Of a DNA stretch of 64,000 nucleotides, positions 1-64,000 are shown piece after piece. The notes under the pieces are model-generated. The model was not told where the DNA came from and did not search any database. It saw only the letters and a list, made by a program, of their open reading frames with translations. Position numbers and translations under genes: made by a program. Location of the stretch: positions 248,001-312,000 of the forward strand of contig CAVLGW020000006.1 in NCBI GenBank assembly GCA_963669155.1. Reading direction: 5' to 3'. This stretch comes from Arbacia lixula (taxonomy: Eukaryota > Echinodermata > Echinoidea > Arbacioida > Arbaciidae). Position 1 is the first letter of the stretch. The number at the start of each line of letters is the position of its first letter.

Positions 1-275
1 ACGCAAACACTATGGCTATACATTGTTATCTATGCGCACGCACACAAATGGGCGCGTACGTACATTCACACAAATGCACATAGTATACGCACACATACAC
101 ACATCTCACACATACACAAAAAAACACATACACAAACAGACATGCACGTGCACACGCCGGCCGAAAAGACGCAAAAAGTACATACAAACTCAGGAACACA
201 CATTAACGTTCATTTTGTGATCTACGCGCGCACACAGACACACACATGTATGCTCACATAATTATATTCACATAC
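1..275. repeat. CA/GT-rich microsatellite tract
   Basis: The stretch is dominated by imperfect CA dinucleotide runs mixed with ACGC and CATA units. Short ORFs here are made of repeated Thr/His codons and are not credible genes. A similar CA-rich stretch lies at about 1,780-1,810. Confidence 0.75.
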
Positions 276-528
276 ATTTGTTTTCCCAATGATCTTTATT
301 CTGATTCCATAATAATGCAAATTAAATTCATACAATCAGTTTAAATATATTAACACAAATTAAAGAAAACAATCATGCAAATCATATATATATGCATTTG
401 TAAGTACAAATAATCATATAACGATGTTTAATCAAATAAACTGAACGAATAGCTTCCGGAATCAACTAATCCCCCAACCTATAATACACCCATAAAATTA
501 GTATTAACCATTCCAAACTCCCATCTGG

Positions 529-568
529 ACAGCCCCCCCCCCCACCCCCCCCCCCCCCCCCCACCCCC
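529..568. repeat. Poly-C tract
   Basis: A nearly pure C run with two interrupting A bases. It is one of more than a dozen poly-C/poly-G tracts of about 10 or more bases in the window, others being near 1735, 2085, 3203, 13861, 36250, 47343, 55015 and 55180. Confidence 0.85.
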
Positions 569-718
569 TGACACTGTCAGGAGAGAAATTTATCTTTGAT
601 TTTGCCAGTGAAGTGAAATCGAACTTGGTTGAATTGGTAAAAGATTTAGAGCTTTAAAGCTGTCCTAGAAAGCCATTAGGTCAAACTGCAAGAAAGTGAC
701 TGTCTGGAAACTCACGTT

Positions 719-852
719 AAATGAGACAAAGTAAAAGCAAAATAATAAACTGGCATAGCAACAGCGTGTCTAGATCAGTAAAATTCAGACAGGACAGTCA
801 CATGAAATGAGACAAAGTAAAAGTTAAAGAAATAGCATGGCAACAGCATGCC
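719..852. repeat. Imperfect direct duplication of about 85 bp
   Basis: The words AAATGAGACAAAGTAAAAG and then GCAACAGCRTG occur twice, at about 719-770 and 804-852, with flanking similarity (CAG...GTCACATGAAATG). I see no coding content here. Confidence 0.5.
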
Positions 853-1089
853 CGGTTTGTAATATTATGTATTAATTCAGACTATAGAAATTGAGTGAAT
901 AGAGGTGTTATGTAATAGCTCCCATCCAGGTGATGGCTAGGAATGGCTATATTTAAGCATGACGATTGGATGATTCCTTTTAGTGTAGAAAAGGCATGGA
1001 AAGGCAAGTGTATGGGAGTGTAAGAGACTTTAGTGTGAACATCTATGGTTAGGGAATCTAAATAAAAAGCTGAGTAATGTAGAGGATCG

Positions 1090-1490
1090 GGGAGAATCAC
1101 TTTAATCAGAAATCCAGCATAGATCTCCGCTTAGGCAGCAGTCGTTCTTCTGGGGGTTTTCCACGTCGGTGAGATGCGAGCTCCAGCTGCCGATAAAACT
1201 GAACTCGGACAGTTATGATCCGAACTTTGGAAGGGAGCTCAATCTCCATTTGCCTGCTCACCGTCGTTTGAGCTCGGGCATCGCAGGTCAAGGCGTGAGT
1301 CTGCATGGTAGCAGGGACCAGTGAAGGCCGAGGAGCTGAGAGGACCGCCGATAGGGTAGCGTCTAGCTGAGTGGCCAAGTCAAGGGATGCTTCCGAGAGA
1401 CACGTCAAACGACTGTGCCGAGGTCGACGACGAGTGTATCCGGCATTGATGGCGACCGAGCCAGGCTGAGGGGATCACCAGTTCAGGTCA
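1090..1490. other. GC-rich island with a 100-codon minus-strand ORF of unknown nature
   Basis: About 400 bp is clearly more GC- and CpG-rich than its AT-rich surroundings. The minus strand has a 100-codon ORF (1408 to 1106) rich in Leu, Arg and Ser. I recognise no family, see no flanking splice structure and cannot tell whether it is an unannotated exon, a relic of a mobile element or chance. The contrast in composition is the only firm observation. Confidence 0.35.
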
Positions 1491-2133
1491 TCCAAGATAA
1501 CCAAAGTTATGTATTTGTGATTTGTTTCTTATTATCTTTTATGCTCAATATATTATTGATTTGCTGATTTGAAATATTAAACTCGAGCATAACTGTATAC
1601 GAACAGTTTGAATTTCTATTATTTCAGTGTCAGAGTAGCAGAAGAAAAAAAAAGTCACTCACGTGACAGACACCAACCCCACCCCAACCATATACATAAC
1701 GGCTTAAACTACCCTTCCCTTAAATTCGCTATATACCCCCCCCCCCCCGAAAAAAAAACATACCCATTCACATTATATACGCGCACACACACAAACACAC
1801 ATATGTGCGTACACGCCGGCAAAAGCGCAAATGATACAGACAAACCCTTGTATGTAACATACATTGACGCACAAAAATACAACCTCACATTAACACCCAC
1901 ACTTGAGTCAAACACATTGAAACATGCATCAAAAGTGCGTTTTGAAACGTGCTTAGAAACGCATAAATGATATATTTAAATTATGCAGAAAAACTATGCA
2001 TCATAAATACAATTAAAACAACGCAAAACCGCCCACTCCAAAAAAAAAAGATATAAAAAAAATCAGTATTCATAATTCCTGTGGGGGGGGGGGGGGTGGG
2101 CTTCCTTCACGCGGTGTAGGGCATTTGCTGTTG

Positions 2134-2370
2134 TAAGCAAATAATCAACGTCGGTGAAGGTAATGGGACGAAATATCACTTCCGAGGCGATCTGGATGTA
2201 GCTATCTTTCCGAAGCTTTTAGCTGAGGAAAGATAGCGTACACATTCAGATCGCTGAGGGAGTGATAGTTCGTCTCATTGTCTGAAACCAAAAGTTGATT
2301 ATTTGCTTTATATTCCACATCTGATACCAACAATCTATAAAATAAATGACAATCTAACGTACAAAAGCAT
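2134..2370. mobile_element. Short inverted-repeat element, copy 1 (MITE-like)
   Basis: AAGCAAATAATCAAC at 2136-2150 is mirrored by GTTGATTATTTGCTT at 2294-2308. Between them the arms around TAGCTATCTTTCCG and CGATCTGGATG / CATTCAGATCG are also complementary, so the 173-bp core can fold back on itself. A second copy lies at 63,791-64,000 and shares about 60 bp beyond the right arm (TATTCCACATCTGA). Its size, fold-back structure and two dispersed copies fit a non-autonomous DNA element. Confidence 0.6.
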
Positions 2371-2699
2371 TCGTGTCGGTGCGGCTACATATTCACGCGA
2401 CGCTCCGAAACCCGGAAGCAAATTGACTTTGTGCACGCTATATAGACTCTACAAATTCTAACGAACACTATGACATGGTGATGCTAATTTGTAAGATTTT
2501 GACGGAAAAGCAAGAAATAATCGAAATTCTCTTACCTGTGCGGTATCGGTGAGAACATAGATCCTCCGAGAATGGTCGTCATAATTCTAAGAAATTACAG
2601 GCAAGTGAAATTCTAGGTCAATGTTGGTACGACGTGGTAGAGAATTGCACACTTGCTTTGGTGAAATACTGTGTGGGCCTGGGGGAAATGGAAGGCATG

Positions 2700-2830
2700 T
2701 ACTGCTTTGTACGTACGCGCGCGGCGCAGCGCGCTATAACCAAAAAAAATAATTTCCGCGCGCGCACCGCGGTGTCGTCTGCGCCGATAGTCCGAGCTAC
2801 GCACTTTCATTTCGCGCGTACTCAAAATAT
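2700..2830. other. Short CpG-dense stretch
   Basis: Alternating CG/GC words (such as CGCGCGCGGCGCAGCGCGC near 2715 and CCGCGCGCGCACCGCGG near 2757) stand out in otherwise AT-rich DNA. Alternating purine-pyrimidine CG runs can adopt Z-DNA. No gene start can be tied to this stretch. Confidence 0.4.
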
Positions 2831-2875
2831 TGATCACGCGTTAGGACTATGAGGAGTGAAGAGATCAGCGAAACC

Positions 2876-2950
2876 AAAAAGTACTATCACCTAGAGTGTA
2901 ACGAACTTTCCTTCTCAAAAAAGTACTATCACCTACAGTGTAACGAACTT
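2876..2950. repeat. Tandem direct repeat, 2 x about 34 bp
   Basis: AAAGTACTATCACCTA followed by AGTGTAACGAACTT occurs at 2876-2909 and again at 2917-2950 with one or two differences. No ORF is associated. Confidence 0.7.
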
Positions 2951-3099
2951 TTCTGCTTAGGTGATCAGATGGGAAAAACTACGCTTCATCACGTGATCAA
3001 CTCTTGACCAATCATATAGCAACATTCTTCGTATGTGGAATATAATAATAAATAACAGTTTCGAGAAAAATCCCTAAACGAAGAGCATGAGCCTGAAAA

Positions 3100-5400
3100 C
3101 CCTTGGACATTTCCCTCACTTTTGTAATTTTTTTTTTAAATGATTAATATTTGCGCCCATTTTGTCGTTAAAGCATACAAAACATCGTTTTCTTGACTAA
3201 GCCCCCCCCCCCCCCCTAATTATTGGTACCCTTTTCTCTCAACAAGATAGGGACGGGTTTGGTAGCTACAGCGGCACATCCCCATGGGAACCACCGTTGC
3301 TGTCAAAATAACCCTAGATGTATTACATTAAACAAGAGTCTTATTTCCGAACACTTCATTATTTGAAGTGTTTGCCCTCTAGTTCTACTCCACATATACA
3401 TACACATTGTAGTTATGATGACTACATAGGCTTAGAATACATTTTGAAAGTAAAAACAAATCACAAGCATTTTGCATTTCTAACGCAGGGCAAAATAGAT
3501 CTCGACTATCTAACGCTATGCACTGCAGCTAGCCTAATCTACTAACTCGGCCTGGCCTATGCGCGTAGCTTATGCCACAGGCCACGGCTTGTAAAGCAAG
3601 TTATATAGCGCCTAGCCTGTTCAGTCTATCGAAGTCTATCTTCATGCTGATTGATTATCAAAATGTCGTTAGAGATATTACTCACAGTAATTGAGCATCT
3701 CATTTCAATTAGCAGTATTAAACCTTTACGAGGTTTTATCATACCATTATTTGAAGAGGCAAGAGATACGAGGTTTTCCAAAAGATGAATTTTGACATTT
3801 TCTTTTCACATTTTCAACTACAGTGTGTATTACAAGATGTATTACATCTTAAGCTTGAAATTAATAAAAAAAAATTAAATTCATAAAAGTTTGAGATACG
3901 AAGTTTTATCAGCCCACAGACGAAATGTAGCTATATAAAAATACGTGTTTTTTTGGTTATAAACAGTAAGTTAAAAAAAAATAGATTTAAACATTGCTGC
4001 ATTTCACCGGTATATAAACTAAACATGTACAATGTCTGATGAAGATAATAAGCGGTTACGTCAGATTTATATCCGTTTTTATAAGAAGTATTTTATAAAT
4101 GAAAGTGTAAAATATTAAATATCACGTTAGAAAAAAGTGTCCTTGATAGGATGTTTATAACAAACAAATTACATCCCATCAGAGTAAAAGATACGCGCAA
4201 TTAAAGAAAGTTTAGTTCGATGAAGATTACAAGCGATTAGCCAATTTTGTAAAAACTATTAAAAAACAAAGGAACAAAAGTGAGAAATAAACATAGACAG
4301 TTTTGATCGAGATTATGAACGATTGTTTAATTTGTAAAATGAAATTTATAAGCAAACGTCCAGTATATAGAGTATTAAATTTGAAGAAAAAAAAAACTGG
4401 AGCCTTAGAAATTAGAAATGACTTAAAGGTTGGTGACGTTGACTTTTTACGTAATAAGACATGTGTAGAAGCTGCATTTACAGTTTATCATCAAATTATT
4501 CAAGGAAAAGATAATTGATTTCTCGATTTTATAGTTCATAATAATAAGAAACGATTGGAATTGACAGATTCTGATTTTGAAAGCTGGTTGAAGGGATTAT
4601 ACTGTACTGGGAAGCGAATATTTGGAGGATTTGCGATTTAATTTGATTACTTCAAATGTGGATCATTTCACTATGAATAACTTTCAGCAAGCTTCTAAAA
4701 TGGACAATACATAAATGTAAGACCATTGAAAAGAAGATTGCTCACGATTATCTTTTTGAAGGCTTTTTGACTTCCCAGTACAGTATATTTCCTCTAATGC
4801 CATTGTTAGTATAAAGTGGACATGAAATTACAGTAACAGGATAACAAACCAAGTGTGTTTTCAACCATGCCAAGATTAAGTGCACATAATTTTACCTTCG
4901 AACCACGAAAAAAATGTGCATAATTTGATTCATAGATTGGGCGGCGATCAAAGATACCACAGTGGTTGAAAGTCCTTGTTACAGATTTGTTTAATGATAC
5001 GAGGATACATGAAGATGGCAATGAAATACAAGTGCACATAATATATGTTGTTTTTTTTAAATTACTTGTTGAATAAAACATCGGTGTGCTGATAATATTT
5101 AGATTATTTTTTTTTTTAATTATTGCATCTATTTGAAGAAAGAACTAGTTTTTGTAATGAATATGTTACACATTTTTTCCAGACAATATAGCAGTGTAAG
5201 AAATAGGTTAGTTAAATGTCACTGGCATATGGCAGGGCAGTCACATGAAAAATAATAGCAGGGCATCTACTTAACACTTCAAACAATATTAAAGTAAACG
5301 GAATATATATGACTTATGTTAAGGTATTTTTTTATTTCTTCAGTAAATCTTTGATGCAAAACCTGTGATGCAATTAAAATTTAATTTATGAATTAAAAAA
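3100..5400. other. Gene-free AT-rich stretch
   Basis: I find no supported exon here. A 71-codon ORF at 4303-4518 (plus) continues after a stop into another open segment, and could be a worn mobile-element ORF, but I recognise no motif. A dispersed repeat lies at 4690-4800 and is listed separately. Confidence 0.4.
4690..4800 (+). repeat. Dispersed repeat R2, copy 1
   Basis: The block from AGCTTCTAAAATGGACAATA to the end near CCCAGTACAGTAT recurs at about 41,364-41,480 and 57,379-57,493, all in plus orientation and 80% or more alike by eye. Shared internal words are AAGATTGCTCACGAT and CTTCCCAGTA. It is probably a fragment of an interspersed element. Confidence 0.65.
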
Positions 5401-5468
5401 CCATGGTCTATTAGGTCATGGGCCAGAAACCGAAAAGGTCCCCCCCCCCCTTTTTTTTTTCCAGGGCT

Positions 5469-7954
5469 GTTACCATGGTAACATGTCAGTAAAATTTTGG
5501 AATGTAAGGAAGTTACAAAATTGCCATATATTTCTTAAATATTAACATAAAAAAGACAAAATTTGTGTCTAAGTGTACATTTCACAAGTTGCCCAGTTGA
5601 TTCTGATAAGAATCTAAGCCATTTGATGCCACGATCGTGCGTAAGAAAATGGTTATTGCCATGGAAACGATCAGAAAAAAGGCCTTTTTTAGTTAACAAT
5701 TCAAATATATGTTAATCGGCAACTCAAAGCCAAATCTCCGCTTCTAAAAGTGTTAATATTAAGATATGAGACTCATATCAATGAAGACTGAGATACTTTT
5801 AAGTGCGAACAGTCATGCCTAAGAGCACCGTTGCTATGACAACACCATGGTGCCCGAAATACTGAAATAACAGAAAAATAAGAAATTGCCATATATATAT
5901 ATTTATCATATGGCGACCCCAAAACACAAAATTGGTATACATTTATGAAGGTGCCCAAATGATTCAGATTGGAATTTAAGTCATAACAGATCACAATGAT
6001 GCCTAAAAAGGGTAGTTACCCTGGAAACGATATGAACCAAAAAACATTTTTTTTTTTAGAAAACCATTCAAATGTAAATACACGGCAAAAAACCTAATAC
6101 TAGTTTATAGTATTATGGAAATTTAGATGCGAGATAGTAGCAATCAACATTAAGTAATGTTTAAGTGATAACTGTCACCCATATGATGACTGTTGCTATG
6201 GCAACACCATGGTACCAAAATAATGAACTTACAGAAATACAAGAAATCGCCATGTACTTCGCAAATGGCAACATAAAAACACAATATTACCGTGTAAGTA
6301 TACATTTATCAAGGCTCTTTGTTAATTCTGATTGGAATCCAAGTCATATAAGGTCACTATCGTACTTAAATAGCTGTTGTCATGGAAACGAAATGTAAAA
6401 AAGGCGCTTTTGTTAGAAAACTATTGAAATATACGTAAATTCACAGCACAAAACCTAGTCCTTCGTTAACGTTTAATTAATATTTACACGCCACAATAGT
6501 TGCAAGAGAGACTACGTCATATATGCAATAACTGCCATGCAAAAAATGACCATTGCTATGACAACACCATGATGCCAAAAATATCGAAATGACTTAATTA
6601 TAATGAAGTGTCACATATTTCTCATACGGTTCTCACATTTCTCACAGTTGGTTCTGAGTGTACTCTAATTCATTCGAAATTATGTCTTAAAAAGGTTGTT
6701 GCCATAGAAACTATGCAAACAATAAAGACAATTTTGTAGGAAAACCGTTGAAATATATGTTAAGACATTGCACAAAACCTAATCCTAGTTCATAGTGTTA
6801 TGAATATATACATGCATAGTTGTAATCTCGATCGAACTCTTTCTAAGTGATAATTGTCATACCTCGAATGACTGTTGCTATGTCAACACAATGGCGGCAA
6901 AATAAAATTTCTATGCTGAGCAAATACAAAGCAATACCAAAGTGTTGGGAGGCACTTTCTTCTGTCCTATCACCTTGGCCATGGGCGGAAATCCCTGAAA
7001 TATCCCCCCCCCCACACTATTTTTAAAATAGTGCGGGGGACACCCCCATCGAAATGGTGAGGACACAATATCAAATGTCCCCCCCCCCCACTATTTGCGT
7101 TCGTATACCCACACGAGACTGGGTGGATTGATTTTTTTTTGAAAAACGTATTAACCCTGTGCATTTATGTGCATTTATGTTACCATATGAGAAATATATG
7201 GCACTTTCATATTTTTCTTTAATATCAATATTTTTCGCACCAAGGTGTTGTCACAGCAACATTAATATTATGCATGACAGTTATCACTTAGACGTGATTC
7301 AATCTAGATTGCTACTTTTTGGCATTTAAATATTCATAAAACTATAAACTAGGATGAAGTTGTTTGCTGTGTATTTTCATAGATTTTTATGATTTTGTAA
7401 CAAAAATGTTTTTATTGACATCGTTTCCATGGCAACTACCATTTAAGGTTTGATCATGATCTCTAATGACTTTAATTGCAAGCAAATTCAACTAGGAACC
7501 TTCATAATGTGTACCTAGAGACCTATTTTGTGTTTTCATGTCGCCGTATGAGAAATATATGGCAATTTCTTATATTTCAGTAATTTCAATATTCTGGGCA
7601 CCATCTGTTGTCATAGCAACGGTGCTTTTTTGAATGACTGTAAACGCTTAAAGCACCTAAATCTTTAATTCTATGATTCTGAATTAATTCATCATCCTAT
7701 ATTTTGGGATTGAGTTTTGTGATTCCTAAATACATATTGTTTACTAATAATTGCCTTTATTTATTCCTTTCCATGGCAATAACCAAGTTTAGGGTATGAT
7801 CGTGACCTTAAATGCCTTAGATTCTGATCAGAACCAGCTGGGTAGCTTGTGAAATGTATAGTTAGGCACTAATTTCTTTTTTTATGTAAAAATTTGAGAG
7901 GAGGATGGCAATTTCGGAAATTTCAATATTTCACTCATGCGTTTCCATGGCAAC
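5469..7954. repeat. Array of 14 X-box-like palindromes about 180 bp apart, with an orientation switch in the middle
   Basis: Fourteen 14-bp words resembling GTTRCCATGGYAAC start at 5469, 5655, 5830, 6015, 6192, 6376, 6552, 6698, 6874, 7247, 7423, 7607, 7767 and 7941. The first, GTTACCATGGTAAC, is a perfect palindrome. Steps are mostly 174-186 bp, and the 373-bp gap at 6874-7247 is about two steps. Two variants alternate, one near GTTGCTATGRCAAC and one near GTTGCCATGGAAAC, giving a 360-bp higher-order unit whose remaining sequence (AAGAAATTGCCATATAT, CCTAATCCTAGTT) is also shared. Right of about 7,150 the unit reads in reverse orientation. The word matches the known X-box consensus of RFX-family factors; binding is inference. 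Confidence 0.8.
6984..7100. repeat. Poly-C pair and hairpin at the array's orientation switch
   Basis: Two C runs of about 10 bases (7004 and 7080) flank a hairpin built from CACTATTTT/AAAATAGTG near 7014-7034. CCCCCCCCACTATTT recurs at about 7082. It sits where the X-box array changes orientation and fills the place of the one missing palindrome, as if inserted there. Confidence 0.45.
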
Positions 7955-8560
7955 GGCCCTGTAAGCCACATCCACCACCAGCACAATGGCAAACAGGAAG
8001 ATTCTGAAAGCTGAGGGTCCTGGCTATGATAAAAAAACAAAAGGAAATTATGGCTAAGGCGGGGAGGAGGGGGGGGGGGTGGAGATGGGGGTTCTAGGTA
8101 GCCCACAGTCCATATACAGTCCAATGCATTAATCAGGTCAAGAAGAGTCCAATTAAACATATATTACTTTCAAATGCGTTGTCATCTTGTTCAGTACAGT
8201 TTATAAGGGCATGGATACGATCAGAGCACTTATTTTTCCTTGACTGCAAGCCTTTAACAGCATGCACAACATATTTTACATATCAGCTGGATTAAAGAAT
8301 ATAGATGCGGCGAACTATTTACCATTATGTATCTTGACTCATGGGGATATCTGAACGAGCATTTTTTTCCAACCTGTTTTTTGCAACGTGTGTCCAATGT
8401 TAACCAATAAAAGTCACTACAATCAATTACAATATCCTGTTATCTGTAACACAATCATCATTTAATTTGAATACTGTTCTATGAATTTTACTTCTTTCAT
8501 TGTCCAGTAAATATTTTGGAAAAAGCAGCGCAGTTTGCTTTTGCACCTAGTATTACCCTT

Positions 8561-8737
8561 TTACTGAGCGCTTGGTGTTATAAACATTTCCAGGATGCGA
8601 TATCGGAGTTCAATTGCATCAATAACGTACTCACACTCTGCAATTTGCTTTACGCACAATTGTGCAAAGTAAATATCATCATTTACACAGTCGTCACTCT
8701 GCCCGGTACTCTTTGATTGTGTTGAAGATCCGTTGCC
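8561..8737 (-). CDS. Gene A exon 11 (terminal)
   Basis: The acceptor TTGCTTTACAG precedes a 58-codon open frame in phase 0 ending CCAAGCGCTCAGTAA. It starts Gly-Asn-Gly with a Ser/Thr/Gln-rich run and ends in a likely helix (DDIYFAQLCVKQIAECEYVI onwards). It continues the frame of the preceding exon exactly. No AATAAA signal close to the stop was noticed on this strand. Confidence 0.7.
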   Translation of the reverse strand, partial: GNGSSTQSKSTGQSDDCVNDDIYFAQLCVKQIAECEYVIDAIELRYRILEMFITPSAQ

Positions 8738-11700
8738 CTGTAAAGCAAGTAGTAAAAAATTGCGGAGTTACGTAACAAAATTATGGTATCGTTTCGTGTT
8801 TAAGAAAATATACATGTGTATACAGACGTGAAGGTTACAGAGTTTCCGAGAAAGGACCAACACAAAATTGTTAAAAATAAGCACTGAGTACTTATCGTGA
8901 GGTTTTAATGCCAGATATATCGGACAAATCCCTTGATTAGCATTCATATATGAGCAACTCTTATTTATCATTATATATTATTAAAACCTTTTGTATGAAT
9001 GTCATTGCAATTCCTATTTTTACATACCCAACATTCTCAAATGAAACATTAAACAGGTGCATATCGACAGAGGTTACACGAATTGTTGCCTTCATAAAAA
9101 AAAAAAATATATGCATATCCATCACCATGTACACAAAAGTCATTTGTATCCTCTTTTATGCTATAGATATAATAATTGGTACTTACGTCGATGATAAATT
9201 CCTTCATTGTGCTTGTCGGCTATGAAATGTTGTATTACTTTAAAATGGATATATCGTTGCATTTATAGATACATTATTGTTTTAATGTAAATGTTGTGTA
9301 CCAGGCTGATCTCAGTAAAGTCATATGATTTATTAAATCCATTTTTCGAGCCTTTGCAATTACATCATATAATTGTAGTACACATTGTATAAATGTTATA
9401 AATGTTAAATCTTAACCCGCCGCTGTCGCATTTTTGCGACTAAGGGGTAACGTGCCGCTGTCGCAAATTTGCGACTCAACTATAATATTTTTACCACTCT
9501 TTTTCAAATGACATATTTTTCAAACTACACCATATACCAATCTAAAATTTACACGATCTGAAAGGGAAAATATTGGGCTTTCCAAAAATGAAATAAAACA
9601 TACATCGTGTCATTTGAAATTTTGGACTATTTTGCAAATAATTGCAAGAGTTGATATATAATTCTTATCAACAAAAATTTCCAGTCATGAGAGGAGCTTT
9701 CTGTGTGCACTCATCTGAAAAGCTATGTGTAATCGAGATTCTCTGCGCTGATTGGCTGATGGATTTCAGACAAACTAGCGGCAGAATCAAACGGTTTCGA
9801 AGCATTTTGACGTAAAATAAAACTGCTTATTATATTATTATTATTATAACTTTAATGTTACTGCTAGTTTCTCTGTACATTGTGATTCATCATAATGCTG
9901 TACTATAAAAAGAAACATGTGTGTAACGCTTGTTGTATAATATAAATGTGAATAACCAGCACAGTGCTCGACCTAAAAAAAAAAAAAAAAAAAAATTGCT
10001 CAGCCCGCCACTTAACGGCAGAAGCAAAACCTTACGTGTCACTGACAGTAAGGCTACCTCATCTATGATTCATTCATACCTCAGGTATCGTTTCGTGTTG
10101 TCCAAGAAATGCATCCATTTCGCGAGCTACCTTTGCCGTGCGGTTGCTCTTCTCCTTCTCATCCTGAATACATTGCCCCTCTGTCTCTAGAACCTTTGCA
10201 AACGCGTTATGGACTAAATTGAGATAATCCTTTGTCGACTGTCAACAAAATATTGGACGAGAAAAAAAAGCAACAACATTGAAATCAACCCCTGGTAAAC
10301 CGCAATGCCTGTAGCTTTTCCGTGTATACACCCTATGATTACCTTTATTTTCCAACCACAGCAACCCATTTCATTAATTTCATATTTTATCTCGTCTAAT
10401 ATTACATTTTGGTCACTCCAAACTTTTTTGTCACATATTTGTTTTTGATTTCACGAATTGCTTTTTGAATTAAATAAAAGTTTATTTGATTATTCAACCA
10501 TGTAACAATATTTGTGATACAATCATGAGTATAACATGTTATACAATATACATTTCGTCGCCGAATTTAGGAAATGGTACACATGGCCGCAAAAGATCAG
10601 AATTACTGTCTGAATGAAACACACTACAGCTTTAAGGGCATGTTTACATGAGTTATGCTTTCCCACATATAAAGTATCTAAGAAATGGCACTACATACGG
10701 CGTATATTTTAAAAACACAGTGACGCTTATACTCATTTTTTTATTGCGTTATTTCTAAGTAAAAAAAAAATATTGGCCTAAAAGATTTAAATGAAAAAGA
10801 CCATGGCTATGATATGCTAAACTGGAAGTAAAGCAAAATTGAATTTAGACACATTTGTTTAAAGGCGATACGACATTAAGTGAATTGAGGGACCTGATTG
10901 CAAAATAGCATGGGCAATGATATATCAGCATGAACCTCAATTGAATATTTTCTTTATGCTTATATACGTTATTTGAATGAGTATATATTTTACATTTCAA
11001 CAATTAAGTTCAGTGTCTAAATATTACTCGGTCAATAAGTATCATTCTGTAAACAATGGACTGCACTGTTTCCTCATTACAGATTACTTAAGTTTTGCAC
11101 TTCCTTTCAAATAATGAGGCATATGTTTTTTTTAAATATGGTGAACCTTTTAATGAATTTTATGATAATGATTGTGTGCCACATTGTCTTACCTTGTCTT
11201 TCGATATTTTTAACGTTGAAGACCTACTGCAGAACGACAAGGTTTCAAGAAGTCGTTGCGTATCTTCATCTTTTTGACCAGTCATACCAAGTATTTCCCT
11301 CTTGATAGAACTTGACACGTTCGTATCTTCGATGAACGAAAGCATCACAGTAATGTACCATGAAAATGCCTGTTCAATTGAAGCAGTCTCTGGACGTTTC
11401 TGATGGATATGAGTATTATGGAAAATAATACATTGCACTCACATTATCCTTCAAAAACAATTAAAACAAAAGTACAAAAAGTTATCTAGATACACAAAAC
11501 ATGCATCTAAAGCCAGTCCCTGATGGTATCTATATTGATAAATATTAATGACACAAAGCAGAGTACAATTCATGGCTGTAATATCTTTTTCCGTTATATT
11601 TAATAATTGATATGAACATTGTCCTATACATGTGCTTCATGAATTTTGAAGGATAATGTTGTCCATAGGTATTTTTTTTTCAGAAGACGACAAGTACTTT

Positions 11701-14700
11701 ATTTTTAGGAATGATTTGTATAGGTAACCGTATGGAATGACATTGTGATATCAACCCCTTTAATTTCAATTATTTTTTCTAAAATTTCGAACACATAATC
11801 AATAACGATGTCTTGTTAGTAAGACATATTATACAAGAAATCATGCATTTACCGACGAAACTTTGCTACGTATGAAATCAGTTGTCTCGCTCGATGGTAT
11901 TGAAGGAAGAATATGAGTCAATTCGATGTCATGTAGCTTATGCAGAATAGCTATCCGGTTGTTTTTATCAATTTGACGAGTCAAGAGCTGGTAGAAGCCT
12001 TTGAATAAATCCTGTAATTAAAAAAGAAACGACATACAGTTTATGTTCTTGTGATGCACGTTGGAAACAATTATCTTTATAATAACCTTAGCAATCAATG
12101 TTATAATAAATTAAGAGATTGAATTCGCAATGTGTCTTTGACACACATCAATTATCGTATAACTACTCAAAATAGATTATTTCTAGATATTAGATTATGT
12201 ATATTTCCATCAATTATTGTTAAGATCCAATGGATGACAATTCTATGTACCCTGGTAACTGTTCTGTATGTAAACGCTGTTCTACGTGAGATTCCTGCTC
12301 TGATATTAATGTGTTTGAGTTTACACGCATACACATACGCACAAAGAAACACCTACACTTACAAATATAAAAAGATATGTATATGTATTTTTAAACATAT
12401 TAAACAAAGAATGATGATTTTTGTAATGAAAAAAAAAATGCTTTCTTACCACTTTTTCTAGGTCACTATGTATGGGATATAGAGGTCCTTTTAATATATT
12501 GTGTAAAATACCTTAACCATTTTTTCAGAAACTCACATGAAGAAATAACTTAGCTATCCTACAGCTATACTTTTAAGTAGTCACATTTTGAAAGCTAAGA
12601 CACCTCAACAAAATACGATATGAATAAAAATTATGCACTGGATGTAGTCACATTTTGAAAGCTAAGACAGATTCGTGTCTTATTACGGAAGCACACAACT
12701 TTTACCACATGCTATTAATATTTCGTTAATTTGATAAATATTTCAGCACTAACCTTTATGTATTTTCTCTGACGACGAGGAAGCTCCAGGCCTATGTTAA
12801 CCTCGTCACCATTGGTCTTAAATGACACCTTGCTTCTGGGTTGCTCTTGATGCGATGAAGCTGAAACAAACATAAATGTTGATCATGAACGCACAAAGTA
12901 GGAACAATCCAAATAAATATGAAAAACACCTTTAAAAGACAGCAACCCCCCCGCCCCCCCCCCTCCCCCCTAAGCAAAGAAGCTTTCAACAATATTATCT
13001 GCAGGAGTACGACTGAACTTTTATGTGTGACAAGTACATTTTTAACTTTATGCAGGAGTGAACAAATATTGAAGCCAAAATGTAACTTTTCAAAAGTCAC
13101 AAGGGTCAGTTCCGGGGGTCTTAAAACAAGATTTCGACGAATTCTATTGATGGTGTATCTTAAGTGTTAATTTTTTTGATCTTCTGACCCCTCTATACAT
13201 ATTCTAACACTCTTAACGGTTGACTGAGCTCAATTTCAGGGGACAATTAAAATATTCCTTCATTTTATTGACTGCATTAACATCAAATTGTCAACAACAT
13301 GTATCATAACATGCTGCTTAAACATATAAAGAGGAACGTAGTCATTGTGCCATGGTTGAGAAAACACACTTCAAATATCAAGAAATGTTGATATAGGATA
13401 AATGCATACATTTCTTCACAAGTAATTTCATGATTTTAAAAATTGTTTGTGTCACATGATCTCCATTAACAAACTTATTCCGATACTGGATCTATATGTT
13501 ATGGTAGATTAAATACATATTAAATACATATTTTTGAACATGAGGTACACAAATAAAAGGGTCAAACAATGGATGGTCAAGTAACGACAGCACTAAACAT
13601 ACACTAGAAACAAAATTCGCCCAAATGTTGTTTCACAGACCCACGCCAGTGACTCTTGTGACTTTTAAACAGTGATAATGTTTCCTTTAGTGTGTCTGCA
13701 CTCATGTATAATTGAATTAATCAATCCAATTTTCGGAAAGCACTCGTTATTCCGAAGATTCGAATACACCAAAGGGTCGTTATTCCGTAGGTTCACTATT
13801 CCGAAAAGGGGATCGACGCTCCTGTTGGAGGTTGTAATCGCTCGTATTAAGGTTTAACGACCCCCCCCCCCCCCCACACACACACACACGCCTGCCTTCC
13901 CGGTTTTCCCGGCTTTGCAACAGATTATTTGAGTTTCGGACTATTGAGCCTTACTTCGTTTTCGGATTAACAAACCTACGGAGTAACGAACCTTATTTCG
14001 TTTTCTGATTAACGAACCTTCGTAGTAACAAACCTTATTTCGTTTTTGGATGAACGAACATTCGGAATAACGAAACCTATTTTATTTTCGGATTAACGAG
14101 CCCTCATAATAATGAACCTTCAGAATAACGCCATAAATGCTCGGATTAACGAACCCTTTTTCGTTTTCGGACTAACGAACATCGAGGTATAGTCAATTAA
14201 CGTGATTTGTAATTACGAGCCTTCGATATAACGAACCTTCGGAATAAACGAACCTTCGGAATTTAGAACTGTAACCGATGAATCAACTCCGTTTCTTGTG
14301 AGGGGGAGGCATATTGACGGTATGGTTTCAAATATAAAACTCTAAATTGCTTGGCCTATATTGACATGTATTAATCACCTTTCTTCTGCCGAAGTATGTA
14401 GATAGCGAGGAGTGGTATCAGAATAATGACAGGAATGATTAGCACTGTGAGAGGAAGAAGGTTTTTATTGCTGGAAACCGGCTGGATTTCTGAAAAGAAA
14501 AGGCGAATAGGAAATGTAAGAGCATAATCTGTAATCCTATATGTTGTGTAAACATATGCATCCTTGTACTTGTACAACACATCATCAGAAATACGTTCTT
14601 ATACACATACCTGTATAAAAATAAATAATGATGTTGTCAAAAACAGACAAAAGAGCAATTGATGTAATTATATTGTACACCAAATGTGGAAAAGCAGCTC

Positions 14701-17700
14701 GCACTTGACGTCACAACGTTGAAGCGTCAAAATCTAATAACTTTTGTTTTGACGGATTTTCGTCAAACCTTCACTAATATGTTTCTCTCATGTGTCTGCT
14801 TTTAGTATTGAAACCAACTTAACTTCATAGTGAACTGGTGAATTAGGCACTTCCCGTAAATTAGTAGGTCAGCATAGACGATCGCACTACCATTAACACT
14901 TTCTCGGTAACAAACTTTCCCTCAGAATTCTGTCTTATATTTGTTAACATACTGTAAGATGGTGAGTTTATACGAGATGTCTCAGAAGATGATTGAAGTA
15001 GAACTAATAACTTTCTTGGCTAGACGAGATTTCCTTGCACCGACGTTTAGCTGAAAAAGCTGTTAGCGGTCCGTACGGTAACATTGTATAGAACTGCAAT
15101 ACAAATTATTTTTGCTGTCATGATTTTATATGAGTTGTTCACGAATATCTACATAAAAAAAAATCAAGTATAATGCCTATTGAACTGAAATTATAAATTC
15201 ACCTACCTTTACAAGAAGGAAAATCCTCACTGAATTGATCATGCCCAAGACATCTTGAAGTGCTGCTCCCATTCAATTTGTATCCAGACTCACATGTAAA
15301 GATGCAAATGGTGTGGTAAGAAATGTTTGAGCCGACGGTGCAGTTTAAATTGATATCGATTGTATGTGTCGGGATGCTGGTGATAAAGCATGTGTTGTCT
15401 AGAAACAAGCAAAGTTTGAGAAATTATCAGTTACAAATCACAAATCAGATTTATATGACGTGATCAAAATGATAATACTATTTACACGAAATACAATGAC
15501 TTGGAATATGAAAAGAAGAGATTTAAAGTACTGGATGATTAAATTTCGCTTATTTCACTTTGCAAGAAATGCAAAAATATTTTGGAGAGGTCATTATTAC
15601 TCCCTCCCTTTTGGTCTATTTTGTATTTTCGCTCCTTTTTTTTTATCTATGTGCAATGTAAATTGACCTTCATGTTGATTATACAAATACAAACCGTGAT
15701 ATGAAGAGATAGTTCAATCTGCGAAGACGAAATCTTGGAGTATAAGTGCATTCACTATTGTATATTTACATTGATCTCAAACATGTTAGGTAGCACAATT
15801 CCCCGTAAGAGAGCTACCTTGGCTCAGATATGAAAAAAAAAACAGATAAATATAAGTAGGTGTGTAGAGGTAGTTTTCCCCTTACCTAATTATATAATAA
15901 GTGATTTAACACTTTTGCAGCGCAAGTAAATTCGATTGCACCCTTATGGAGATAAAAATGAATGTCATAGTGATGATTCTTTGTAATTTCTATCGAAATT
16001 GTTTTATATGTCTTAGACATGAGACTGCTACAACCAGAGTATATAATTGAATCATGTATGTAACCAATATGAGGAACGGAATATTTTCAGAAGCAATACA
16101 CTGTGAAGAAATTTACATTGCATTAAAAGATTTGAGAATATTACATCAATTTCGAGACTATCGAATTCCTTTTGATTTTTAATTGTTAAGAAACATTTAT
16201 GATACATGTCTTTTTTCTCTTCAAAATTAAAGAGTATGGAATAAAACATTTTGAAATGCTAACGTTATTTTCTTTTTACTAATGTTAGACATCTTGATGA
16301 TTTCCTTACTCACTGAACAAAATGTGCCCCCAATTAGAAGATACTTGTAGGATATGAACTTAGCATGGCAAAATTGTCCCTGATGTTTTAAATCGTGCCT
16401 TTGTTGCTTATGCGGCTCGTTCGCTAATTGCACGGTTATCGGAATGGCACACGTACACACATTTTTTTTTTAGAGAGATGCACAGATACCATATTGTCTG
16501 CACAAGCAATGATAACTAATGTCAATAATGGTTTATTCTGCCAAAACTTCAAACAAATTATATGATCACAAAGAAAAAGAAAATCCCGCGCACTAACGCA
16601 AATAATACTAATAGTACATGGACTTTCACAAACTACAAACCTTTACATGTTGGAAGACTTTTATCAAAGTTCCCGTCACTGTTGCATGTAGTTACTTTAT
16701 CCCCCTTCAAAATAAAGCCTTCTTCACATTCAAAAGTACAGCTTGAGTTCACGGTCGTCTTGCCGCCATCATAACAGTTCTGAGACAAGCTTATTACATG
16801 GGGTGCCATTTCAGGAACCCTACACATTGACGCTTTGCGACATGGAAAAGAGTCAGATGAAAATTGGAACTAAAACGTAAACATTATTGCACATGATTAA
16901 GGGGTTTACAAGTAGCAATGGGATATCTCACGATTGTATCCATATGATCTCGAAAAGAATATACGTGACAGTCAAAATCAAGATTAATGAGATAACTAAG
17001 AGCCCACAACACTAACTTTGTCTTTTTCAGAGCAGAAATGCAGCGCGTGCGTCTTGAATCTATTTAACAGCGTATTTGACCCACGCATAGTTCATTGTGT
17101 AAATAAAGGTATTATTAGCTTAAATATAATTATTTCCACAGCAAAAGGCGCGGAAAGATTGCACGTTGCAGCGTCATTCTGGGTACGTTCGTGCGAACCG
17201 TCATAGTGATACCTTAATCCGTATGGATTCAAGCTGAGCTGGTTTTTACCCATTCTGCAAAATTGCGCCAATGCAGTATAGTACCATTAAGCGCCATCTA
17301 TGCCAATGGGATTATCATTCACCGCTATTCATGCAAATACAATATTTTTGGTAGTGTACGTCGATATATGTATCTGTATACGACAAAGATCAAGCGGTCG
17401 TAGCCAGAAACGACATAATTTTGAGCTACCAAGCGGCTGTGCCTGTGTTCCGTGCATGTATACCAATGCAATGCACGGACAAATAAAGACTCCCTTCTGA
17501 GACAAATATACATTGTTTAGTTTTAGATGATTAAACATCTTTTCTCCAAAGGAGTTTTACAAATATGATCGTAAACTGTAGCTAAGCAATTGAACTACTG
17601 ATTGCACACATCAGCAACACTGAAATACAATGAAAAGTGCGTAAAATAAGCCGAGGCTGGTACGCTTTTGGGTTCCAGTTTCTTAGTAGGAAACTTAGAA

Positions 17701-20700
17701 AGCGAAGATACCCGGCTCACATATATATTAAATGGGTCAATTGATTGTCAACCAATCGCGAACGCGATATTTCCAATCACGTATATGAAACGTAATAGTG
17801 CGACTGACCGTATTTTTTTAGAACGATATGAGATAATCTATAACACGCAATGACATGATTTATTACCTGCACACATAGGTAGATCATTACTTAAGCTTCC
17901 ATTCGCGAGGCACTGGCTAGAAGCATTGCCAATCATCTTGAAATCTGTTTCACACATGAAGCTGCACTGACTTCCAAACTTAATAGAAGATGATGGGTAA
18001 CACGTTTCATTTGCTGAAAGAAGTGTTTTTGAATAATTCGATATGTAACATCCACCTGCAATGGAGAAACGAAACAAGAAGTTTTGGTGAACATAATTAG
18101 ATAGTAAACATTCAACAAAATTTCAAATATATTAGTATACTGTAACTGTACAATGTATTTTTCAAAATAAATAATACATTGCAATATAAAGCAATAACCT
18201 TAAATAAAGCATACATGCCCCCAAATCAATGTCACGTCATAACAATGTAAAATGTCATTAATTCTAATCTGAAACAAATGAATAATTCGACGAATATACT
18301 ACATCCGTCCACTCCTTCACCCAAAATTGTTCGTCACATTTCAGTTCCCCAAATTTGACAACACATATAAAGCTTTAGCATGCATTATATCCTAAAAGCA
18401 AACACATACTACATTCCTCATCACTTATAGTTGAAACAGTCACTCTTTAGTTTCGTTTTAAAAAAGTTGTGCGGCTTTATTGTTGTAGATAGCGCAAATT
18501 GTAGAGTTGAACGAGGAGAGTGCATCATTTTTTTTTTTTTTTACGCGTGCTCATATTTTTATAACACTACATTTCTTCATCTCCGTTATTTGGGTAAGCC
18601 TGTCCGGCTGAATGAAATTGTGTCAAAAAGAAGCGGATCAATGAAAAAGAAGTATACAATTATAACGAATAGTTAATACGCTACTCCAGCTGCAAGACGT
18701 TCTGTAAACAAACTGCCTCCATTTGAAGAGTGTTTGCTTTGATAAATACCTGACCATGCCCATGCCAACTGAAATACATAGATGATGCGCGCTGAATTGA
18801 CATTATACGAACTAAAAATTGTAGCTGCTAGGTACGGCCTGGCGTTTAAAAGGGCAAAGAGAATTAATTTTTAGTGAGTATCTTGAAAACGCTACATGGG
18901 TTTTCGTGAGTAGGTACTAACCAATTTAGCGATTCTGTGCTTTCTTTATGGTCTAAGAGTAAAGGCTGTGATGTTAAACGTTAAATTTATTTAGTGACTT
19001 ACTATTTGTTAATTAGTGTCAATAAGACGAGCAAGTAGTAACTTCTGTCCAATATTTTGCAGTGTGAAAGTAAAACAAAAGCTTGAGTCGTCCCTTAAAT
19101 AGGAAAAAAATGAAGTAATGACATTAAATTGTTTATTAGAGATATGCGCTTTCCAAAAGCATTGCATAACTTCGTTGTGGTTTTAATGAATTTAGTATTC
19201 AAATGTATATAATAGTTCCTACTTAGGCTTGTCTCTTCATTGTACTATACTTGTGGCGTGTGGTTAAAGATGAAGATACACAAAACTGCACTTATTTTCG
19301 GAAATCTCGCATGCGATCTTTTAAATGAAATGCTCGAAAATTCCCCGTCCTTTTCAATATACAGCCGCTAGCGTTCTCTTCAAAAGACGCGTGCGGTCCT
19401 TTTCATCACCGCAACGCACTTGGTCACTTATGACAAGTAACTACGATGCGGCGGAATAGAACAACAGACCCGACGGACTATTGCTTGAACGCTGGCCTTT
19501 CCGGTTTTTTCATTCTTAAAAGTGATATTCATAGAAAATCCAAAAATATATAGATATTCCTCTACACAAAGATTATAAGCAATACAATGAGCCCAGATGA
19601 CATTCAAACAATGTATATATCACTTTCCAAAAAGCGAAATTAGGGTGAAAACAATCACCGTATTCTCGGGGACAAATTTGACCTATTGTCATCCGAAACG
19701 GCCTTTAGGTCTGACGTAAGAAACGGGAGGCGTTATTGTGCATCACACATGCCAATCCGCAGCTTCTTTTCCGCTAGAAGCATCAGGCATTGTTAATGAA
19801 ACTGTGATGGCAGTTGCTAGTGGATTAACAGGTGTGATACACAATGGTCATTGTGAAGCATATCCCGGCTGTTTCTAAGGCGATTTCGTAGGTCAGGAAG
19901 AGAGTCAATTTAGTGAAATTTGACTTGCTTTAAACACATAACTGAATACCTTCATGGCATGTTAGCTGCATAAATTGCTTCAATAACTCATTCAATTATA
20001 AAATAAACTATATTTATTTGATTTTATTTCCAATGAATATCACCTTCAACCCTAATCAGGCCGGGCTTTTTGGACTGTTCTTTGGCCGGGGAAGGGGGGG
20101 GGGGGGTTGATTCAAGGGAACCCCCCATTCAGATCTCGGCCAAAAAAATTGGCACGCACGGTTCCTGTGTCATAATCTATAAGATTATTTTGTTATATTT
20201 TTCAAAGTTGTTAATTGTTAATTTTAATTATTTAATAATGCAAATTTAGCCCACAATTATATAAAACACTAAATACAAACATTTAGAGTCTAATATTTGG
20301 TTTGTATATCTTTTATAACATGTATAATATGTCTAACAATTGGTGATAAAAAAAAATGAAAATTCATTTCAATTCTTATGCATTTTATTGTTTTGGGAAT
20401 TTCTAATGTATTTCCTTGTTTTTTTGGCTTTTGCTTTTCTTTCTTTTTTCATTGAAAATCATCACTGACCACTTTTCAGCCATCATTAGCATCACATTAA
20501 TCAATCAAAATTATCAAATGGAAAAATAATTAGGCTTTTATGAGTTTCATGAACAAGCACAGTTTACATTGGAAATGCACACAAAATTACAAAATTGTGC
20601 ACGTTTTGGGATGACATGTGTTACGAAAATGGGCGTGGCTCCGTAATGGTATGCGTGGATGTCGCGAATTTGGTCTCAAAAGTTGCGCAAGACTTGAAAG

Positions 20701-22107
20701 TTAAAGTCAAGCAGTGTCGCGATGAGTCGTTCTTGCGTTGCGGCATTATTGCACAAAACGTCGAGGGGGGGGGGGGGGTTTACCCCCCCCCCCCCCCCCG
20801 CCGTTTTAGGGTTAAATCTTGAAGAAGCGGCGGAGACGGTCAATATGATTTGACAAGGCGCCCAATACTAAGTATCTTCTAATATGTAGGATTAATTTAC
20901 TTTATATGCATACATCTATTACCTTAATACATTAGTAAACATTAAACACATATAATCACCAATTATTGTAAGGTATACAGAGTGTGTTAACTCCATGGGT
21001 AGCGCTGCTGATGCAATACTGCACTCGTATGTTCCGGAGTCACCCCAAGTTACATTACTAATATGAAGACTAGTGTCTCTTTTGATGACGAATCTCTGAT
21101 CATAATCTGGTGGAACTACAGCATCGTCTTTAGGAAAGTAGGATAAAAAGGGCACATCTGACGAGTTGATCTTCCATTTGACAGTCTCAATGTCGGTTGT
21201 CGTAGATGGGCAATTCAGCACGACGGAACTGCTAACAACTCTCTGCACTCTGTCGTCAAGTGTTTTCCCTTTCGATGCACCTGTATTCAGATAAATTGAT
21301 AATATCACCTCATAAAATATTAAAGAGTTTGCCGTTAGTAATACGTAGCATGTATCCCGGTGGCGTAGAAAACATAGAACATGGTGTGGGTGATTAATTA
21401 CTTTGTTTGAGAGATATTGTCCTATCATCCAAAGCTCAATTACCACAAATAACACTATGCTTGTTTTAACTTGTCTGTGTCAGCTCATACAAAGTGGTCA
21501 ATAGCATATATGTTTATTCATGGGAAAAATATAAACATGTAACCGAAAGAGATTTAAGCACACGGTAGTCCGTGTGCATGTAACAAAAACCGTACGGTAA
21601 ACAATTTTCTTGTAAAAAGCACTGCAAATGAAAGAAAATACCGTATAAGAACTCCTTCCCAAAATAGACTTTTGGTCACGTCGTACAAAACGTCCAGGTC
21701 CCTGTATCCTAGGGATTGGAGACCGATGTCTGCTGTGGTCCGCGCCACAGTGCTTGCGTTTTATGCCCGCTACCCGGCGCATCGGGCACTGGCAGAGGCA
21801 ATACAATTATGCATATCGACCAAAGATTTTAACTTTTCCTGAAAAGTTGTGTGAAGTTTTGACCGTGAATTTCACACGCATTATTGTGTATATACTGATG
21901 ATTCCTGCCAAATGGGACATCAGGTATTAAAGGAGCAATAGTCCAAAATAACATTTTAGTCGATTGCCCTCAGTTTCTAGATCGTAATATGAAAGTGTAA
22001 CACTCTCTGAGCATACATATATTATTTTATTTACTTATCCAACAATATTTGGAATACATACCTGCTGTCACAAAGACAGAAAAGAGAATAAAAAGCCGAT
22101 AATCCAT
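8561..22107 (-). CDS. Gene A: Ig-sushi type I membrane receptor with an unrecognised helical cytoplasmic tail (11 exons)
   Basis: Exons from 5' to 3' (minus): 22107-22062, 21280-20960, 18055-17867, 16832-16641, 15398-15207, 14489-14379, 12860-12754, 12011-11853, 11399-11193, 10238-10080, 8737-8561. All introns are GT-AG, the total is 1860 nt and 619 residues, and frames match at every junction. The order is signal peptide (residues 1-15), V-type Ig domain (about 16-122), three sushi domains of 63-64 residues each, membrane span (LTVLIIPVIILIPLLAIYIL) followed by RQKKG, then a tail of about 230 residues predicted by eye to be mostly helical. Each sushi domain has six cysteines, as in selectins, rather than four. 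A membrane receptor or adhesion role follows from the domains; ligand and signalling partner are unknown. Ectodomain introns are phase 1 and tail introns phase 0. Additional exons inside the 2.9-kb intron 2 cannot be excluded. Confidence 0.82.
10080..10238 (-). CDS. Gene A exon 10 (helical tail)
   Basis: 159 nt, phase 0 at both ends, between TTTTGTTGACAG and a GTATGA donor. The 53 residues start STKDYLNLVHNAF and are rich in Glu/Lys, looking like one long amphipathic helix. No known motif was recognised. Confidence 0.75.
11193..11399 (-). CDS. Gene A exon 9 (helical tail)
   Basis: 207 nt, phase 0-0, between CATATCCATCAG and GTAAGA. The 69 residues include SIEQAFSWYITVMLSFIEDT and IKREILGMTGQKDEDTQRLL, two clear helix candidates with a hydrophobic face. 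Together with the exon before it, it could form a small helical bundle. Confidence 0.8.
11853..12011 (-). CDS. Gene A exon 8 (helical tail)
   Basis: 159 nt, phase 0-0, between TTTTTTAATTACAG and GTAAAT. It starts DLFKGFYQLLTRQIDKNN and continues RIAILHKLHDIELTHIL. The F..LL...I..N.I.IL..L spacing resembles the first helices of death-fold domains, but the match is too weak to name one. Confidence 0.8.
12578..12669. repeat. 25-bp direct repeat pair in gene A intron
   Basis: TAGTCACATTTTGAAAGCTAAGACA occurs at 12578-12602 and 12645-12669, apparently identical (split here: TAGTCACATTTTGAA then AGCTAAGACA). The spacing is 67 bp, and both lie just downstream of gene A exon 7 on the minus strand. 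Confidence 0.7.
12754..12860 (-). CDS. Gene A exon 7 (juxtamembrane tail)
   Basis: 107 nt, enters in phase 1 and leaves in phase 0, after ACATTTATGTTTGTTTCAG and before GTTAGT. It encodes a polar segment (SSHQEQPRSKVSFKTNGDEV) ending PRRQRKYIK. This exon changes the intron phase from the ectodomain's phase 1 to the tail's phase 0. Confidence 0.8.
13735..14275. repeat. Palindromic TTCGGAATAACGAACC-type repeat (family R1), compound copy
   Basis: Dense variants of AACGAACCTTCGGAAT and its reverse complement fill two blocks, 13735-13830 and 13930-14275. They are separated by a poly-C tract followed by a CA run. The right end reads TTCGGAATTTAGAACTGTAA. The same units recur at about 24,645-24,812, 35,885-36,055, 54,655-54,850 and 55,520-55,910. 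It lies in gene A intron 6. Confidence 0.75.
14379..14489 (-). CDS. Gene A exon 6 (membrane span)
   Basis: 111 nt, phase 1-1, between GCCTTTTCTTTTCAG and GTGATT. It encodes a short stalk (EIQPVSSNKN), about 20 hydrophobic residues (LPLTVLIIPVIILIPLLAIY) and a basic stop-transfer sequence RQKKG. Confidence 0.88.
15207..15398 (-). CDS. Gene A exon 5 (sushi domain 3)
   Basis: 192 nt, phase 1-1, after TTGCTTGTTTCTAG. Six cysteines fall in the pattern NTCF, NLNC, TICIFTC, SRC and PSCKG. The last block has Phe where many sushi domains carry Trp. Three or more N-glycosylation sequons are visible (NCT, NIS, NGS). Confidence 0.85.
16641..16832 (-). CDS. Gene A exon 4 (sushi domain 2)
   Basis: 192 nt, phase 1-1. 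The acceptor is CATGTCGCAAAG, with a weak pyrimidine tract, and the donor is GTTTGT. The cysteine pattern is MCRV, QNC, SSCTFEC, TTC, PTCKG, with the typical core EEGFILKG. Confidence 0.83.
17867..18055 (-). CDS. Gene A exon 3 (sushi domain 1)
   Basis: 189 nt, phase 1-1, after TTTCTCCATTGCAG and before GTAATA. Six cysteines fall in GGCY, ETC, SQCSFMC, SQC, PMCAG. N-glycosylation sequons NYS, NET, NAS and NGS are present. Confidence 0.85.
18056..20047. other. Gene A intron 2, left part: no exon recognised
   Basis: I looked for another sushi or Ig exon on the minus strand and saw none. There is a poly-T run at about 18,528. ORFs of up to 81 codons on the plus strand lack splice or domain support. 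Confidence 0.4.
20048..20813. mobile_element. Non-autonomous DNA element with AACCCTAA termini
   Basis: The left end AACCCTAATCAGGCCGGG and the reverse complement of the right end, AACCCTAAAACGGCGGGG, form an imperfect terminal inverted repeat of about 18 bp bounding 766 bp. Long G and C runs sit just inside both ends. There is no transposase-like ORF, so it would be mobilised in trans. It is inserted in gene A intron 2. Target-site duplication was not resolved. Confidence 0.5.
20960..21280 (-). CDS. Gene A exon 2 (V-type Ig domain)
   Basis: 321 nt, phase 1-1, between TTATCTGAATACAG and GTGATT. Hallmarks are VVLNC, VKWKI and LHISNVTWGDSGTYECSIA, that is the two core cysteines, the core Trp and the D-x-G-x-Y-x-C motif. 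Sequons NSS and NVT are seen. Confidence 0.88.
22062..22107 (-). CDS. Gene A exon 1 (signal peptide)
   Basis: ATG at 22107-22105 starts MDYRLFILFSVFVTAG, a short typical signal peptide. The exon ends in phase 1 at GCAG with a GTATGT donor, and joins the Ig exon as GASKGKT. It is too short to appear among long ORFs but fits both frame and function. Confidence 0.82.
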
Positions 22108-24640
22108 TTACACGGGTTGTTGTTGGTACGCCTCTGTATAAATTAAAAGAAGAATGATATATAAGTGGGAATATAGTTTCATTTACTATTTGCTACGTCG
22201 TCATTTTGTTCAGAAAACATGTGAATACAAATACACCAAAAATAAGACTTGCCATTTTTTCTCTCCTATCAGACACCGTTCCGAAAATTAACACGAAAAA
22301 CCGCGGTCATGATTGACATATTTTGCTGTCATATAACTGTCTTGTGCAATATGGTTTCAGACAAAATAAGGTGCAACAGTAATTTTTAGATACTGTATGG
22401 TAATGATAATAATTACAGTCCGATATCATGTCAAAACATCTCAAACATGTTGTCCGGCGTTCTAATGGCTTGCAATTTCAAAGATAAACAAAACATACTC
22501 ATTACCTTCCTTAAATGTTGATAGGTTAAATTTGGACATAAACATAACAGAACAGGATGAGAGGGCCCTAATTATATTAATCATGTATGTTCACAGTACC
22601 TGCGCACCGTGAAGGAAAATTTCGAGGCCCCATGATGAAACTGCACTAAGACACTTGGTACGTTATTTCATTCAATAGCTTATCATGGACATCATAACCT
22701 TTACTAGCTATTATTATGAGTATGCATTTAATAACAAAAAAGATGGCATAATACTCACGTTTACCTTTGAAGAGTCAGTACCTTCTATTATATTCAACTA
22801 GAAACGTAACATTTGTAAGGTACAGAAGTATAACCATACATGCCATACGCATGCACGTTGAAATAAAATGTCTGCCCGAATAGATAATGTAGCCAACAGC
22901 ACACCCTTAAGCTTGAACAACATCATAGTGAGCAAAGTTCAATACTTGTCGCGTTGTTCATGAAATATTACAATCCGTTGGTAAACACGTTGGGAGCCAA
23001 TCCATCGCATTAACCTATGCATATGTTACAACGAGAGACACGCAAAGCTCGAGGCAGTGCTAGAAGGGATTAAGAGTAGCATTAATGCATTGAAAAAGAA
23101 TGCACATTCACATTTACTGGTAGGCCTTCATCTCTTTTGGGTGCGGTGATCGATACAAACGTAAATCATATAATTAGGGGTTGTATGTGACGTACAGATA
23201 TATCTACCACAATCCGTTTTAATAATTAGTGGATAGATTATATGAAAGAGTTTTATCAGTGGCAATCACAGATCTTCTTACAACTAAGAGTTTTATATGC
23301 AAACATTACAACTTCAATATGGAAAGTTGTTTTAAAAATACCAGTACAAGCGGTGTGCGATGCGGAGTGCATTGCGAGTAAGCTCAACCGGCTACCAATT
23401 GACATTAACTCGGGAATTGCAATACCGGCATGTAGGTGCAACTATCCCCGTTTTTATGGCTGTCACAAATGACAACATTTTATAATTTACTACTACATTT
23501 CTTTTTGCTTTAATAAACGCATACAATTCTGTTCCAAGTGTATAATATGTAATAAAATACATGTACACTGATCTACAGAGTTTAACGATAATTGGGTAGC
23601 CGACGCATGGTTACTAGTTACATAAATATAATAAGGTTAGAAATTGACAGTCAAAATACAGGCATTGCTATAATTCCTCCTAATAGAAGCTCAACTTTTT
23701 TTTAGTTGAATGATGCACTTTCGGCCAAAATGTAATATATGTCATAGGGAAAGCATTTAACACTTTGATGTTTACATGATTTCTTCTTCAAAAAGCTCCA
23801 AGAGGAATTTTCAAGACCAATTTTGAATTAACTGTATGTCTCGGTTTGTTGATTCTTTTTTTTACTGGAACAAGAAATTCAATTTGTTTAGCAGCCAAGA
23901 AGTACATAGAATGCTAGACAGAATTTCGGCTTATCGCTAAAATGGTACACCATGGCATGTGTGGTATCAAACTTTTGATAGAGGAGCAGCCGTTGTCATT
24001 AAAGAAATGTTACTCAAAATTGCCTTCACTGAAGGAGTCTCGTCCATGGAGGTCACCATTGGTCGCCAAGTGAAAGATTACCCGAGGACTGTCACATTGT
24101 AGCCACTGCATGAACATTTTGTCAGCGGACCCATATACAACACATACCAGACACTCATAGAGCGCACTGTGGGAATACACAGAAACCGCGTCGACAATAC
24201 AAGTTACTTACATTTCATTGGTATTATGCACGAATTATTGCCCACGTTGTGAGCGCTGTTTTGTTCGATGAATTTTCGACGGCATTACCAAATGCAATTT
24301 AGCACTATCATTAACGGTAATCAGTTTGTCAACGCTATCTTTAATCTCTTTCCTACAGTAACGTCATATGTGAATGTCCGGTGAACATGGCGCATGAAGA
24401 CACATTATGTTACACTTCATTAAACACACTGTGCTGACTCAATTACCGATTCAATTATCATATAACGCCACTATTTGATTCCAGTAAGTGTTGATTACGT
24501 CATGTACAAAGTTGGTAAAACCGATAATCAATAAAAAAAAAAAAAAGTACTGCCTTAATCCAAGGAAATATGTATTACGATGTCTGAGAACAATTGCGTG
24601 GCATTTTTTTTTTAATATACATTAAGTACACGTCAATTTC
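22108..24640. other. Intergenic stretch between genes A and B, left part
   Basis: This is the 5' flank of gene A. No other exon pair is supported. ORFs of 60-76 codons at 23,242-23,472 overlap on both strands and show no domain signature. Promoter elements for gene A could not be identified with confidence. Confidence 0.4.
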
Positions 24641-24644
24641 GGTT

Positions 24645-24812
24645 ACAGTTCGATATTTCGAAGGTTTGTTATTCCGAAGGTTCGTTATTCTGAAGATTCC
24701 GAAACACGTAAATTGCCTATACCTCGATGCTTGTTAGTCTGAAAACGAAAAAGGGTTCGTTAATCCAAGCTGTTCAAGCGTAACGTTCGGAATAACGAAC
24801 CTTCGGAATAAC
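24645..24812 (-). repeat. Palindromic repeat family R1 copy
   Basis: In reverse orientation it carries the family's end (TTACAGTTCGATATTTCGAA), the AAATTGCCTATACCTCGATG core and the AACGAAAAAGGGTTCGTTAA block, matching the copies at 14,139-14,270 and 35,885-36,055. Confidence 0.75.
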
Positions 24813-24959
24813 GAGTGGTTACCTCAATTTCTGCTGACCCATTCTGTCTCAAGTTGGGGAATTTTATTTTCATGTTATAGTTCTGTATTCACTTTATAGT
24901 AGGGTTTAATCATCAGAATCGATTTCATCTCAAAAGAAAAAACAAACAGGTTAGAAATA

Positions 24960-26765
24960 GACGAGGGCAGCAATAGAAAAAAGTTAAAGAATGGAATTAA
25001 GAAAACAATGTATTGAAGACAAAGAAAGCTGGTTGAGTGATCAATGTAGCAAGATAGAAGGTCACTTTTCTAATGATCACGGTGTGTTTACAAGAATCGA
25101 TCGAATCTTCGGTAGAAAGGCAAATTGTTCAAGGTCTGGCTGCACAAAACGACAGGTCGAAACATGCTTGTTGAAAAAGATTGTGTATTAAACCGTTGTT
25201 GAGAATATATTGGGGAACTTTAACGATGTCAGAGAGGAGATACCAATTTTTTCAGCATCTCTAAACGGACCCCAAATTTAAAAAAAAATGAGAAGTTCGA
25301 ATAGCCATAAAGATGATGAGAATGAACAACGCGGCTGAACCAGATGATGCGATGACTGGTGCTCGATGACTGGTGCTCTGGAAGAACTTGGCTTTGTTAA
25401 ACTAGGAGATGTCATCAGTAAGATTTATGAAGATGTTAAATTTCCGGAAGATCTGGCCCAAGGTGCAGTAGACTGTGAGTAGCACCGCGCAATCATCCTG
25501 ATATGAGCCACATCACAAAGATCATCCCCAGAATTTTGCTACATAGAGCACGTAGCAGAGTAACACCAGAGATTGGAAAGCAGCAGTTTGGGTTTTTAAA
25601 AGAGGCAGGCACCAGAAACGCTATATTTGTTATGAAATTATGACGGAAAGAGCCATGGAAATACCAAAGAAAGTTTATATTGATTGATTATTCATTGATT
25701 ACATTCATTATTCAAAGGCCTTTTATAAAATTAGACATACACAAATGTTTGAGGATCTCAACAAGTTGGACCAACATGACAAAGACCTTCGTCTACTGGC
25801 AAGTCTGTACTGGAATCAGTCAGCATGCATCAGAGTTGATGGAGAAATCAGTATATAAACAGATAGTGATGTTTCCAGATGTTTTAATTACTCTAGTGAA
25901 CTCATCCTGAGTGAAATGGAAAAAGAAAGGGGACTTACAACTGGGGAACAAAACATAACAAACCTACGATACGCTGATGACACTGTATTGATAGCAGAAT
26001 CCTAAGAAGACCTTTAGATGATGTTGGATGTGATTACAGAGATTGAAGGAAAGGGATTGCCAATCAACTATAAAAAAAAAAAAAAAAGAATGCATGATTT
26101 AAAAAAAGAAGGAAAATCTAAAATGCAATATTAAGATAAGAGTCAGAACCATCAAACAGGTATCCGCCTTCAATTCCCTTGGTAATACCATAACATACGA
26201 CTCCAGAAATTCAAGGGAATATAAAGGGAGAATTGTAGGAGCTAAATGAGCCTTCTCAAAGCTGGGGAAAATCCTATACAGAAATAGGAGAATGGAGACT
26301 CGATTACAAGCTCTTCATTATTACACCTACCTTGTGCTGATATATGGAAGTGAAGCATGGTTAATAACATCAGGCATGAGAAAGCGTTTGGAGAGGTATG
26401 AAATGTGGTTCCTCCGACGCATGATGAGAATTTCATGGACTGAGAGAGCAACCAATAAACAAGTCATAAGAAGAGCTGGTATGGAGAGAAAGCTGATTAT
26501 AGAGAAAAGAAATAGGCAAATGAGTTTTGTAGGACATATGATTAAAAAGGACAGTCTTGAACATTTAGCATTGACAGGGCAGATAGAAGGGAATGGGGTA
26601 GAGGAAGGAAATGGATGAATTGGTTGCATATGAAAGCATAGTTTAGAGAGAGAGGTGTGGGTCAGCAGGAGGTGGAGCTGATCCAAACAGCTAGGAACAG
26701 AGATTTGGGGCACGCCATGATCGCATACGTCTCCGGATATGGCACTTAGAGAGAGAGAGAGACTA
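24960..26765 (+). pseudogene. Decayed non-LTR retrotransposon (LINE) reverse transcriptase
   Basis: Fragments in several frames recall the C-terminal half of a LINE pol. These are an RT segment with QQFGFLKEAGTRNAIF, then NLRYADDTVLIAES (the catalytic Y-A-D-D box, about 25,960-26,000), then a 108-codon open piece with YGSEAWLITSGMRKRLERYE and FVGHMIKKDSLEHLALTGQ. In-frame stops and frameshifts separate them, so it is not functional. The 3' end reads ACGTCTCCGGATATGGCACT followed by a GA microsatellite. A 5'-truncated relative with the same 3' end lies at 52,020-52,226. The RTE/CR1-like grouping is only a suggestion. Confidence 0.75.
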
Positions 26766-26989
26766 TTGCAAATCAATGTAGTAGTATCCTTTTAATTAGC
26801 ATGATGTCTAACAGAACCGATATTACACGAAAGTCACACCATATGGGTGACATAGTGAAGTAAATGGCAAAGAAACACATCAAAACTGCAGAAGACAATT
26901 AACATGACAGCTTCTCAAATATCACCTCCGTATCGGCACAGAAAACGCTCTTTATCGTATATCAAACGTATTCCCATATCAAGCACACC

Positions 26990-27032
26990 ATTGGTTCATC
27001 TCCTGACAGGCAATTTTGCAGAGATAACCAAT
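26990..27032. promoter_or_regulatory. Candidate CCAAT boxes upstream of gene B
   Basis: ATTGG at 26990-26994 (reverse CCAAT) and CCAAT at 27028-27032 lie about 95-135 bp before the gene B start codon. This is plausible for a TATA-less promoter, but such pentamers also arise by chance. Confidence 0.25.
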
Positions 27033-27125
27033 CGGATGCGCAGTAAAATGAACACTTTCACTCATATGACGAGCTGGAAGCAGTAGCGTTCATTCTCAAT
27101 CCAGTCACAGCGAGAGGTAGCAGGT

Positions 27126-27183
27126 ATGGGGATTTTCTCATTATGGTGCGTCTCTCTTGTCATCGTCATTGGTGCATTTAAAG
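27126..27183 (+). CDS. Gene B exon 1 (signal peptide)
   Basis: ATG at 27126 begins MGIFSLWCVSLVIVIGAFKG, a hydrophobic leader. The exon ends AAAG|GTAAAA in phase 1, the same layout and length (58 nt) as gene C exon 1. Confidence 0.85.
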
Positions 27184-30100
27184 GTAAAACATTCCTGCAG
27201 ATTTATATTTTGCAGCCACATTATTTACATTATATTAACTTTCAAATAATCTTTCTTTTGATTTACACTTTGTCCTGGGAAATTTCTTGTTCTCGTAATT
27301 CTATATAATGAATCTCCGGGAAATAAAAGCCAAGTTGTTGTGCATGATAACAATTATCAACGCAGTTTTTGTAGTGGAAGATGCAACTCTTCTTGAATAT
27401 GTGCAGCGTTATTTCTTATTTGTTTATTTTTTTGCTTTCAGACTTATTACGAGGCAATTTTGACAACATTTACGATTGATATACATTTCTCATCATCATT
27501 TTTATTGACTTGTAACAAATACTGCATAGCAAATATTTACATGCTATAACAAGGAGCAACTAATCAACCCCCTTTTATATTTGTAATTATATTCGTTTGC
27601 AGGTAGCTTTAGTTGCTCCGGTGTGTGTACAGATGATAATGTTACTGCGGCGGTCAATACAACTTCGATTCTGTTTTGCAATTTCTCTTTGGAGGCTGAA
27701 TCACAGTTCTCAATCACATGGAAGCATTATAACAAAGAAATCATTAGGCGTGGAGTTCGCGATAGTGATACCACTAATGGTCGTTACAGCATCAAAGTAA
27801 CACGCCCGCTCAATTCCAGCAGATTGATTATACACAATGTGGAACCTAACGATACTGGACGCTATGACTGTTTTGTTTCAATGATTAGGGGGAAGCCGAA
27901 TCGCAGTTCCGTCAATCTACAAATAACAGGTTAGTTAATTTCGACAACCTTTATTGAGGTATCAGATTTATTTTAAGGTTGCATTGCATCGCATTTGATG
28001 TCATACAAATGATATGTTTTTGTATCATAACCATGACTATGTGCATGATCTGTACAAAAGAAAGATATGCAAACGGAGTTCTATTCTCCTTAACATGGAT
28101 TCAACAAAACGTTCGTAAAGAAATATTTGATAGGATTCTTGAAAAATATGGTAACTTACTAGATTTTATTGTTTATTATTTATCTATCATCACATGTGTT
28201 AACATAAGAGGAAGTTGTCTGTGGTCGAGTGAGCACACTTTAAAGATGAAGCAACAGCTCCTAAAATGTAATGTTTATACGGCATAATTGCATACATGCA
28301 TGTTGATTGAATTATAATTTGTTGAATTAAACGTTGTATGTGTATCATATCCGACTTCCCCAATACTTGTATGGTACTGTAATCACAATATGAAAAGCAC
28401 AATAGGGATATTCAATCGAAAGGTGATTATGCCATAGTTTCTGGTAATTTGAAGGGTAATTGTTGCCTATTTACAATCATGTCACACATTAGATTGACAC
28501 ATTTTAATATAAGTAATAAAAACAACTTTAAAATGTGCTGAGAAAAAGGCTTATTTAGGATATTAAGATTTAATGACCGCCCGACACATCCATATAGTAT
28601 TAGATAGCGTTGAGGGGAGCTCCGGACTATGTTGCAAAAAAAAAATCGTATCGCGCAAGTCAAAGACGAGTGTGATACGGTTTTATCGAGTGCAAGATAG
28701 TCTGTATCCCTCAAAAGAGACATCTAATATCATTGTCATTATCAAGTGCAAACGCTATTGAGCTAAGACCTGAAGACAGTCCAGTCGCATCCGATTGTGG
28801 TTAGGCCGGTCTGAGCCTGAGCTTTGTTTCTTGATGAAGTTAGTCTTCCTGTGGGATGAACTAGACGTTTGATGTAACCAATGCTTATGCAAGGTTGCCT
28901 CTATTCATTCAACTTATTACATATAACCTGTTTAACTTAAGCCCTAAGATAACCTCAAGTTGTTATATTGAACGTTACCGTTTATTTGTTAACTAGCCGG
29001 CAGACTCGGTCTCAGATATCAAACGTCGCCTAGACTTGCCCCTTGCCACAGCTCGTGAAATTCTCACCAACGAAATGAACTCCACTCCTTAACCGTATTT
29101 CCCAGGATAACTGCGACATGTTATTGCAGCCTTTGTCGTTTATTTTCAATGAATTGTACACCTAATTCTTGTGGTACATTCGACGTAGAATGACATGTTC
29201 ACGGGGGCCGCCATCGTTGACGATAACGCATAATTCATACGCACACATCGATAGCGATGCTCGTGTGTATCCAGGATCAGCTGGGTCAGCCAGCCGTGCA
29301 GCAAACTTGCAATGGCCTTGCATGTAGGTTGAATGACCTTTACAACTACTTTTTGATAGGCAAATCTGAATCCGAAAGGGATTTGCCTCAGAAGGTCTGG
29401 TCGTGGTGAATCCATTTTTTAGCCAAGCGAGTGACGTCATTTACACATTGACTGCATAGCGCATTCGTGCGACAAAGTCTGATATCGCACTCGACTTTGA
29501 CACAGGACGGTACGAAAAAAACAAACCCGGAAACACCCCGGTTAATAAGAAATGCTTTTATGTTCTACGAAGTTTCAACAAGTGGCGTATATAACGTCAT
29601 TCATACAATGCGCAAATATAATTGTTGAGCTTAGAACACCAATTCGAATGATATTGTACTTGCAACTACACTTTCGAATTTCCAATGTTAGTGAATGAAC
29701 AGGCAAGGGTGGATGACAGACACACACTTTTATCATGCTGTAATCATTGGAGCGAGCTCGTACAGAAAGCAAAGTGTTGCCGTGTCCAGAATGTATGCAA
29801 TGGTACATTTCATTTGTTAAAAAAACACGTTTAAGTTCATTTTAAAGTGACTTGTTTCATGGAAGACCTTATGTTAAATGTAATGAATATGGTGGTAGAA
29901 TTACCTCTACTAATATAGATTTAAGAACTCGCTTGTGATGGAAAATGTAACATTACTTGTCCCAAAATATCAGACAATGTTTGAATAGGTCATTACAGAC
30001 ATAGGGTTGCACATTTACTCCTTTAACTATACACTAGTTTTCCTCGGAGCACATTTTATTTTCCCTTTATTACTTGGATTAAACCTGTTAATACTAAATG

Positions 30101-33100
30101 GTGTATCTACTTAAGCATATTATGATGGGATTTTTGTATTTTACATAAGAGCACACATTCAGGAGAAATAGGCAACATTCACCTTTATTTGATCTGAAAT
30201 GGTAAAATTACCAATCATTTGAATATCTTGCCATCAATATCATGTTACTGAGCCATGCAATATCGATAACACCAAATAAGGTTTGAGAAAAGTAATAACT
30301 GATTTGATGATACGCAAACAATGCTAAAATCAACAAATTGTTGGTAAATAAACATTTGCATGTATGTGATATAAATATGACATTTCACGATTTGTTGCTT
30401 CACCTTCAAGGTGTGCTCTCTCTGCCATTACACGATCACTTCCTCTTACATGTTGTTAACAATACTTGATGTCAATTTATTTGATACAGTGAACGGATGT
30501 CACGATATTAGTAGGGTTTATAGTAGCACCTTTCATAGAATAATCGGAATTGGTATAAAAGAGTCAAACAATGGATGATCAGGCAATCAACACACCTAAA
30601 CATACACAAGAAACAAAATTAAGCCAAATCTTACATCACATACTCCCAAAACTGCTCTTATGATTTTTGAAAAGTGACAATCTTGCCTTGAATGTGTTCA
30701 AAGTAATTTGGATTTAAGACTAATCAATAAGAAGTTACGCTGCTTCATTTGGCTAATGGGGGAAATTTCTTTTCTTAATATCATGGCTATCAAAATAACG
30801 GTCATCTTTTCAATTTCTTCGCCTGTTCATCTGCCCATTTGATCATGTTCAATATGTCAATAATCGGCATCGGTGCTATCATTCCCATTCGTCTCTTCTC
30901 ATTCCCAAAAATCTGTAAACACCAATAAAGTATATATATTTAATGTCTGAAATTGATATACGAAGTATGTTCGTCCCGTCTTTTCAGTTCCACCAAAGAG
31001 GATTGTCATTTCGGACGCCAGCACCTATAAGGACTATCAAAACAATGACATTCTTGAACTCTGGGAGGGGAAGTCTGCGAGTCTTAAATGTAAAACAGAC
31101 GGTTTCACCAATATTGCTGTTGAGCTGATGTGGCAGACCAATGTTTCAAAGTCATACTCTACACCAACTAGCATCGTGAATGAGCCAGTTGTTACCAGCT
31201 TGATATATCTCAATTTTACCCCGTCTTTTCGAGATGACGAGAAAGCCGTCACATGCGGAATGTTTCGAACTACACGTATCAATGACTCAATCAATGTGAT
31301 TAAGTCGAGATTGTTTCTCAAGGTACAAGGTGAGTTAAACATTTTTTCCCGTTGCAAACTTATTTTGTTATACGGTATTAAAGGGCTTTTTCTGACAAAT
31401 TGCTTGATTCCTGGTATGACTATTTGTGGTGACATAATCTATTTTTAAAGCAAGACGAATCTGGTTTGAATCGATATATTACGCTTTATCAGAAAGTTTG
31501 TGTCTCAGATGGATATTTGATCATCGTTTTTTTTAATAAATCTCCATTCAAATCACAACATTATGTGTAGTGTACTACTTAATAGGTGAATCTTTATAAC
31601 GTAGTCGCCAAAATCACACGGCTTCATTCAGTATAATATTCTTTCTTTCCTAAAATTGCCAATCATTTACTGACCAAACAAGGACACATTGCATTTAATA
31701 TGCCATTGAGTTACAAAGATAAATGCGCGAAGACTAAACAATGCCTCCCAGTCGTAACATAGCGGTTGTATTTGCTAAAGACTACTGAGAGAAGGGCCAT
31801 TAATGTTTGACAATTATTCTTTGAACGTCCTCTCATGTGTATCTTATTTTAATTAGCGTAATACATGTTTGAAGACCTGGAACACAATGAGTCAGCAAAT
31901 TGGCAGCAAGCTTTACATGTGTCTTTCTCCAATCCTTCACCCGCGTATTGCTTTCTGTCACCGTCTTCCTTTAAAAAAAATATACTGAATGTTTTTTTTT
32001 TGCCTCATTATGTACAACTTCTGTCTTATATTAACACAGTGTTCATTATCACATCGTGGTCGACCACGGTCGAAAACATTGTTGGCGATGGTCCTCCACT
32101 GATTCCTGTCAACCATTATTTTTCCCAGTTCATCAAGGTTAAGTCGTGTATCTCTGGTGATCAGGTGTATGTAGTTAGTAGCCGGTCTTCCACGGCCCCG
32201 TTTTCCTTGTGTTTTTTTGTGGTTTGTTGTGTTTTGAGACTGGTTCATGAGCACTTCTGTAGCATTGCCCGGCAAATTTGAGTCGTCTCTTCTAAAGTAT
32301 TTGATAGATTCTTGGTGTGTCTCCATAGATTTCTTGAAGTGTTGGGTGGTCTTTCCAACTAATATTTAATACTGTCCTAAGCATGCGTGTATAGCATCCG
32401 TCAAGACCTTGCTCCAGATATTGGGATAGAGTCCAAAACTCAGCATTATACAGAAGAATGCTTTCTACTGTTGCCTTAAAATGATTGATCTTCATTTGGC
32501 ATGGTAGGTTAGACTTCCATATGAGATTCATTTTATTACATGTTATTAGATGTTATTTATTAGATGTTGCTTATTAGATGTTGCTATCCAGGAACCTAAA
32601 TACTGGAAATCCTCCACTCTCTTCAAGTCTTGTTCATCTCGGGACTTCAGGCTGCAGTCTTCATTTGTCAAATTATACTGCATGTACTTGGTATTGCTTG
32701 AGCTCACATGTAGCCCAACAGAGCTAGCCGTATCCTCAACTCTGCGTATGAGTTCCTGAGCTTTTTCAAGTGTGTCTGATATCAAGGCAATGTCATCTTC
32801 AAAGTCCAAGTCAGTTAAAACTTCCGCAGGATATCATTGACTACGGCGTTAGTACAACAAAAACAAAACCACTGACAAATTGTTAATACAATCAAACAAA
32901 CATTCAACGATTTAGACTCATCGATGTTTTTCCTCCTTTTCTTAATGATTTTTTTTTAATAAAGAAAGAGTAAAATAAAGAAAGGGTTAGAAAGACTTTG
33001 TTTCTTTACATGTCTGGCGCCATGAAAAATATTTCATCTCGGCATGCCACTATAACTTCATATTAAAGTTGGAAGTGTCATCATTATTGTGAAATGTCTT

Positions 33101-36100
33101 TATATTTATGTTGGTTCTTTCCTTCTTGACTTATTCAAGCGTTTGACATAGTAAGACTTGTGAAGTGGTGAAATACCATAACCAGGGAAGTTGGGAAGGG
33201 GGCTTAAATTACACTGTGAATGAAAGGATTAGTTGTATGTAAAGATGGACATTCTAATCACGGTTTCTGTAAGAACATAAGTTCCTTGTTCACTTCTGTC
33301 ATTTGCAAGCCTGTATGGGTGCAATCGCCTGAGCACGAGATGTATGCGAATGTGCAAGTGCGTGTGTGTGTGTGTGTGTGTGTGTTTGCGGGGGTCTGTA
33401 AACCAACGTGTTATTTTTTATGGATTAAGGTGTAGGTAAGTTTTGCTATCTACGTGAACTGCTAATCCAAGTATGGAAAGGTGTCTACGCTACTGACGTT
33501 AACGGTTATAGCACGATGTAATATTATTGTACAACATTCAATTTGAAGTAGAAATCTGGAATCATTTCAAATTGCATTTGTGTTCATTAAAGCCGGCTTG
33601 GACAAGCCTCCAAAACAAACACTGACACAAACATATCAATAAGTACAATAATATGATATTTATATTTTATTTAACTGTAACAACTATTGGAATATTTCGT
33701 TTACAGTCCCACCTCGAGGTCTTGTTATCAAGAACAACCAAACAAATGCAACATCTGCAGATAAGCTCATGAACGTCGTAGAAGGAATTCGCACATATTT
33801 GACATGCATGACACAGAATCCCGTACGACCAGCTGTAAATCTGTTTTGGAATGTGGACGTTATATCATCTGTCCAAGTGAGCACGACTACAGAGAGTCTG
33901 ATGGAAGCTGATTCAAGACTTGTTACAAACTTCATCAGGCTCAGTTTTATTCCAAATCTACGGCACACTGGCGGGGATATAACATGCACAACTAACAAGA
34001 GCACAATTCATGATACGCCATTATCGAAAAGTGTGCGAATCTACGTACAAGGTATGTGCCTTGTGTTTTTCCTTTACTAATGAACGTCTGAAATCGTATC
34101 CATAACAACAAAGAGATGCGTAATTAACTCTACTTGTCAATGTAAATAATAAACTAGAAGTTCAGAAGGATGCAACATCGCTTTTTATAATACTATGGTG
34201 GTTGTCAATGAAGGATATCAACTAAAATTTACGTAATGCAGGAGAGGAAAATACCCATAACAGTAAGGTTATATTATTTTGTATGTAATACTTATTAGTA
34301 ATTTTTTATTTGCTTGGCATTAAAATAATGCTAAAATACTGAATATTTAATTTACGCATAAGCAACATCGATGCTATGGACGTCGAAGACAACATAAATC
34401 AATGCAGTCTGCGTTTGACAACAAACACTGTATTAAATATTTCATTTTTTATACATATCAAATGTAACACTTTTCAGCCGCAAGTAAGGACAATGCACAC
34501 AACTTCCACCTCACCGTTGCTGGGACTGGGGCTAGCTTGGGTGCTGTTATCATCATTGTTTCTATCATCAAGGCCCTTCTGGCGTCAAAAGTTCCAGGTT
34601 GTACATCCAAATATTTCTCTACATCAGCTTCTGGAGATATATATATACACACATATATATATATATATGACATCGGTATCCAGTATGTTAGTTCATGTAC
34701 TACCATGTTTGTCTAATATATCGCAACTCTGGAGCTATTCATTTTGGAGGTGACTTCTAACCTAATCGTATTCTTTCAGTGGGAAATTTCAAGCAAAATT
34801 CAGAATGGAAGGTTGACCGAATCACCACATAAACATAAACATTAATTACAATTCCAAAGTGAATGACGTTAAAGTATGCATTACTTCTCAAATATAACAT
34901 GATCAAACCCAGGAAACCCTTGTTAAATTGTGTTTCATGTTGTACACAGTTCAACTCATAGAAAATAACGCCCAAGTGCCAGCAGCTACGCCAGCAGTAC
35001 TTCGTAGATCTTTGCCACCAACCCCCAGGCAGCTGCCAACCGTACCAGTTTCACCGCGTTCCTTTCACTCCGTCCCTACATCTCCTGCAAAGTTGCACGA
35101 CCATCCAGCCGAATTTCACTCTCTGCAAACTCCTCCAGCTGCATTTTGGCACGCCAACAGGAGTAAGGAGAATCTGTGTGAGGGGGGTCTGAGTAGCATT
35201 CCTGGAGCGGTAGGCGGAGAGTTACCCAGGAATCATGAACATGATGAGGCAAGTTATCTGTAAAAGTTTGAATCATGCAACATTTCCAAAAAGATTTTGT
35301 TATCGAACGGGTGTTACAAACAACAGTATGTTAACAATATAATTTATCAACGAAACTGACGTCATATGTTTTAATTTGTTGTCATATATTTATGCCATCA
35401 TTTAAAAGAAGTATTTTATTGAACTGTAGGGCAATAATTGACTACAAACATGTGAGGGTGTTAACGTTTAATCCTTCATCTTGAAAGGTGCCGGATGATT
35501 CTTCAGAGGACTACGCTGAGCTCAATGACCAGATTTGTCCAGGTACCGTACCTGCCATGCGCCCGATCCCGTTGTCACCACGAGAGGTAAACATTTTCAT
35601 GATTGACCCGTTCATTACTAAGTCCGCATTTCTGTGGTTTGGGCTTTCTCCACTCAAATACTGAGTAAGCGCGACTCCCATTGTATAGGATGTACGAACG
35701 ATATATTACGGAATATGAATTCATTACAGGATGCAATGAAGCCAGACAATGCTGTTTATTGCAGTTTAATGGAAAATTTCACCAAAATATATATCTAGGC
35801 CTCTCCTGCTTTACTCTCACAAAAGAAAGCAAGCCACATTTGAAACTTATCAACAACAAAAAAACGGGGAAGCACTTGTTATTTTGAAGGTTCGTTATTC
35901 CGAACGTTAAGCGAAAAATGCTCGGATTAACGAACCCTTTTTCGTTTTCGGACTAACGAGCATCAAAGTATAGGCAATTTACGTGTTTTGGAATTGCGAA
36001 CCTTCGGAATAACGAACCTTCGGAATAAACGAACCTTCGGAATATCGAACTGTAATAAAAAAGACAGGGTGTCCCATTGGCTAAAAAAGAAGAAAAGGAA

Positions 36101-39100
36101 TCAGCAGTATCATTTATAGATAACGTGTATCATATCACACTGTCACAGCTTCACGAACATTTCAAGGAAAAGTGAAAAGCTATCCTTGTTTACGTTTGAA
36201 ACGCAACGACCCTAGTCTACATTCTAAATCGTATTGTCCCTCTGCCCTCGCCCCCCCCCCCCCCCCCGAAAAACGCAGTATCTACATTTTGCACAAGTTG
36301 GGATATTGAGCATTTAGCCGCTCGAAAGTATTGTATTTCATATTATCCCTTTATTGTCAAATTATAGTCTATAGGTCTAGGTCTAGGTCTGACTTAATCT
36401 TACACCTTTTATTTCTAGACAATAGAAATAGTTAAAGTGAGGTCTAATTCTACACCGAGAGCTTGAACCTGTGTATCGACTGGAGTCATCATGTCCGGTC
36501 ATACACAGAGTGAAACCCTCGGTCTAGATTTATGATAGACCTAATTGAATGTTAGATGGCTAGATCGATACTACATTTTCCTTGGGGGAAACTTCATCAT
36601 GTAGATGTTGCGTTGTTGTTGTTTTTTCGTGGCGAAAATGTAAGTTCAGTGTAAATACTGCGTTTTGCAGTTACTGAAAAGTAGGTTTTCAAACAAAATA
36701 TAAAAGAAAACTGAATATATCATATGAAAGAGGGTTGTTCAATGACTACTTATTATGAAAAAAAGTGAAAATTGAAAAAAATGTCAGATACCGCGTTTTT
36801 CTTTGTGGGAGGAAAGGGGGGGGGGGGCAGCCCTGTTAGCGTGCGATGTGGGTATTGCCTCCGTTGAATACATGCACATGGGGCGGGCAGGTGCAGGCCA
36901 TAGTGCACTGTGGTTTGTGGTCTCTAGGCTCTATGTTTAGGATGACCCGCCTGATATCTATTCAATATTTAGCGATCGCTATAATTTCGTTTTAAGTCGG
37001 TTTTCGGTGCTATTATTGGGATGTAGGTTCCGATACAGTATCTTTTTCTATTTTACGTGTTTTTACAAAAATGTTTGACCCGCAAAAAGGAACCCCTTAG
37101 AAGGGGGGGGGGGGGTTCTTGTTCATGTGGCTGTGGTCTTTTCAAGAGGATATCAGGATCCGTTCATGGCGTTCCTAAAAGAGAAATTGAACTTGGTTAG
37201 TGCCTATTCAAAGAACGTAACTCAACCGTATCAAGAGATCCCGAAATGTCTTTCAAGATGATTTTCTATTCCATTGATAGAACCAGGAAGCCTTATAAGC
37301 CAATATCAACCATGAATAGTTTATATTTCACTATGTACAATAAAACTTTTTAGATCTTTGTAGATTTGCGTTAATGAACGATTGTTTATGTAACTTCAAC
37401 AGTCAAAGCAATGCATTTGAAATCAAACTGATCCTTTCATATTTAATGGTCTCATTTTAAGGGCACTGATCGACATGAACAGTACGCCGCAGTCAAGAAA
37501 TCGAAGAAGGGACCAACGATTCCCCACCTGCTAATTCCGACGGCATCAGGAGTGGTAAATACAATATTCACTATACTTGTGCTTGCTTTTACCGAATGAT
37601 AACTTTAACATTTGCGATGTGTTGGAAAAAAAGTCATGTTTACCGTAATAATAAGCAGAAAAGCATTTCTATACATTGATATTAATCACTTTCTTGCTTT
37701 AACCAATGATTTCAAATGAAACATCTTTACTCAGACAATGTACGCCTTGGCGACTCGTAAAGACAATCAGCGGAGGAACTCAAGCGAACAGGTAACATTA
37801 CCTTTCTGTTATATATAAAGGTAATATATATTTTATATAAATATATTTTATATTTTATATATTAACATTATATCTTTTGCAGACATGCGCTTTCAGTCTG
37901 TAAACTTGTCTTGATATCTTCAGGATGTAGAAACTTGACAAGTACAAGTGACAAGTGTCATATTAACCTCAAGGTACATATCGATTGTTACTACCGTCGT
38001 CGCAAATATTAATTCCCAAATTTATCTCAAAAAGGGGACATCTGTATGAAATAAAATAGAAAAAAAGACAAATCAATCCATATAAGTGCGTCTAACTATA
38101 TGTAAATGTATAGATTGATGATATATATTTAGTCACCTCACATCACTAGACCTCGGAGAACTAATTCGTTTTGTTGTTGTTTTAACCTTAAGCAATGGTT
38201 ACACAAATATCTAACAATAATTATGTAGGCAATTATTTGCCCCTCATGCACAGACTTATTTCTTTACAAGTTAGTGCTACATTTCTTATCATTTTCAATG
38301 AATACTTTCATGACATAAATAATGCAGCTAGTCATTTCATTAGATATAAGCACATGTTTCGGAATCTGGTACAAAAGGTAGTTGGAGGAAGTGTGGAAAA
38401 TAGCATTGAGTTGTGACGTGTCGTGGTGCATTGGTTGTGAACTGTGGTTGTGAACTGTGACTGAAGATCTCAAGGTCTCAGTATCAATTCGTCACATGGC
38501 ACTTGTTTCATTCAGCAATATACGTTATCCACATTGCTGCTTTATACCCATGAGTATAAATAGGAATCTTGGTAGTAGGCGGATGGTTGTGTGAATGATC
38601 TTGACCAAGTGCCGATATCGTGCCGCGAGCAAGGAGTAGTCCCTAGGGGATTGTGCACACAAGTATGCATGCTATTTTATTATATCCACTGGCCAGGGCT
38701 GTAATTGTAACATCCAACTTAATTCACTCTCCGGACAGCGATGGGAAATCACTCTACACCATATACACTGTTGCTTTACGGTTGGATATCAATTTACTTA
38801 AATTGATTTTTTTTCTTAGTTCCCATTTAAACGATTAAGTAGCCTCTTTTGACCAGGTGTATCGATTAAATAATAAATTAAATAATACACTAGTATTGCT
38901 AAAGCAAAAGCCAGTCATGCACAATATACCACCACTTGGCCTTTTGTTTGGCGCTATGAAAGGCAATGCATTTTCTTTGCTCTACTTTTCTAGCGGAAAG
39001 TCTACGTGTGTTAAAACCTCGTTTTCTGTGTTGGATCAATTATTTTCCGTCAAATTTGACACAGAGTCTCTTCACACTATGTCAAGCCCAATGCCACTTG

Positions 39101-40573
39101 TAATGCGTCAGAGGGTGCTTTGCACTTCAAAAAATCGACCCAAGCAAGTCGAGATTGCGGCTGCCCTTGAGATAGCTCAGAGTTCTGTCTCCAGAATCAT
39201 CAAACGATATCGAGAAGAGGGTAATGTGACGCCAGAAAAATCTCCATGACGACCCCGAAGGACATCTAGACGGGATGATCGTCAACTGATTAACATGACT
39301 GTGCAATGAACGAAAAATGCCAGAGACCCGTGTCTGTCGTTTGTGGAGAATGCACCATTGAGTGAACGTTCCACGACAAACAGGAGATTGCGTCAGCGGG
39401 GATACAGAGCTAGACGAATTACCAAGGGTCCAAGTCTCACAGTCAGAGTTGCTCGACGACAGTGGGCTAGGAGGCACATGGTATGGCAGATTGGGCACTG
39501 GCGACATGTCATCTTTACAAATGAAACCCGTTACATCCTTGACCGTCAGGATGGCAGACAGAGGTTTCGGCGATTACGTGGCGAGAGGATCAGAGATGCC
39601 TGTGTCAGTAAAACCACTCAAGGAGGTGGGGGCTCAGTGATGGCATGGGCCTGAATACACTATGGCGGGAAAACGCCATTGACACGTGAACGCTGTCGTA
39701 TACCGTGACATCCTGGTGACCCAGTGTCTTCTATCTGCAAGAAGGGTATGGAAATAACTTCCAACTTCAAGACGACAGCGCAAGACCACATAGGGCGCTC
39801 CTGGTGAGAGAATTTCTTGACGCCGAGGACGTGCCGCAGATGCCAAGGCCTGCTTCTTCCCCTCATATGAACCCGATCGTACACACCTGGGATGCCTTTA
39901 CTATCATCAATGGGACGAACATTATCCTTTAAAAAGTTCAGCAATTAGCCCAGGCACTGGCCGAAGAGTGTGATGCGCTGCCTGAGGAGGGCATCAACAA
40001 CCCTTTGGAAAGTGTGGCCAGGCGTGTGGACGTATTGATTCGTGTGAGAGTGGGGCATACTCGATATTAAGCGACTCAATTACATTATAAAGAATAGTGT
40101 TTCATGTTGATAAGAAAATCAACATAATTTAGATTCCTGTTAAATTAATAAAGGTTTAACATTTCTCGAAAAATGCATATTTCAAGGATTTTATCGTCTG
40201 AATGTCATTTCTGGTTTAGACCAGAAATATGTTGGTGAAAAGTTTACCAGTAAAAACTTCAAAACACATCAGCTCTATCTTACAAGAATGATTAATTATG
40301 TTGTCAACAGTTTTCAAAAACTTGTAGAAAAAAATATCCAACCTTGATGAGCAACAGTGTATATATATATATATATATATAAGCAAATAAGAGTACTTAC
40401 GTAACATTCAATATTACGCTTTTCATAACAGAATCGAAGGCGTTCCTGGTTTTGTTAATCGTTTAGTACCGCATAATCCCTGGAAGTATAACACGCTTAT
40501 CGTATGCGACTTTTATCTCTTTTCACAATGACAGGTATTGCAAGACTCTGATCTGGATTACGCCTCCATTTGA
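27126..40573 (+). CDS. Gene B: three-Ig type I membrane receptor with ITIM-like tail (10 exons)
   Basis: Exons: 27126-27183, 27603-27929, 30988-31329, 33707-34051, 34478-34597, 34950-35248, 35488-35586, 37462-37554, 37735-37791, 40535-40573. The total is 1779 nt, 592 residues, open throughout. The order is signal peptide (1-19), V-type Ig, two C2/I-type Ig domains, a membrane span (GTGASLGAVIIIVSIIKALL), a proline-rich stretch with several PxxP motifs, then four tyrosine motifs on separate phase-0 exons: DYAELN, QYAAVK, MYALAT and, at the very C terminus, LDYASI. The last fits the ITIM consensus [ILVS]xYxx[ILV]. By analogy with leukocyte receptors and Hydractinia Alr proteins, such tails recruit SH2 phosphatases; here that is inference. 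One intron uses a GC donor. Introns are invaded by a LINE relic, a SINE-like block and a Tc1-type element. Confidence 0.85.
27603..27929 (+). CDS. Gene B exon 2 (V-type Ig domain)
   Basis: 327 nt, phase 1-1, between TTCGTTTGCAG and GTTAGT. Core motifs are ILFCNFS, FSITWKHYNKEII and LIIHNVEPNDTGRYDCFVS. The length equals that of gene C exon 2, and the segment after the Trp (KEIIRRG versus KEVIRCG) shows paralogy. Confidence 0.9.
28640..29510. mobile_element. Possible element with weak inverted ends in gene B intron 2
   Basis: GTCAAAGACGAGTGTGATA near 28,659 and the reverse complement of ATCGCACTCGACTTTGAC near 29,485 are nearly identical, roughly 830 bp apart and inverted. The enclosed DNA is somewhat more GC-rich than its flanks. 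No transposase ORF and no target duplication were identified. Confidence 0.3.
29520..30987. other. Gene B intron 2, right part: nothing recognised
   Basis: AT-rich DNA without a domain-bearing ORF on either strand. GTCAAACAATGGATG(A/G)TCA with following AAACATACAC near 30,565-30,607 also occurs near 13,561-13,603 in gene A intron 6, indicating one more dispersed repeat of about 100 bp. Confidence 0.4.
30988..31329 (+). CDS. Gene B exon 3 (C2/I-type Ig domain)
   Basis: 342 nt, phase 1-1, after CGTCCCGTCTTTTCAG. It starts VPPKRIVISD and has LKCKTDGFTNIAVELMWQTN and AVTCGMF, the family signature C-x-T-D-x9-E-L-x-W shared with genes C and D. The antisense 132-codon ORF is a shadow. Confidence 0.88.
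31955..32830 (-). pseudogene. Second LINE reverse transcriptase relic (minus strand)
   Basis: On the minus strand, broken frames read LDFEDDIALISDTLEKAQEL (RT catalytic box with F-E-D-D), FQYLGSWIAT, then VESILLYNAEFWTLS and MLRTVLNISWKDHPT, the usual C-terminal hallmarks of LINE pol proteins. Stops and frameshifts separate three open pieces. Its sequence differs from the LINE at 24,960-26,765, so two families are present. It lies antisense in gene B intron 3. Confidence 0.72.
33357..33386. repeat. (GT)n microsatellite
   Basis: A nearly perfect GT run of about 14 units in gene B intron 3. Confidence 0.85.
33707..34051 (+). CDS. Gene B exon 4 (C2/I-type Ig domain)
   Basis: 345 nt, phase 1-1, between ATTTCGTTTACAG and GTATGT. 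It begins VPPRGLVIKN, with YLTCMTQNPVRPAVNLFWNV and DITCTTNKS. It is of similar size to exon 3 and likely arose with it by exon duplication. Confidence 0.88.
34478..34597 (+). CDS. Gene B exon 5 (membrane span)
   Basis: 120 nt, phase 1-1, between AACACTTTTCAG and GTTGTA. A short stalk (AASKDNAHNFHLT) is followed by VAGTGASLGAVIIIVSIIKA and LLASKVPG. The Lys inside or at the end of the span is unusual and could pair with an acidic partner or mark the inner edge. Confidence 0.82.
34950..35248 (+). CDS. Gene B exon 6 (proline-rich cytoplasmic segment)
   Basis: 299 nt, phase 1 to 0, after TGTTGTACACAG. It holds RRSLPPTPRQLPTVPVSPRS and further TSP/TPP repeats, candidate SH3-binding PxxP sites. 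It ends GATGAG|GCAAGT, a near-ideal GC-type donor. If not spliced there, the frame adds ASYL and stops at 35261-35263. Confidence 0.8.
35488..35586 (+). CDS. Gene B exon 7 (DYAEL tyrosine motif)
   Basis: 99 nt, phase 0-0, between CCTTCATCTTGAAAG and GTAAAC. It encodes VPDDSSEDYAELNDQICPGT and a Pro-rich end. YAEL fits YxxL but has Glu at -2, so it is ITAM-half or ITIM-like rather than a classical ITIM. Confidence 0.72.
35885..36055 (+). repeat. Palindromic repeat family R1 copy
   Basis: It contains GGTTCGTTATTCCGAA, the ATGCTCGGATTAACGAACCC block, CTTTTTCGTTTTCGGACTAA, then three AACGAACCTTCGGAATA units and the end ATCGAACTGTAA. It lies in gene B intron 7. Confidence 0.8.
36250..37130. repeat. 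Poly-C and poly-G tracts in gene B intron 7
   Basis: C run at about 36,251-36,267, G runs at about 36,825-36,837 and 37,105-37,117. Otherwise AT-rich, with no exon seen. GGTCTAGGTCTAGGTCT near 36,375 is a small tandem hexamer-type repeat. Confidence 0.6.
37462..37554 (+). CDS. Gene B exon 8 (QYAAV tyrosine motif)
   Basis: 93 nt, phase 0-0, between GGTCTCATTTTAAG and GTAAAT. It encodes HEQYAAVKKSKKGPTIPHLL, with YAAV fitting Yxx[VIL]. The lysines after it resemble the basic flank of several leukocyte tail motifs. Confidence 0.72.
37735..37791 (+). CDS. Gene B exon 9 (TMYAL tyrosine motif)
   Basis: 57 nt, phase 0-0, between ACATCTTTACTCAG and GTAACA. It encodes TMYALATRKDNQRRNSSEQ. Tyr is followed by Ala-Leu-Ala, so it is not a strict ITIM. 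The frame and boundaries fit exactly. Confidence 0.65.
38405..38800 (+). mobile_element. tRNA-derived SINE-like sequence
   Basis: GTGGTGCATTGGTTGTGAAC resembles a polymerase III A box, and GATCTCAAGGTCTCAGTATC AATTC about 50 bp on resembles a decayed B box (GGTTCGANTCC type). The following text (ATACGTTATCCACATTGCTG) is typical of tails of marine-invertebrate SINEs as I recall them. No tail or target duplication was resolved. It lies in gene B intron 9. Confidence 0.42.
39079..40070 (+). pseudogene. Inactivated Tc1-type DNA transposase
   Basis: Reading across frames gives an N-terminal helix-turn-helix region (KQVEIAAALEIAQSSVSRII), a middle with RRQWARRHMVWQIGHWRHVI, then FTNETRYIL where the first catalytic Asp of FTDE is Asn, and HMNPIVHTWDAF where the second Asp of the usual PDLNPIEH block is lost. 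At least three in-frame stops and a frameshift are present. Clearly dead. It lies in gene B intron 9, just upstream of the ITIM exon. Confidence 0.85.
40359..40381. repeat. (AT)n microsatellite
   Basis: About 11 TA units at the 3' side of gene B intron 9. A similar shorter run lies at 34,652-34,668. Confidence 0.8.
40535..40573 (+). CDS. Gene B exon 10 (terminal, consensus ITIM)
   Basis: The acceptor CTTTTCACAATGACAG is followed by 12 codons, VLQDSDLDYASI, and TGA. LDYASI fits the ITIM consensus exactly, and the Ile is the last residue of the protein. The exon is tiny, but it matches phase 0 and is followed by AATAAA at 40655-40660. Confidence 0.7.
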   Translation, partial: VLQDSDLDYASI

Positions 40574-40654
40574 ATGAGAAGACAGAAATCAGTCGTTATC
40601 ACGTATTGATGGAAACAAACTTCAGCATGTACAGCAAGCAATTGAACTGAGGGA

Positions 40655-40660
40655 AATAAA
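40655..40660 (+). terminator. Candidate poly(A) signal of gene B
   Basis: AATAAA lies 82 nt after the gene B stop codon, within GGGAAATAAAAAATG. A second candidate at 40,148 lies before the last exon and belongs to the transposon flank. Confidence 0.45.
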
Positions 40661-40699
40661 AAATGATAACACGTTATGCTATATTGAAATGGTCCTTTG

Positions 40700-42650
40700 C
40701 CATACAGTGAATTGCATCATTATATGCATAGATATATTGCTTGTGTTAAATTACATAATTAGTATGTTGGATATCGTGTAAGAGTTGCCCCCCCCCCCTT
40801 TTAATTTTTTTTTTCATACATATTATGGAAATTGCATATGTTTTGCTGTGTATTGTATGCTATTTTAAGAGGACAAGAAATTTACTGGCCTTGGTAAATA
40901 TATTGCGTAATTTACAGGGACAAGGTGTTTATTATTAAATTCATTAATTTTAAGTTGTGTCTAAATATGTGTCTTAATATGCTACTGTATTGGTCGGTAG
41001 GTCACGGAGACCCCAGAGGTTTCCTGCTGGATGGAATTAAAAAAAATCAAGGGACAATTGTTTCTTATTTGTCGTATGTGATTATTTTTGTTTGTTTAGG
41101 GAATTAATAACAATGGCATTTTTCTGTTTACATTGCTGCGGTCTTTTCCCCTAGAATATCGTCGCTTTTCTATACTTCCTAAGTAAGAAATCTAAAAGTT
41201 TTTGTTATCAGTACTGCACCCTATGAATGTTTATATGCACATATATTTGCCTATATAATTGAAGGAATTGAAACCAGATGTGCAATGCGATTTTATCACT
41301 AATTAGTGATTTTATCACTAATTTCTGTAAATATGGACAATTTAAGGGTTAATTACTTTAGTAAGTTTCTAAAATAGACAATATAGAAATTTAAGAACAT
41401 TGGCAAAAAGATTGCTCACGATCACATATTTGAAGGCTTGTTTGTCTTCCCAGTACAGTATTTTCCGTTTAAATAATATTATATAGAATACAATACGTAA
41501 TTCCAAGGACCCAATTCCAGAAATGTTTATGTTACACAAAAGTTTAACATTTATTTACCTCCTGTAAACAGATTCTTGACTTAAGAAAAAAATATATACT
41601 CAAGAATTTTGAGCATATATTTTTTACCCCAGCAGTGATTTCAAATGCCCCAACAAAATGCAATAACACATATAATACCACATGACCACCGCTCGAGGTT
41701 GAAAACATTCAATATAATCGATTGATCGGCATGCCGACTATTTTAGACGTTATTACTCTGGTTTTTTATCTGTAGTAATGTATACTTCGGCTTGTAAGCT
41801 ATGAAATGTACATACAAGATATGAAAAGGTTTGATACATGCTGAATATCGTTCTATAGAAAATGCGTACAATTTTGTATTATATTTTTAGTTCATTGATC
41901 TGCTAATCAAACATCATCGCATGATATTACCACTATATAATTTCAAACGCAATCGTATGTATGCTTGGCAAGATAAAAAAAGAAAGTTGTATTACCAGTA
42001 CCTCCCATTTTTCTTTGTATTGATATTGTTTGGACTTAGTGGGGTTAATATTCTCCAAGAGGAATAAAAACATTCATTCTGGTATAGTTTCTGTATCATA
42101 TCTGATTTGTCAGAACAATACGAACTGCCAAAACCATTTATAAGAGGAGCTTTAGAGACATCAAGCATGAATTTTATGACCGAGAGAAAGTCATTTTTAC
42201 ACATATTTGCTACATCGTGTGTGTGCATTATTAACGGCATATGGAGCGTTTGTTCATGAATGCTGTTAAACATGATATGAGGCATGAAAGACTTGTTTAA
42301 AATGGTGCTTCATGTGATTTGTGTGTGTCTCTTTTTTGACAGCTTACAGATGACACAAAGACATAATGAAAACATTGACAATAACAGTCATCAATCTAAA
42401 AATCACAAACAAGATCCATACGTCTGATACACAATGCAATGCGTTTCAATACAATTAAACTATTAGCATATAGACTGGAAATTGAAAGAAAAATTGCCGG
42501 TGTATGTAGCGTTTAATCATAAATGTTGTTATAAATAAGTTTCAAGTCAGTGGATAACGGAGATACATACACTGTCTACAATTTTCCTGGAATTCCGTCG
42601 ATGCATTTCGGAATCCCTGTATTGCCCTGTAATCTTAAAAGCCGCCAATG
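40700..42650. other. Intergenic stretch between genes B and C
   Basis: No exon recognised on either strand. It holds a poly-C run at about 40,789 and the R2 repeat copy (41,364-41,480). The 97-codon minus ORF at 42,285-41,992 shows no domain or splice support. Confidence 0.45.
41364..41480 (+). repeat. Dispersed repeat R2, copy 2
   Basis: Matches 4,690-4,800 and 57,379-57,493 over AAGTTTCTAAAATAGACAAT, AAAAGATTGCTCACGATCAC and GTCTTCCCAGTACAGTATTT. Confidence 0.7.
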
Positions 42651-42700
42651 ATTCAAAATTACGAAGACTACATGGACGCTACTCGGCACTGGCGATTTAG

Positions 42701-42712
42701 GGGGCGGGGCCT
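42701..42712 (+). promoter_or_regulatory. GC box upstream of gene C
   Basis: GGGGGCGGGGCC, an Sp1-type GC box, stands 136-147 bp before the gene C start codon in AT-rich surroundings. No TATA box is evident. It is a reasonable core-promoter candidate. Confidence 0.4.
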
Positions 42713-42847
42713 ATCTCACACTGCATCATATTGCCGGGAACAGTATCCAAATGATCACGGTGATGGATCAGTCACACGTTCTGCGGATCACGGAAAGAAA
42801 GTACCTTAGTGGCATTTCTCACCGTCTGAAAAAACGAATACTTCAAA

Positions 42848-42905
42848 ATGGACTTACGTGACAATGTACATATATTGTCTCTGCTTTTGCTCCTCGTAGC
42901 TCAAG
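42848..42905 (+). CDS. Gene C exon 1 (signal peptide)
   Basis: ATG at 42848 begins MDLRDNVHILSLLLLLVAQG. 58 nt ending in phase 1 with a GTATGT donor. This ATG is chosen because it gives a full leader and joins the Ig exon in frame. Confidence 0.88.
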
Positions 42906-44560
42906 GTATGTGATAATATATTTTGATATGTTTATATTTGTTCGTGTATACATAGAAGGCATGCGTTTTACTTATGTAACAAATAATTCTCTTGTGAAAA
43001 ACTGAAACATACGAATTCTTCTCAGCAGACTGCTTCTCTTCAGCGAGTGCGTGAGTGTATGCATATAACACCCATTACAATAGCACAAACATCAAATTGA
43101 TGATATCTCCCTCCCCCTCCCCCACTTTCTCACCCAAACAACCGTCACGGTAGCTTTCCATCGCAATTTGATCGACTTAATCTGACCAAGGATTGTTTTT
43201 CAGGACAAGAGAAGGGCTTCATATTTTTTATGAATTGCAAGGTTTGCATTTAAAAAAGATGCACAACTTTTTATGCGAAATATACTATGAAAGACTGATT
43301 TAAATGCAATTAGTGCTGTTCAAGCAATGTTTTTATTAAATTGTGTTTTGCATCCCTAAAACAACAACAAAAATACGCTCATAGCATTGCTTTTTAATAC
43401 TAATGTAGAATAATCATTAATGATTATATTCTAGCACTAAGTACTGTCAAACAGTATTCAATTACTTCAGCAATATGGTTTCACATTTGTTTTGACAGTT
43501 AATGATAATATTGATCCTTGGAAGACATGTGGAAGTTTACTGTTGTAAACTTGTCCAATTTATAGGTAACTCTGGGATATTCAAAGTGTCCACGGGCTTC
43601 AGTATACATGCTGTATTGCGTCAAAATGTAACTCTGCCCTGCAACATTTCTATGAAGACACAATCAACGTATTCTGTTACTTGGAGTCGTGCGGGAAAAG
43701 AGGTTATCCGATGTGGAATCCATTGTTCTAGAGCTGTTGTCAACGAATACGAACTCCTCGTTAACCGCCTACTACATATTAGCAAGTTGACGATCCATAG
43801 TGTGGAGTCAAAACATGCAGGGAATTACAGCTGCTTTGTGTCTACCATTACACATGAAGCTGATTCAACATTTGTCAGACTTCTACTTGAAGGTAACCCA
43901 CCTTAAGCAACCTTACTTTGATAATATTGTACATGTAAACGGTTTCATCGGTGTGACGATATCCTTTTAATTTCAAGTGCAATTTACATAAGTAGCACAG
44001 CAAGAATCAATCCTATATTTGTTATATCTAAAGTTCAATAACATAATACTTTCCTTGTTGCAAGTATAGTAGACTGTAACCCCTATTTACACGATACCCA
44101 CAAGGCGGATACTGCAACTCACAAGTTTACCACCTCATGAAAAATACATTTTCGGGCAGAATAATTTTGAGCCTAAAACCTCGGACAAATTTCAAATCTA
44201 TAAGCACTTCATTTTTGTTCCCAATACTTGTTGTGAATTTTCAGTTTTAAAAGCATTGTTCATCTGTTGTGTGCCCTTTACTTGCCCTTGGTGTAACATT
44301 TTTTTTTCTAGTTTGTCTTGAAACGTGATTCTCATATAAAAGTATAATTTATGTGACAGGAGAATATTATTTTGAAAAAAGGGGAATATTGCCAATTGCA
44401 AAAAAAAAATATGAGAAGAAAATTATAGCAAATAAGTTAACAGCGTTTTCTTTGATATCCGTCACATGCTTCATAAAGCGAACCTGTTTATCTCTCGTAT
44501 GCTAAGTTGCTAAGTATTTAAAAACAAATGCAACCGTCTGCAACGGGAAAAAAACATTTC

Positions 44561-44591
<31 letters not shown>

Positions 44592-47500
44592 TCTGATTTG
44601 TCCTCCTCATTTAATGCCATTCCTGAAATAATGGTGACAATATATCAAACTAAATCCGCTCTTGCGTAAACCGGGTGACTCTTTTTGTCATTTGGTGTGT
44701 TATAAAAAGCGAGCTCATTCATGTTTTTAAATCGAATCATGATATGAAACCGTTTACATGTAAGCTATAAATAAGACTAGGACATCTCTTTAATATGACT
44801 GGCATAGACAATCAGCTTGGGATTTGTGTGTTAGCTCTATTTGAAATCGTATACATTTACCAGACTATTAGTATTTAAACTCAGACTGTAACTAAATATG
44901 GCATTTATTCTGGATACGGCGCAACATAAGATAAACGATAGTGGTAACTTGCATTTTCCTGTTTTATAAAGGTTTTGAATAAGCTGACAGTATAGTTGTG
45001 CATTTCACAACAGAAACGGGGAATCGTTATGAGAATAATGGGAATACAAAGATTCACCTTAAAAGTAAGAAAAGTATTGAGCTCTTGCACGGAGTCTTTT
45101 TCCAATACAAAACAAAGCAAAAAAAAAAAGACCTGGCTTTCATACAAGTTATGTATGGTGGACCAATTTCAGCGGTATTCTTGTCGCCTTAATTGTAATA
45201 ATGTCTCCAATTTCATTATCCTAAAGTCTAGCCTAAGCACATGCTACTGTATAGTTTTGAAAGGACATAATTATATGGGTGATATTGTCTATACACTTAG
45301 TTTTAGTGTGAAGTATCGTGGATCAACAACACCACTCGAACTAGGCAGGAACCAAGCATTTATTTATAAATCCGTTTAAAATATTCATTGCTTGTGAATG
45401 TTGCCAAAATATGCCATCAATTCGCCACACATATCCACAAATGCAAACTGTTACTATAAGTCCATGTTGTTATCGACTTTATTTTCTTTGAGATTATTTT
45501 GACTACTAAGGAATAATTTCATGTGTAGTTTGAGCTTTTTATTCATATCCTTGTTGTGTACACGCAAAAAGCAGGCTCAATATAAAACCATACTTATGGT
45601 CGAACCATGATATCATTCGTTAAAATGTTTAAATGAAATATTTACGACATTTCACAGTCGAATTGCAGACATGCCTTTGAAAAATTGTGTTTTTATTTTT
45701 TAACAATGATCAAAACTGCAATAGAAGTTAAGACGACTTATTTCACTTCCATTGCGAATAATACCTATGCCAATGGCATAAATAACTGATTACCTAATAA
45801 CATTGAAATTACTACTAGTCATTAGGTGAATACATTTTGATTTTAATGATGTGTAGTGCAATTATGTCGTATGTATTGTTATTTCTAATTATCTTATTGT
45901 AGATCGAGTTCTCCCCACAGACATCTCCATTAAAGATGGCATAACCAACACATATTTCAACCATGAGGATGTAATGCCGACTGTGGTTGGGGTCAACAGA
46001 GTGTTGGTCTGTGAAGCGGACATCCCAGTCAACCAAAACAGTAACACCATATTGCGCCTGTGTGCATTATTTCCTGGTACGTCGGTGATATGTACATTCA
46101 GCTCCGACTACCATGAAGACAACATAAGTTGTATTTCCTTAAACATCACACCAACGGTGGCGGATAATGGTGCGGATGTGGTTTGTGAAGTTCTCAAAGG
46201 GGTACAAAATGACACTTATTTGCTGACTAGCATTACGGTTGATGTACAAGGTATGTGCAATGATAATCATTCAAATGTGCAGGTGGAAGATGTTGATACA
46301 ATTTTATGTGCAACGCTCAGCGTTTACTTAGGGCAAAATAACATGGTGTCGGCTTTCCAAGCCAAATGTGGTTAATAATCTGTGTGGGTATGCACTAAAT
46401 GCAACAAATTAGATGTAGCCAGAAAACCTTGAATACGCGAGACCTTGATTGTCCTCTTCATCTTGAAATCTGTGTGCTGACTATTCAACGAAAAATATGT
46501 AACGTTGCTTCTAATTCACCATTTAATTACATAAGGCTCTGGCACTGTTTCTTTTTTTTTATCTGAAGAAATATTGAAGTAAATACACCAATTATGATGA
46601 CGATATTTATGATTTTTCAGATTCAATGACTTTAAACGTGTACTAACAAAACTATTCCAGACGTACCGACTCACACAAGTACATAATATCAGACATGATC
46701 CAGATATATAACCACTTTGTGCTATTTGTCATTTTTTTATATTTTGGGTACAGTTCCTCTAGAAGGCTTAATTTTTCGAGATGGACAGTCGACCTATACG
46801 TACAGTCATAACACCATGCTGTCCGTCACAGAGGGAAGACAAGTTAACCTATCCTGCGAGACTGATGCGCCTGTGAATCCACCTGTGGAACTGCTATGGG
46901 AAACCAACTTCCCAATGACTAGCATTCACAGCCGGTCTGTTTGGGGCACCGAAGTTAACATTCCAGGGGCTAATAATTCAAAATATGGCATTGACATCAT
47001 TACAATTGAGATCTTACCCAATCGTTCACATCACGGCAAGATCGTTTCGTGTGTCGCCAACCAGCATGGACTCTTCTTCGCAAATGCAACTGCGACCCTG
47101 ACTTTAAATGTCACCGCAATAAGCAGTAAGTGCTGCAGCTAACTACTGTTGATTTTAAAAATGGGGCAATTAATGTTTACACCTGTGTGCATGTTTACCT
47201 AGAAAATGCACGGCCTGACCTTATCCACGATAAAACTGTTTTTAATCTTTTTATATTGTGTCTCTTCTTGTCACTTTAAGCACGGGCACTATACAAGGTC
47301 CCTGCTTTAATGAGGTATTGTACTAGCCAAGGGGCACGTCCTCCCCCCCCCCCCCACACACGCTCATTTTATCTCAATCTCCTCTGTATGATGTTTTCAT
47401 TTTAATTGAAGCCCCTACTTAGATCATTTTCTTGACATTTACTATGGACAATACTGAAAACAGGGGAGCTCATTTTGCTAGTCAAAACATATTATTTTCT

Positions 47501-49730
47501 TTGAAGAAATTGAGAATTGAAAGAAAAACGTGTCAGAATATTTTCCTATGAATAAATAAATTTCAAACTGACTTCGACAGGAATTATACTGATTGCTACA
47601 GCAAATATTTTTTGGTCGGGTCGTCATAAACTTCTTGAGCAAATCACGGCTCTTCCATCGAAGGTGGTACATTACGGTAAGGAACGTACTTATAGTGTGT
47701 TTTACCGAGCAGTGCTTTGTGAAATGTAGACCCTTGTCGCTATGTTTGAAATGTACACAAAAATGTTTTCGGGGGGGGGGGGACTTCTGACCATTTCCAA
47801 ATGTTTTTAATAGTGTGAAAGGGCTACCCTGCTTTTGTTAAGATGCACTTAGCCCAATATGAGTTATGAAAAAAATATGCATATATCGATTGTTAAACAT
47901 TGATCATGGCTTCCTTGTTTAGTTTTTACCTTAGGTGAAGCAGGTGTCTTTAGCACATGGCAGCAAACTTTGATTATCGGACTGGCAGTGTCACACTCTG
48001 TCGTCTTGGCTCTATGTGTTATCATCCTCATCTGGAAGAAATCATGTGGTAAGATGTTTACCTAATTATATATTTTCAGCTAGAACAATAACCCATTTTC
48101 TGTCGTAACAACACACGTTTTGTACATATATTTGGATTCTGTACATTTTTTTTTTTCAAATATAAACTCTTTTGGAGACTGTTCTGTTTATTTAGCGCAT
48201 GTTTTCGTGTGGACAAGAAATTGGAAGTACACGTATACCTATATTCTATTAAATTTTGCAATCATCTGTCATTGTTGTATAGCATATACAATGAAAGTTA
48301 TAAGATAAACTGGAAATCAATGATGAGGGTGTTGATGGGCGGATTTTAGGGTTGGTCACTAATATTTAACTAATATAACGAGTATCTTAACTGCAAGACT
48401 AAACAAGGCTGATACCATATATTGCCGGACGTCATACAAGGTGTTGCCAACAATCATTAATTTCTTCCTCTTTAGCGTTTTTCCTGAAGAAATTGAAAAA
48501 CTTGATGGAAAGGTCACCTGGATAGAATCTGAATAAATCATGTGTATCATGTCTATAACAGAAAAATATTAAAATGCCACACTGCTATAAAGGTAATAAG
48601 ACGAAGTAAGCAGAGATTATTTAAAAAAAAAATGATTTTCATTGCAATGAGCGACATTGTCACGATGTAGTACTGCTTCGTGTTTTTTTTTTCATAATTT
48701 GCATTTTAATGGTAGCTCAACATAATCGGGGACGAGGACAGCTGTCAATTATTCCAGGTGCGCCACCCGCCACAAATGTCGACAGACGAGAGAATGCTCA
48801 ACCATTTCGGGATAGCGTACGTCTTTTTTAACCCAATACTATACCAAGTTGTAGTTAAAGTTCATGTATTTTAACGCTTCTCTTTAAAACAACATTGAAA
48901 TACATCCATCAAAAGATTCATGACATAGAAATATTGACACATTTAAAAAAAAAAAACACATACAAAATTAAAGAAGTGTGGAAGAGTAGACAGGAATGCA
49001 ATGCCTTATTTCCAGCCCACTCCTCACAACATGTTAGATATAATGCAAAGTAGAAGGACATTTACATTTTACACTTTAGGACCGTTCGGCCGCAATCATG
49101 GATCCCAATAGTACTTACATTTTTGAAACAGGGACATTTAGAACACAATGCGAGTGCACGATTTTTGTATAGATTTAATCGAATTATTTTTTTTATATCA
49201 CTTGCTAGTTCAATTAGGTTTTTGAAATGTGTTTTTTTTAGATGTAAACCATAATTATTCCTCTAACAGGACATTTCTCATTATTCATATCCAAAATCAA
49301 TACAGTTAAATGCCTTCACTTAACCTAAAATATTATTTACAACTATCATAAGATTCGTGTTACCGTCTTTATGTTGTCGAAACAGAATTACGACGACGTG
49401 CGAAATGATTCTCCGGGTATGTTCAGCCATCAACATCATGTCTTTGACCCTCGTTTGTCGACATCAAGTGACGCGACTACTTCCTCACTCTCTGAGGGGT
49501 CAAACTCTGCTACCCATCATCATTATGAGAACGAGCGAATTGTTTCTGGTAGTGATGAATACATGACAATGGGAGCGATAGGGTCATCAGAATCTCAGAC
49601 GATCAGTCGTTCTCACGAAGACGTGACTTCTACCAACTTAAGTCGTGCTTTGAACTTAAAACATTATGTCTCCGATCCTGAACTCCTGGAAGATAGTGAC
49701 GGGTATATGGTTCCGTCATGCACTATGTGA
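42848..49730 (+). CDS. Gene C: three-Ig type I membrane receptor with PI3K/Grb2-type tyrosine motifs (7 exons)
   Basis: Exons: 42848-42905, 43566-43892, 45903-46250, 46754-47125, 47935-48048, 48716-48816, 49386-49730. All introns are GT-AG; 1665 nt, 554 residues. The order is signal peptide (1-19), V-type Ig, two C2/I-type Ig domains, membrane span (LIIGLAVSHSVVLALCVIIL) with IWKKS stop-transfer, a short basic-polar linker, and a 114-residue tail exon. Tail tyrosines are NYDDV, HYENE (YxN, Grb2-SH2 type), DEYMTM (YxxM, PI3K p85 type), HYVSD and DGYMVPS. The same set and order occurs in gene D, but in gene B the tail is ITIM-like. An activating or co-stimulatory type of signalling is inferred from the motifs only. 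The second Ig domain lacks the core Trp. Confidence 0.88.
43566..43892 (+). CDS. Gene C exon 2 (V-type Ig domain)
   Basis: 327 nt, phase 1-1, after TGTCCAATTTATAG. Core motifs are VTLPCNISMK, YSVTWSRAGKEVI and LTIHSVESKHAGNYSCFVS. An extra pair of cysteines (RCGIHC) lies between strands, absent from gene B's equivalent. Confidence 0.9.
44558..44592. repeat. (CT)n microsatellite
   Basis: About 16 CT units in gene C intron 2. Confidence 0.85.
45903..46250 (+). CDS. Gene C exon 3 (divergent C2/I-type Ig domain)
   Basis: 348 nt, phase 1-1, after ATCTTATTGTAG and before GTATGT. It keeps VLVCEADIPVN and DVVCEVLKG cysteines, but where the paralogous domains have E-L-x-W it reads TILRLCALF, with Cys in place of the core Trp. 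Further cysteines (VICTF, ISCIS) could form additional bridges. Confidence 0.85.
46754..47125 (+). CDS. Gene C exon 4 (C2/I-type Ig domain plus stalk)
   Basis: 372 nt, phase 1-1, after TATTTTGGGTACAG. It starts VPLEGLIFRD and holds NLSCETDAPVNPPVELLWET and IVSCVANQH. Sequons NLS, NNS, NRS and NAT are present. The donor GTAAGT lies after AAGCA; reading three bases further into it would add codons but break the frame with the next exon. Confidence 0.88.
47935..48048 (+). CDS. Gene C exon 5 (membrane span)
   Basis: 114 nt, phase 1-1, after GTTTTTACCTTAG and before GTAAGA. A stalk EAGVFSTWQQ is followed by TLIIGLAVSHSVVLALCVII and LIWKKSCG. Confidence 0.87.
48716..48816 (+). CDS. Gene C exon 6 (juxtamembrane linker)
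   Basis: 101 nt, phase 1 to 0, after TTTTAATGGTAG and before GTACGT. It encodes AQHNRGRGQLSIIPGAPPAT and NVDRRENAQPFRDS. Gene D has the corresponding 89-nt exon with the same phase change and a similar Pro/Ala run. Confidence 0.78.
49386..49730 (+). CDS. Gene C exon 7 (terminal tyrosine-motif tail)
   Basis: 345 nt including TGA, after TATGTTGTCGAAACAG. It holds NYDDV, HHHYENERI, SDEYMTMGAI, KHYVSDPEL and DSDGYMVPS in a Ser/Thr-rich context. The stop is followed two bases later by AG|GTAAAT, a strong donor-like site. AATAAA at 50251-50256 is a distant candidate poly(A) signal. Confidence 0.88.
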   Translation, partial: NYDDVRNDSPGMFSHQHHVFDPRLSTSSDATTSSLSEGSNSATHHHYENERIVSGSDEYMTMGAIGSSESQTISRSHEDVTSTNLSRALNLKHYVSDPELLEDSDGYMVPSCTM

Positions 49731-50250
49731 AGGTAAATGCGTTCTTGACGTTTGATATAACGTGCACACTCTTCTTGCAAGGATGCGTACGATATTGCTA
49801 CCTACTATATGACCCATTACACGGGCAGATAAAACTCGCGATCTTTCTAACATCAACAAGGAAAAGTAAAAGTTGCTAGGCAACTGTCCCATAACACCTA
49901 CCAATACTATTTCTTGAAGTACCGTCTGTGGGAATATTATTGCTGACATTTATTGAAACTTCGCGACTGCCTGTGTAAATTTGCGCACTCAAAATGTTTC
50001 ATTGGCGATACTTGGCATGTTGCTCATTTCATAAATTGCATCAATGGATGTTTGTGTGTAATTGATACGATGACATTTTATTGTATGAAGTTAATTGGAA
50101 GGAAGCTGTAAAAGAGACTTAAAGTGCATATATCCTTACATTGCAATGAACTGGTGACAATGGTTTTACACTCACAATCTTTCCTATTACTTCATTAACT
50201 ATCCACGCTCCATTGCTGTTATATTTACGCAAAGAGTGCACACAAATCCT

Positions 50251-50256
50251 AATAAA
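50251..50256 (+). terminator. Candidate poly(A) signal of gene C
   Basis: AATAAA about 520 nt after the gene C stop codon, inside ATCCTAATAAACAGCCG. It would imply a 3' UTR of about half a kilobase. Confidence 0.35.
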
Positions 50257-50299
50257 CAGCCGTTTGCCTGGCACTCAAAGTTTTAAGGTGGGAAAACAA

Positions 50300-52000
50300 T
50301 TAGAAAAGTTTAAGACAGGTTGCCCTACTTAAGGAGAGAGAGTGAAAAATATGCCATACTGTGTAATATTTTTTTTTAAGCAATTATCTTCAAAACGCCA
50401 CTGATATATATGTATATATTTCTATCTAAATAATTCTAAATTACGTTAGGGTCCATGGAGGTTCCATTATGTGTTTGTCTCTTACATCTCGCCCATAATT
50501 TAGGCGAACCGCATTGTAAATAAGTCATAGGGATGTTTGAGGTTTGTACATAGTGATATTACGTATTTTGAAAAGTTTTATTACGCGCAGATAGAACGAC
50601 TTGAGCAAATGCTCCTTTGAGTAATTAGAAAATAGTTATGGACTATGCACAATCGTTCCGCGTGTAAAGGAAAGTATGTGTTTTATATTGCAACAACCTT
50701 GTGACAGTATCATTACGTGTATGTCTGTGTTGCTTAGCTTCATTAGCACAAATGCATGTATATCAATCAGCACAGGTATTTCAAGAGAGTAAAATTTAAT
50801 AATGTATTTGTTACGAGGGAGTTGTACTAAATGTGCGTGGAAAGTTGTTGTCGTAATGAAAAAGGAGTTTCATTGAATCCTGTTCAATGGAGCGTGCGTA
50901 CATTCCGTGTGTGAGGAAGTGAAGACTTGTCTCTGTAATAACATATTCAGTGTGTATATACAGTTTACCCGTTTCCCCACTTGTCTTGCAATGTCATCTT
51001 TTTTTTATACTTTCTCTTGATCTATAACACAACTCTGCAAATCATGCTCATAAATGTACAAATGCCTCTCAACACGCATCACCGTTATACTTCTTTTTTA
51101 TCCATATCCTAAAAGAAATAAAACGGTTTTCCAGGAACATACAAAGAATTATGTGTTAGCTGCGATGGAACATTATGAGAACAATGAAATAACTTTTGTT
51201 AAAATTAACAGAGAAGTGATAAATTTCACATGGTAATTGTTTTAGCATATTCGAAGTGGATTTGGAGAGAATCATTTACACAAAAAATGTAGTCCATACG
51301 GGCACCTACACTGACAAGGTCGTAGTTAGGGATATTTTTTTGTCAAATAAGTCGTAGAACAACAATGAGAAATCAGAATAAACCTCCATTGTGTAATTGG
51401 AAATCAAGCTAAGCTCACGTGAAGTTGTACATATGTCTAGCTTTATTTACATTTTACGTGACTGTCAAATTGAATATTTCATAGATGGTATGCATGTGTC
51501 GTTCTTTTGATTTACACAATGCTTGGACGAGTTTAATTGGTATGCACTTTGAACCACTTCCTTTCTTTGGTATTGTCTTTACATAATCAATGAATCCTAA
51601 ATAACGAGAATAATTGGTAAAATGTGTGTAATCCATTCTAAAAAAGAAACAAATAACATCATATTTGCATCATAACGTCATTAACGCGGACCAAGCTGTA
51701 ATATTAGCTACATAAGCTAGATTTACAATGGTATTGCTTTTAAAGAGTAAGTTGCGGCTGATCTGTTTCCATTGAGATTATAATTTAATAACAAATTCAC
51801 TTCAATCTTTGAATAAAATAATAGTCATAACACCGGCTATTCTTTTTCAAGTTATTTGAGACCAGCGTGTAGTGTAAGCAAAAGAGAGGAAATGAGTTAG
51901 AGAGAGAGAGAAAATTAAAGCGCAATTCATTTGTTTTACTTACGTTGGTTTGCGTGTGCTTACGTGTGTTTGCTGAATCTTACGTGAGCGTGTGCGTAGG
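50300..52000. other. Intergenic stretch, left part of the C-D interval
   Basis: AT-rich, with no exon recognised on either strand. ORFs of about 60 codons have neither domain motifs nor splice partners. Confidence 0.45.
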
Positions 52001-52019
52001 CAGATAAGTTTCGTAGAAT

Positions 52020-52226
52020 ATATAATTTGAAAGGAATTTGGCATTGACAGGAAAGATAGAGGGAAAGAGGGGTAGATGAAGGAAACAATGAATCGGATGA
52101 CCAGTCTGAATGCATGGATTACAAAGAGAGGTGCAAGTCAGCGGATGGTGGAGCTGATTCAAACAGCTAGAAACAGTGATTTTTGGCACTCCATGATCGC
52201 CTACGTCTCCGAATATGGCACTTAGA
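52020..52226 (+). mobile_element. 5'-truncated LINE 3' end
   Basis: From TTTGGCATTGACAGG to CTACGTCTCCGAATATGGCA CTTAG it matches the last ~200 bp of the LINE at 24,960-26,765 (shared GGTGGAGCTGATYCAAACAG, ACTCCATGATCGC). Truncation at the 5' end is what target-primed reverse transcription leaves. Confidence 0.7.
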
Positions 52227-52734
52227 TACCAAACACCCGAAACAGAAATTGGAAAGGGGTACGTTTTTCAAACATACAAGTTTATCACATAATACAAATA
52301 TAACACATTGAATACCTCTTTAGATAATTATGTTCAAACTCTCAGTATTTATTTATTTTTCCGTTTTCTCTTCAAAACACATCTGATGTCATGCCAGATT
52401 TATTAACGTGACGTTTGCTTCCACAAGCATCAGATTGATTGATATAAACATGAAATTGTATTTTTTTTTTCCGACTGATTCGAAAATACCCGTAACACTA
52501 TGCTGAGAACCTTCACATCGGTAAGAAGGAAGGTAACACACACACACAAAAAAAAACATGGTTATGTGCGCTATCCCGACCTCGAAAAGATAAACAGTCA
52601 CTAAGAAAATGATGAATGGAAATAACGTGTCGAAACAAAACACTTGAAATAGATAAGTACGAGATCAATCATCGATATTTATTTTTGAGCACTGGTATGG
52701 CATTCAGATAAAAGAGTATGCTGGTATTCGATAT

Positions 52735-52875
52735 GAAATGTTATAAATTACTTCCTGGAGTATTTTTGAGAACTCAGAGTTTCTGTCCAAGTTGCCGTAA
52801 TCCATGATTACGTAGCATTTTTTCAGTTACTTGCAGTGCGTTGTACAATTGCACATCAAGGATGATAAATTACCT
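52735..52875 (+). repeat. Dispersed repeat R3, copy 1
   Basis: TTACTTCCTGGAGT, TTTTGAGA, GCAGTGC(G/A)TTGTACAAT and the flanking text match 57,105-57,235 at an estimated 75-80% identity. No ORF. Confidence 0.55.
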
Positions 52876-52879
52876 GTCT

Positions 52880-54640
52880 CGTGTCACGGATTACAATCGA
52901 TTGTCTTAGTGTTAGTGCGTGGAGTGAAACGGCTAAATGTCAGAAATGATCGATATGTAAGTAGGTATCCAAATTCTGTCCACTGCTGATACGGGTAACA
53001 AAACGGATTGATTCCAAGGTTCAGATAATTGGTGCTTTTTTTTATTTTTGTATTTTGTAAATGGTAATATTTTGAATATATATCTCATAATGAGGAGAAG
53101 GGGATAGAAGAGTGTAAACAATTTAAAAGCAGGGACATGGAGAGAAGAAGAATGAGAAACATCAATGAGTGGAAATGTTGAGGGCGATAAGAGATGATGA
53201 CAAGTAGAAATGGACGAGTAGAGAGATGGAAAAAAAGGAAAGTTCGAGAAGAAGGAAGATTATTCGCAGGACACCTCCTCCCCCTCCCAGCTACTACACT
53301 GCCTTCTAATGATCTTCGTCGTGTGTATGCCCCCCCCCCTTCATACTTCATGCTAGCCACACTGATTCATTTAATTACTTTCATACCCAACTTATCTGCT
53401 GTTCTTTCACTACTCTGCATCCGTATTCCCTTTTCTAATCCTCCCTTTCCAAAAGCATCGCTGCCCCTCTCTTTGTCTCTTCTTCGTCATCCTCCTGCTT
53501 CATCCTCCTCTTGCTGCTCCCCTACCCCCCCCCCCCCCTCCCTTCCATCCGTTTCTTCGGGTTCAACAATAGTTTCATATTTCAAGTGTACGCAAGAAAA
53601 CACATGTGATATTGCTTTTGATCGGGAGTCCTGAATGTGTAACAGGCGGTGATTTTAAAGGATATCAAACGAAATCATGACAAATTTTATAAATCCATGC
53701 TTAAATTTCGAGAGTTTTGACCTTGACCTGAAATTGAGGAAAGGAGCACACGTATTTGTATAATGATATATATTACTTTGACAAATAAATTCAACGTAAT
53801 TCTTGTTTGGAATAAAATAAAACATCTTTCTTTCTTTGCAAGTAGCAGTTTTCTCCTTTGCAAGGCCAACAAAATTGGGCGAAGTTGACTGTAACTCTTA
53901 TTTTCAAGCTAAATGCAGTGAATACAGTGAATATTCGTCTGACATATCCAAAAAACAAATTAGGTGCAGCTGTTGAGAAAGGTAAGCAGGAAATACAACG
54001 AACGAAAATATAAAACAATTTCCTGAGGTAGCACTGACAGCGCCTTCAAGAAAAGGAAAACATACAATAAATCACGTACTTAATCACAAATAGTCTGAGA
54101 GTATTGAAACCTGACTTAACACAAACAAAATACTCAAGCTTACGAAGAGAGTGATTAATCAACAACCAGGTACCAAATCTCATGTTTGAATCCATGGTTA
54201 AGAGAGCTATATTCGATAGGATGTTATTCTAGTACTATAATCAATTGTTATGTGATAGTACGTGAAGTGACAAGGCTCACCGTCAACAATGATAAACAGG
54301 CAAGTATATATCCTTTATTTTATCGACTCGAGAACTAAAACAGAACAAAAGATAGGAATTTTGTGCTTGTTAACCCCCTTCACAACCTCGCAAGTACAGA
54401 GTTTCATGACAGTCTTGTTCACATGAAATCTTCAACCAAAGCAGAAGCATGAAAGAAACATATTTCTAAAGGTTTGACAAAAAATCCGTCAAAGGAAAAG
54501 AGAGCTATGATTTTTTTTGAAAATTCAATTTCGTTACGTCACGCGCGAGGTGCTATTCTGTGTGAGCTGTATGATTCGATGAATTGATATTTTTTGTTCA
54601 TTTTCAATGAAGGAAGTTCATTCTTTTCATAAGACTTTGT
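52880..54640. other. Intergenic stretch with pyrimidine-rich block
   Basis: 53,440-53,560 is a CT-rich low-complexity run ending in a poly-C tract, and the 146-codon ORF across it (53,194-53,634) is compositionally driven. No gene supported. Confidence 0.5.
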
Positions 54641-54654
54641 GTTTAAGAACATGT

Positions 54655-54850
54655 TTCTAATTGACAACCTTCGTTTAACATCCCGAAGGTTCGAATACTC
54701 CCAAGGTTCGTTATTTGTGAAGAATCACTATTCCAAAGGTTTCTTATTGTAAAGGTTCGTTCGTCCGAAAACGAAGTAAGGTTCGTTAGTCCGAAAACGT
54801 AAAAAGGTTCGTTAGTCCGAAAATGTAAAAAGTTATAATAGTCCGAATAT
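54655..54850 (-). repeat. Palindromic repeat family R1 copy
   Basis: Repeated AAGGTTCGTTAGTCCGAAAA and CATCCCGAAGGTTCG units in inverted orientation relative to the copy at 55,520-55,910. The two, with poly-C tracts between them, make a loose inverted pair of about 1.2 kb. Confidence 0.7.
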
Positions 54851-54999
54851 GGACAAAGTATATGAAATAAAAAAAAGAATGCTCGTAATATTTGATTATA
54901 GGGCTGAGGGATACTATTATTGGAGTTATAAGAACAAAGTAAACAATTAATTGTTAGGATTACCACTTTAAAACGGCTTTGAGCGGCCGATTGGGGAAA

Positions 55000-55215
55000 A
55001 TGTATTTTTTCGCCCCCCCCCCCCCCCTATTGGCGATAGCTGGATCCTCTCCAGTATATGAATAATTAAATACATGTATATTTTATTATACATAAACATA
55101 CATTTAATGCGAAATATTTTCTTTGCCCCCCCCCCATTACAAAAGATGGCTACGATTGGTTGTGGATTCCTGTTTTGCCCCCCCCCCCCCCCCGATGGGT
55201 ATCGACGCCCCTGTT
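55000..55215. repeat. Three poly-C tracts between two R1 repeats
   Basis: C runs at about 55,013, 55,125 and 55,178. GGGTATCGACGCCCCTGTTT next to the last one also occurs in altered form at about 13,818, beside another R1 copy, so the C tracts belong to the mobile repeat and not to a gene. Confidence 0.6.
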
Positions 55216-55519
55216 TGAGGTCTGAATCTTCTGGCCCAAGCAATTCCGCGCAGAGCGACAGATTTTTAGGTTTGTAAGTGGTTAACATTTAATGAAGAAT
55301 TGATTATTTAGTAGAAATTTTGAACTAGGACAAGACAATTTCAAAATGCACCAATACTCCTCCAGCGAAATGTACAAGTCTGTCCATGAGAGATAAACTT
55401 TCTTGAGTGGAAATGAAGTAGCCCTATGAGCCTATGGTCACCCCTTTGAAAGAATTATGCTTATTTAATCGCCCCTGGTAATGATAGATCAACCCTTTCC
55501 ACCACCATAACAGCAACTG

Positions 55520-55910
55520 TGATTCTGCCACCCCCCCCCCCCCCCCATCCTCATCCAGCACGCCTGCCCTTCTGGTTTTCAAGCTTCGCCACATATTATT
55601 TCAGCTTCAATGTAATGAACCTTATTTCATTTTCGGACTTTCGAACCTTATTTTGTTTTTGGATTAACGAAACTCCGGAAAACGAATCTTATTTCTTTTT
55701 TGGATTGAACCTTCGGACTAACGAGCCTTATTTCATTTTCGGATTAGCGAGCCTTCAGAAAAACGAACCCTCGGAATAACGCCACAAATGTTCATATTAA
55801 CGAACCGTTTATCTTTTTCGGACTTACGAACATCGAGCTATAGGCAATTTAAATGGTTCGGAATTACGAACCTTCGTATTAATGATCCTTCGGAATAAGT
55901 GAAACTGTCA
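55520..55910 (+). repeat. Palindromic repeat family R1 copy with poly-C start
   Basis: Poly-C followed by CACGCCTGCCCTTCTGGTTTTC parallels 13,861-13,910. Then come AACGAACC/TTCGGA units, the ATCGAGCTATAGGCAATTTA core, and a worn end near GGAATAAGTGAAACTG. This supports a full unit of about 390-420 bp. Confidence 0.75.
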
Positions 55911-56951
55911 CTAGTCAGGTATCAAACGCACAATTTGAAGAATGCATTTCTTTTTGAGAAATTTATATTCAAACAGAGCACCTCGAAAGTAACGAAACCA
56001 AATACCTTTAAACAATCATATTCTCAATCAATTGACGGATTTTTATCAAACCTTCACTAATACGTTTCTTCCGCGTGTCTGTTTTTGTAAACTACTCCTT
56101 TAACAGAGCGCATCTGTTCTGTGAATATGTGAGCTCCCCAATGCTTCGTGCCCTCTCAGTCATGTTTCAGGATACATTGATTATGGTGTATATAATTTTG
56201 TTCGCTCTTCATGAATAGTCTTTTTTCTCTGTCAATCGTATGCAAACTTTGATTATCGTATCCGTACACAGTATATTTCTTTAAGCTCGCTGTTCGCGTC
56301 CTCTCTCACAAATAGAATAAGCAATTTAGGATTTGTTAACGAAATACATACGCATATTTAAGGATGAGAATACCATTGTAGGAAAAGAGCAAATTATTTG
56401 CTTTAGACTTAATGATATAAAATTGATATGTACATAAAATGTCTTTCTTTATCTGGCGACGTGGCAACAGACGCGCGATATCTGTGGACTTTGCAAATTC
56501 AGTAAAATAATGTGTAAATCTCTCAATTGAATTGGTAAATGCTTTTAAATAATCTTGAAATGAGAATTAGTCATGTGTTACAGAGCCACAGACTTCGGTC
56601 AACTCGGTTTCAATAGCCAAAAACGTGGCGTATATTCTGTTGTCATCTGCTCGCTCAACAAAACAACACGCGCCATCTATTGACCTCGCATTGGCAAAAC
56701 TCTGTGCATAGATGGGGCTGCAGTGTTACAGCACAGAGTGCCATTATCGCATTAACTCCAACATATCAAACCACTCAACGCCATATTGAAATTACATGTA
56801 TTAACATTTGTCTTCTATAATTTGTACATAAATTGGTGTAAGCATGTTAACTAGATGTATATGAAAATAATGAAAACTATGTTTTAATGTGCTTTTCAGC
56901 GATATAAGCTCCAGCTTGCGTTGACCTCATCTGCCTCCCTTTCTGTCCCCG

Positions 56952-56954
<3 letters not shown>

Positions 56955-56985
<31 letters not shown>
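56955..56985. repeat. (CT)n microsatellite
   Basis: About 15 CT units after CCGTCTCC. Confidence 0.85.
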
Positions 56986-56988
<3 letters not shown>

Positions 56989-57104
56989 TGTATTCTCTCA
57001 CATGTCCTCTCCCCTCCCGAGATCTATAAGTTATTTTGCTTTCTGAGCCATTACCCTGGAGGACTAGATTGCCGGTAAGATGTGTTAGTATTTGTTTGAA
57101 GAGA

Positions 57105-57235
57105 TATATATTACTTCCTGGAGTGCTTTTGAGAGCCTGTAGTTTCGGTTCAAGTTTTCGTCGTACATGAGGATGCAGAATTTATTTGATCTAATGGCAG
57201 TGCATTGTACAATGGTAAACCTTTCATGATTTCTG
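57105..57235 (+). repeat. Dispersed repeat R3, copy 2
   Basis: Matches 52,735-52,875 (TATTACTTCCTGGAGTGC, GGCAGTGCATTGTACAATGG). An R2 copy follows 150 bp later, so R3 and R2 may be parts of one longer element. Confidence 0.55.
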
Positions 57236-57378
57236 TACTACTGGCTTTATATCAAAATGATTAAATGGAGTTTAATCTGCACTAGGAGCACAACATGAAC
57301 ATTTTGAGAATTTGTGCTTTATTCATTCATTACATGTATTCCAATTGTAGATCATTTGTGGGCAAATGAGTTTCAGAG

Positions 57379-57493
57379 AGCTTCTAAAATAGACAATACA
57401 CAAATTTAAGACCATTGGCTGAAAAATTACCCACGATCGCCTTCTAAAGGCTCTTTTTTTAGTCTCCCCAGTATAGATTTTTCCCTTTAATAC
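57379..57493 (+). repeat. Dispersed repeat R2, copy 3
   Basis: AGCTTCTAAAATAGACAATA through CCCCAGTATAGATTTTTCCC, alike to the copies at 4,690 and 41,364. Confidence 0.7.
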
Positions 57494-57769
57494 TCTATTT
57501 CAAGTGTTATCTGCCAGCACGTGTTGACCCCACGTCACTTACTTTCTGCATGTCACCCTGTTCTCCTGTTCCTTTCGGGTTTTTTTTAAATCTTATCTAC
57601 CCCTCCCCCTCAATAATTTTTCGTATTTGTAGTAAATCAATTAGAGGGAGGTTTGTCATGTTTGTGCTCTTTAATTCTTTACAAACTATGCGAATTGTTT
57701 TACCAGTAAGATACATCCATTTCAAAATGCACCATTTCATAGGGCACAAAAGTCTTCTTCTCTTTCTTT

Positions 57770-58440
57770 CTCCCTCTATTCCTCTCTTTCCTTCTCTCTA
57801 TCTTCTATGTTATTTCTCCCCCATCCCATGTGGTTCTCATTATTACCATCCGTTCGTCCTTAGCCCCTTCTGTCTCTCTCTATCTCCCTATCCTAATGCC
57901 TCTCGTTTTTTTTTCTGGTTTTCTTTTTATCTGCCTCTCTCATTACACACACACACACACACATTCCATCTGGCAAAACTTTCTTTTTTTTTCCTCTCCC
58001 TCCCCCCTCTCTCTCTCCCTTTCTCTCTATCTTTCTCCCTCTCTCCTTCTCTCTTTTTTTTTCTCTCTGTTTCTCTCTCTCTCTCTATCTTCTATGTTAT
58101 CTCCCCTCCTCCTCCCCATCCCCTGTGGTCAGCATTCTTACTTTTCTGTTCGTCCTTAGCCCCTGCTCTGTCTCTTTCTCCCTGTCTTAATACTTCTCGT
58201 TTTTTTCTGGTTTTCTTCGTCTCTGTCCCTCTAATTATTTCACACAGACACACACACGCATACATACACACATTCACACACACACAGACACACACACATG
58301 AACACACACATTTACACACACACACACACGCAGTCCTTCTGCCTCTTCTCTTTCTTTTCATTCTTTCTTTGCCTCCTGTGTCCTCTTCGTTAGTGTCTCT
58401 CTCGCTTCTGTCTCTTGCTTATCTTGTAACTTTCTATTGT
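57770..58440. repeat. Pyrimidine-rich and CA-rich low-complexity block
   Basis: CT-rich DNA (57,770-58,130) with two CA runs (57,942-57,963 and about 58,240-58,333). A 307-codon ORF spanning it (57,550-58,473) encodes Ser/Leu/Phe/His runs made by these simple repeats, and is not a credible protein. Confidence 0.85.
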
Positions 58441-58479
58441 CTTCATAATTGCCTTTTCCTTTACACTTCGTAACAAAGT

Positions 58480-60340
58480 TTAAATGGGTATCGGGAACCC
58501 ATGGTGAAATTTATTGCCTCGAACATGAATCAAACAAAAATGCGTATAAATTACAAGCAATATACATTGCTAGTCATATCAAAATTGATTTAACGTCATA
58601 AAAATTCATTCAAGTGACCTATTAGTTTTACAAAAACAATTCGTGTAATGCTGTCCTTTTTTCTTCCAGTTAAATCGCATTTGCATGCCGACATCGCAAT
58701 ATCTATGATTTAACATAACACAGTGTACTTTCAATATGAGTTAATGATGCATACACAGTACGATGGTTATCAGTACCTTGATGTAGCACAGTGACGATAT
58801 GTAATTTACTTTAATTGTACTTCTGAAAGACATTTACTCCTTAACAGTGATAATATGTTCACAGACCAGTTACATTGCAGCGAACAATGTTTCTGTGTAT
58901 CAATCGAGTTGATAAGTTTGGGAAAATGTATAATTGATCCGGGGTGGTGACTTATATATACAGTGCATTGATATGATATAATTAGAAAAAGGTAGTCATA
59001 AGTAGACTATTTACACAATGTTGTAAAACAATATCAATCTGTATGACCATATATTGTACGATTACACTCTCCATTTAAAATAATGCAATTTCATTGTACA
59101 TTTCACGTGCGTAATGAACTGTTGGTCATGAAACACGCCTTGGAGCCAACGTATGTTAAACCCTTCTTTGAGGAACTTGTGTGAATTGCGTGTGAAAAGA
59201 GGGCACATGTGTCACACAAAGGGCTGAAGGAACCGCATTGATTCTCTCTCTAAATACAAAACAAACGTAATCACTGGATATATTCTTTAAAATTGAATTC
59301 ACAAAATAATATAATTCGCTTTTGCACGTAACTTAAACAAATAAAACTGAAAAAAAATTGCCTCAGGATCCATTTTCATTTAAAATACAGCCACATGACA
59401 CAATGAAATCTGGATGATCATTTGGGAAGCGTGCTTACTAGAAGGATGAATTTAGAGAGTACACATCTTTACCTCGGAGGGTTATTTTCTATACATGAAT
59501 ACGCATCACACATGTGACCATGTTTCTTAATTTCGCGGAACTTTTAAAACGAGAAAAAGACAACATGGAATTTAACTCCACATATTAAAAATTTACGCTA
59601 AACCAATTAACTCTTTTAACATGTGTGTTACATTTCTAGAATTGTTTAAATGATTATATTAGCAATGGCATGGAACATATGTTTGGCAGAAATCAGTGTG
59701 CTCTATATAAAAAAGGGCCTTTGCAAATCTTAAATGGTAGCATTGAGTTAGTCACTTTATCCCGATTGCTTAGATATTTATTCCTCACAGTAACATGAAC
59801 CCGACAATTCTAATATCGCTGCATTCATCATTTATTCCAATTATAAAATGTCTAGAAATGATAAATTGCTCATCCGCCTAACCGGTTTAATCTAACAATT
59901 TTTTTGTGTTTTTACGTCTATGTTCACTATAATTATGTTCACTTTGCCTTTACTTGCATATGCTGCTTTACCAGAATATTTCCTATTATTTAAGATTAAT
60001 TATTATATTTACACGGGTAGGTGCTGGCTGTCTCTTTTAAGTGTAAACAAACATGTAAAAAAACAAAGGTAGGATATACGAAGCATTAACGACATTTCAA
60101 CACAAAACAAATGTATCACACTCAATACACTGTATGCGAGAGCACAATAACAAGTAAAATTTGGCACGCATGTTTATCCTGGTATGGCTACGCGCCAGAT
60201 TTGTTTGAAAAAAAGTTATTGCAATCTTCTTCATTGCAGTATTTCATTCCACGGAACATTTATGTGTACATAAAAGTGACGAAACCATAAACTGAACAAT
60301 AATATTACGTGTGTTGCTACTTTTTCATTTGAATAAATAT
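58480..60340. other. Intergenic stretch between low-complexity block and gene D
   Basis: AT-rich, with no ORF of note, no exon-like segment and no recognisable repeat family. Confidence 0.5.
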
Positions 60341-60353
60341 CTATATTCAGTAA

Positions 60354-60359
60354 TTTATT
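60354..60359 (-). terminator. Candidate poly(A) signal of gene D
   Basis: TTTATT on the plus strand (AATAAA on the coding strand), about 183 nt downstream of the gene D stop codon. Confidence 0.45.
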
Positions 60360-60433
60360 ACCTTGCTTATATTACAATATGTACATATAAAGCGCGATAT
60401 TCTGTAACCGGTATTATACATGTTTAGAATTGG

Positions 60434-60498
60434 GAGGAGGAAGAAGGAAGGGAGGGGTGTGTTGGACGGGGTGGGGGGGGGGGGGCGGGGGGAGGGGA
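60434..60498 (+). repeat. G-rich tract in the presumed gene D 3' UTR
   Basis: GGGAGGAGGAAGAAGGAAGG and then runs of 4, 14, 6 and 4 G. The plus strand (template strand for gene D) has enough G runs for a quadruplex; the mRNA would be C-rich here. Confidence 0.6.
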
Positions 60499-60541
60499 TG
60501 TAACAAAAATCTTTCAATAACTGTTTGTTTGCTGAAACGTT

Positions 60542-60886
60542 TTACGATGGTAATAAATATCCATCTACACCCTCGGCTAAAGTAGGATTACAAGAGAAGA
60601 CTGAATCAATGGTTTCTTTGCGAGTTTTAATTTTGGGATCAACTTCACTTTGCTGGGTGGAACTTCCATTAGATTTTGGAACTACTGGGTGCATGGGGAC
60701 ATACTCTTCAGATGAAATCCTATCACGGAATATGAGGTCATTCTCGTATTCATGAGATGTCTCGTCGCTGGATGTTTCAGAATGAGTTGGTGTAGTCCAC
60801 TCGCTGCAAGACGATAGCCGGAGAGATGGGATATTCCGGTCATAGTAAGTGCGTGTTCGGGGATGCTGATCTACATCTGCATATGT
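60542..60886 (-). CDS. Gene D terminal exon (tyrosine-motif tail)
   Basis: 345 nt including TAA, identical in length to gene C exon 7. The acceptor is TACGATTTACTTAAG. Motifs TYADV, TYYDRNI, SHEYENDLI, SSEEYVPMHP and VDGYLLPS are spaced much as in gene C, which is strong evidence of common descent and selection on the tyrosines. Confidence 0.87.
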   Translation of the reverse strand, partial: TYADVDQHPRTRTYYDRNIPSLRLSSCSEWTTPTHSETSSDETSHEYENDLIFRDRISSEEYVPMHPVVPKSNGSSTQQSEVDPKIKTRKETIDSVFSCNPTLAEGVDGYLLPS

Positions 60887-63761
60887 CTTAAGTAAATCGT
60901 AGAAAATAAGAAGAGTATAAATCATTTTTTCATTTATTTATATATCTTACATGTTCGTTCTTTATACAATTACATACAAGTGTTCTGTTTATCTTAGTGT
61001 CATTTTACGAAGATTATATAACGATCAATTTCATAGAAAAACCGGTGCTTCGGAAGACCTAGTTATTTTTTTCCTCTTTCTAAGGACACAATTAAAATAA
61101 ACACAATTTGACTGTTCACGTTGAAGAAACAATCATTTTATTTCCCTAATTTCAAAGTTCATTAGTTGTATCCACTTTAATGAATAAGAGAACTATTAGC
61201 TTCAATTTAAAAGTAATATACACACAAACTCAAATATAGTTATTTGACCTTAAGATAAAATCAACTCGCTTACAAGATCCGGGATCGATGTCACTTGATT
61301 TACTGGTGCAGGCAGTGCAGGCGTGGCAAGTGTATCGGTCCTAGTGTGAAGTGTACGTTGACCTTTATATGAAACAGAAAAGGAATTGCTCCAAGCTGAT
61401 GACATTTATGAAATATTCATTATTTGCTTTCGTCCATTTTGTTGACCGTTGTTCAGATTCTTTTGTGTTTTGTTAAATTCCATGCACGTTGATGTGATCT
61501 TAAGTGAATATATTATGTTTTGCGTCCCTTCATTAAAATCAATTGAATTGAATGAAGTAATTTGACCGTTCTTGATATTATATCGTACTATGACGTTGCT
61601 AGCGCAATGTAGAAAGGGATAATGTTTGCTTAGTATTGTAACCTTGACCATATTAGCAGTTTTTATTCAATACAGTAAATCTTTTGCCTAAATTGTTGGA
61701 TGTGTTCTTAAGGGCCAATGGAAATGCATGATATGTTACATAATTGGAAGGTAACAGAAACTGATATTATGATAATGCATTGTAAATAAGAGCAAAACAG
61801 ACGTTCCTTACTTTGATTTTTCTTCCATACAATCGTTCCGCAACAGACAAAAAACACCAGCAGGTTCGGTACCAATATGCCAATGATCATGAGGACCTGA
61901 TTGTCAAAAAATGCAGCCTCTAGAAAAAAAAAACAACAAACATCATCTTAGCAATACTATACACAACCGTGGTTAAGTCAGTTGCATGAAGTTTGACGTC
62001 AAAATCATCTGACAATATTTACAAACCTGTTGCAATACATGTATATGATTCGTGTCGCCTTGATACCTCGAAAGTATTTCTCTACAATTTGATTATCCAT
62101 CATGTGTAAGGTAACGGTGTTTATCATCAAATGTTTGTAAAGTCTAGGACATTAAGGTTTGGAACTTTGTGTCGGTGTTGTGTTCATTGTTCACTATGAT
62201 TACTATAGTTACCACAGCTGCTGTTGAAATGATTAATCATATTGTAGTCAATTTAAACTTTACTAATAACAAATGTATGTTCACTTAATTAACATTTGCT
62301 GGTTCATTGTTTAAAATTTGCTCGTTATTATGATTTATTTTTAATAATTCTTCATGACGTTTATACATACCTTGAATATCAAAATACACTACCGTTGAGA
62401 TGGTAGAGTCCTCAAAATTGTTCAGTGCTGTTTGGCATGAAATGGATTTCCCATTAAATTCTGATGTCGGGCGAATGGTTAATGAAATGTAATTGACTTC
62501 AAGTTTTGGGTTTGTTGCTTCCCTCCTCTTAGTTAGCATATCGTCTAAATCTCTAACATCAAAGACGGTAGTATGCCACTCGAGCTCTACACCGGGTTTT
62601 ACAGGTGGATCCGTCTCGCAGATAAGCGTCTTTTCAATCCCATACTGCACTGCGAGGATGTCGCCATCACGATAGATGGCCTGAGTAACTGGATCCCGGA
62701 GAACTAAATGTCTGGCTGGCACTGAAAAAAGAATGGTGCGTGTCATTTTGAAGTCGAGCTGTTTGAAAAGCAAATCCTGCAATTATTTTAATTGTAATGA
62801 AATTTCAACTCAGAGCAGAAATAGAATTTGTAGATATGTCCCGGGTGATGTAACTCTAACCCTGGGTTGTAGCTCTTTCTGCAGGTAGTACTCATGTAGG
62901 TACAATATTCTGGGAATCCCCAAAACAAGATATTATTCATTACTTCATGCAAAAAAAATCGTTCATGTCGGCTGAGCTCCTTTTTGAAAGACACAAACGA
63001 CATTTTATCCTTTTGTCTCAAAGCTAGTATCTTGTTATAAAGTTAACCGACCTAACTCTGTGTAGACGTTTGATTAATTTGAAATATGAGGTTAAAATGA
63101 AATCGATAGTAAAAAGGTTAGCCTGTACCATAAGTTTATTTTAAACGACCCATAAATCAGGCAAATGTCTTCGAAAATTTTGCAATGATTAGACAATTTG
63201 ACTTCATTCTGAACAAATAGAGGCCTCAACAGCGTACAAATAACATAAAGACTGACATCATTAAAACAGTTTACTATTTCAATGGTGTCAGTCGATGAGA
63301 CTCAATAAAAGAAAGGGAAAACTTTCCTTAATTTATCCTACTCCAATGGTCCACATACAGGTCTGACTGAGCAACTGAAAATATCCAAAAACAATATTAT
63401 TCTTCAATACCTTCTACATCAAGTGTGACGTCAGTTGAGATATAACCAGTAATCGTGTCGTTGTAGGCAGTCGCACACTTTATAATTGCCCCGTCATTGA
63501 ACAGCTGCGGTATGAATTCAAGAGATGTGTAGCTTGTAACCGTCGACCCACTTGCATTCTGCCCGAGTGTTTTCTGGCCCTGTGATGTGATACGTGCCTC
63601 CACCAAACCAAGATCCCAGAACAGTCTAATAGCTGGCTTCACTGGGTGATCAGTTTCGCATACAAGAGTCTGTTGAGTACATTCTTCAATTTGCCACTTC
63701 TGTCCTGTGCGTAAGGTCTCGTTTGATGAAGTTGTCCTTAGATTAAGTCGCCTGGGCAAAA
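60542..63761 (-). CDS. Gene D (5' partial): Ig receptor with PI3K/Grb2-type tail, paralogue of gene C
   Basis: Exons in the window (5' to 3'): 63761-63411, 62721-62371, 61919-61812, 61362-61274, 60886-60542. All are GT-AG, phase 1-1 for the first three, then 1-0 and a terminal exon. Two C2/I-type Ig domains of equal length (117 codons each), a membrane span (MIIGILVPNLLVFFVCCGTI), a short linker and a tail of 114 residues. Tail motifs are TYADV, TYYDR, HEYEND (YxN), EEYVPM (YxxM) and DGYLLPS, in the order seen in gene C. The first visible exon needs one base from an upstream exon, so a V-type Ig and signal peptide exon are expected beyond base 64,000. The same receptor role as gene C is inferred. 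Confidence 0.86.
61274..61362 (-). CDS. Gene D linker exon
   Basis: 89 nt, phase 1 to 0, after TTTCTGTTTCATATAAAG and before GTAAGC. It reads QRTLHTRTDTLATPALPAPV and NQVTSIPDL. An alternative acceptor 20 bases further in (CACACTAG) would hit a stop, so the longer form is preferred. Confidence 0.72.
61812..61919 (-). CDS. Gene D membrane-span exon
   Basis: 108 nt, phase 1-1, after TTTTTTTTTTCTAG and before GTAAGG. It encodes AAFFDNQVLMIIGILVPNLL then VFFVCCGTIVWKKNQ, a single span with basic stop-transfer as in gene C (IWKKS). Confidence 0.85.
62371..62721 (-). CDS. Gene D membrane-proximal Ig exon
   Basis: 351 nt, phase 1-1, after CATTCTTTTTTCAG and before GTATGT. It starts VPARHLVLRD and holds KTLICETDPPVKPGVELEWH and SISCQTALN. 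Confidence 0.9.
63411..63761 (-). CDS. Gene D upstream Ig exon
   Basis: 351 nt, phase 1-1, after TTTTGGTTATTGCAG and before GTATTG. It starts VLPRRLNLRT and holds QTLVCETDHPVKPAIRLFWD and IIKCATAYN. Frames upstream of 63,761 that look open belong to the intron and the fold-back repeat. Confidence 0.88.
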
Positions 63762-63790
63762 CTGCAATAACCAAAATGCATTCATGGATA

Positions 63791-64000
63791 GTAAGCAAAT
63801 AATCAACGTTCGTGAGGGTGATGGGACGAACTATCACTTCCGAGGCGATCTGGATGTAGCTATCTTTCCGAAGATCGCCGAGGAAGTGATAGTTCGTCTC
63901 ATTGCCTGAAGCTAAAAGTTGATTATTTCCTTTATATTCCACATCTGAATCCAACTATCTATACCAAAAATGATAATGTGACGCGCAAAAGTACCTAGCC
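63791..64000. mobile_element. Short inverted-repeat element, copy 2 (MITE-like)
   Basis: AAGCAAATAATCAAC at 63793-63807 faces GTTGATTATTTCCTT at 63918-63932. It is about 33 bp shorter in the loop than the copy at 2,134-2,370 but shares both arms and the right flank. It is in the same orientation as copy 1 and lies in a gene D intron, 30 bp upstream of an Ig exon. Confidence 0.65.

Follow-up and report, generated by a model that had tools for sequence, protein, structure and literature searches.

About 51 kb of the window, by which we mean the whole 64-kb stretch of DNA that was analysed, are taken up by three genes (A, B and C) and the visible part of a fourth (D), as obtained by splice modelling in which exons were joined at GT/GC-AG borders and Ig domains were taken from six-frame reading and Pfam (Table 1). 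The genes very probably form a real cluster of four type I receptors of the Ig superfamily, with tails for phosphotyrosine docking, the most likely role of which is recognition and signalling. The DNA is animal-like and probably that of an invertebrate. The GC content of the window lies between 0.33 and 0.41 (4 kb steps), an Rfam search of it at gathering thresholds gave no matches, and it contains a repeat, TTCGTTATTCCGAA, which may have an echinoderm or hemichordate look.

Gene B is modelled as V-C2-C2-TM-tail in 10 exons (592 aa) and gene C follows the same plan in 7 exons (554 aa), whereas gene D has 5 exons inside the window (414 aa) and its 5′ part lies past the window edge. Because only 239 bases of the window are found upstream of the first C2 exon of D, this gene is incomplete and its V and signal exons are placed beyond the window. 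The preliminary description had given B, C and D a common exon plan and common phases; the locations, the plan and the phases were all recovered in the models, with D truncated and its V domain presumed. Specifically, the junctions from signal peptide to transmembrane exon are of phase 1, the juxtamembrane exon leads from phase 1 to phase 0 and the tail exons are of phase 0, while the V exon is 327 nt long in both B and C and the tail exon 345 nt in both C and D. The 22 exons modelled for these three genes are all free of internal stops, having been picked to be open. All scored acceptors lie above the 75th percentile of the AG sites of the window, and the scored donors above that of its GT sites, with the sole exception of the transmembrane exon of B (-2.8); other weak sites are the juxtamembrane donor of C (-0.9) and the acceptor of the second sushi exon of A (-0.5), and one donor, that of the juxtamembrane exon of B, is of the non-standard GC type.

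Gene A, the fourth receptor gene of the cluster, is absent from the preliminary description, which dealt with B, C and D. It lies head-to-head with B, the divergent start codons being 5018 bases apart, and its model (7 exons, 386 aa) comprises a V domain, three sushi domains and one transmembrane segment; the remainder of its 3′ part was not located, and the candidates for further tail exons are indistinguishable from chance. The V domain of A is weakly related to that of B (z 5.4; one of 300 shuffles reached this score), and its relation to the V domain of C is unclear (z 1.9, 16 of 300).

Table 1. Modelled exons of genes A to D, with positions in the window and the basis of each assignment
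Feature	Position	Strand	Basis or remark
A exon 1, signal peptide	22062..22107	-	phase 0 to 1, hydrophobic core
A V-set domain exon	20960..21280	-	Pfam V-set E 1.4e-10
A sushi domain 1 exon	17867..18055	-	Pfam Sushi E 4.3e-5
A sushi domain 2 exon	16641..16832	-	Pfam Sushi E 1.8e-9
A sushi domain 3 exon	15207..15398	-	Pfam Sushi E 1.3e-8
A transmembrane exon	14379..14489	-	KD 2.92 over 19 residues, uncharged; sole such run past residue 30
A juxtamembrane exon	12754..12860	-	phase 1 to 0; remaining tail not found
B exon 1, signal peptide	27126..27183	+	splice model, hydrophobicity
B V-type Ig exon	27603..27929	+	Pfam ig E 1.8e-8, V-set 9.2e-7; predicted fold nearest nectin-1 D1
B C2-type Ig exon a (without PVxP)	30988..31329	+	homology, C2 profile
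B C2-type Ig exon b	33707..34051	+	homology, C2 profile
B transmembrane exon	34478..34597	+	Lys near inner end; weak donor gttgta
B juxtamembrane exon, proline-rich	34950..35248	+	GC-type donor (gcaagt)
B tail exon 1	35488..35586	+	EDYAEL
B tail exon 2	37462..37554	+	EQYAAV
B tail exon 3	37735..37791	+	TMYALA, without consensus motif
B terminal exon	40535..40573	+	LDYASI then stop, ITIM consensus; weakest part of B
C exon 1, signal peptide	42848..42905	+	splice model, hydrophobicity
C V-type Ig exon	43566..43892	+	Pfam Ig_3 E 3.8e-8, V-set under cut-off; homologous to B V
C C2-type Ig exon a (without Trp)	45903..46250	+	homology
C C2-type Ig exon b	46754..47125	+	homology
C transmembrane exon	47935..48048	+	homologous to D TM exon
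C juxtamembrane exon	48716..48816	+	phase 1 to 0; last Ser is part of SNYDDV
C tail exon	49386..49730	+	(S)NYDDV, HYENE, EYMTM, HYVSD, GYMVP
D C2-type Ig exon a	63411..63761	-	homology
D C2-type Ig exon b	62371..62721	-	homology
D transmembrane exon	61812..61919	-	homologous to C TM exon
D juxtamembrane exon	61274..61362	-	phase 1 to 0; last Leu is part of LTYADV
D tail exon	60542..60886	-	(L)TYADV, YYDRN, EYEND, EYVPM, GYLLP

Ectodomains, transmembrane segments and tails

Judged by alignment, genes B, C and D have homologous but diverged ectodomains. The V domains of B and C align with a Smith-Waterman score of 170 (z 31.4), and each of the 15 possible pairings of the six C2-type exons outscores all of its 300 shuffles; identities are 22-33% for the V domains (33% between B and C) and 20-30% for the C2 pairs. 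An Ig signature said to be common to these genes occurs in its exact form in two of the six C2 exons, and in a relaxed form (PVxP...LxW) in four. None of the six passes a Pfam cut-off, a profile built from them detects no seventh C2 exon in the window (best other E 0.55), and profiles of the V, C2, sushi and tail sequences find no further member there (nothing better than E 0.4). A search of the introns between V and C2 in genes B and C brought up no sushi exon. Against the sequences of PDB, the six-exon profile has SYG-2 as its best solved relative (E 5.7e-6), with weaker matches to CD22 (E 0.0014) and to the constant domain of antibody light chains, and in the V comparison contactin, DCC and IgLON rank high beside CEA/CEACAM1, antibody and T-cell-receptor domains. 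A predicted model of the V domain of B (pLDDT 68) has nectin-1 D1 as its nearest fold, and the best 50 matches (E 2.6e-5 to 1.8e-4, rmsd 3.9-9.4) include CD96, IgLONs, gamma-delta TCR, nectin-4, CRTAM, PD-L1, antibodies, CD226 and TIGIT/PVR; this indicates a V-type Ig domain and nothing beyond. The C2 model reached pLDDT 57, and four models other than that of the V domain stayed below 50. Relatives of one C2 domain of C were absent from five pattern matches in viral contigs, and relatives of one C2 domain of D from 39 pattern matches in GTDB contigs.

Past the signal peptide, each gene has one hydrophobic transmembrane run, and the only Lys in a predicted segment is that of B, the segments of C and D having neither Lys nor Arg. 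Genes C and D share homologous transmembrane exons (z 7.6) and homologous tails of 150 and 146 aa, respectively (Smith-Waterman score 104, z 10.7, identity 28%). Four tyrosines are aligned between the two tails, and motif residues flanking them are identical at 8 of 16 positions, as opposed to 19 of the 91 other positions (P 0.019, Fisher test). The homology of the C and D tails is concentrated around the tyrosines, and this conservation tells more than the motifs do alone. By contrast, the transmembrane segment of B has no detectable relation to those of C and D (its scores were reached by 165 and 58 of 300 shuffles), its tail exons have no clear relation to the other two tails (92 and 18 of 300; 203 and 23 of 300 with the juxtamembrane exon added), and the juxtamembrane exons show no convincing similarity in any of their three pairings (12, 42 and 140 of 300). 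A search with the tail profile against PDB gave no matches up to E 10.

The tail of B holds four tyrosines, three of them in Yxx[ILV] sites (YAEL, YAAV and LDYASI, all as announced in the preliminary description and each in a separate exon), and the sites are 25-32 residues apart. The YxN and YxxM motifs attributed to the other two genes are likewise present, the tail of C reading SNYDDV, YEN, YMTM, YVSD and YMVP, and that of D LTYADV, YYDRN, YEN, YVPM and YLLP. More specifically, the first tail tyrosine of both C and D matches the ITIM consensus across the junction of the juxtamembrane and tail exons, so that SNYDDV and LTYADV are created by splicing only and are absent from all six unspliced frames. 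The claim that the tails differ in kind is supported, the B tail not being detectably related to the others, and all three carry an ITIM consensus. No tail, including those of C and D, matches the ITAM pattern, nor does any match our own hemITAM pattern.

Chance controls and the tail of gene B

Eleven patterns were tested in each of the three tails by shuffling, giving 33 tests with uncorrected P values, and three of these fell below 0.05 where one or two are expected by chance: the three Yxx[ILV] sites of B (0.015), YDDV in C (0.020) and YVPM in D (0.039). The single ITIM match per tail has a shuffle P of 0.19 in B (LDYASI) and of 0.19 and 0.27 in the other two. With values from 0.015 to 0.68 across the tyrosine motifs found, and so few tests below 0.05, the motifs alone prove little.

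The 12-residue ITIM exon is the weakest part of gene B. Terminal phase-0 exon candidates with the pattern [ILVST]xYxx[LIV] number four in the 5.75 kb tail region of B and 32 in 56.75 kb of control DNA (four and 31 when counted as distinct tyrosines), the control consisting of seven strand-regions, one of which (1-12000, minus strand) may hold tail exons of A. The control being about equally dense, the last exon of B is within chance on this measure. The pattern [DE]x(0-1)YAx[LIV], which was chosen after the tail of B had been seen, occurs in phase-0 candidates at three distinct tyrosines in the 5.75 kb and at one in the 56.75 kb of control. The codon score of the B tail is above 2000 of 2000 non-coding samples; however, the shifted frames mostly score positive too, one of them higher in two of the four exons, and the score therefore reflects mainly composition.

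Readings of the cluster

The reading that we prefer, at a probability of roughly 0.5, is that the clustered genes encode receptors for immune or self/non-self recognition whose tails would serve in phosphotyrosine docking, B being net inhibitory or threshold-setting and C and D carrying mixed docking sites. In such a system, B, C and D would bind ligands on other cells or on microbes, with the outermost domain, V, as the most likely binding site, and clustering of the receptors would allow Src-family kinases to phosphorylate the tails. The spaced Yxx[ILV] sites and terminal ITIM of B, with their motif type and spacing, would suit phosphatases of the SHP or SHIP type, which suggests a net inhibitory or threshold-setting output. 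In general, tyrosine motifs of these kinds are assigned to Grb2, PI3K, Crk/RasGAP, Nck and SHP/SHIP; on this basis, the first site of C and D may be ITIM-like or Nck-like, followed by YxN for Grb2, YxxM for PI3K and YxxP for SH2 domains of the Crk/RasGAP type. Such a mixed docking tail would more probably act to promote survival or responses of a cytoskeletal or phagocytic kind, with a possible inhibitory site kept. If the genes are expressed as modelled, they would add one more invertebrate locus in which clustered Ig receptors have tails of both the ITIM and the PI3K/Grb2 type, which matters for the question of whether the recognition systems of cnidarians, tunicates and vertebrates share an ancestral receptor logic or have converged on the same signalling pathways.

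Nephrin and Neph tails use YDxV, YxN and YxxM sites, SYG-2 is a cell-adhesion protein, and the IRM proteins (SYG-2/nephrin type) have more Ig domains. Possibly, but with much less confidence, the genes could serve in homophilic or heterophilic cell adhesion in the manner of nectins or of nephrin/Neph/SYG proteins, signalling to actin via Nck (YDxV), Grb2 (YxN) and PI3K (YxxM) and having no immune role. The top matches of the V fold (nectin-1 D1) and of the C2 profile (SYG-2) are both of this kind, C combines YDDV, at the uncorrected P given above, with YEN and YMTM, and the V-C2-C2-TM plan found in B and C, the V domain of D being outside the window, is that given for nectins (V-C-C) in the accessible part of PMC7286890, where PVR is also said to have an ITIM. 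Nectins, except PVR, have a C-terminal PDZ-binding motif, whereas the C-termini of B, C and D (YASI, SCTM and LLPS) are by eye not of PDZ type, and several tyrosine docking motifs and a cluster with an Ig-sushi gene further set the locus apart from that family; compared with the SYG-2/nephrin family, only one V and two C2 domains are found here. In our judgement, three diverged copies clustered with an Ig-sushi gene, as well as the repeated Yxx[ILV] tail of B, would be more usual for recognition receptors.

It is improbable, though still worth weighing, that A and B are a co-regulated head-to-head pair forming a heterodimer, as in the fester/fester co-receptor (FcoR) system of Botryllus, and that C and D are co-receptors of other signalling types. 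The V and three sushi domains of A, the length, V-C2-C2 plan and ITIM and core motifs of B, and the distance between the two start codons would all fit, as would the neighbourhood of such genes in Botryllus (in the accessible text of PMC12065747); the weak relation of the A and B V domains, unclear to that of C, argues against it. A still more speculative and quite unlikely extension has a fester/FcoR-like complex outside the described tunicate, in which A and B would form the divergent heterodimer, B, C and D would offer alternative outputs of the ITIM, core-motif and PI3K/Grb2 kinds, and splicing at the border of phase 0 that precedes the first tyrosine of the tail would assemble or delete an ITIM and so switch polarity; if expressed as modelled, the locus would also be a simple test case of an exon junction making or removing an ITIM.

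About as unlikely is a reading in which the genes are decayed or mis-joined, the Ig exons being real and some of the tail chains artefacts of motif hunting, chiefly the last exon of B, which lies beyond a transposon remnant. Some loose splice scores, two possible alternative terminal exons and the similar density of ITIM-like terminal candidates in the control would be accounted for in this way, but the open exons (chosen as such), the homologous tail exons of equal length in C and D, and the codon score of the B tail speak for genuine chains. Finally, paired receptors of the vertebrate style, with B inhibitory, C and D activating and ligands in common, are very improbable in spite of the cluster, the related ectodomains and the different tails, as the identity is just 20-33%, C and D have long tails with neither a basic transmembrane residue nor an ITAM, the Lys is in B, and B, C and D all have an ITIM consensus.

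Comparison with known systems

The preliminary description had likened the locus both to vertebrate paired receptors and to cnidarian allorecognition complexes. Its observation that neighbouring genes combine related Ig ectodomains with tyrosine tails of different kinds is borne out by homology above shuffles; its proposal of opposite polarity is not supported, since C and D, once spliced, also have an ITIM consensus at the first tail tyrosine and polarity is thus not cleanly opposite. According to the accessible text of PMC3533184, paired receptors have significantly conserved extracellular sequences and are expressed on overlapping immune cells, and an activating member is recognised by a short tail together with an Arg or Lys in the transmembrane segment, or, like CEACAM3, carries its own ITAM. 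The likeness to KIR, LILR, PILR and SIRP is that related Ig receptors whose tails differ lie together in a small gene cluster (~51 kb here), whereas the ectodomains are strongly diverged, seemingly too much for such pairs, and no short-tailed partner with a basic transmembrane segment or ITAM is found among B, C and D; that the ectodomains fall short of the conservation expected is a judgement, since that text gives no numerical identity threshold. An ITIM-bearing inhibitory member could be seen in B (LDYASI), but C and D match too, and chance often produces a single match.

The Ig domains of the Alr proteins of Hydractinia are atypical, and those of the present locus are canonical V and C2 domains with Cys and mostly Trp. 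Both systems have clustered invertebrate Ig receptors, some of which in Hydractinia have ITIM or ITAM motifs (as related in the accessible part of PMC12065747), while no ITAM match is found here. Other invertebrate receptors of related signalling type include an oyster Ig receptor with an ITAM (PMC11999971) and an amphioxus LRR receptor with ITIM-type inhibition, tested in Jurkat cells (PMC8211107), both as far as the accessible parts of these papers describe them. No description of the present locus was found among the matches listed, which comprise titles and abstract openings and mostly lie outside subscription journals.

The likeness to invertebrate allorecognition thus appears reasonable, but the tunicate system fits better than the cnidarian one by the descriptions available. 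In the accessible text of PMC12065747, the FF proteins of Botryllus schlosseri consist of Ig and sushi domains and three transmembrane segments, fester and uncle fester are without a known signalling domain, and the FF genes adjoin FcoR genes in the fuhc locus; the FcoR proteins have 520-610 aa, with a V domain, a sushi domain, two C2 domains, a transmembrane segment and a tail of ITIM, hemITAM or core Yxx[ILV] motifs. The differences are that B and C lack the sushi domain of the FcoRs, that one transmembrane segment is found in A, the tail of which is incomplete, instead of the three of FF, that no hemITAM match occurs, and that the YxN, YxxM and YxxP sites of C and D are not mentioned for FF or FcoR in that text. 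Nevertheless, the neighbouring Ig-sushi gene (A) and V-C2-C2-TM-long-tail gene (B), the lengths of B and C, which fall within the FcoR range, and the ITIM and core Yxx[ILV] matches of the tails suggest, by analogy, that the fester/fester co-receptor pairs of Botryllus are the closest described arrangement among the matches listed.

Possible alternative 3′ ends of genes B and C

Genes B and C, modelled as immunoglobulin-superfamily receptors with V and C2 domains, a transmembrane segment (TM) and a tail, each contain a candidate alternative terminal exon. Its use in gene B would produce a shorter tail without the ITIM (inhibitory tyrosine motif), and in gene C a tyrosine-free tail.

Features of the receptor genes and their introns
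Feature	Position	Strand	Evidence
Gene A, receptor: V-set, three sushi domains, TM	12754-22107	-	domains confirmed by Pfam
Gene B, reverse transcriptase fragment, intron	32546-32833	-	RVT_1, E 7.8e-5, under Pfam cut-off
Gene B, candidate alternative terminal exon	35730-35798	+	NAVYCSLM..., then stop; acceptor score 2.9, compatible phase
Gene B, Tc-type transposase remnant, last intron	39082-39654	+	Pfam; stop-containing
Gene C, candidate alternative terminal exon	48476-48525	+	acceptor score 5.1; ~16 codons, then stop

Gene A

In the gene models gene A is transcribed divergently from gene B, and the part of its tail past the juxtamembrane exon was not located.

Transposon remnants and other repeats

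In the transposase remnant HTH_28 scores above the Pfam cut-off and HTH_Tnp_Tc3_2 below it. Repeats of the TTCGTTATTCCGAAGG type were spotted by eye at 13740-14270 and 35880-36060; their 14-base core was not found in the literature searched. Similar translated stretches (VEYKxNNQLLxSxNETNYH), also noticed by eye, lie at 2202-2384 (-) and 63760-63960 (-) and probably represent a dispersed repeat.
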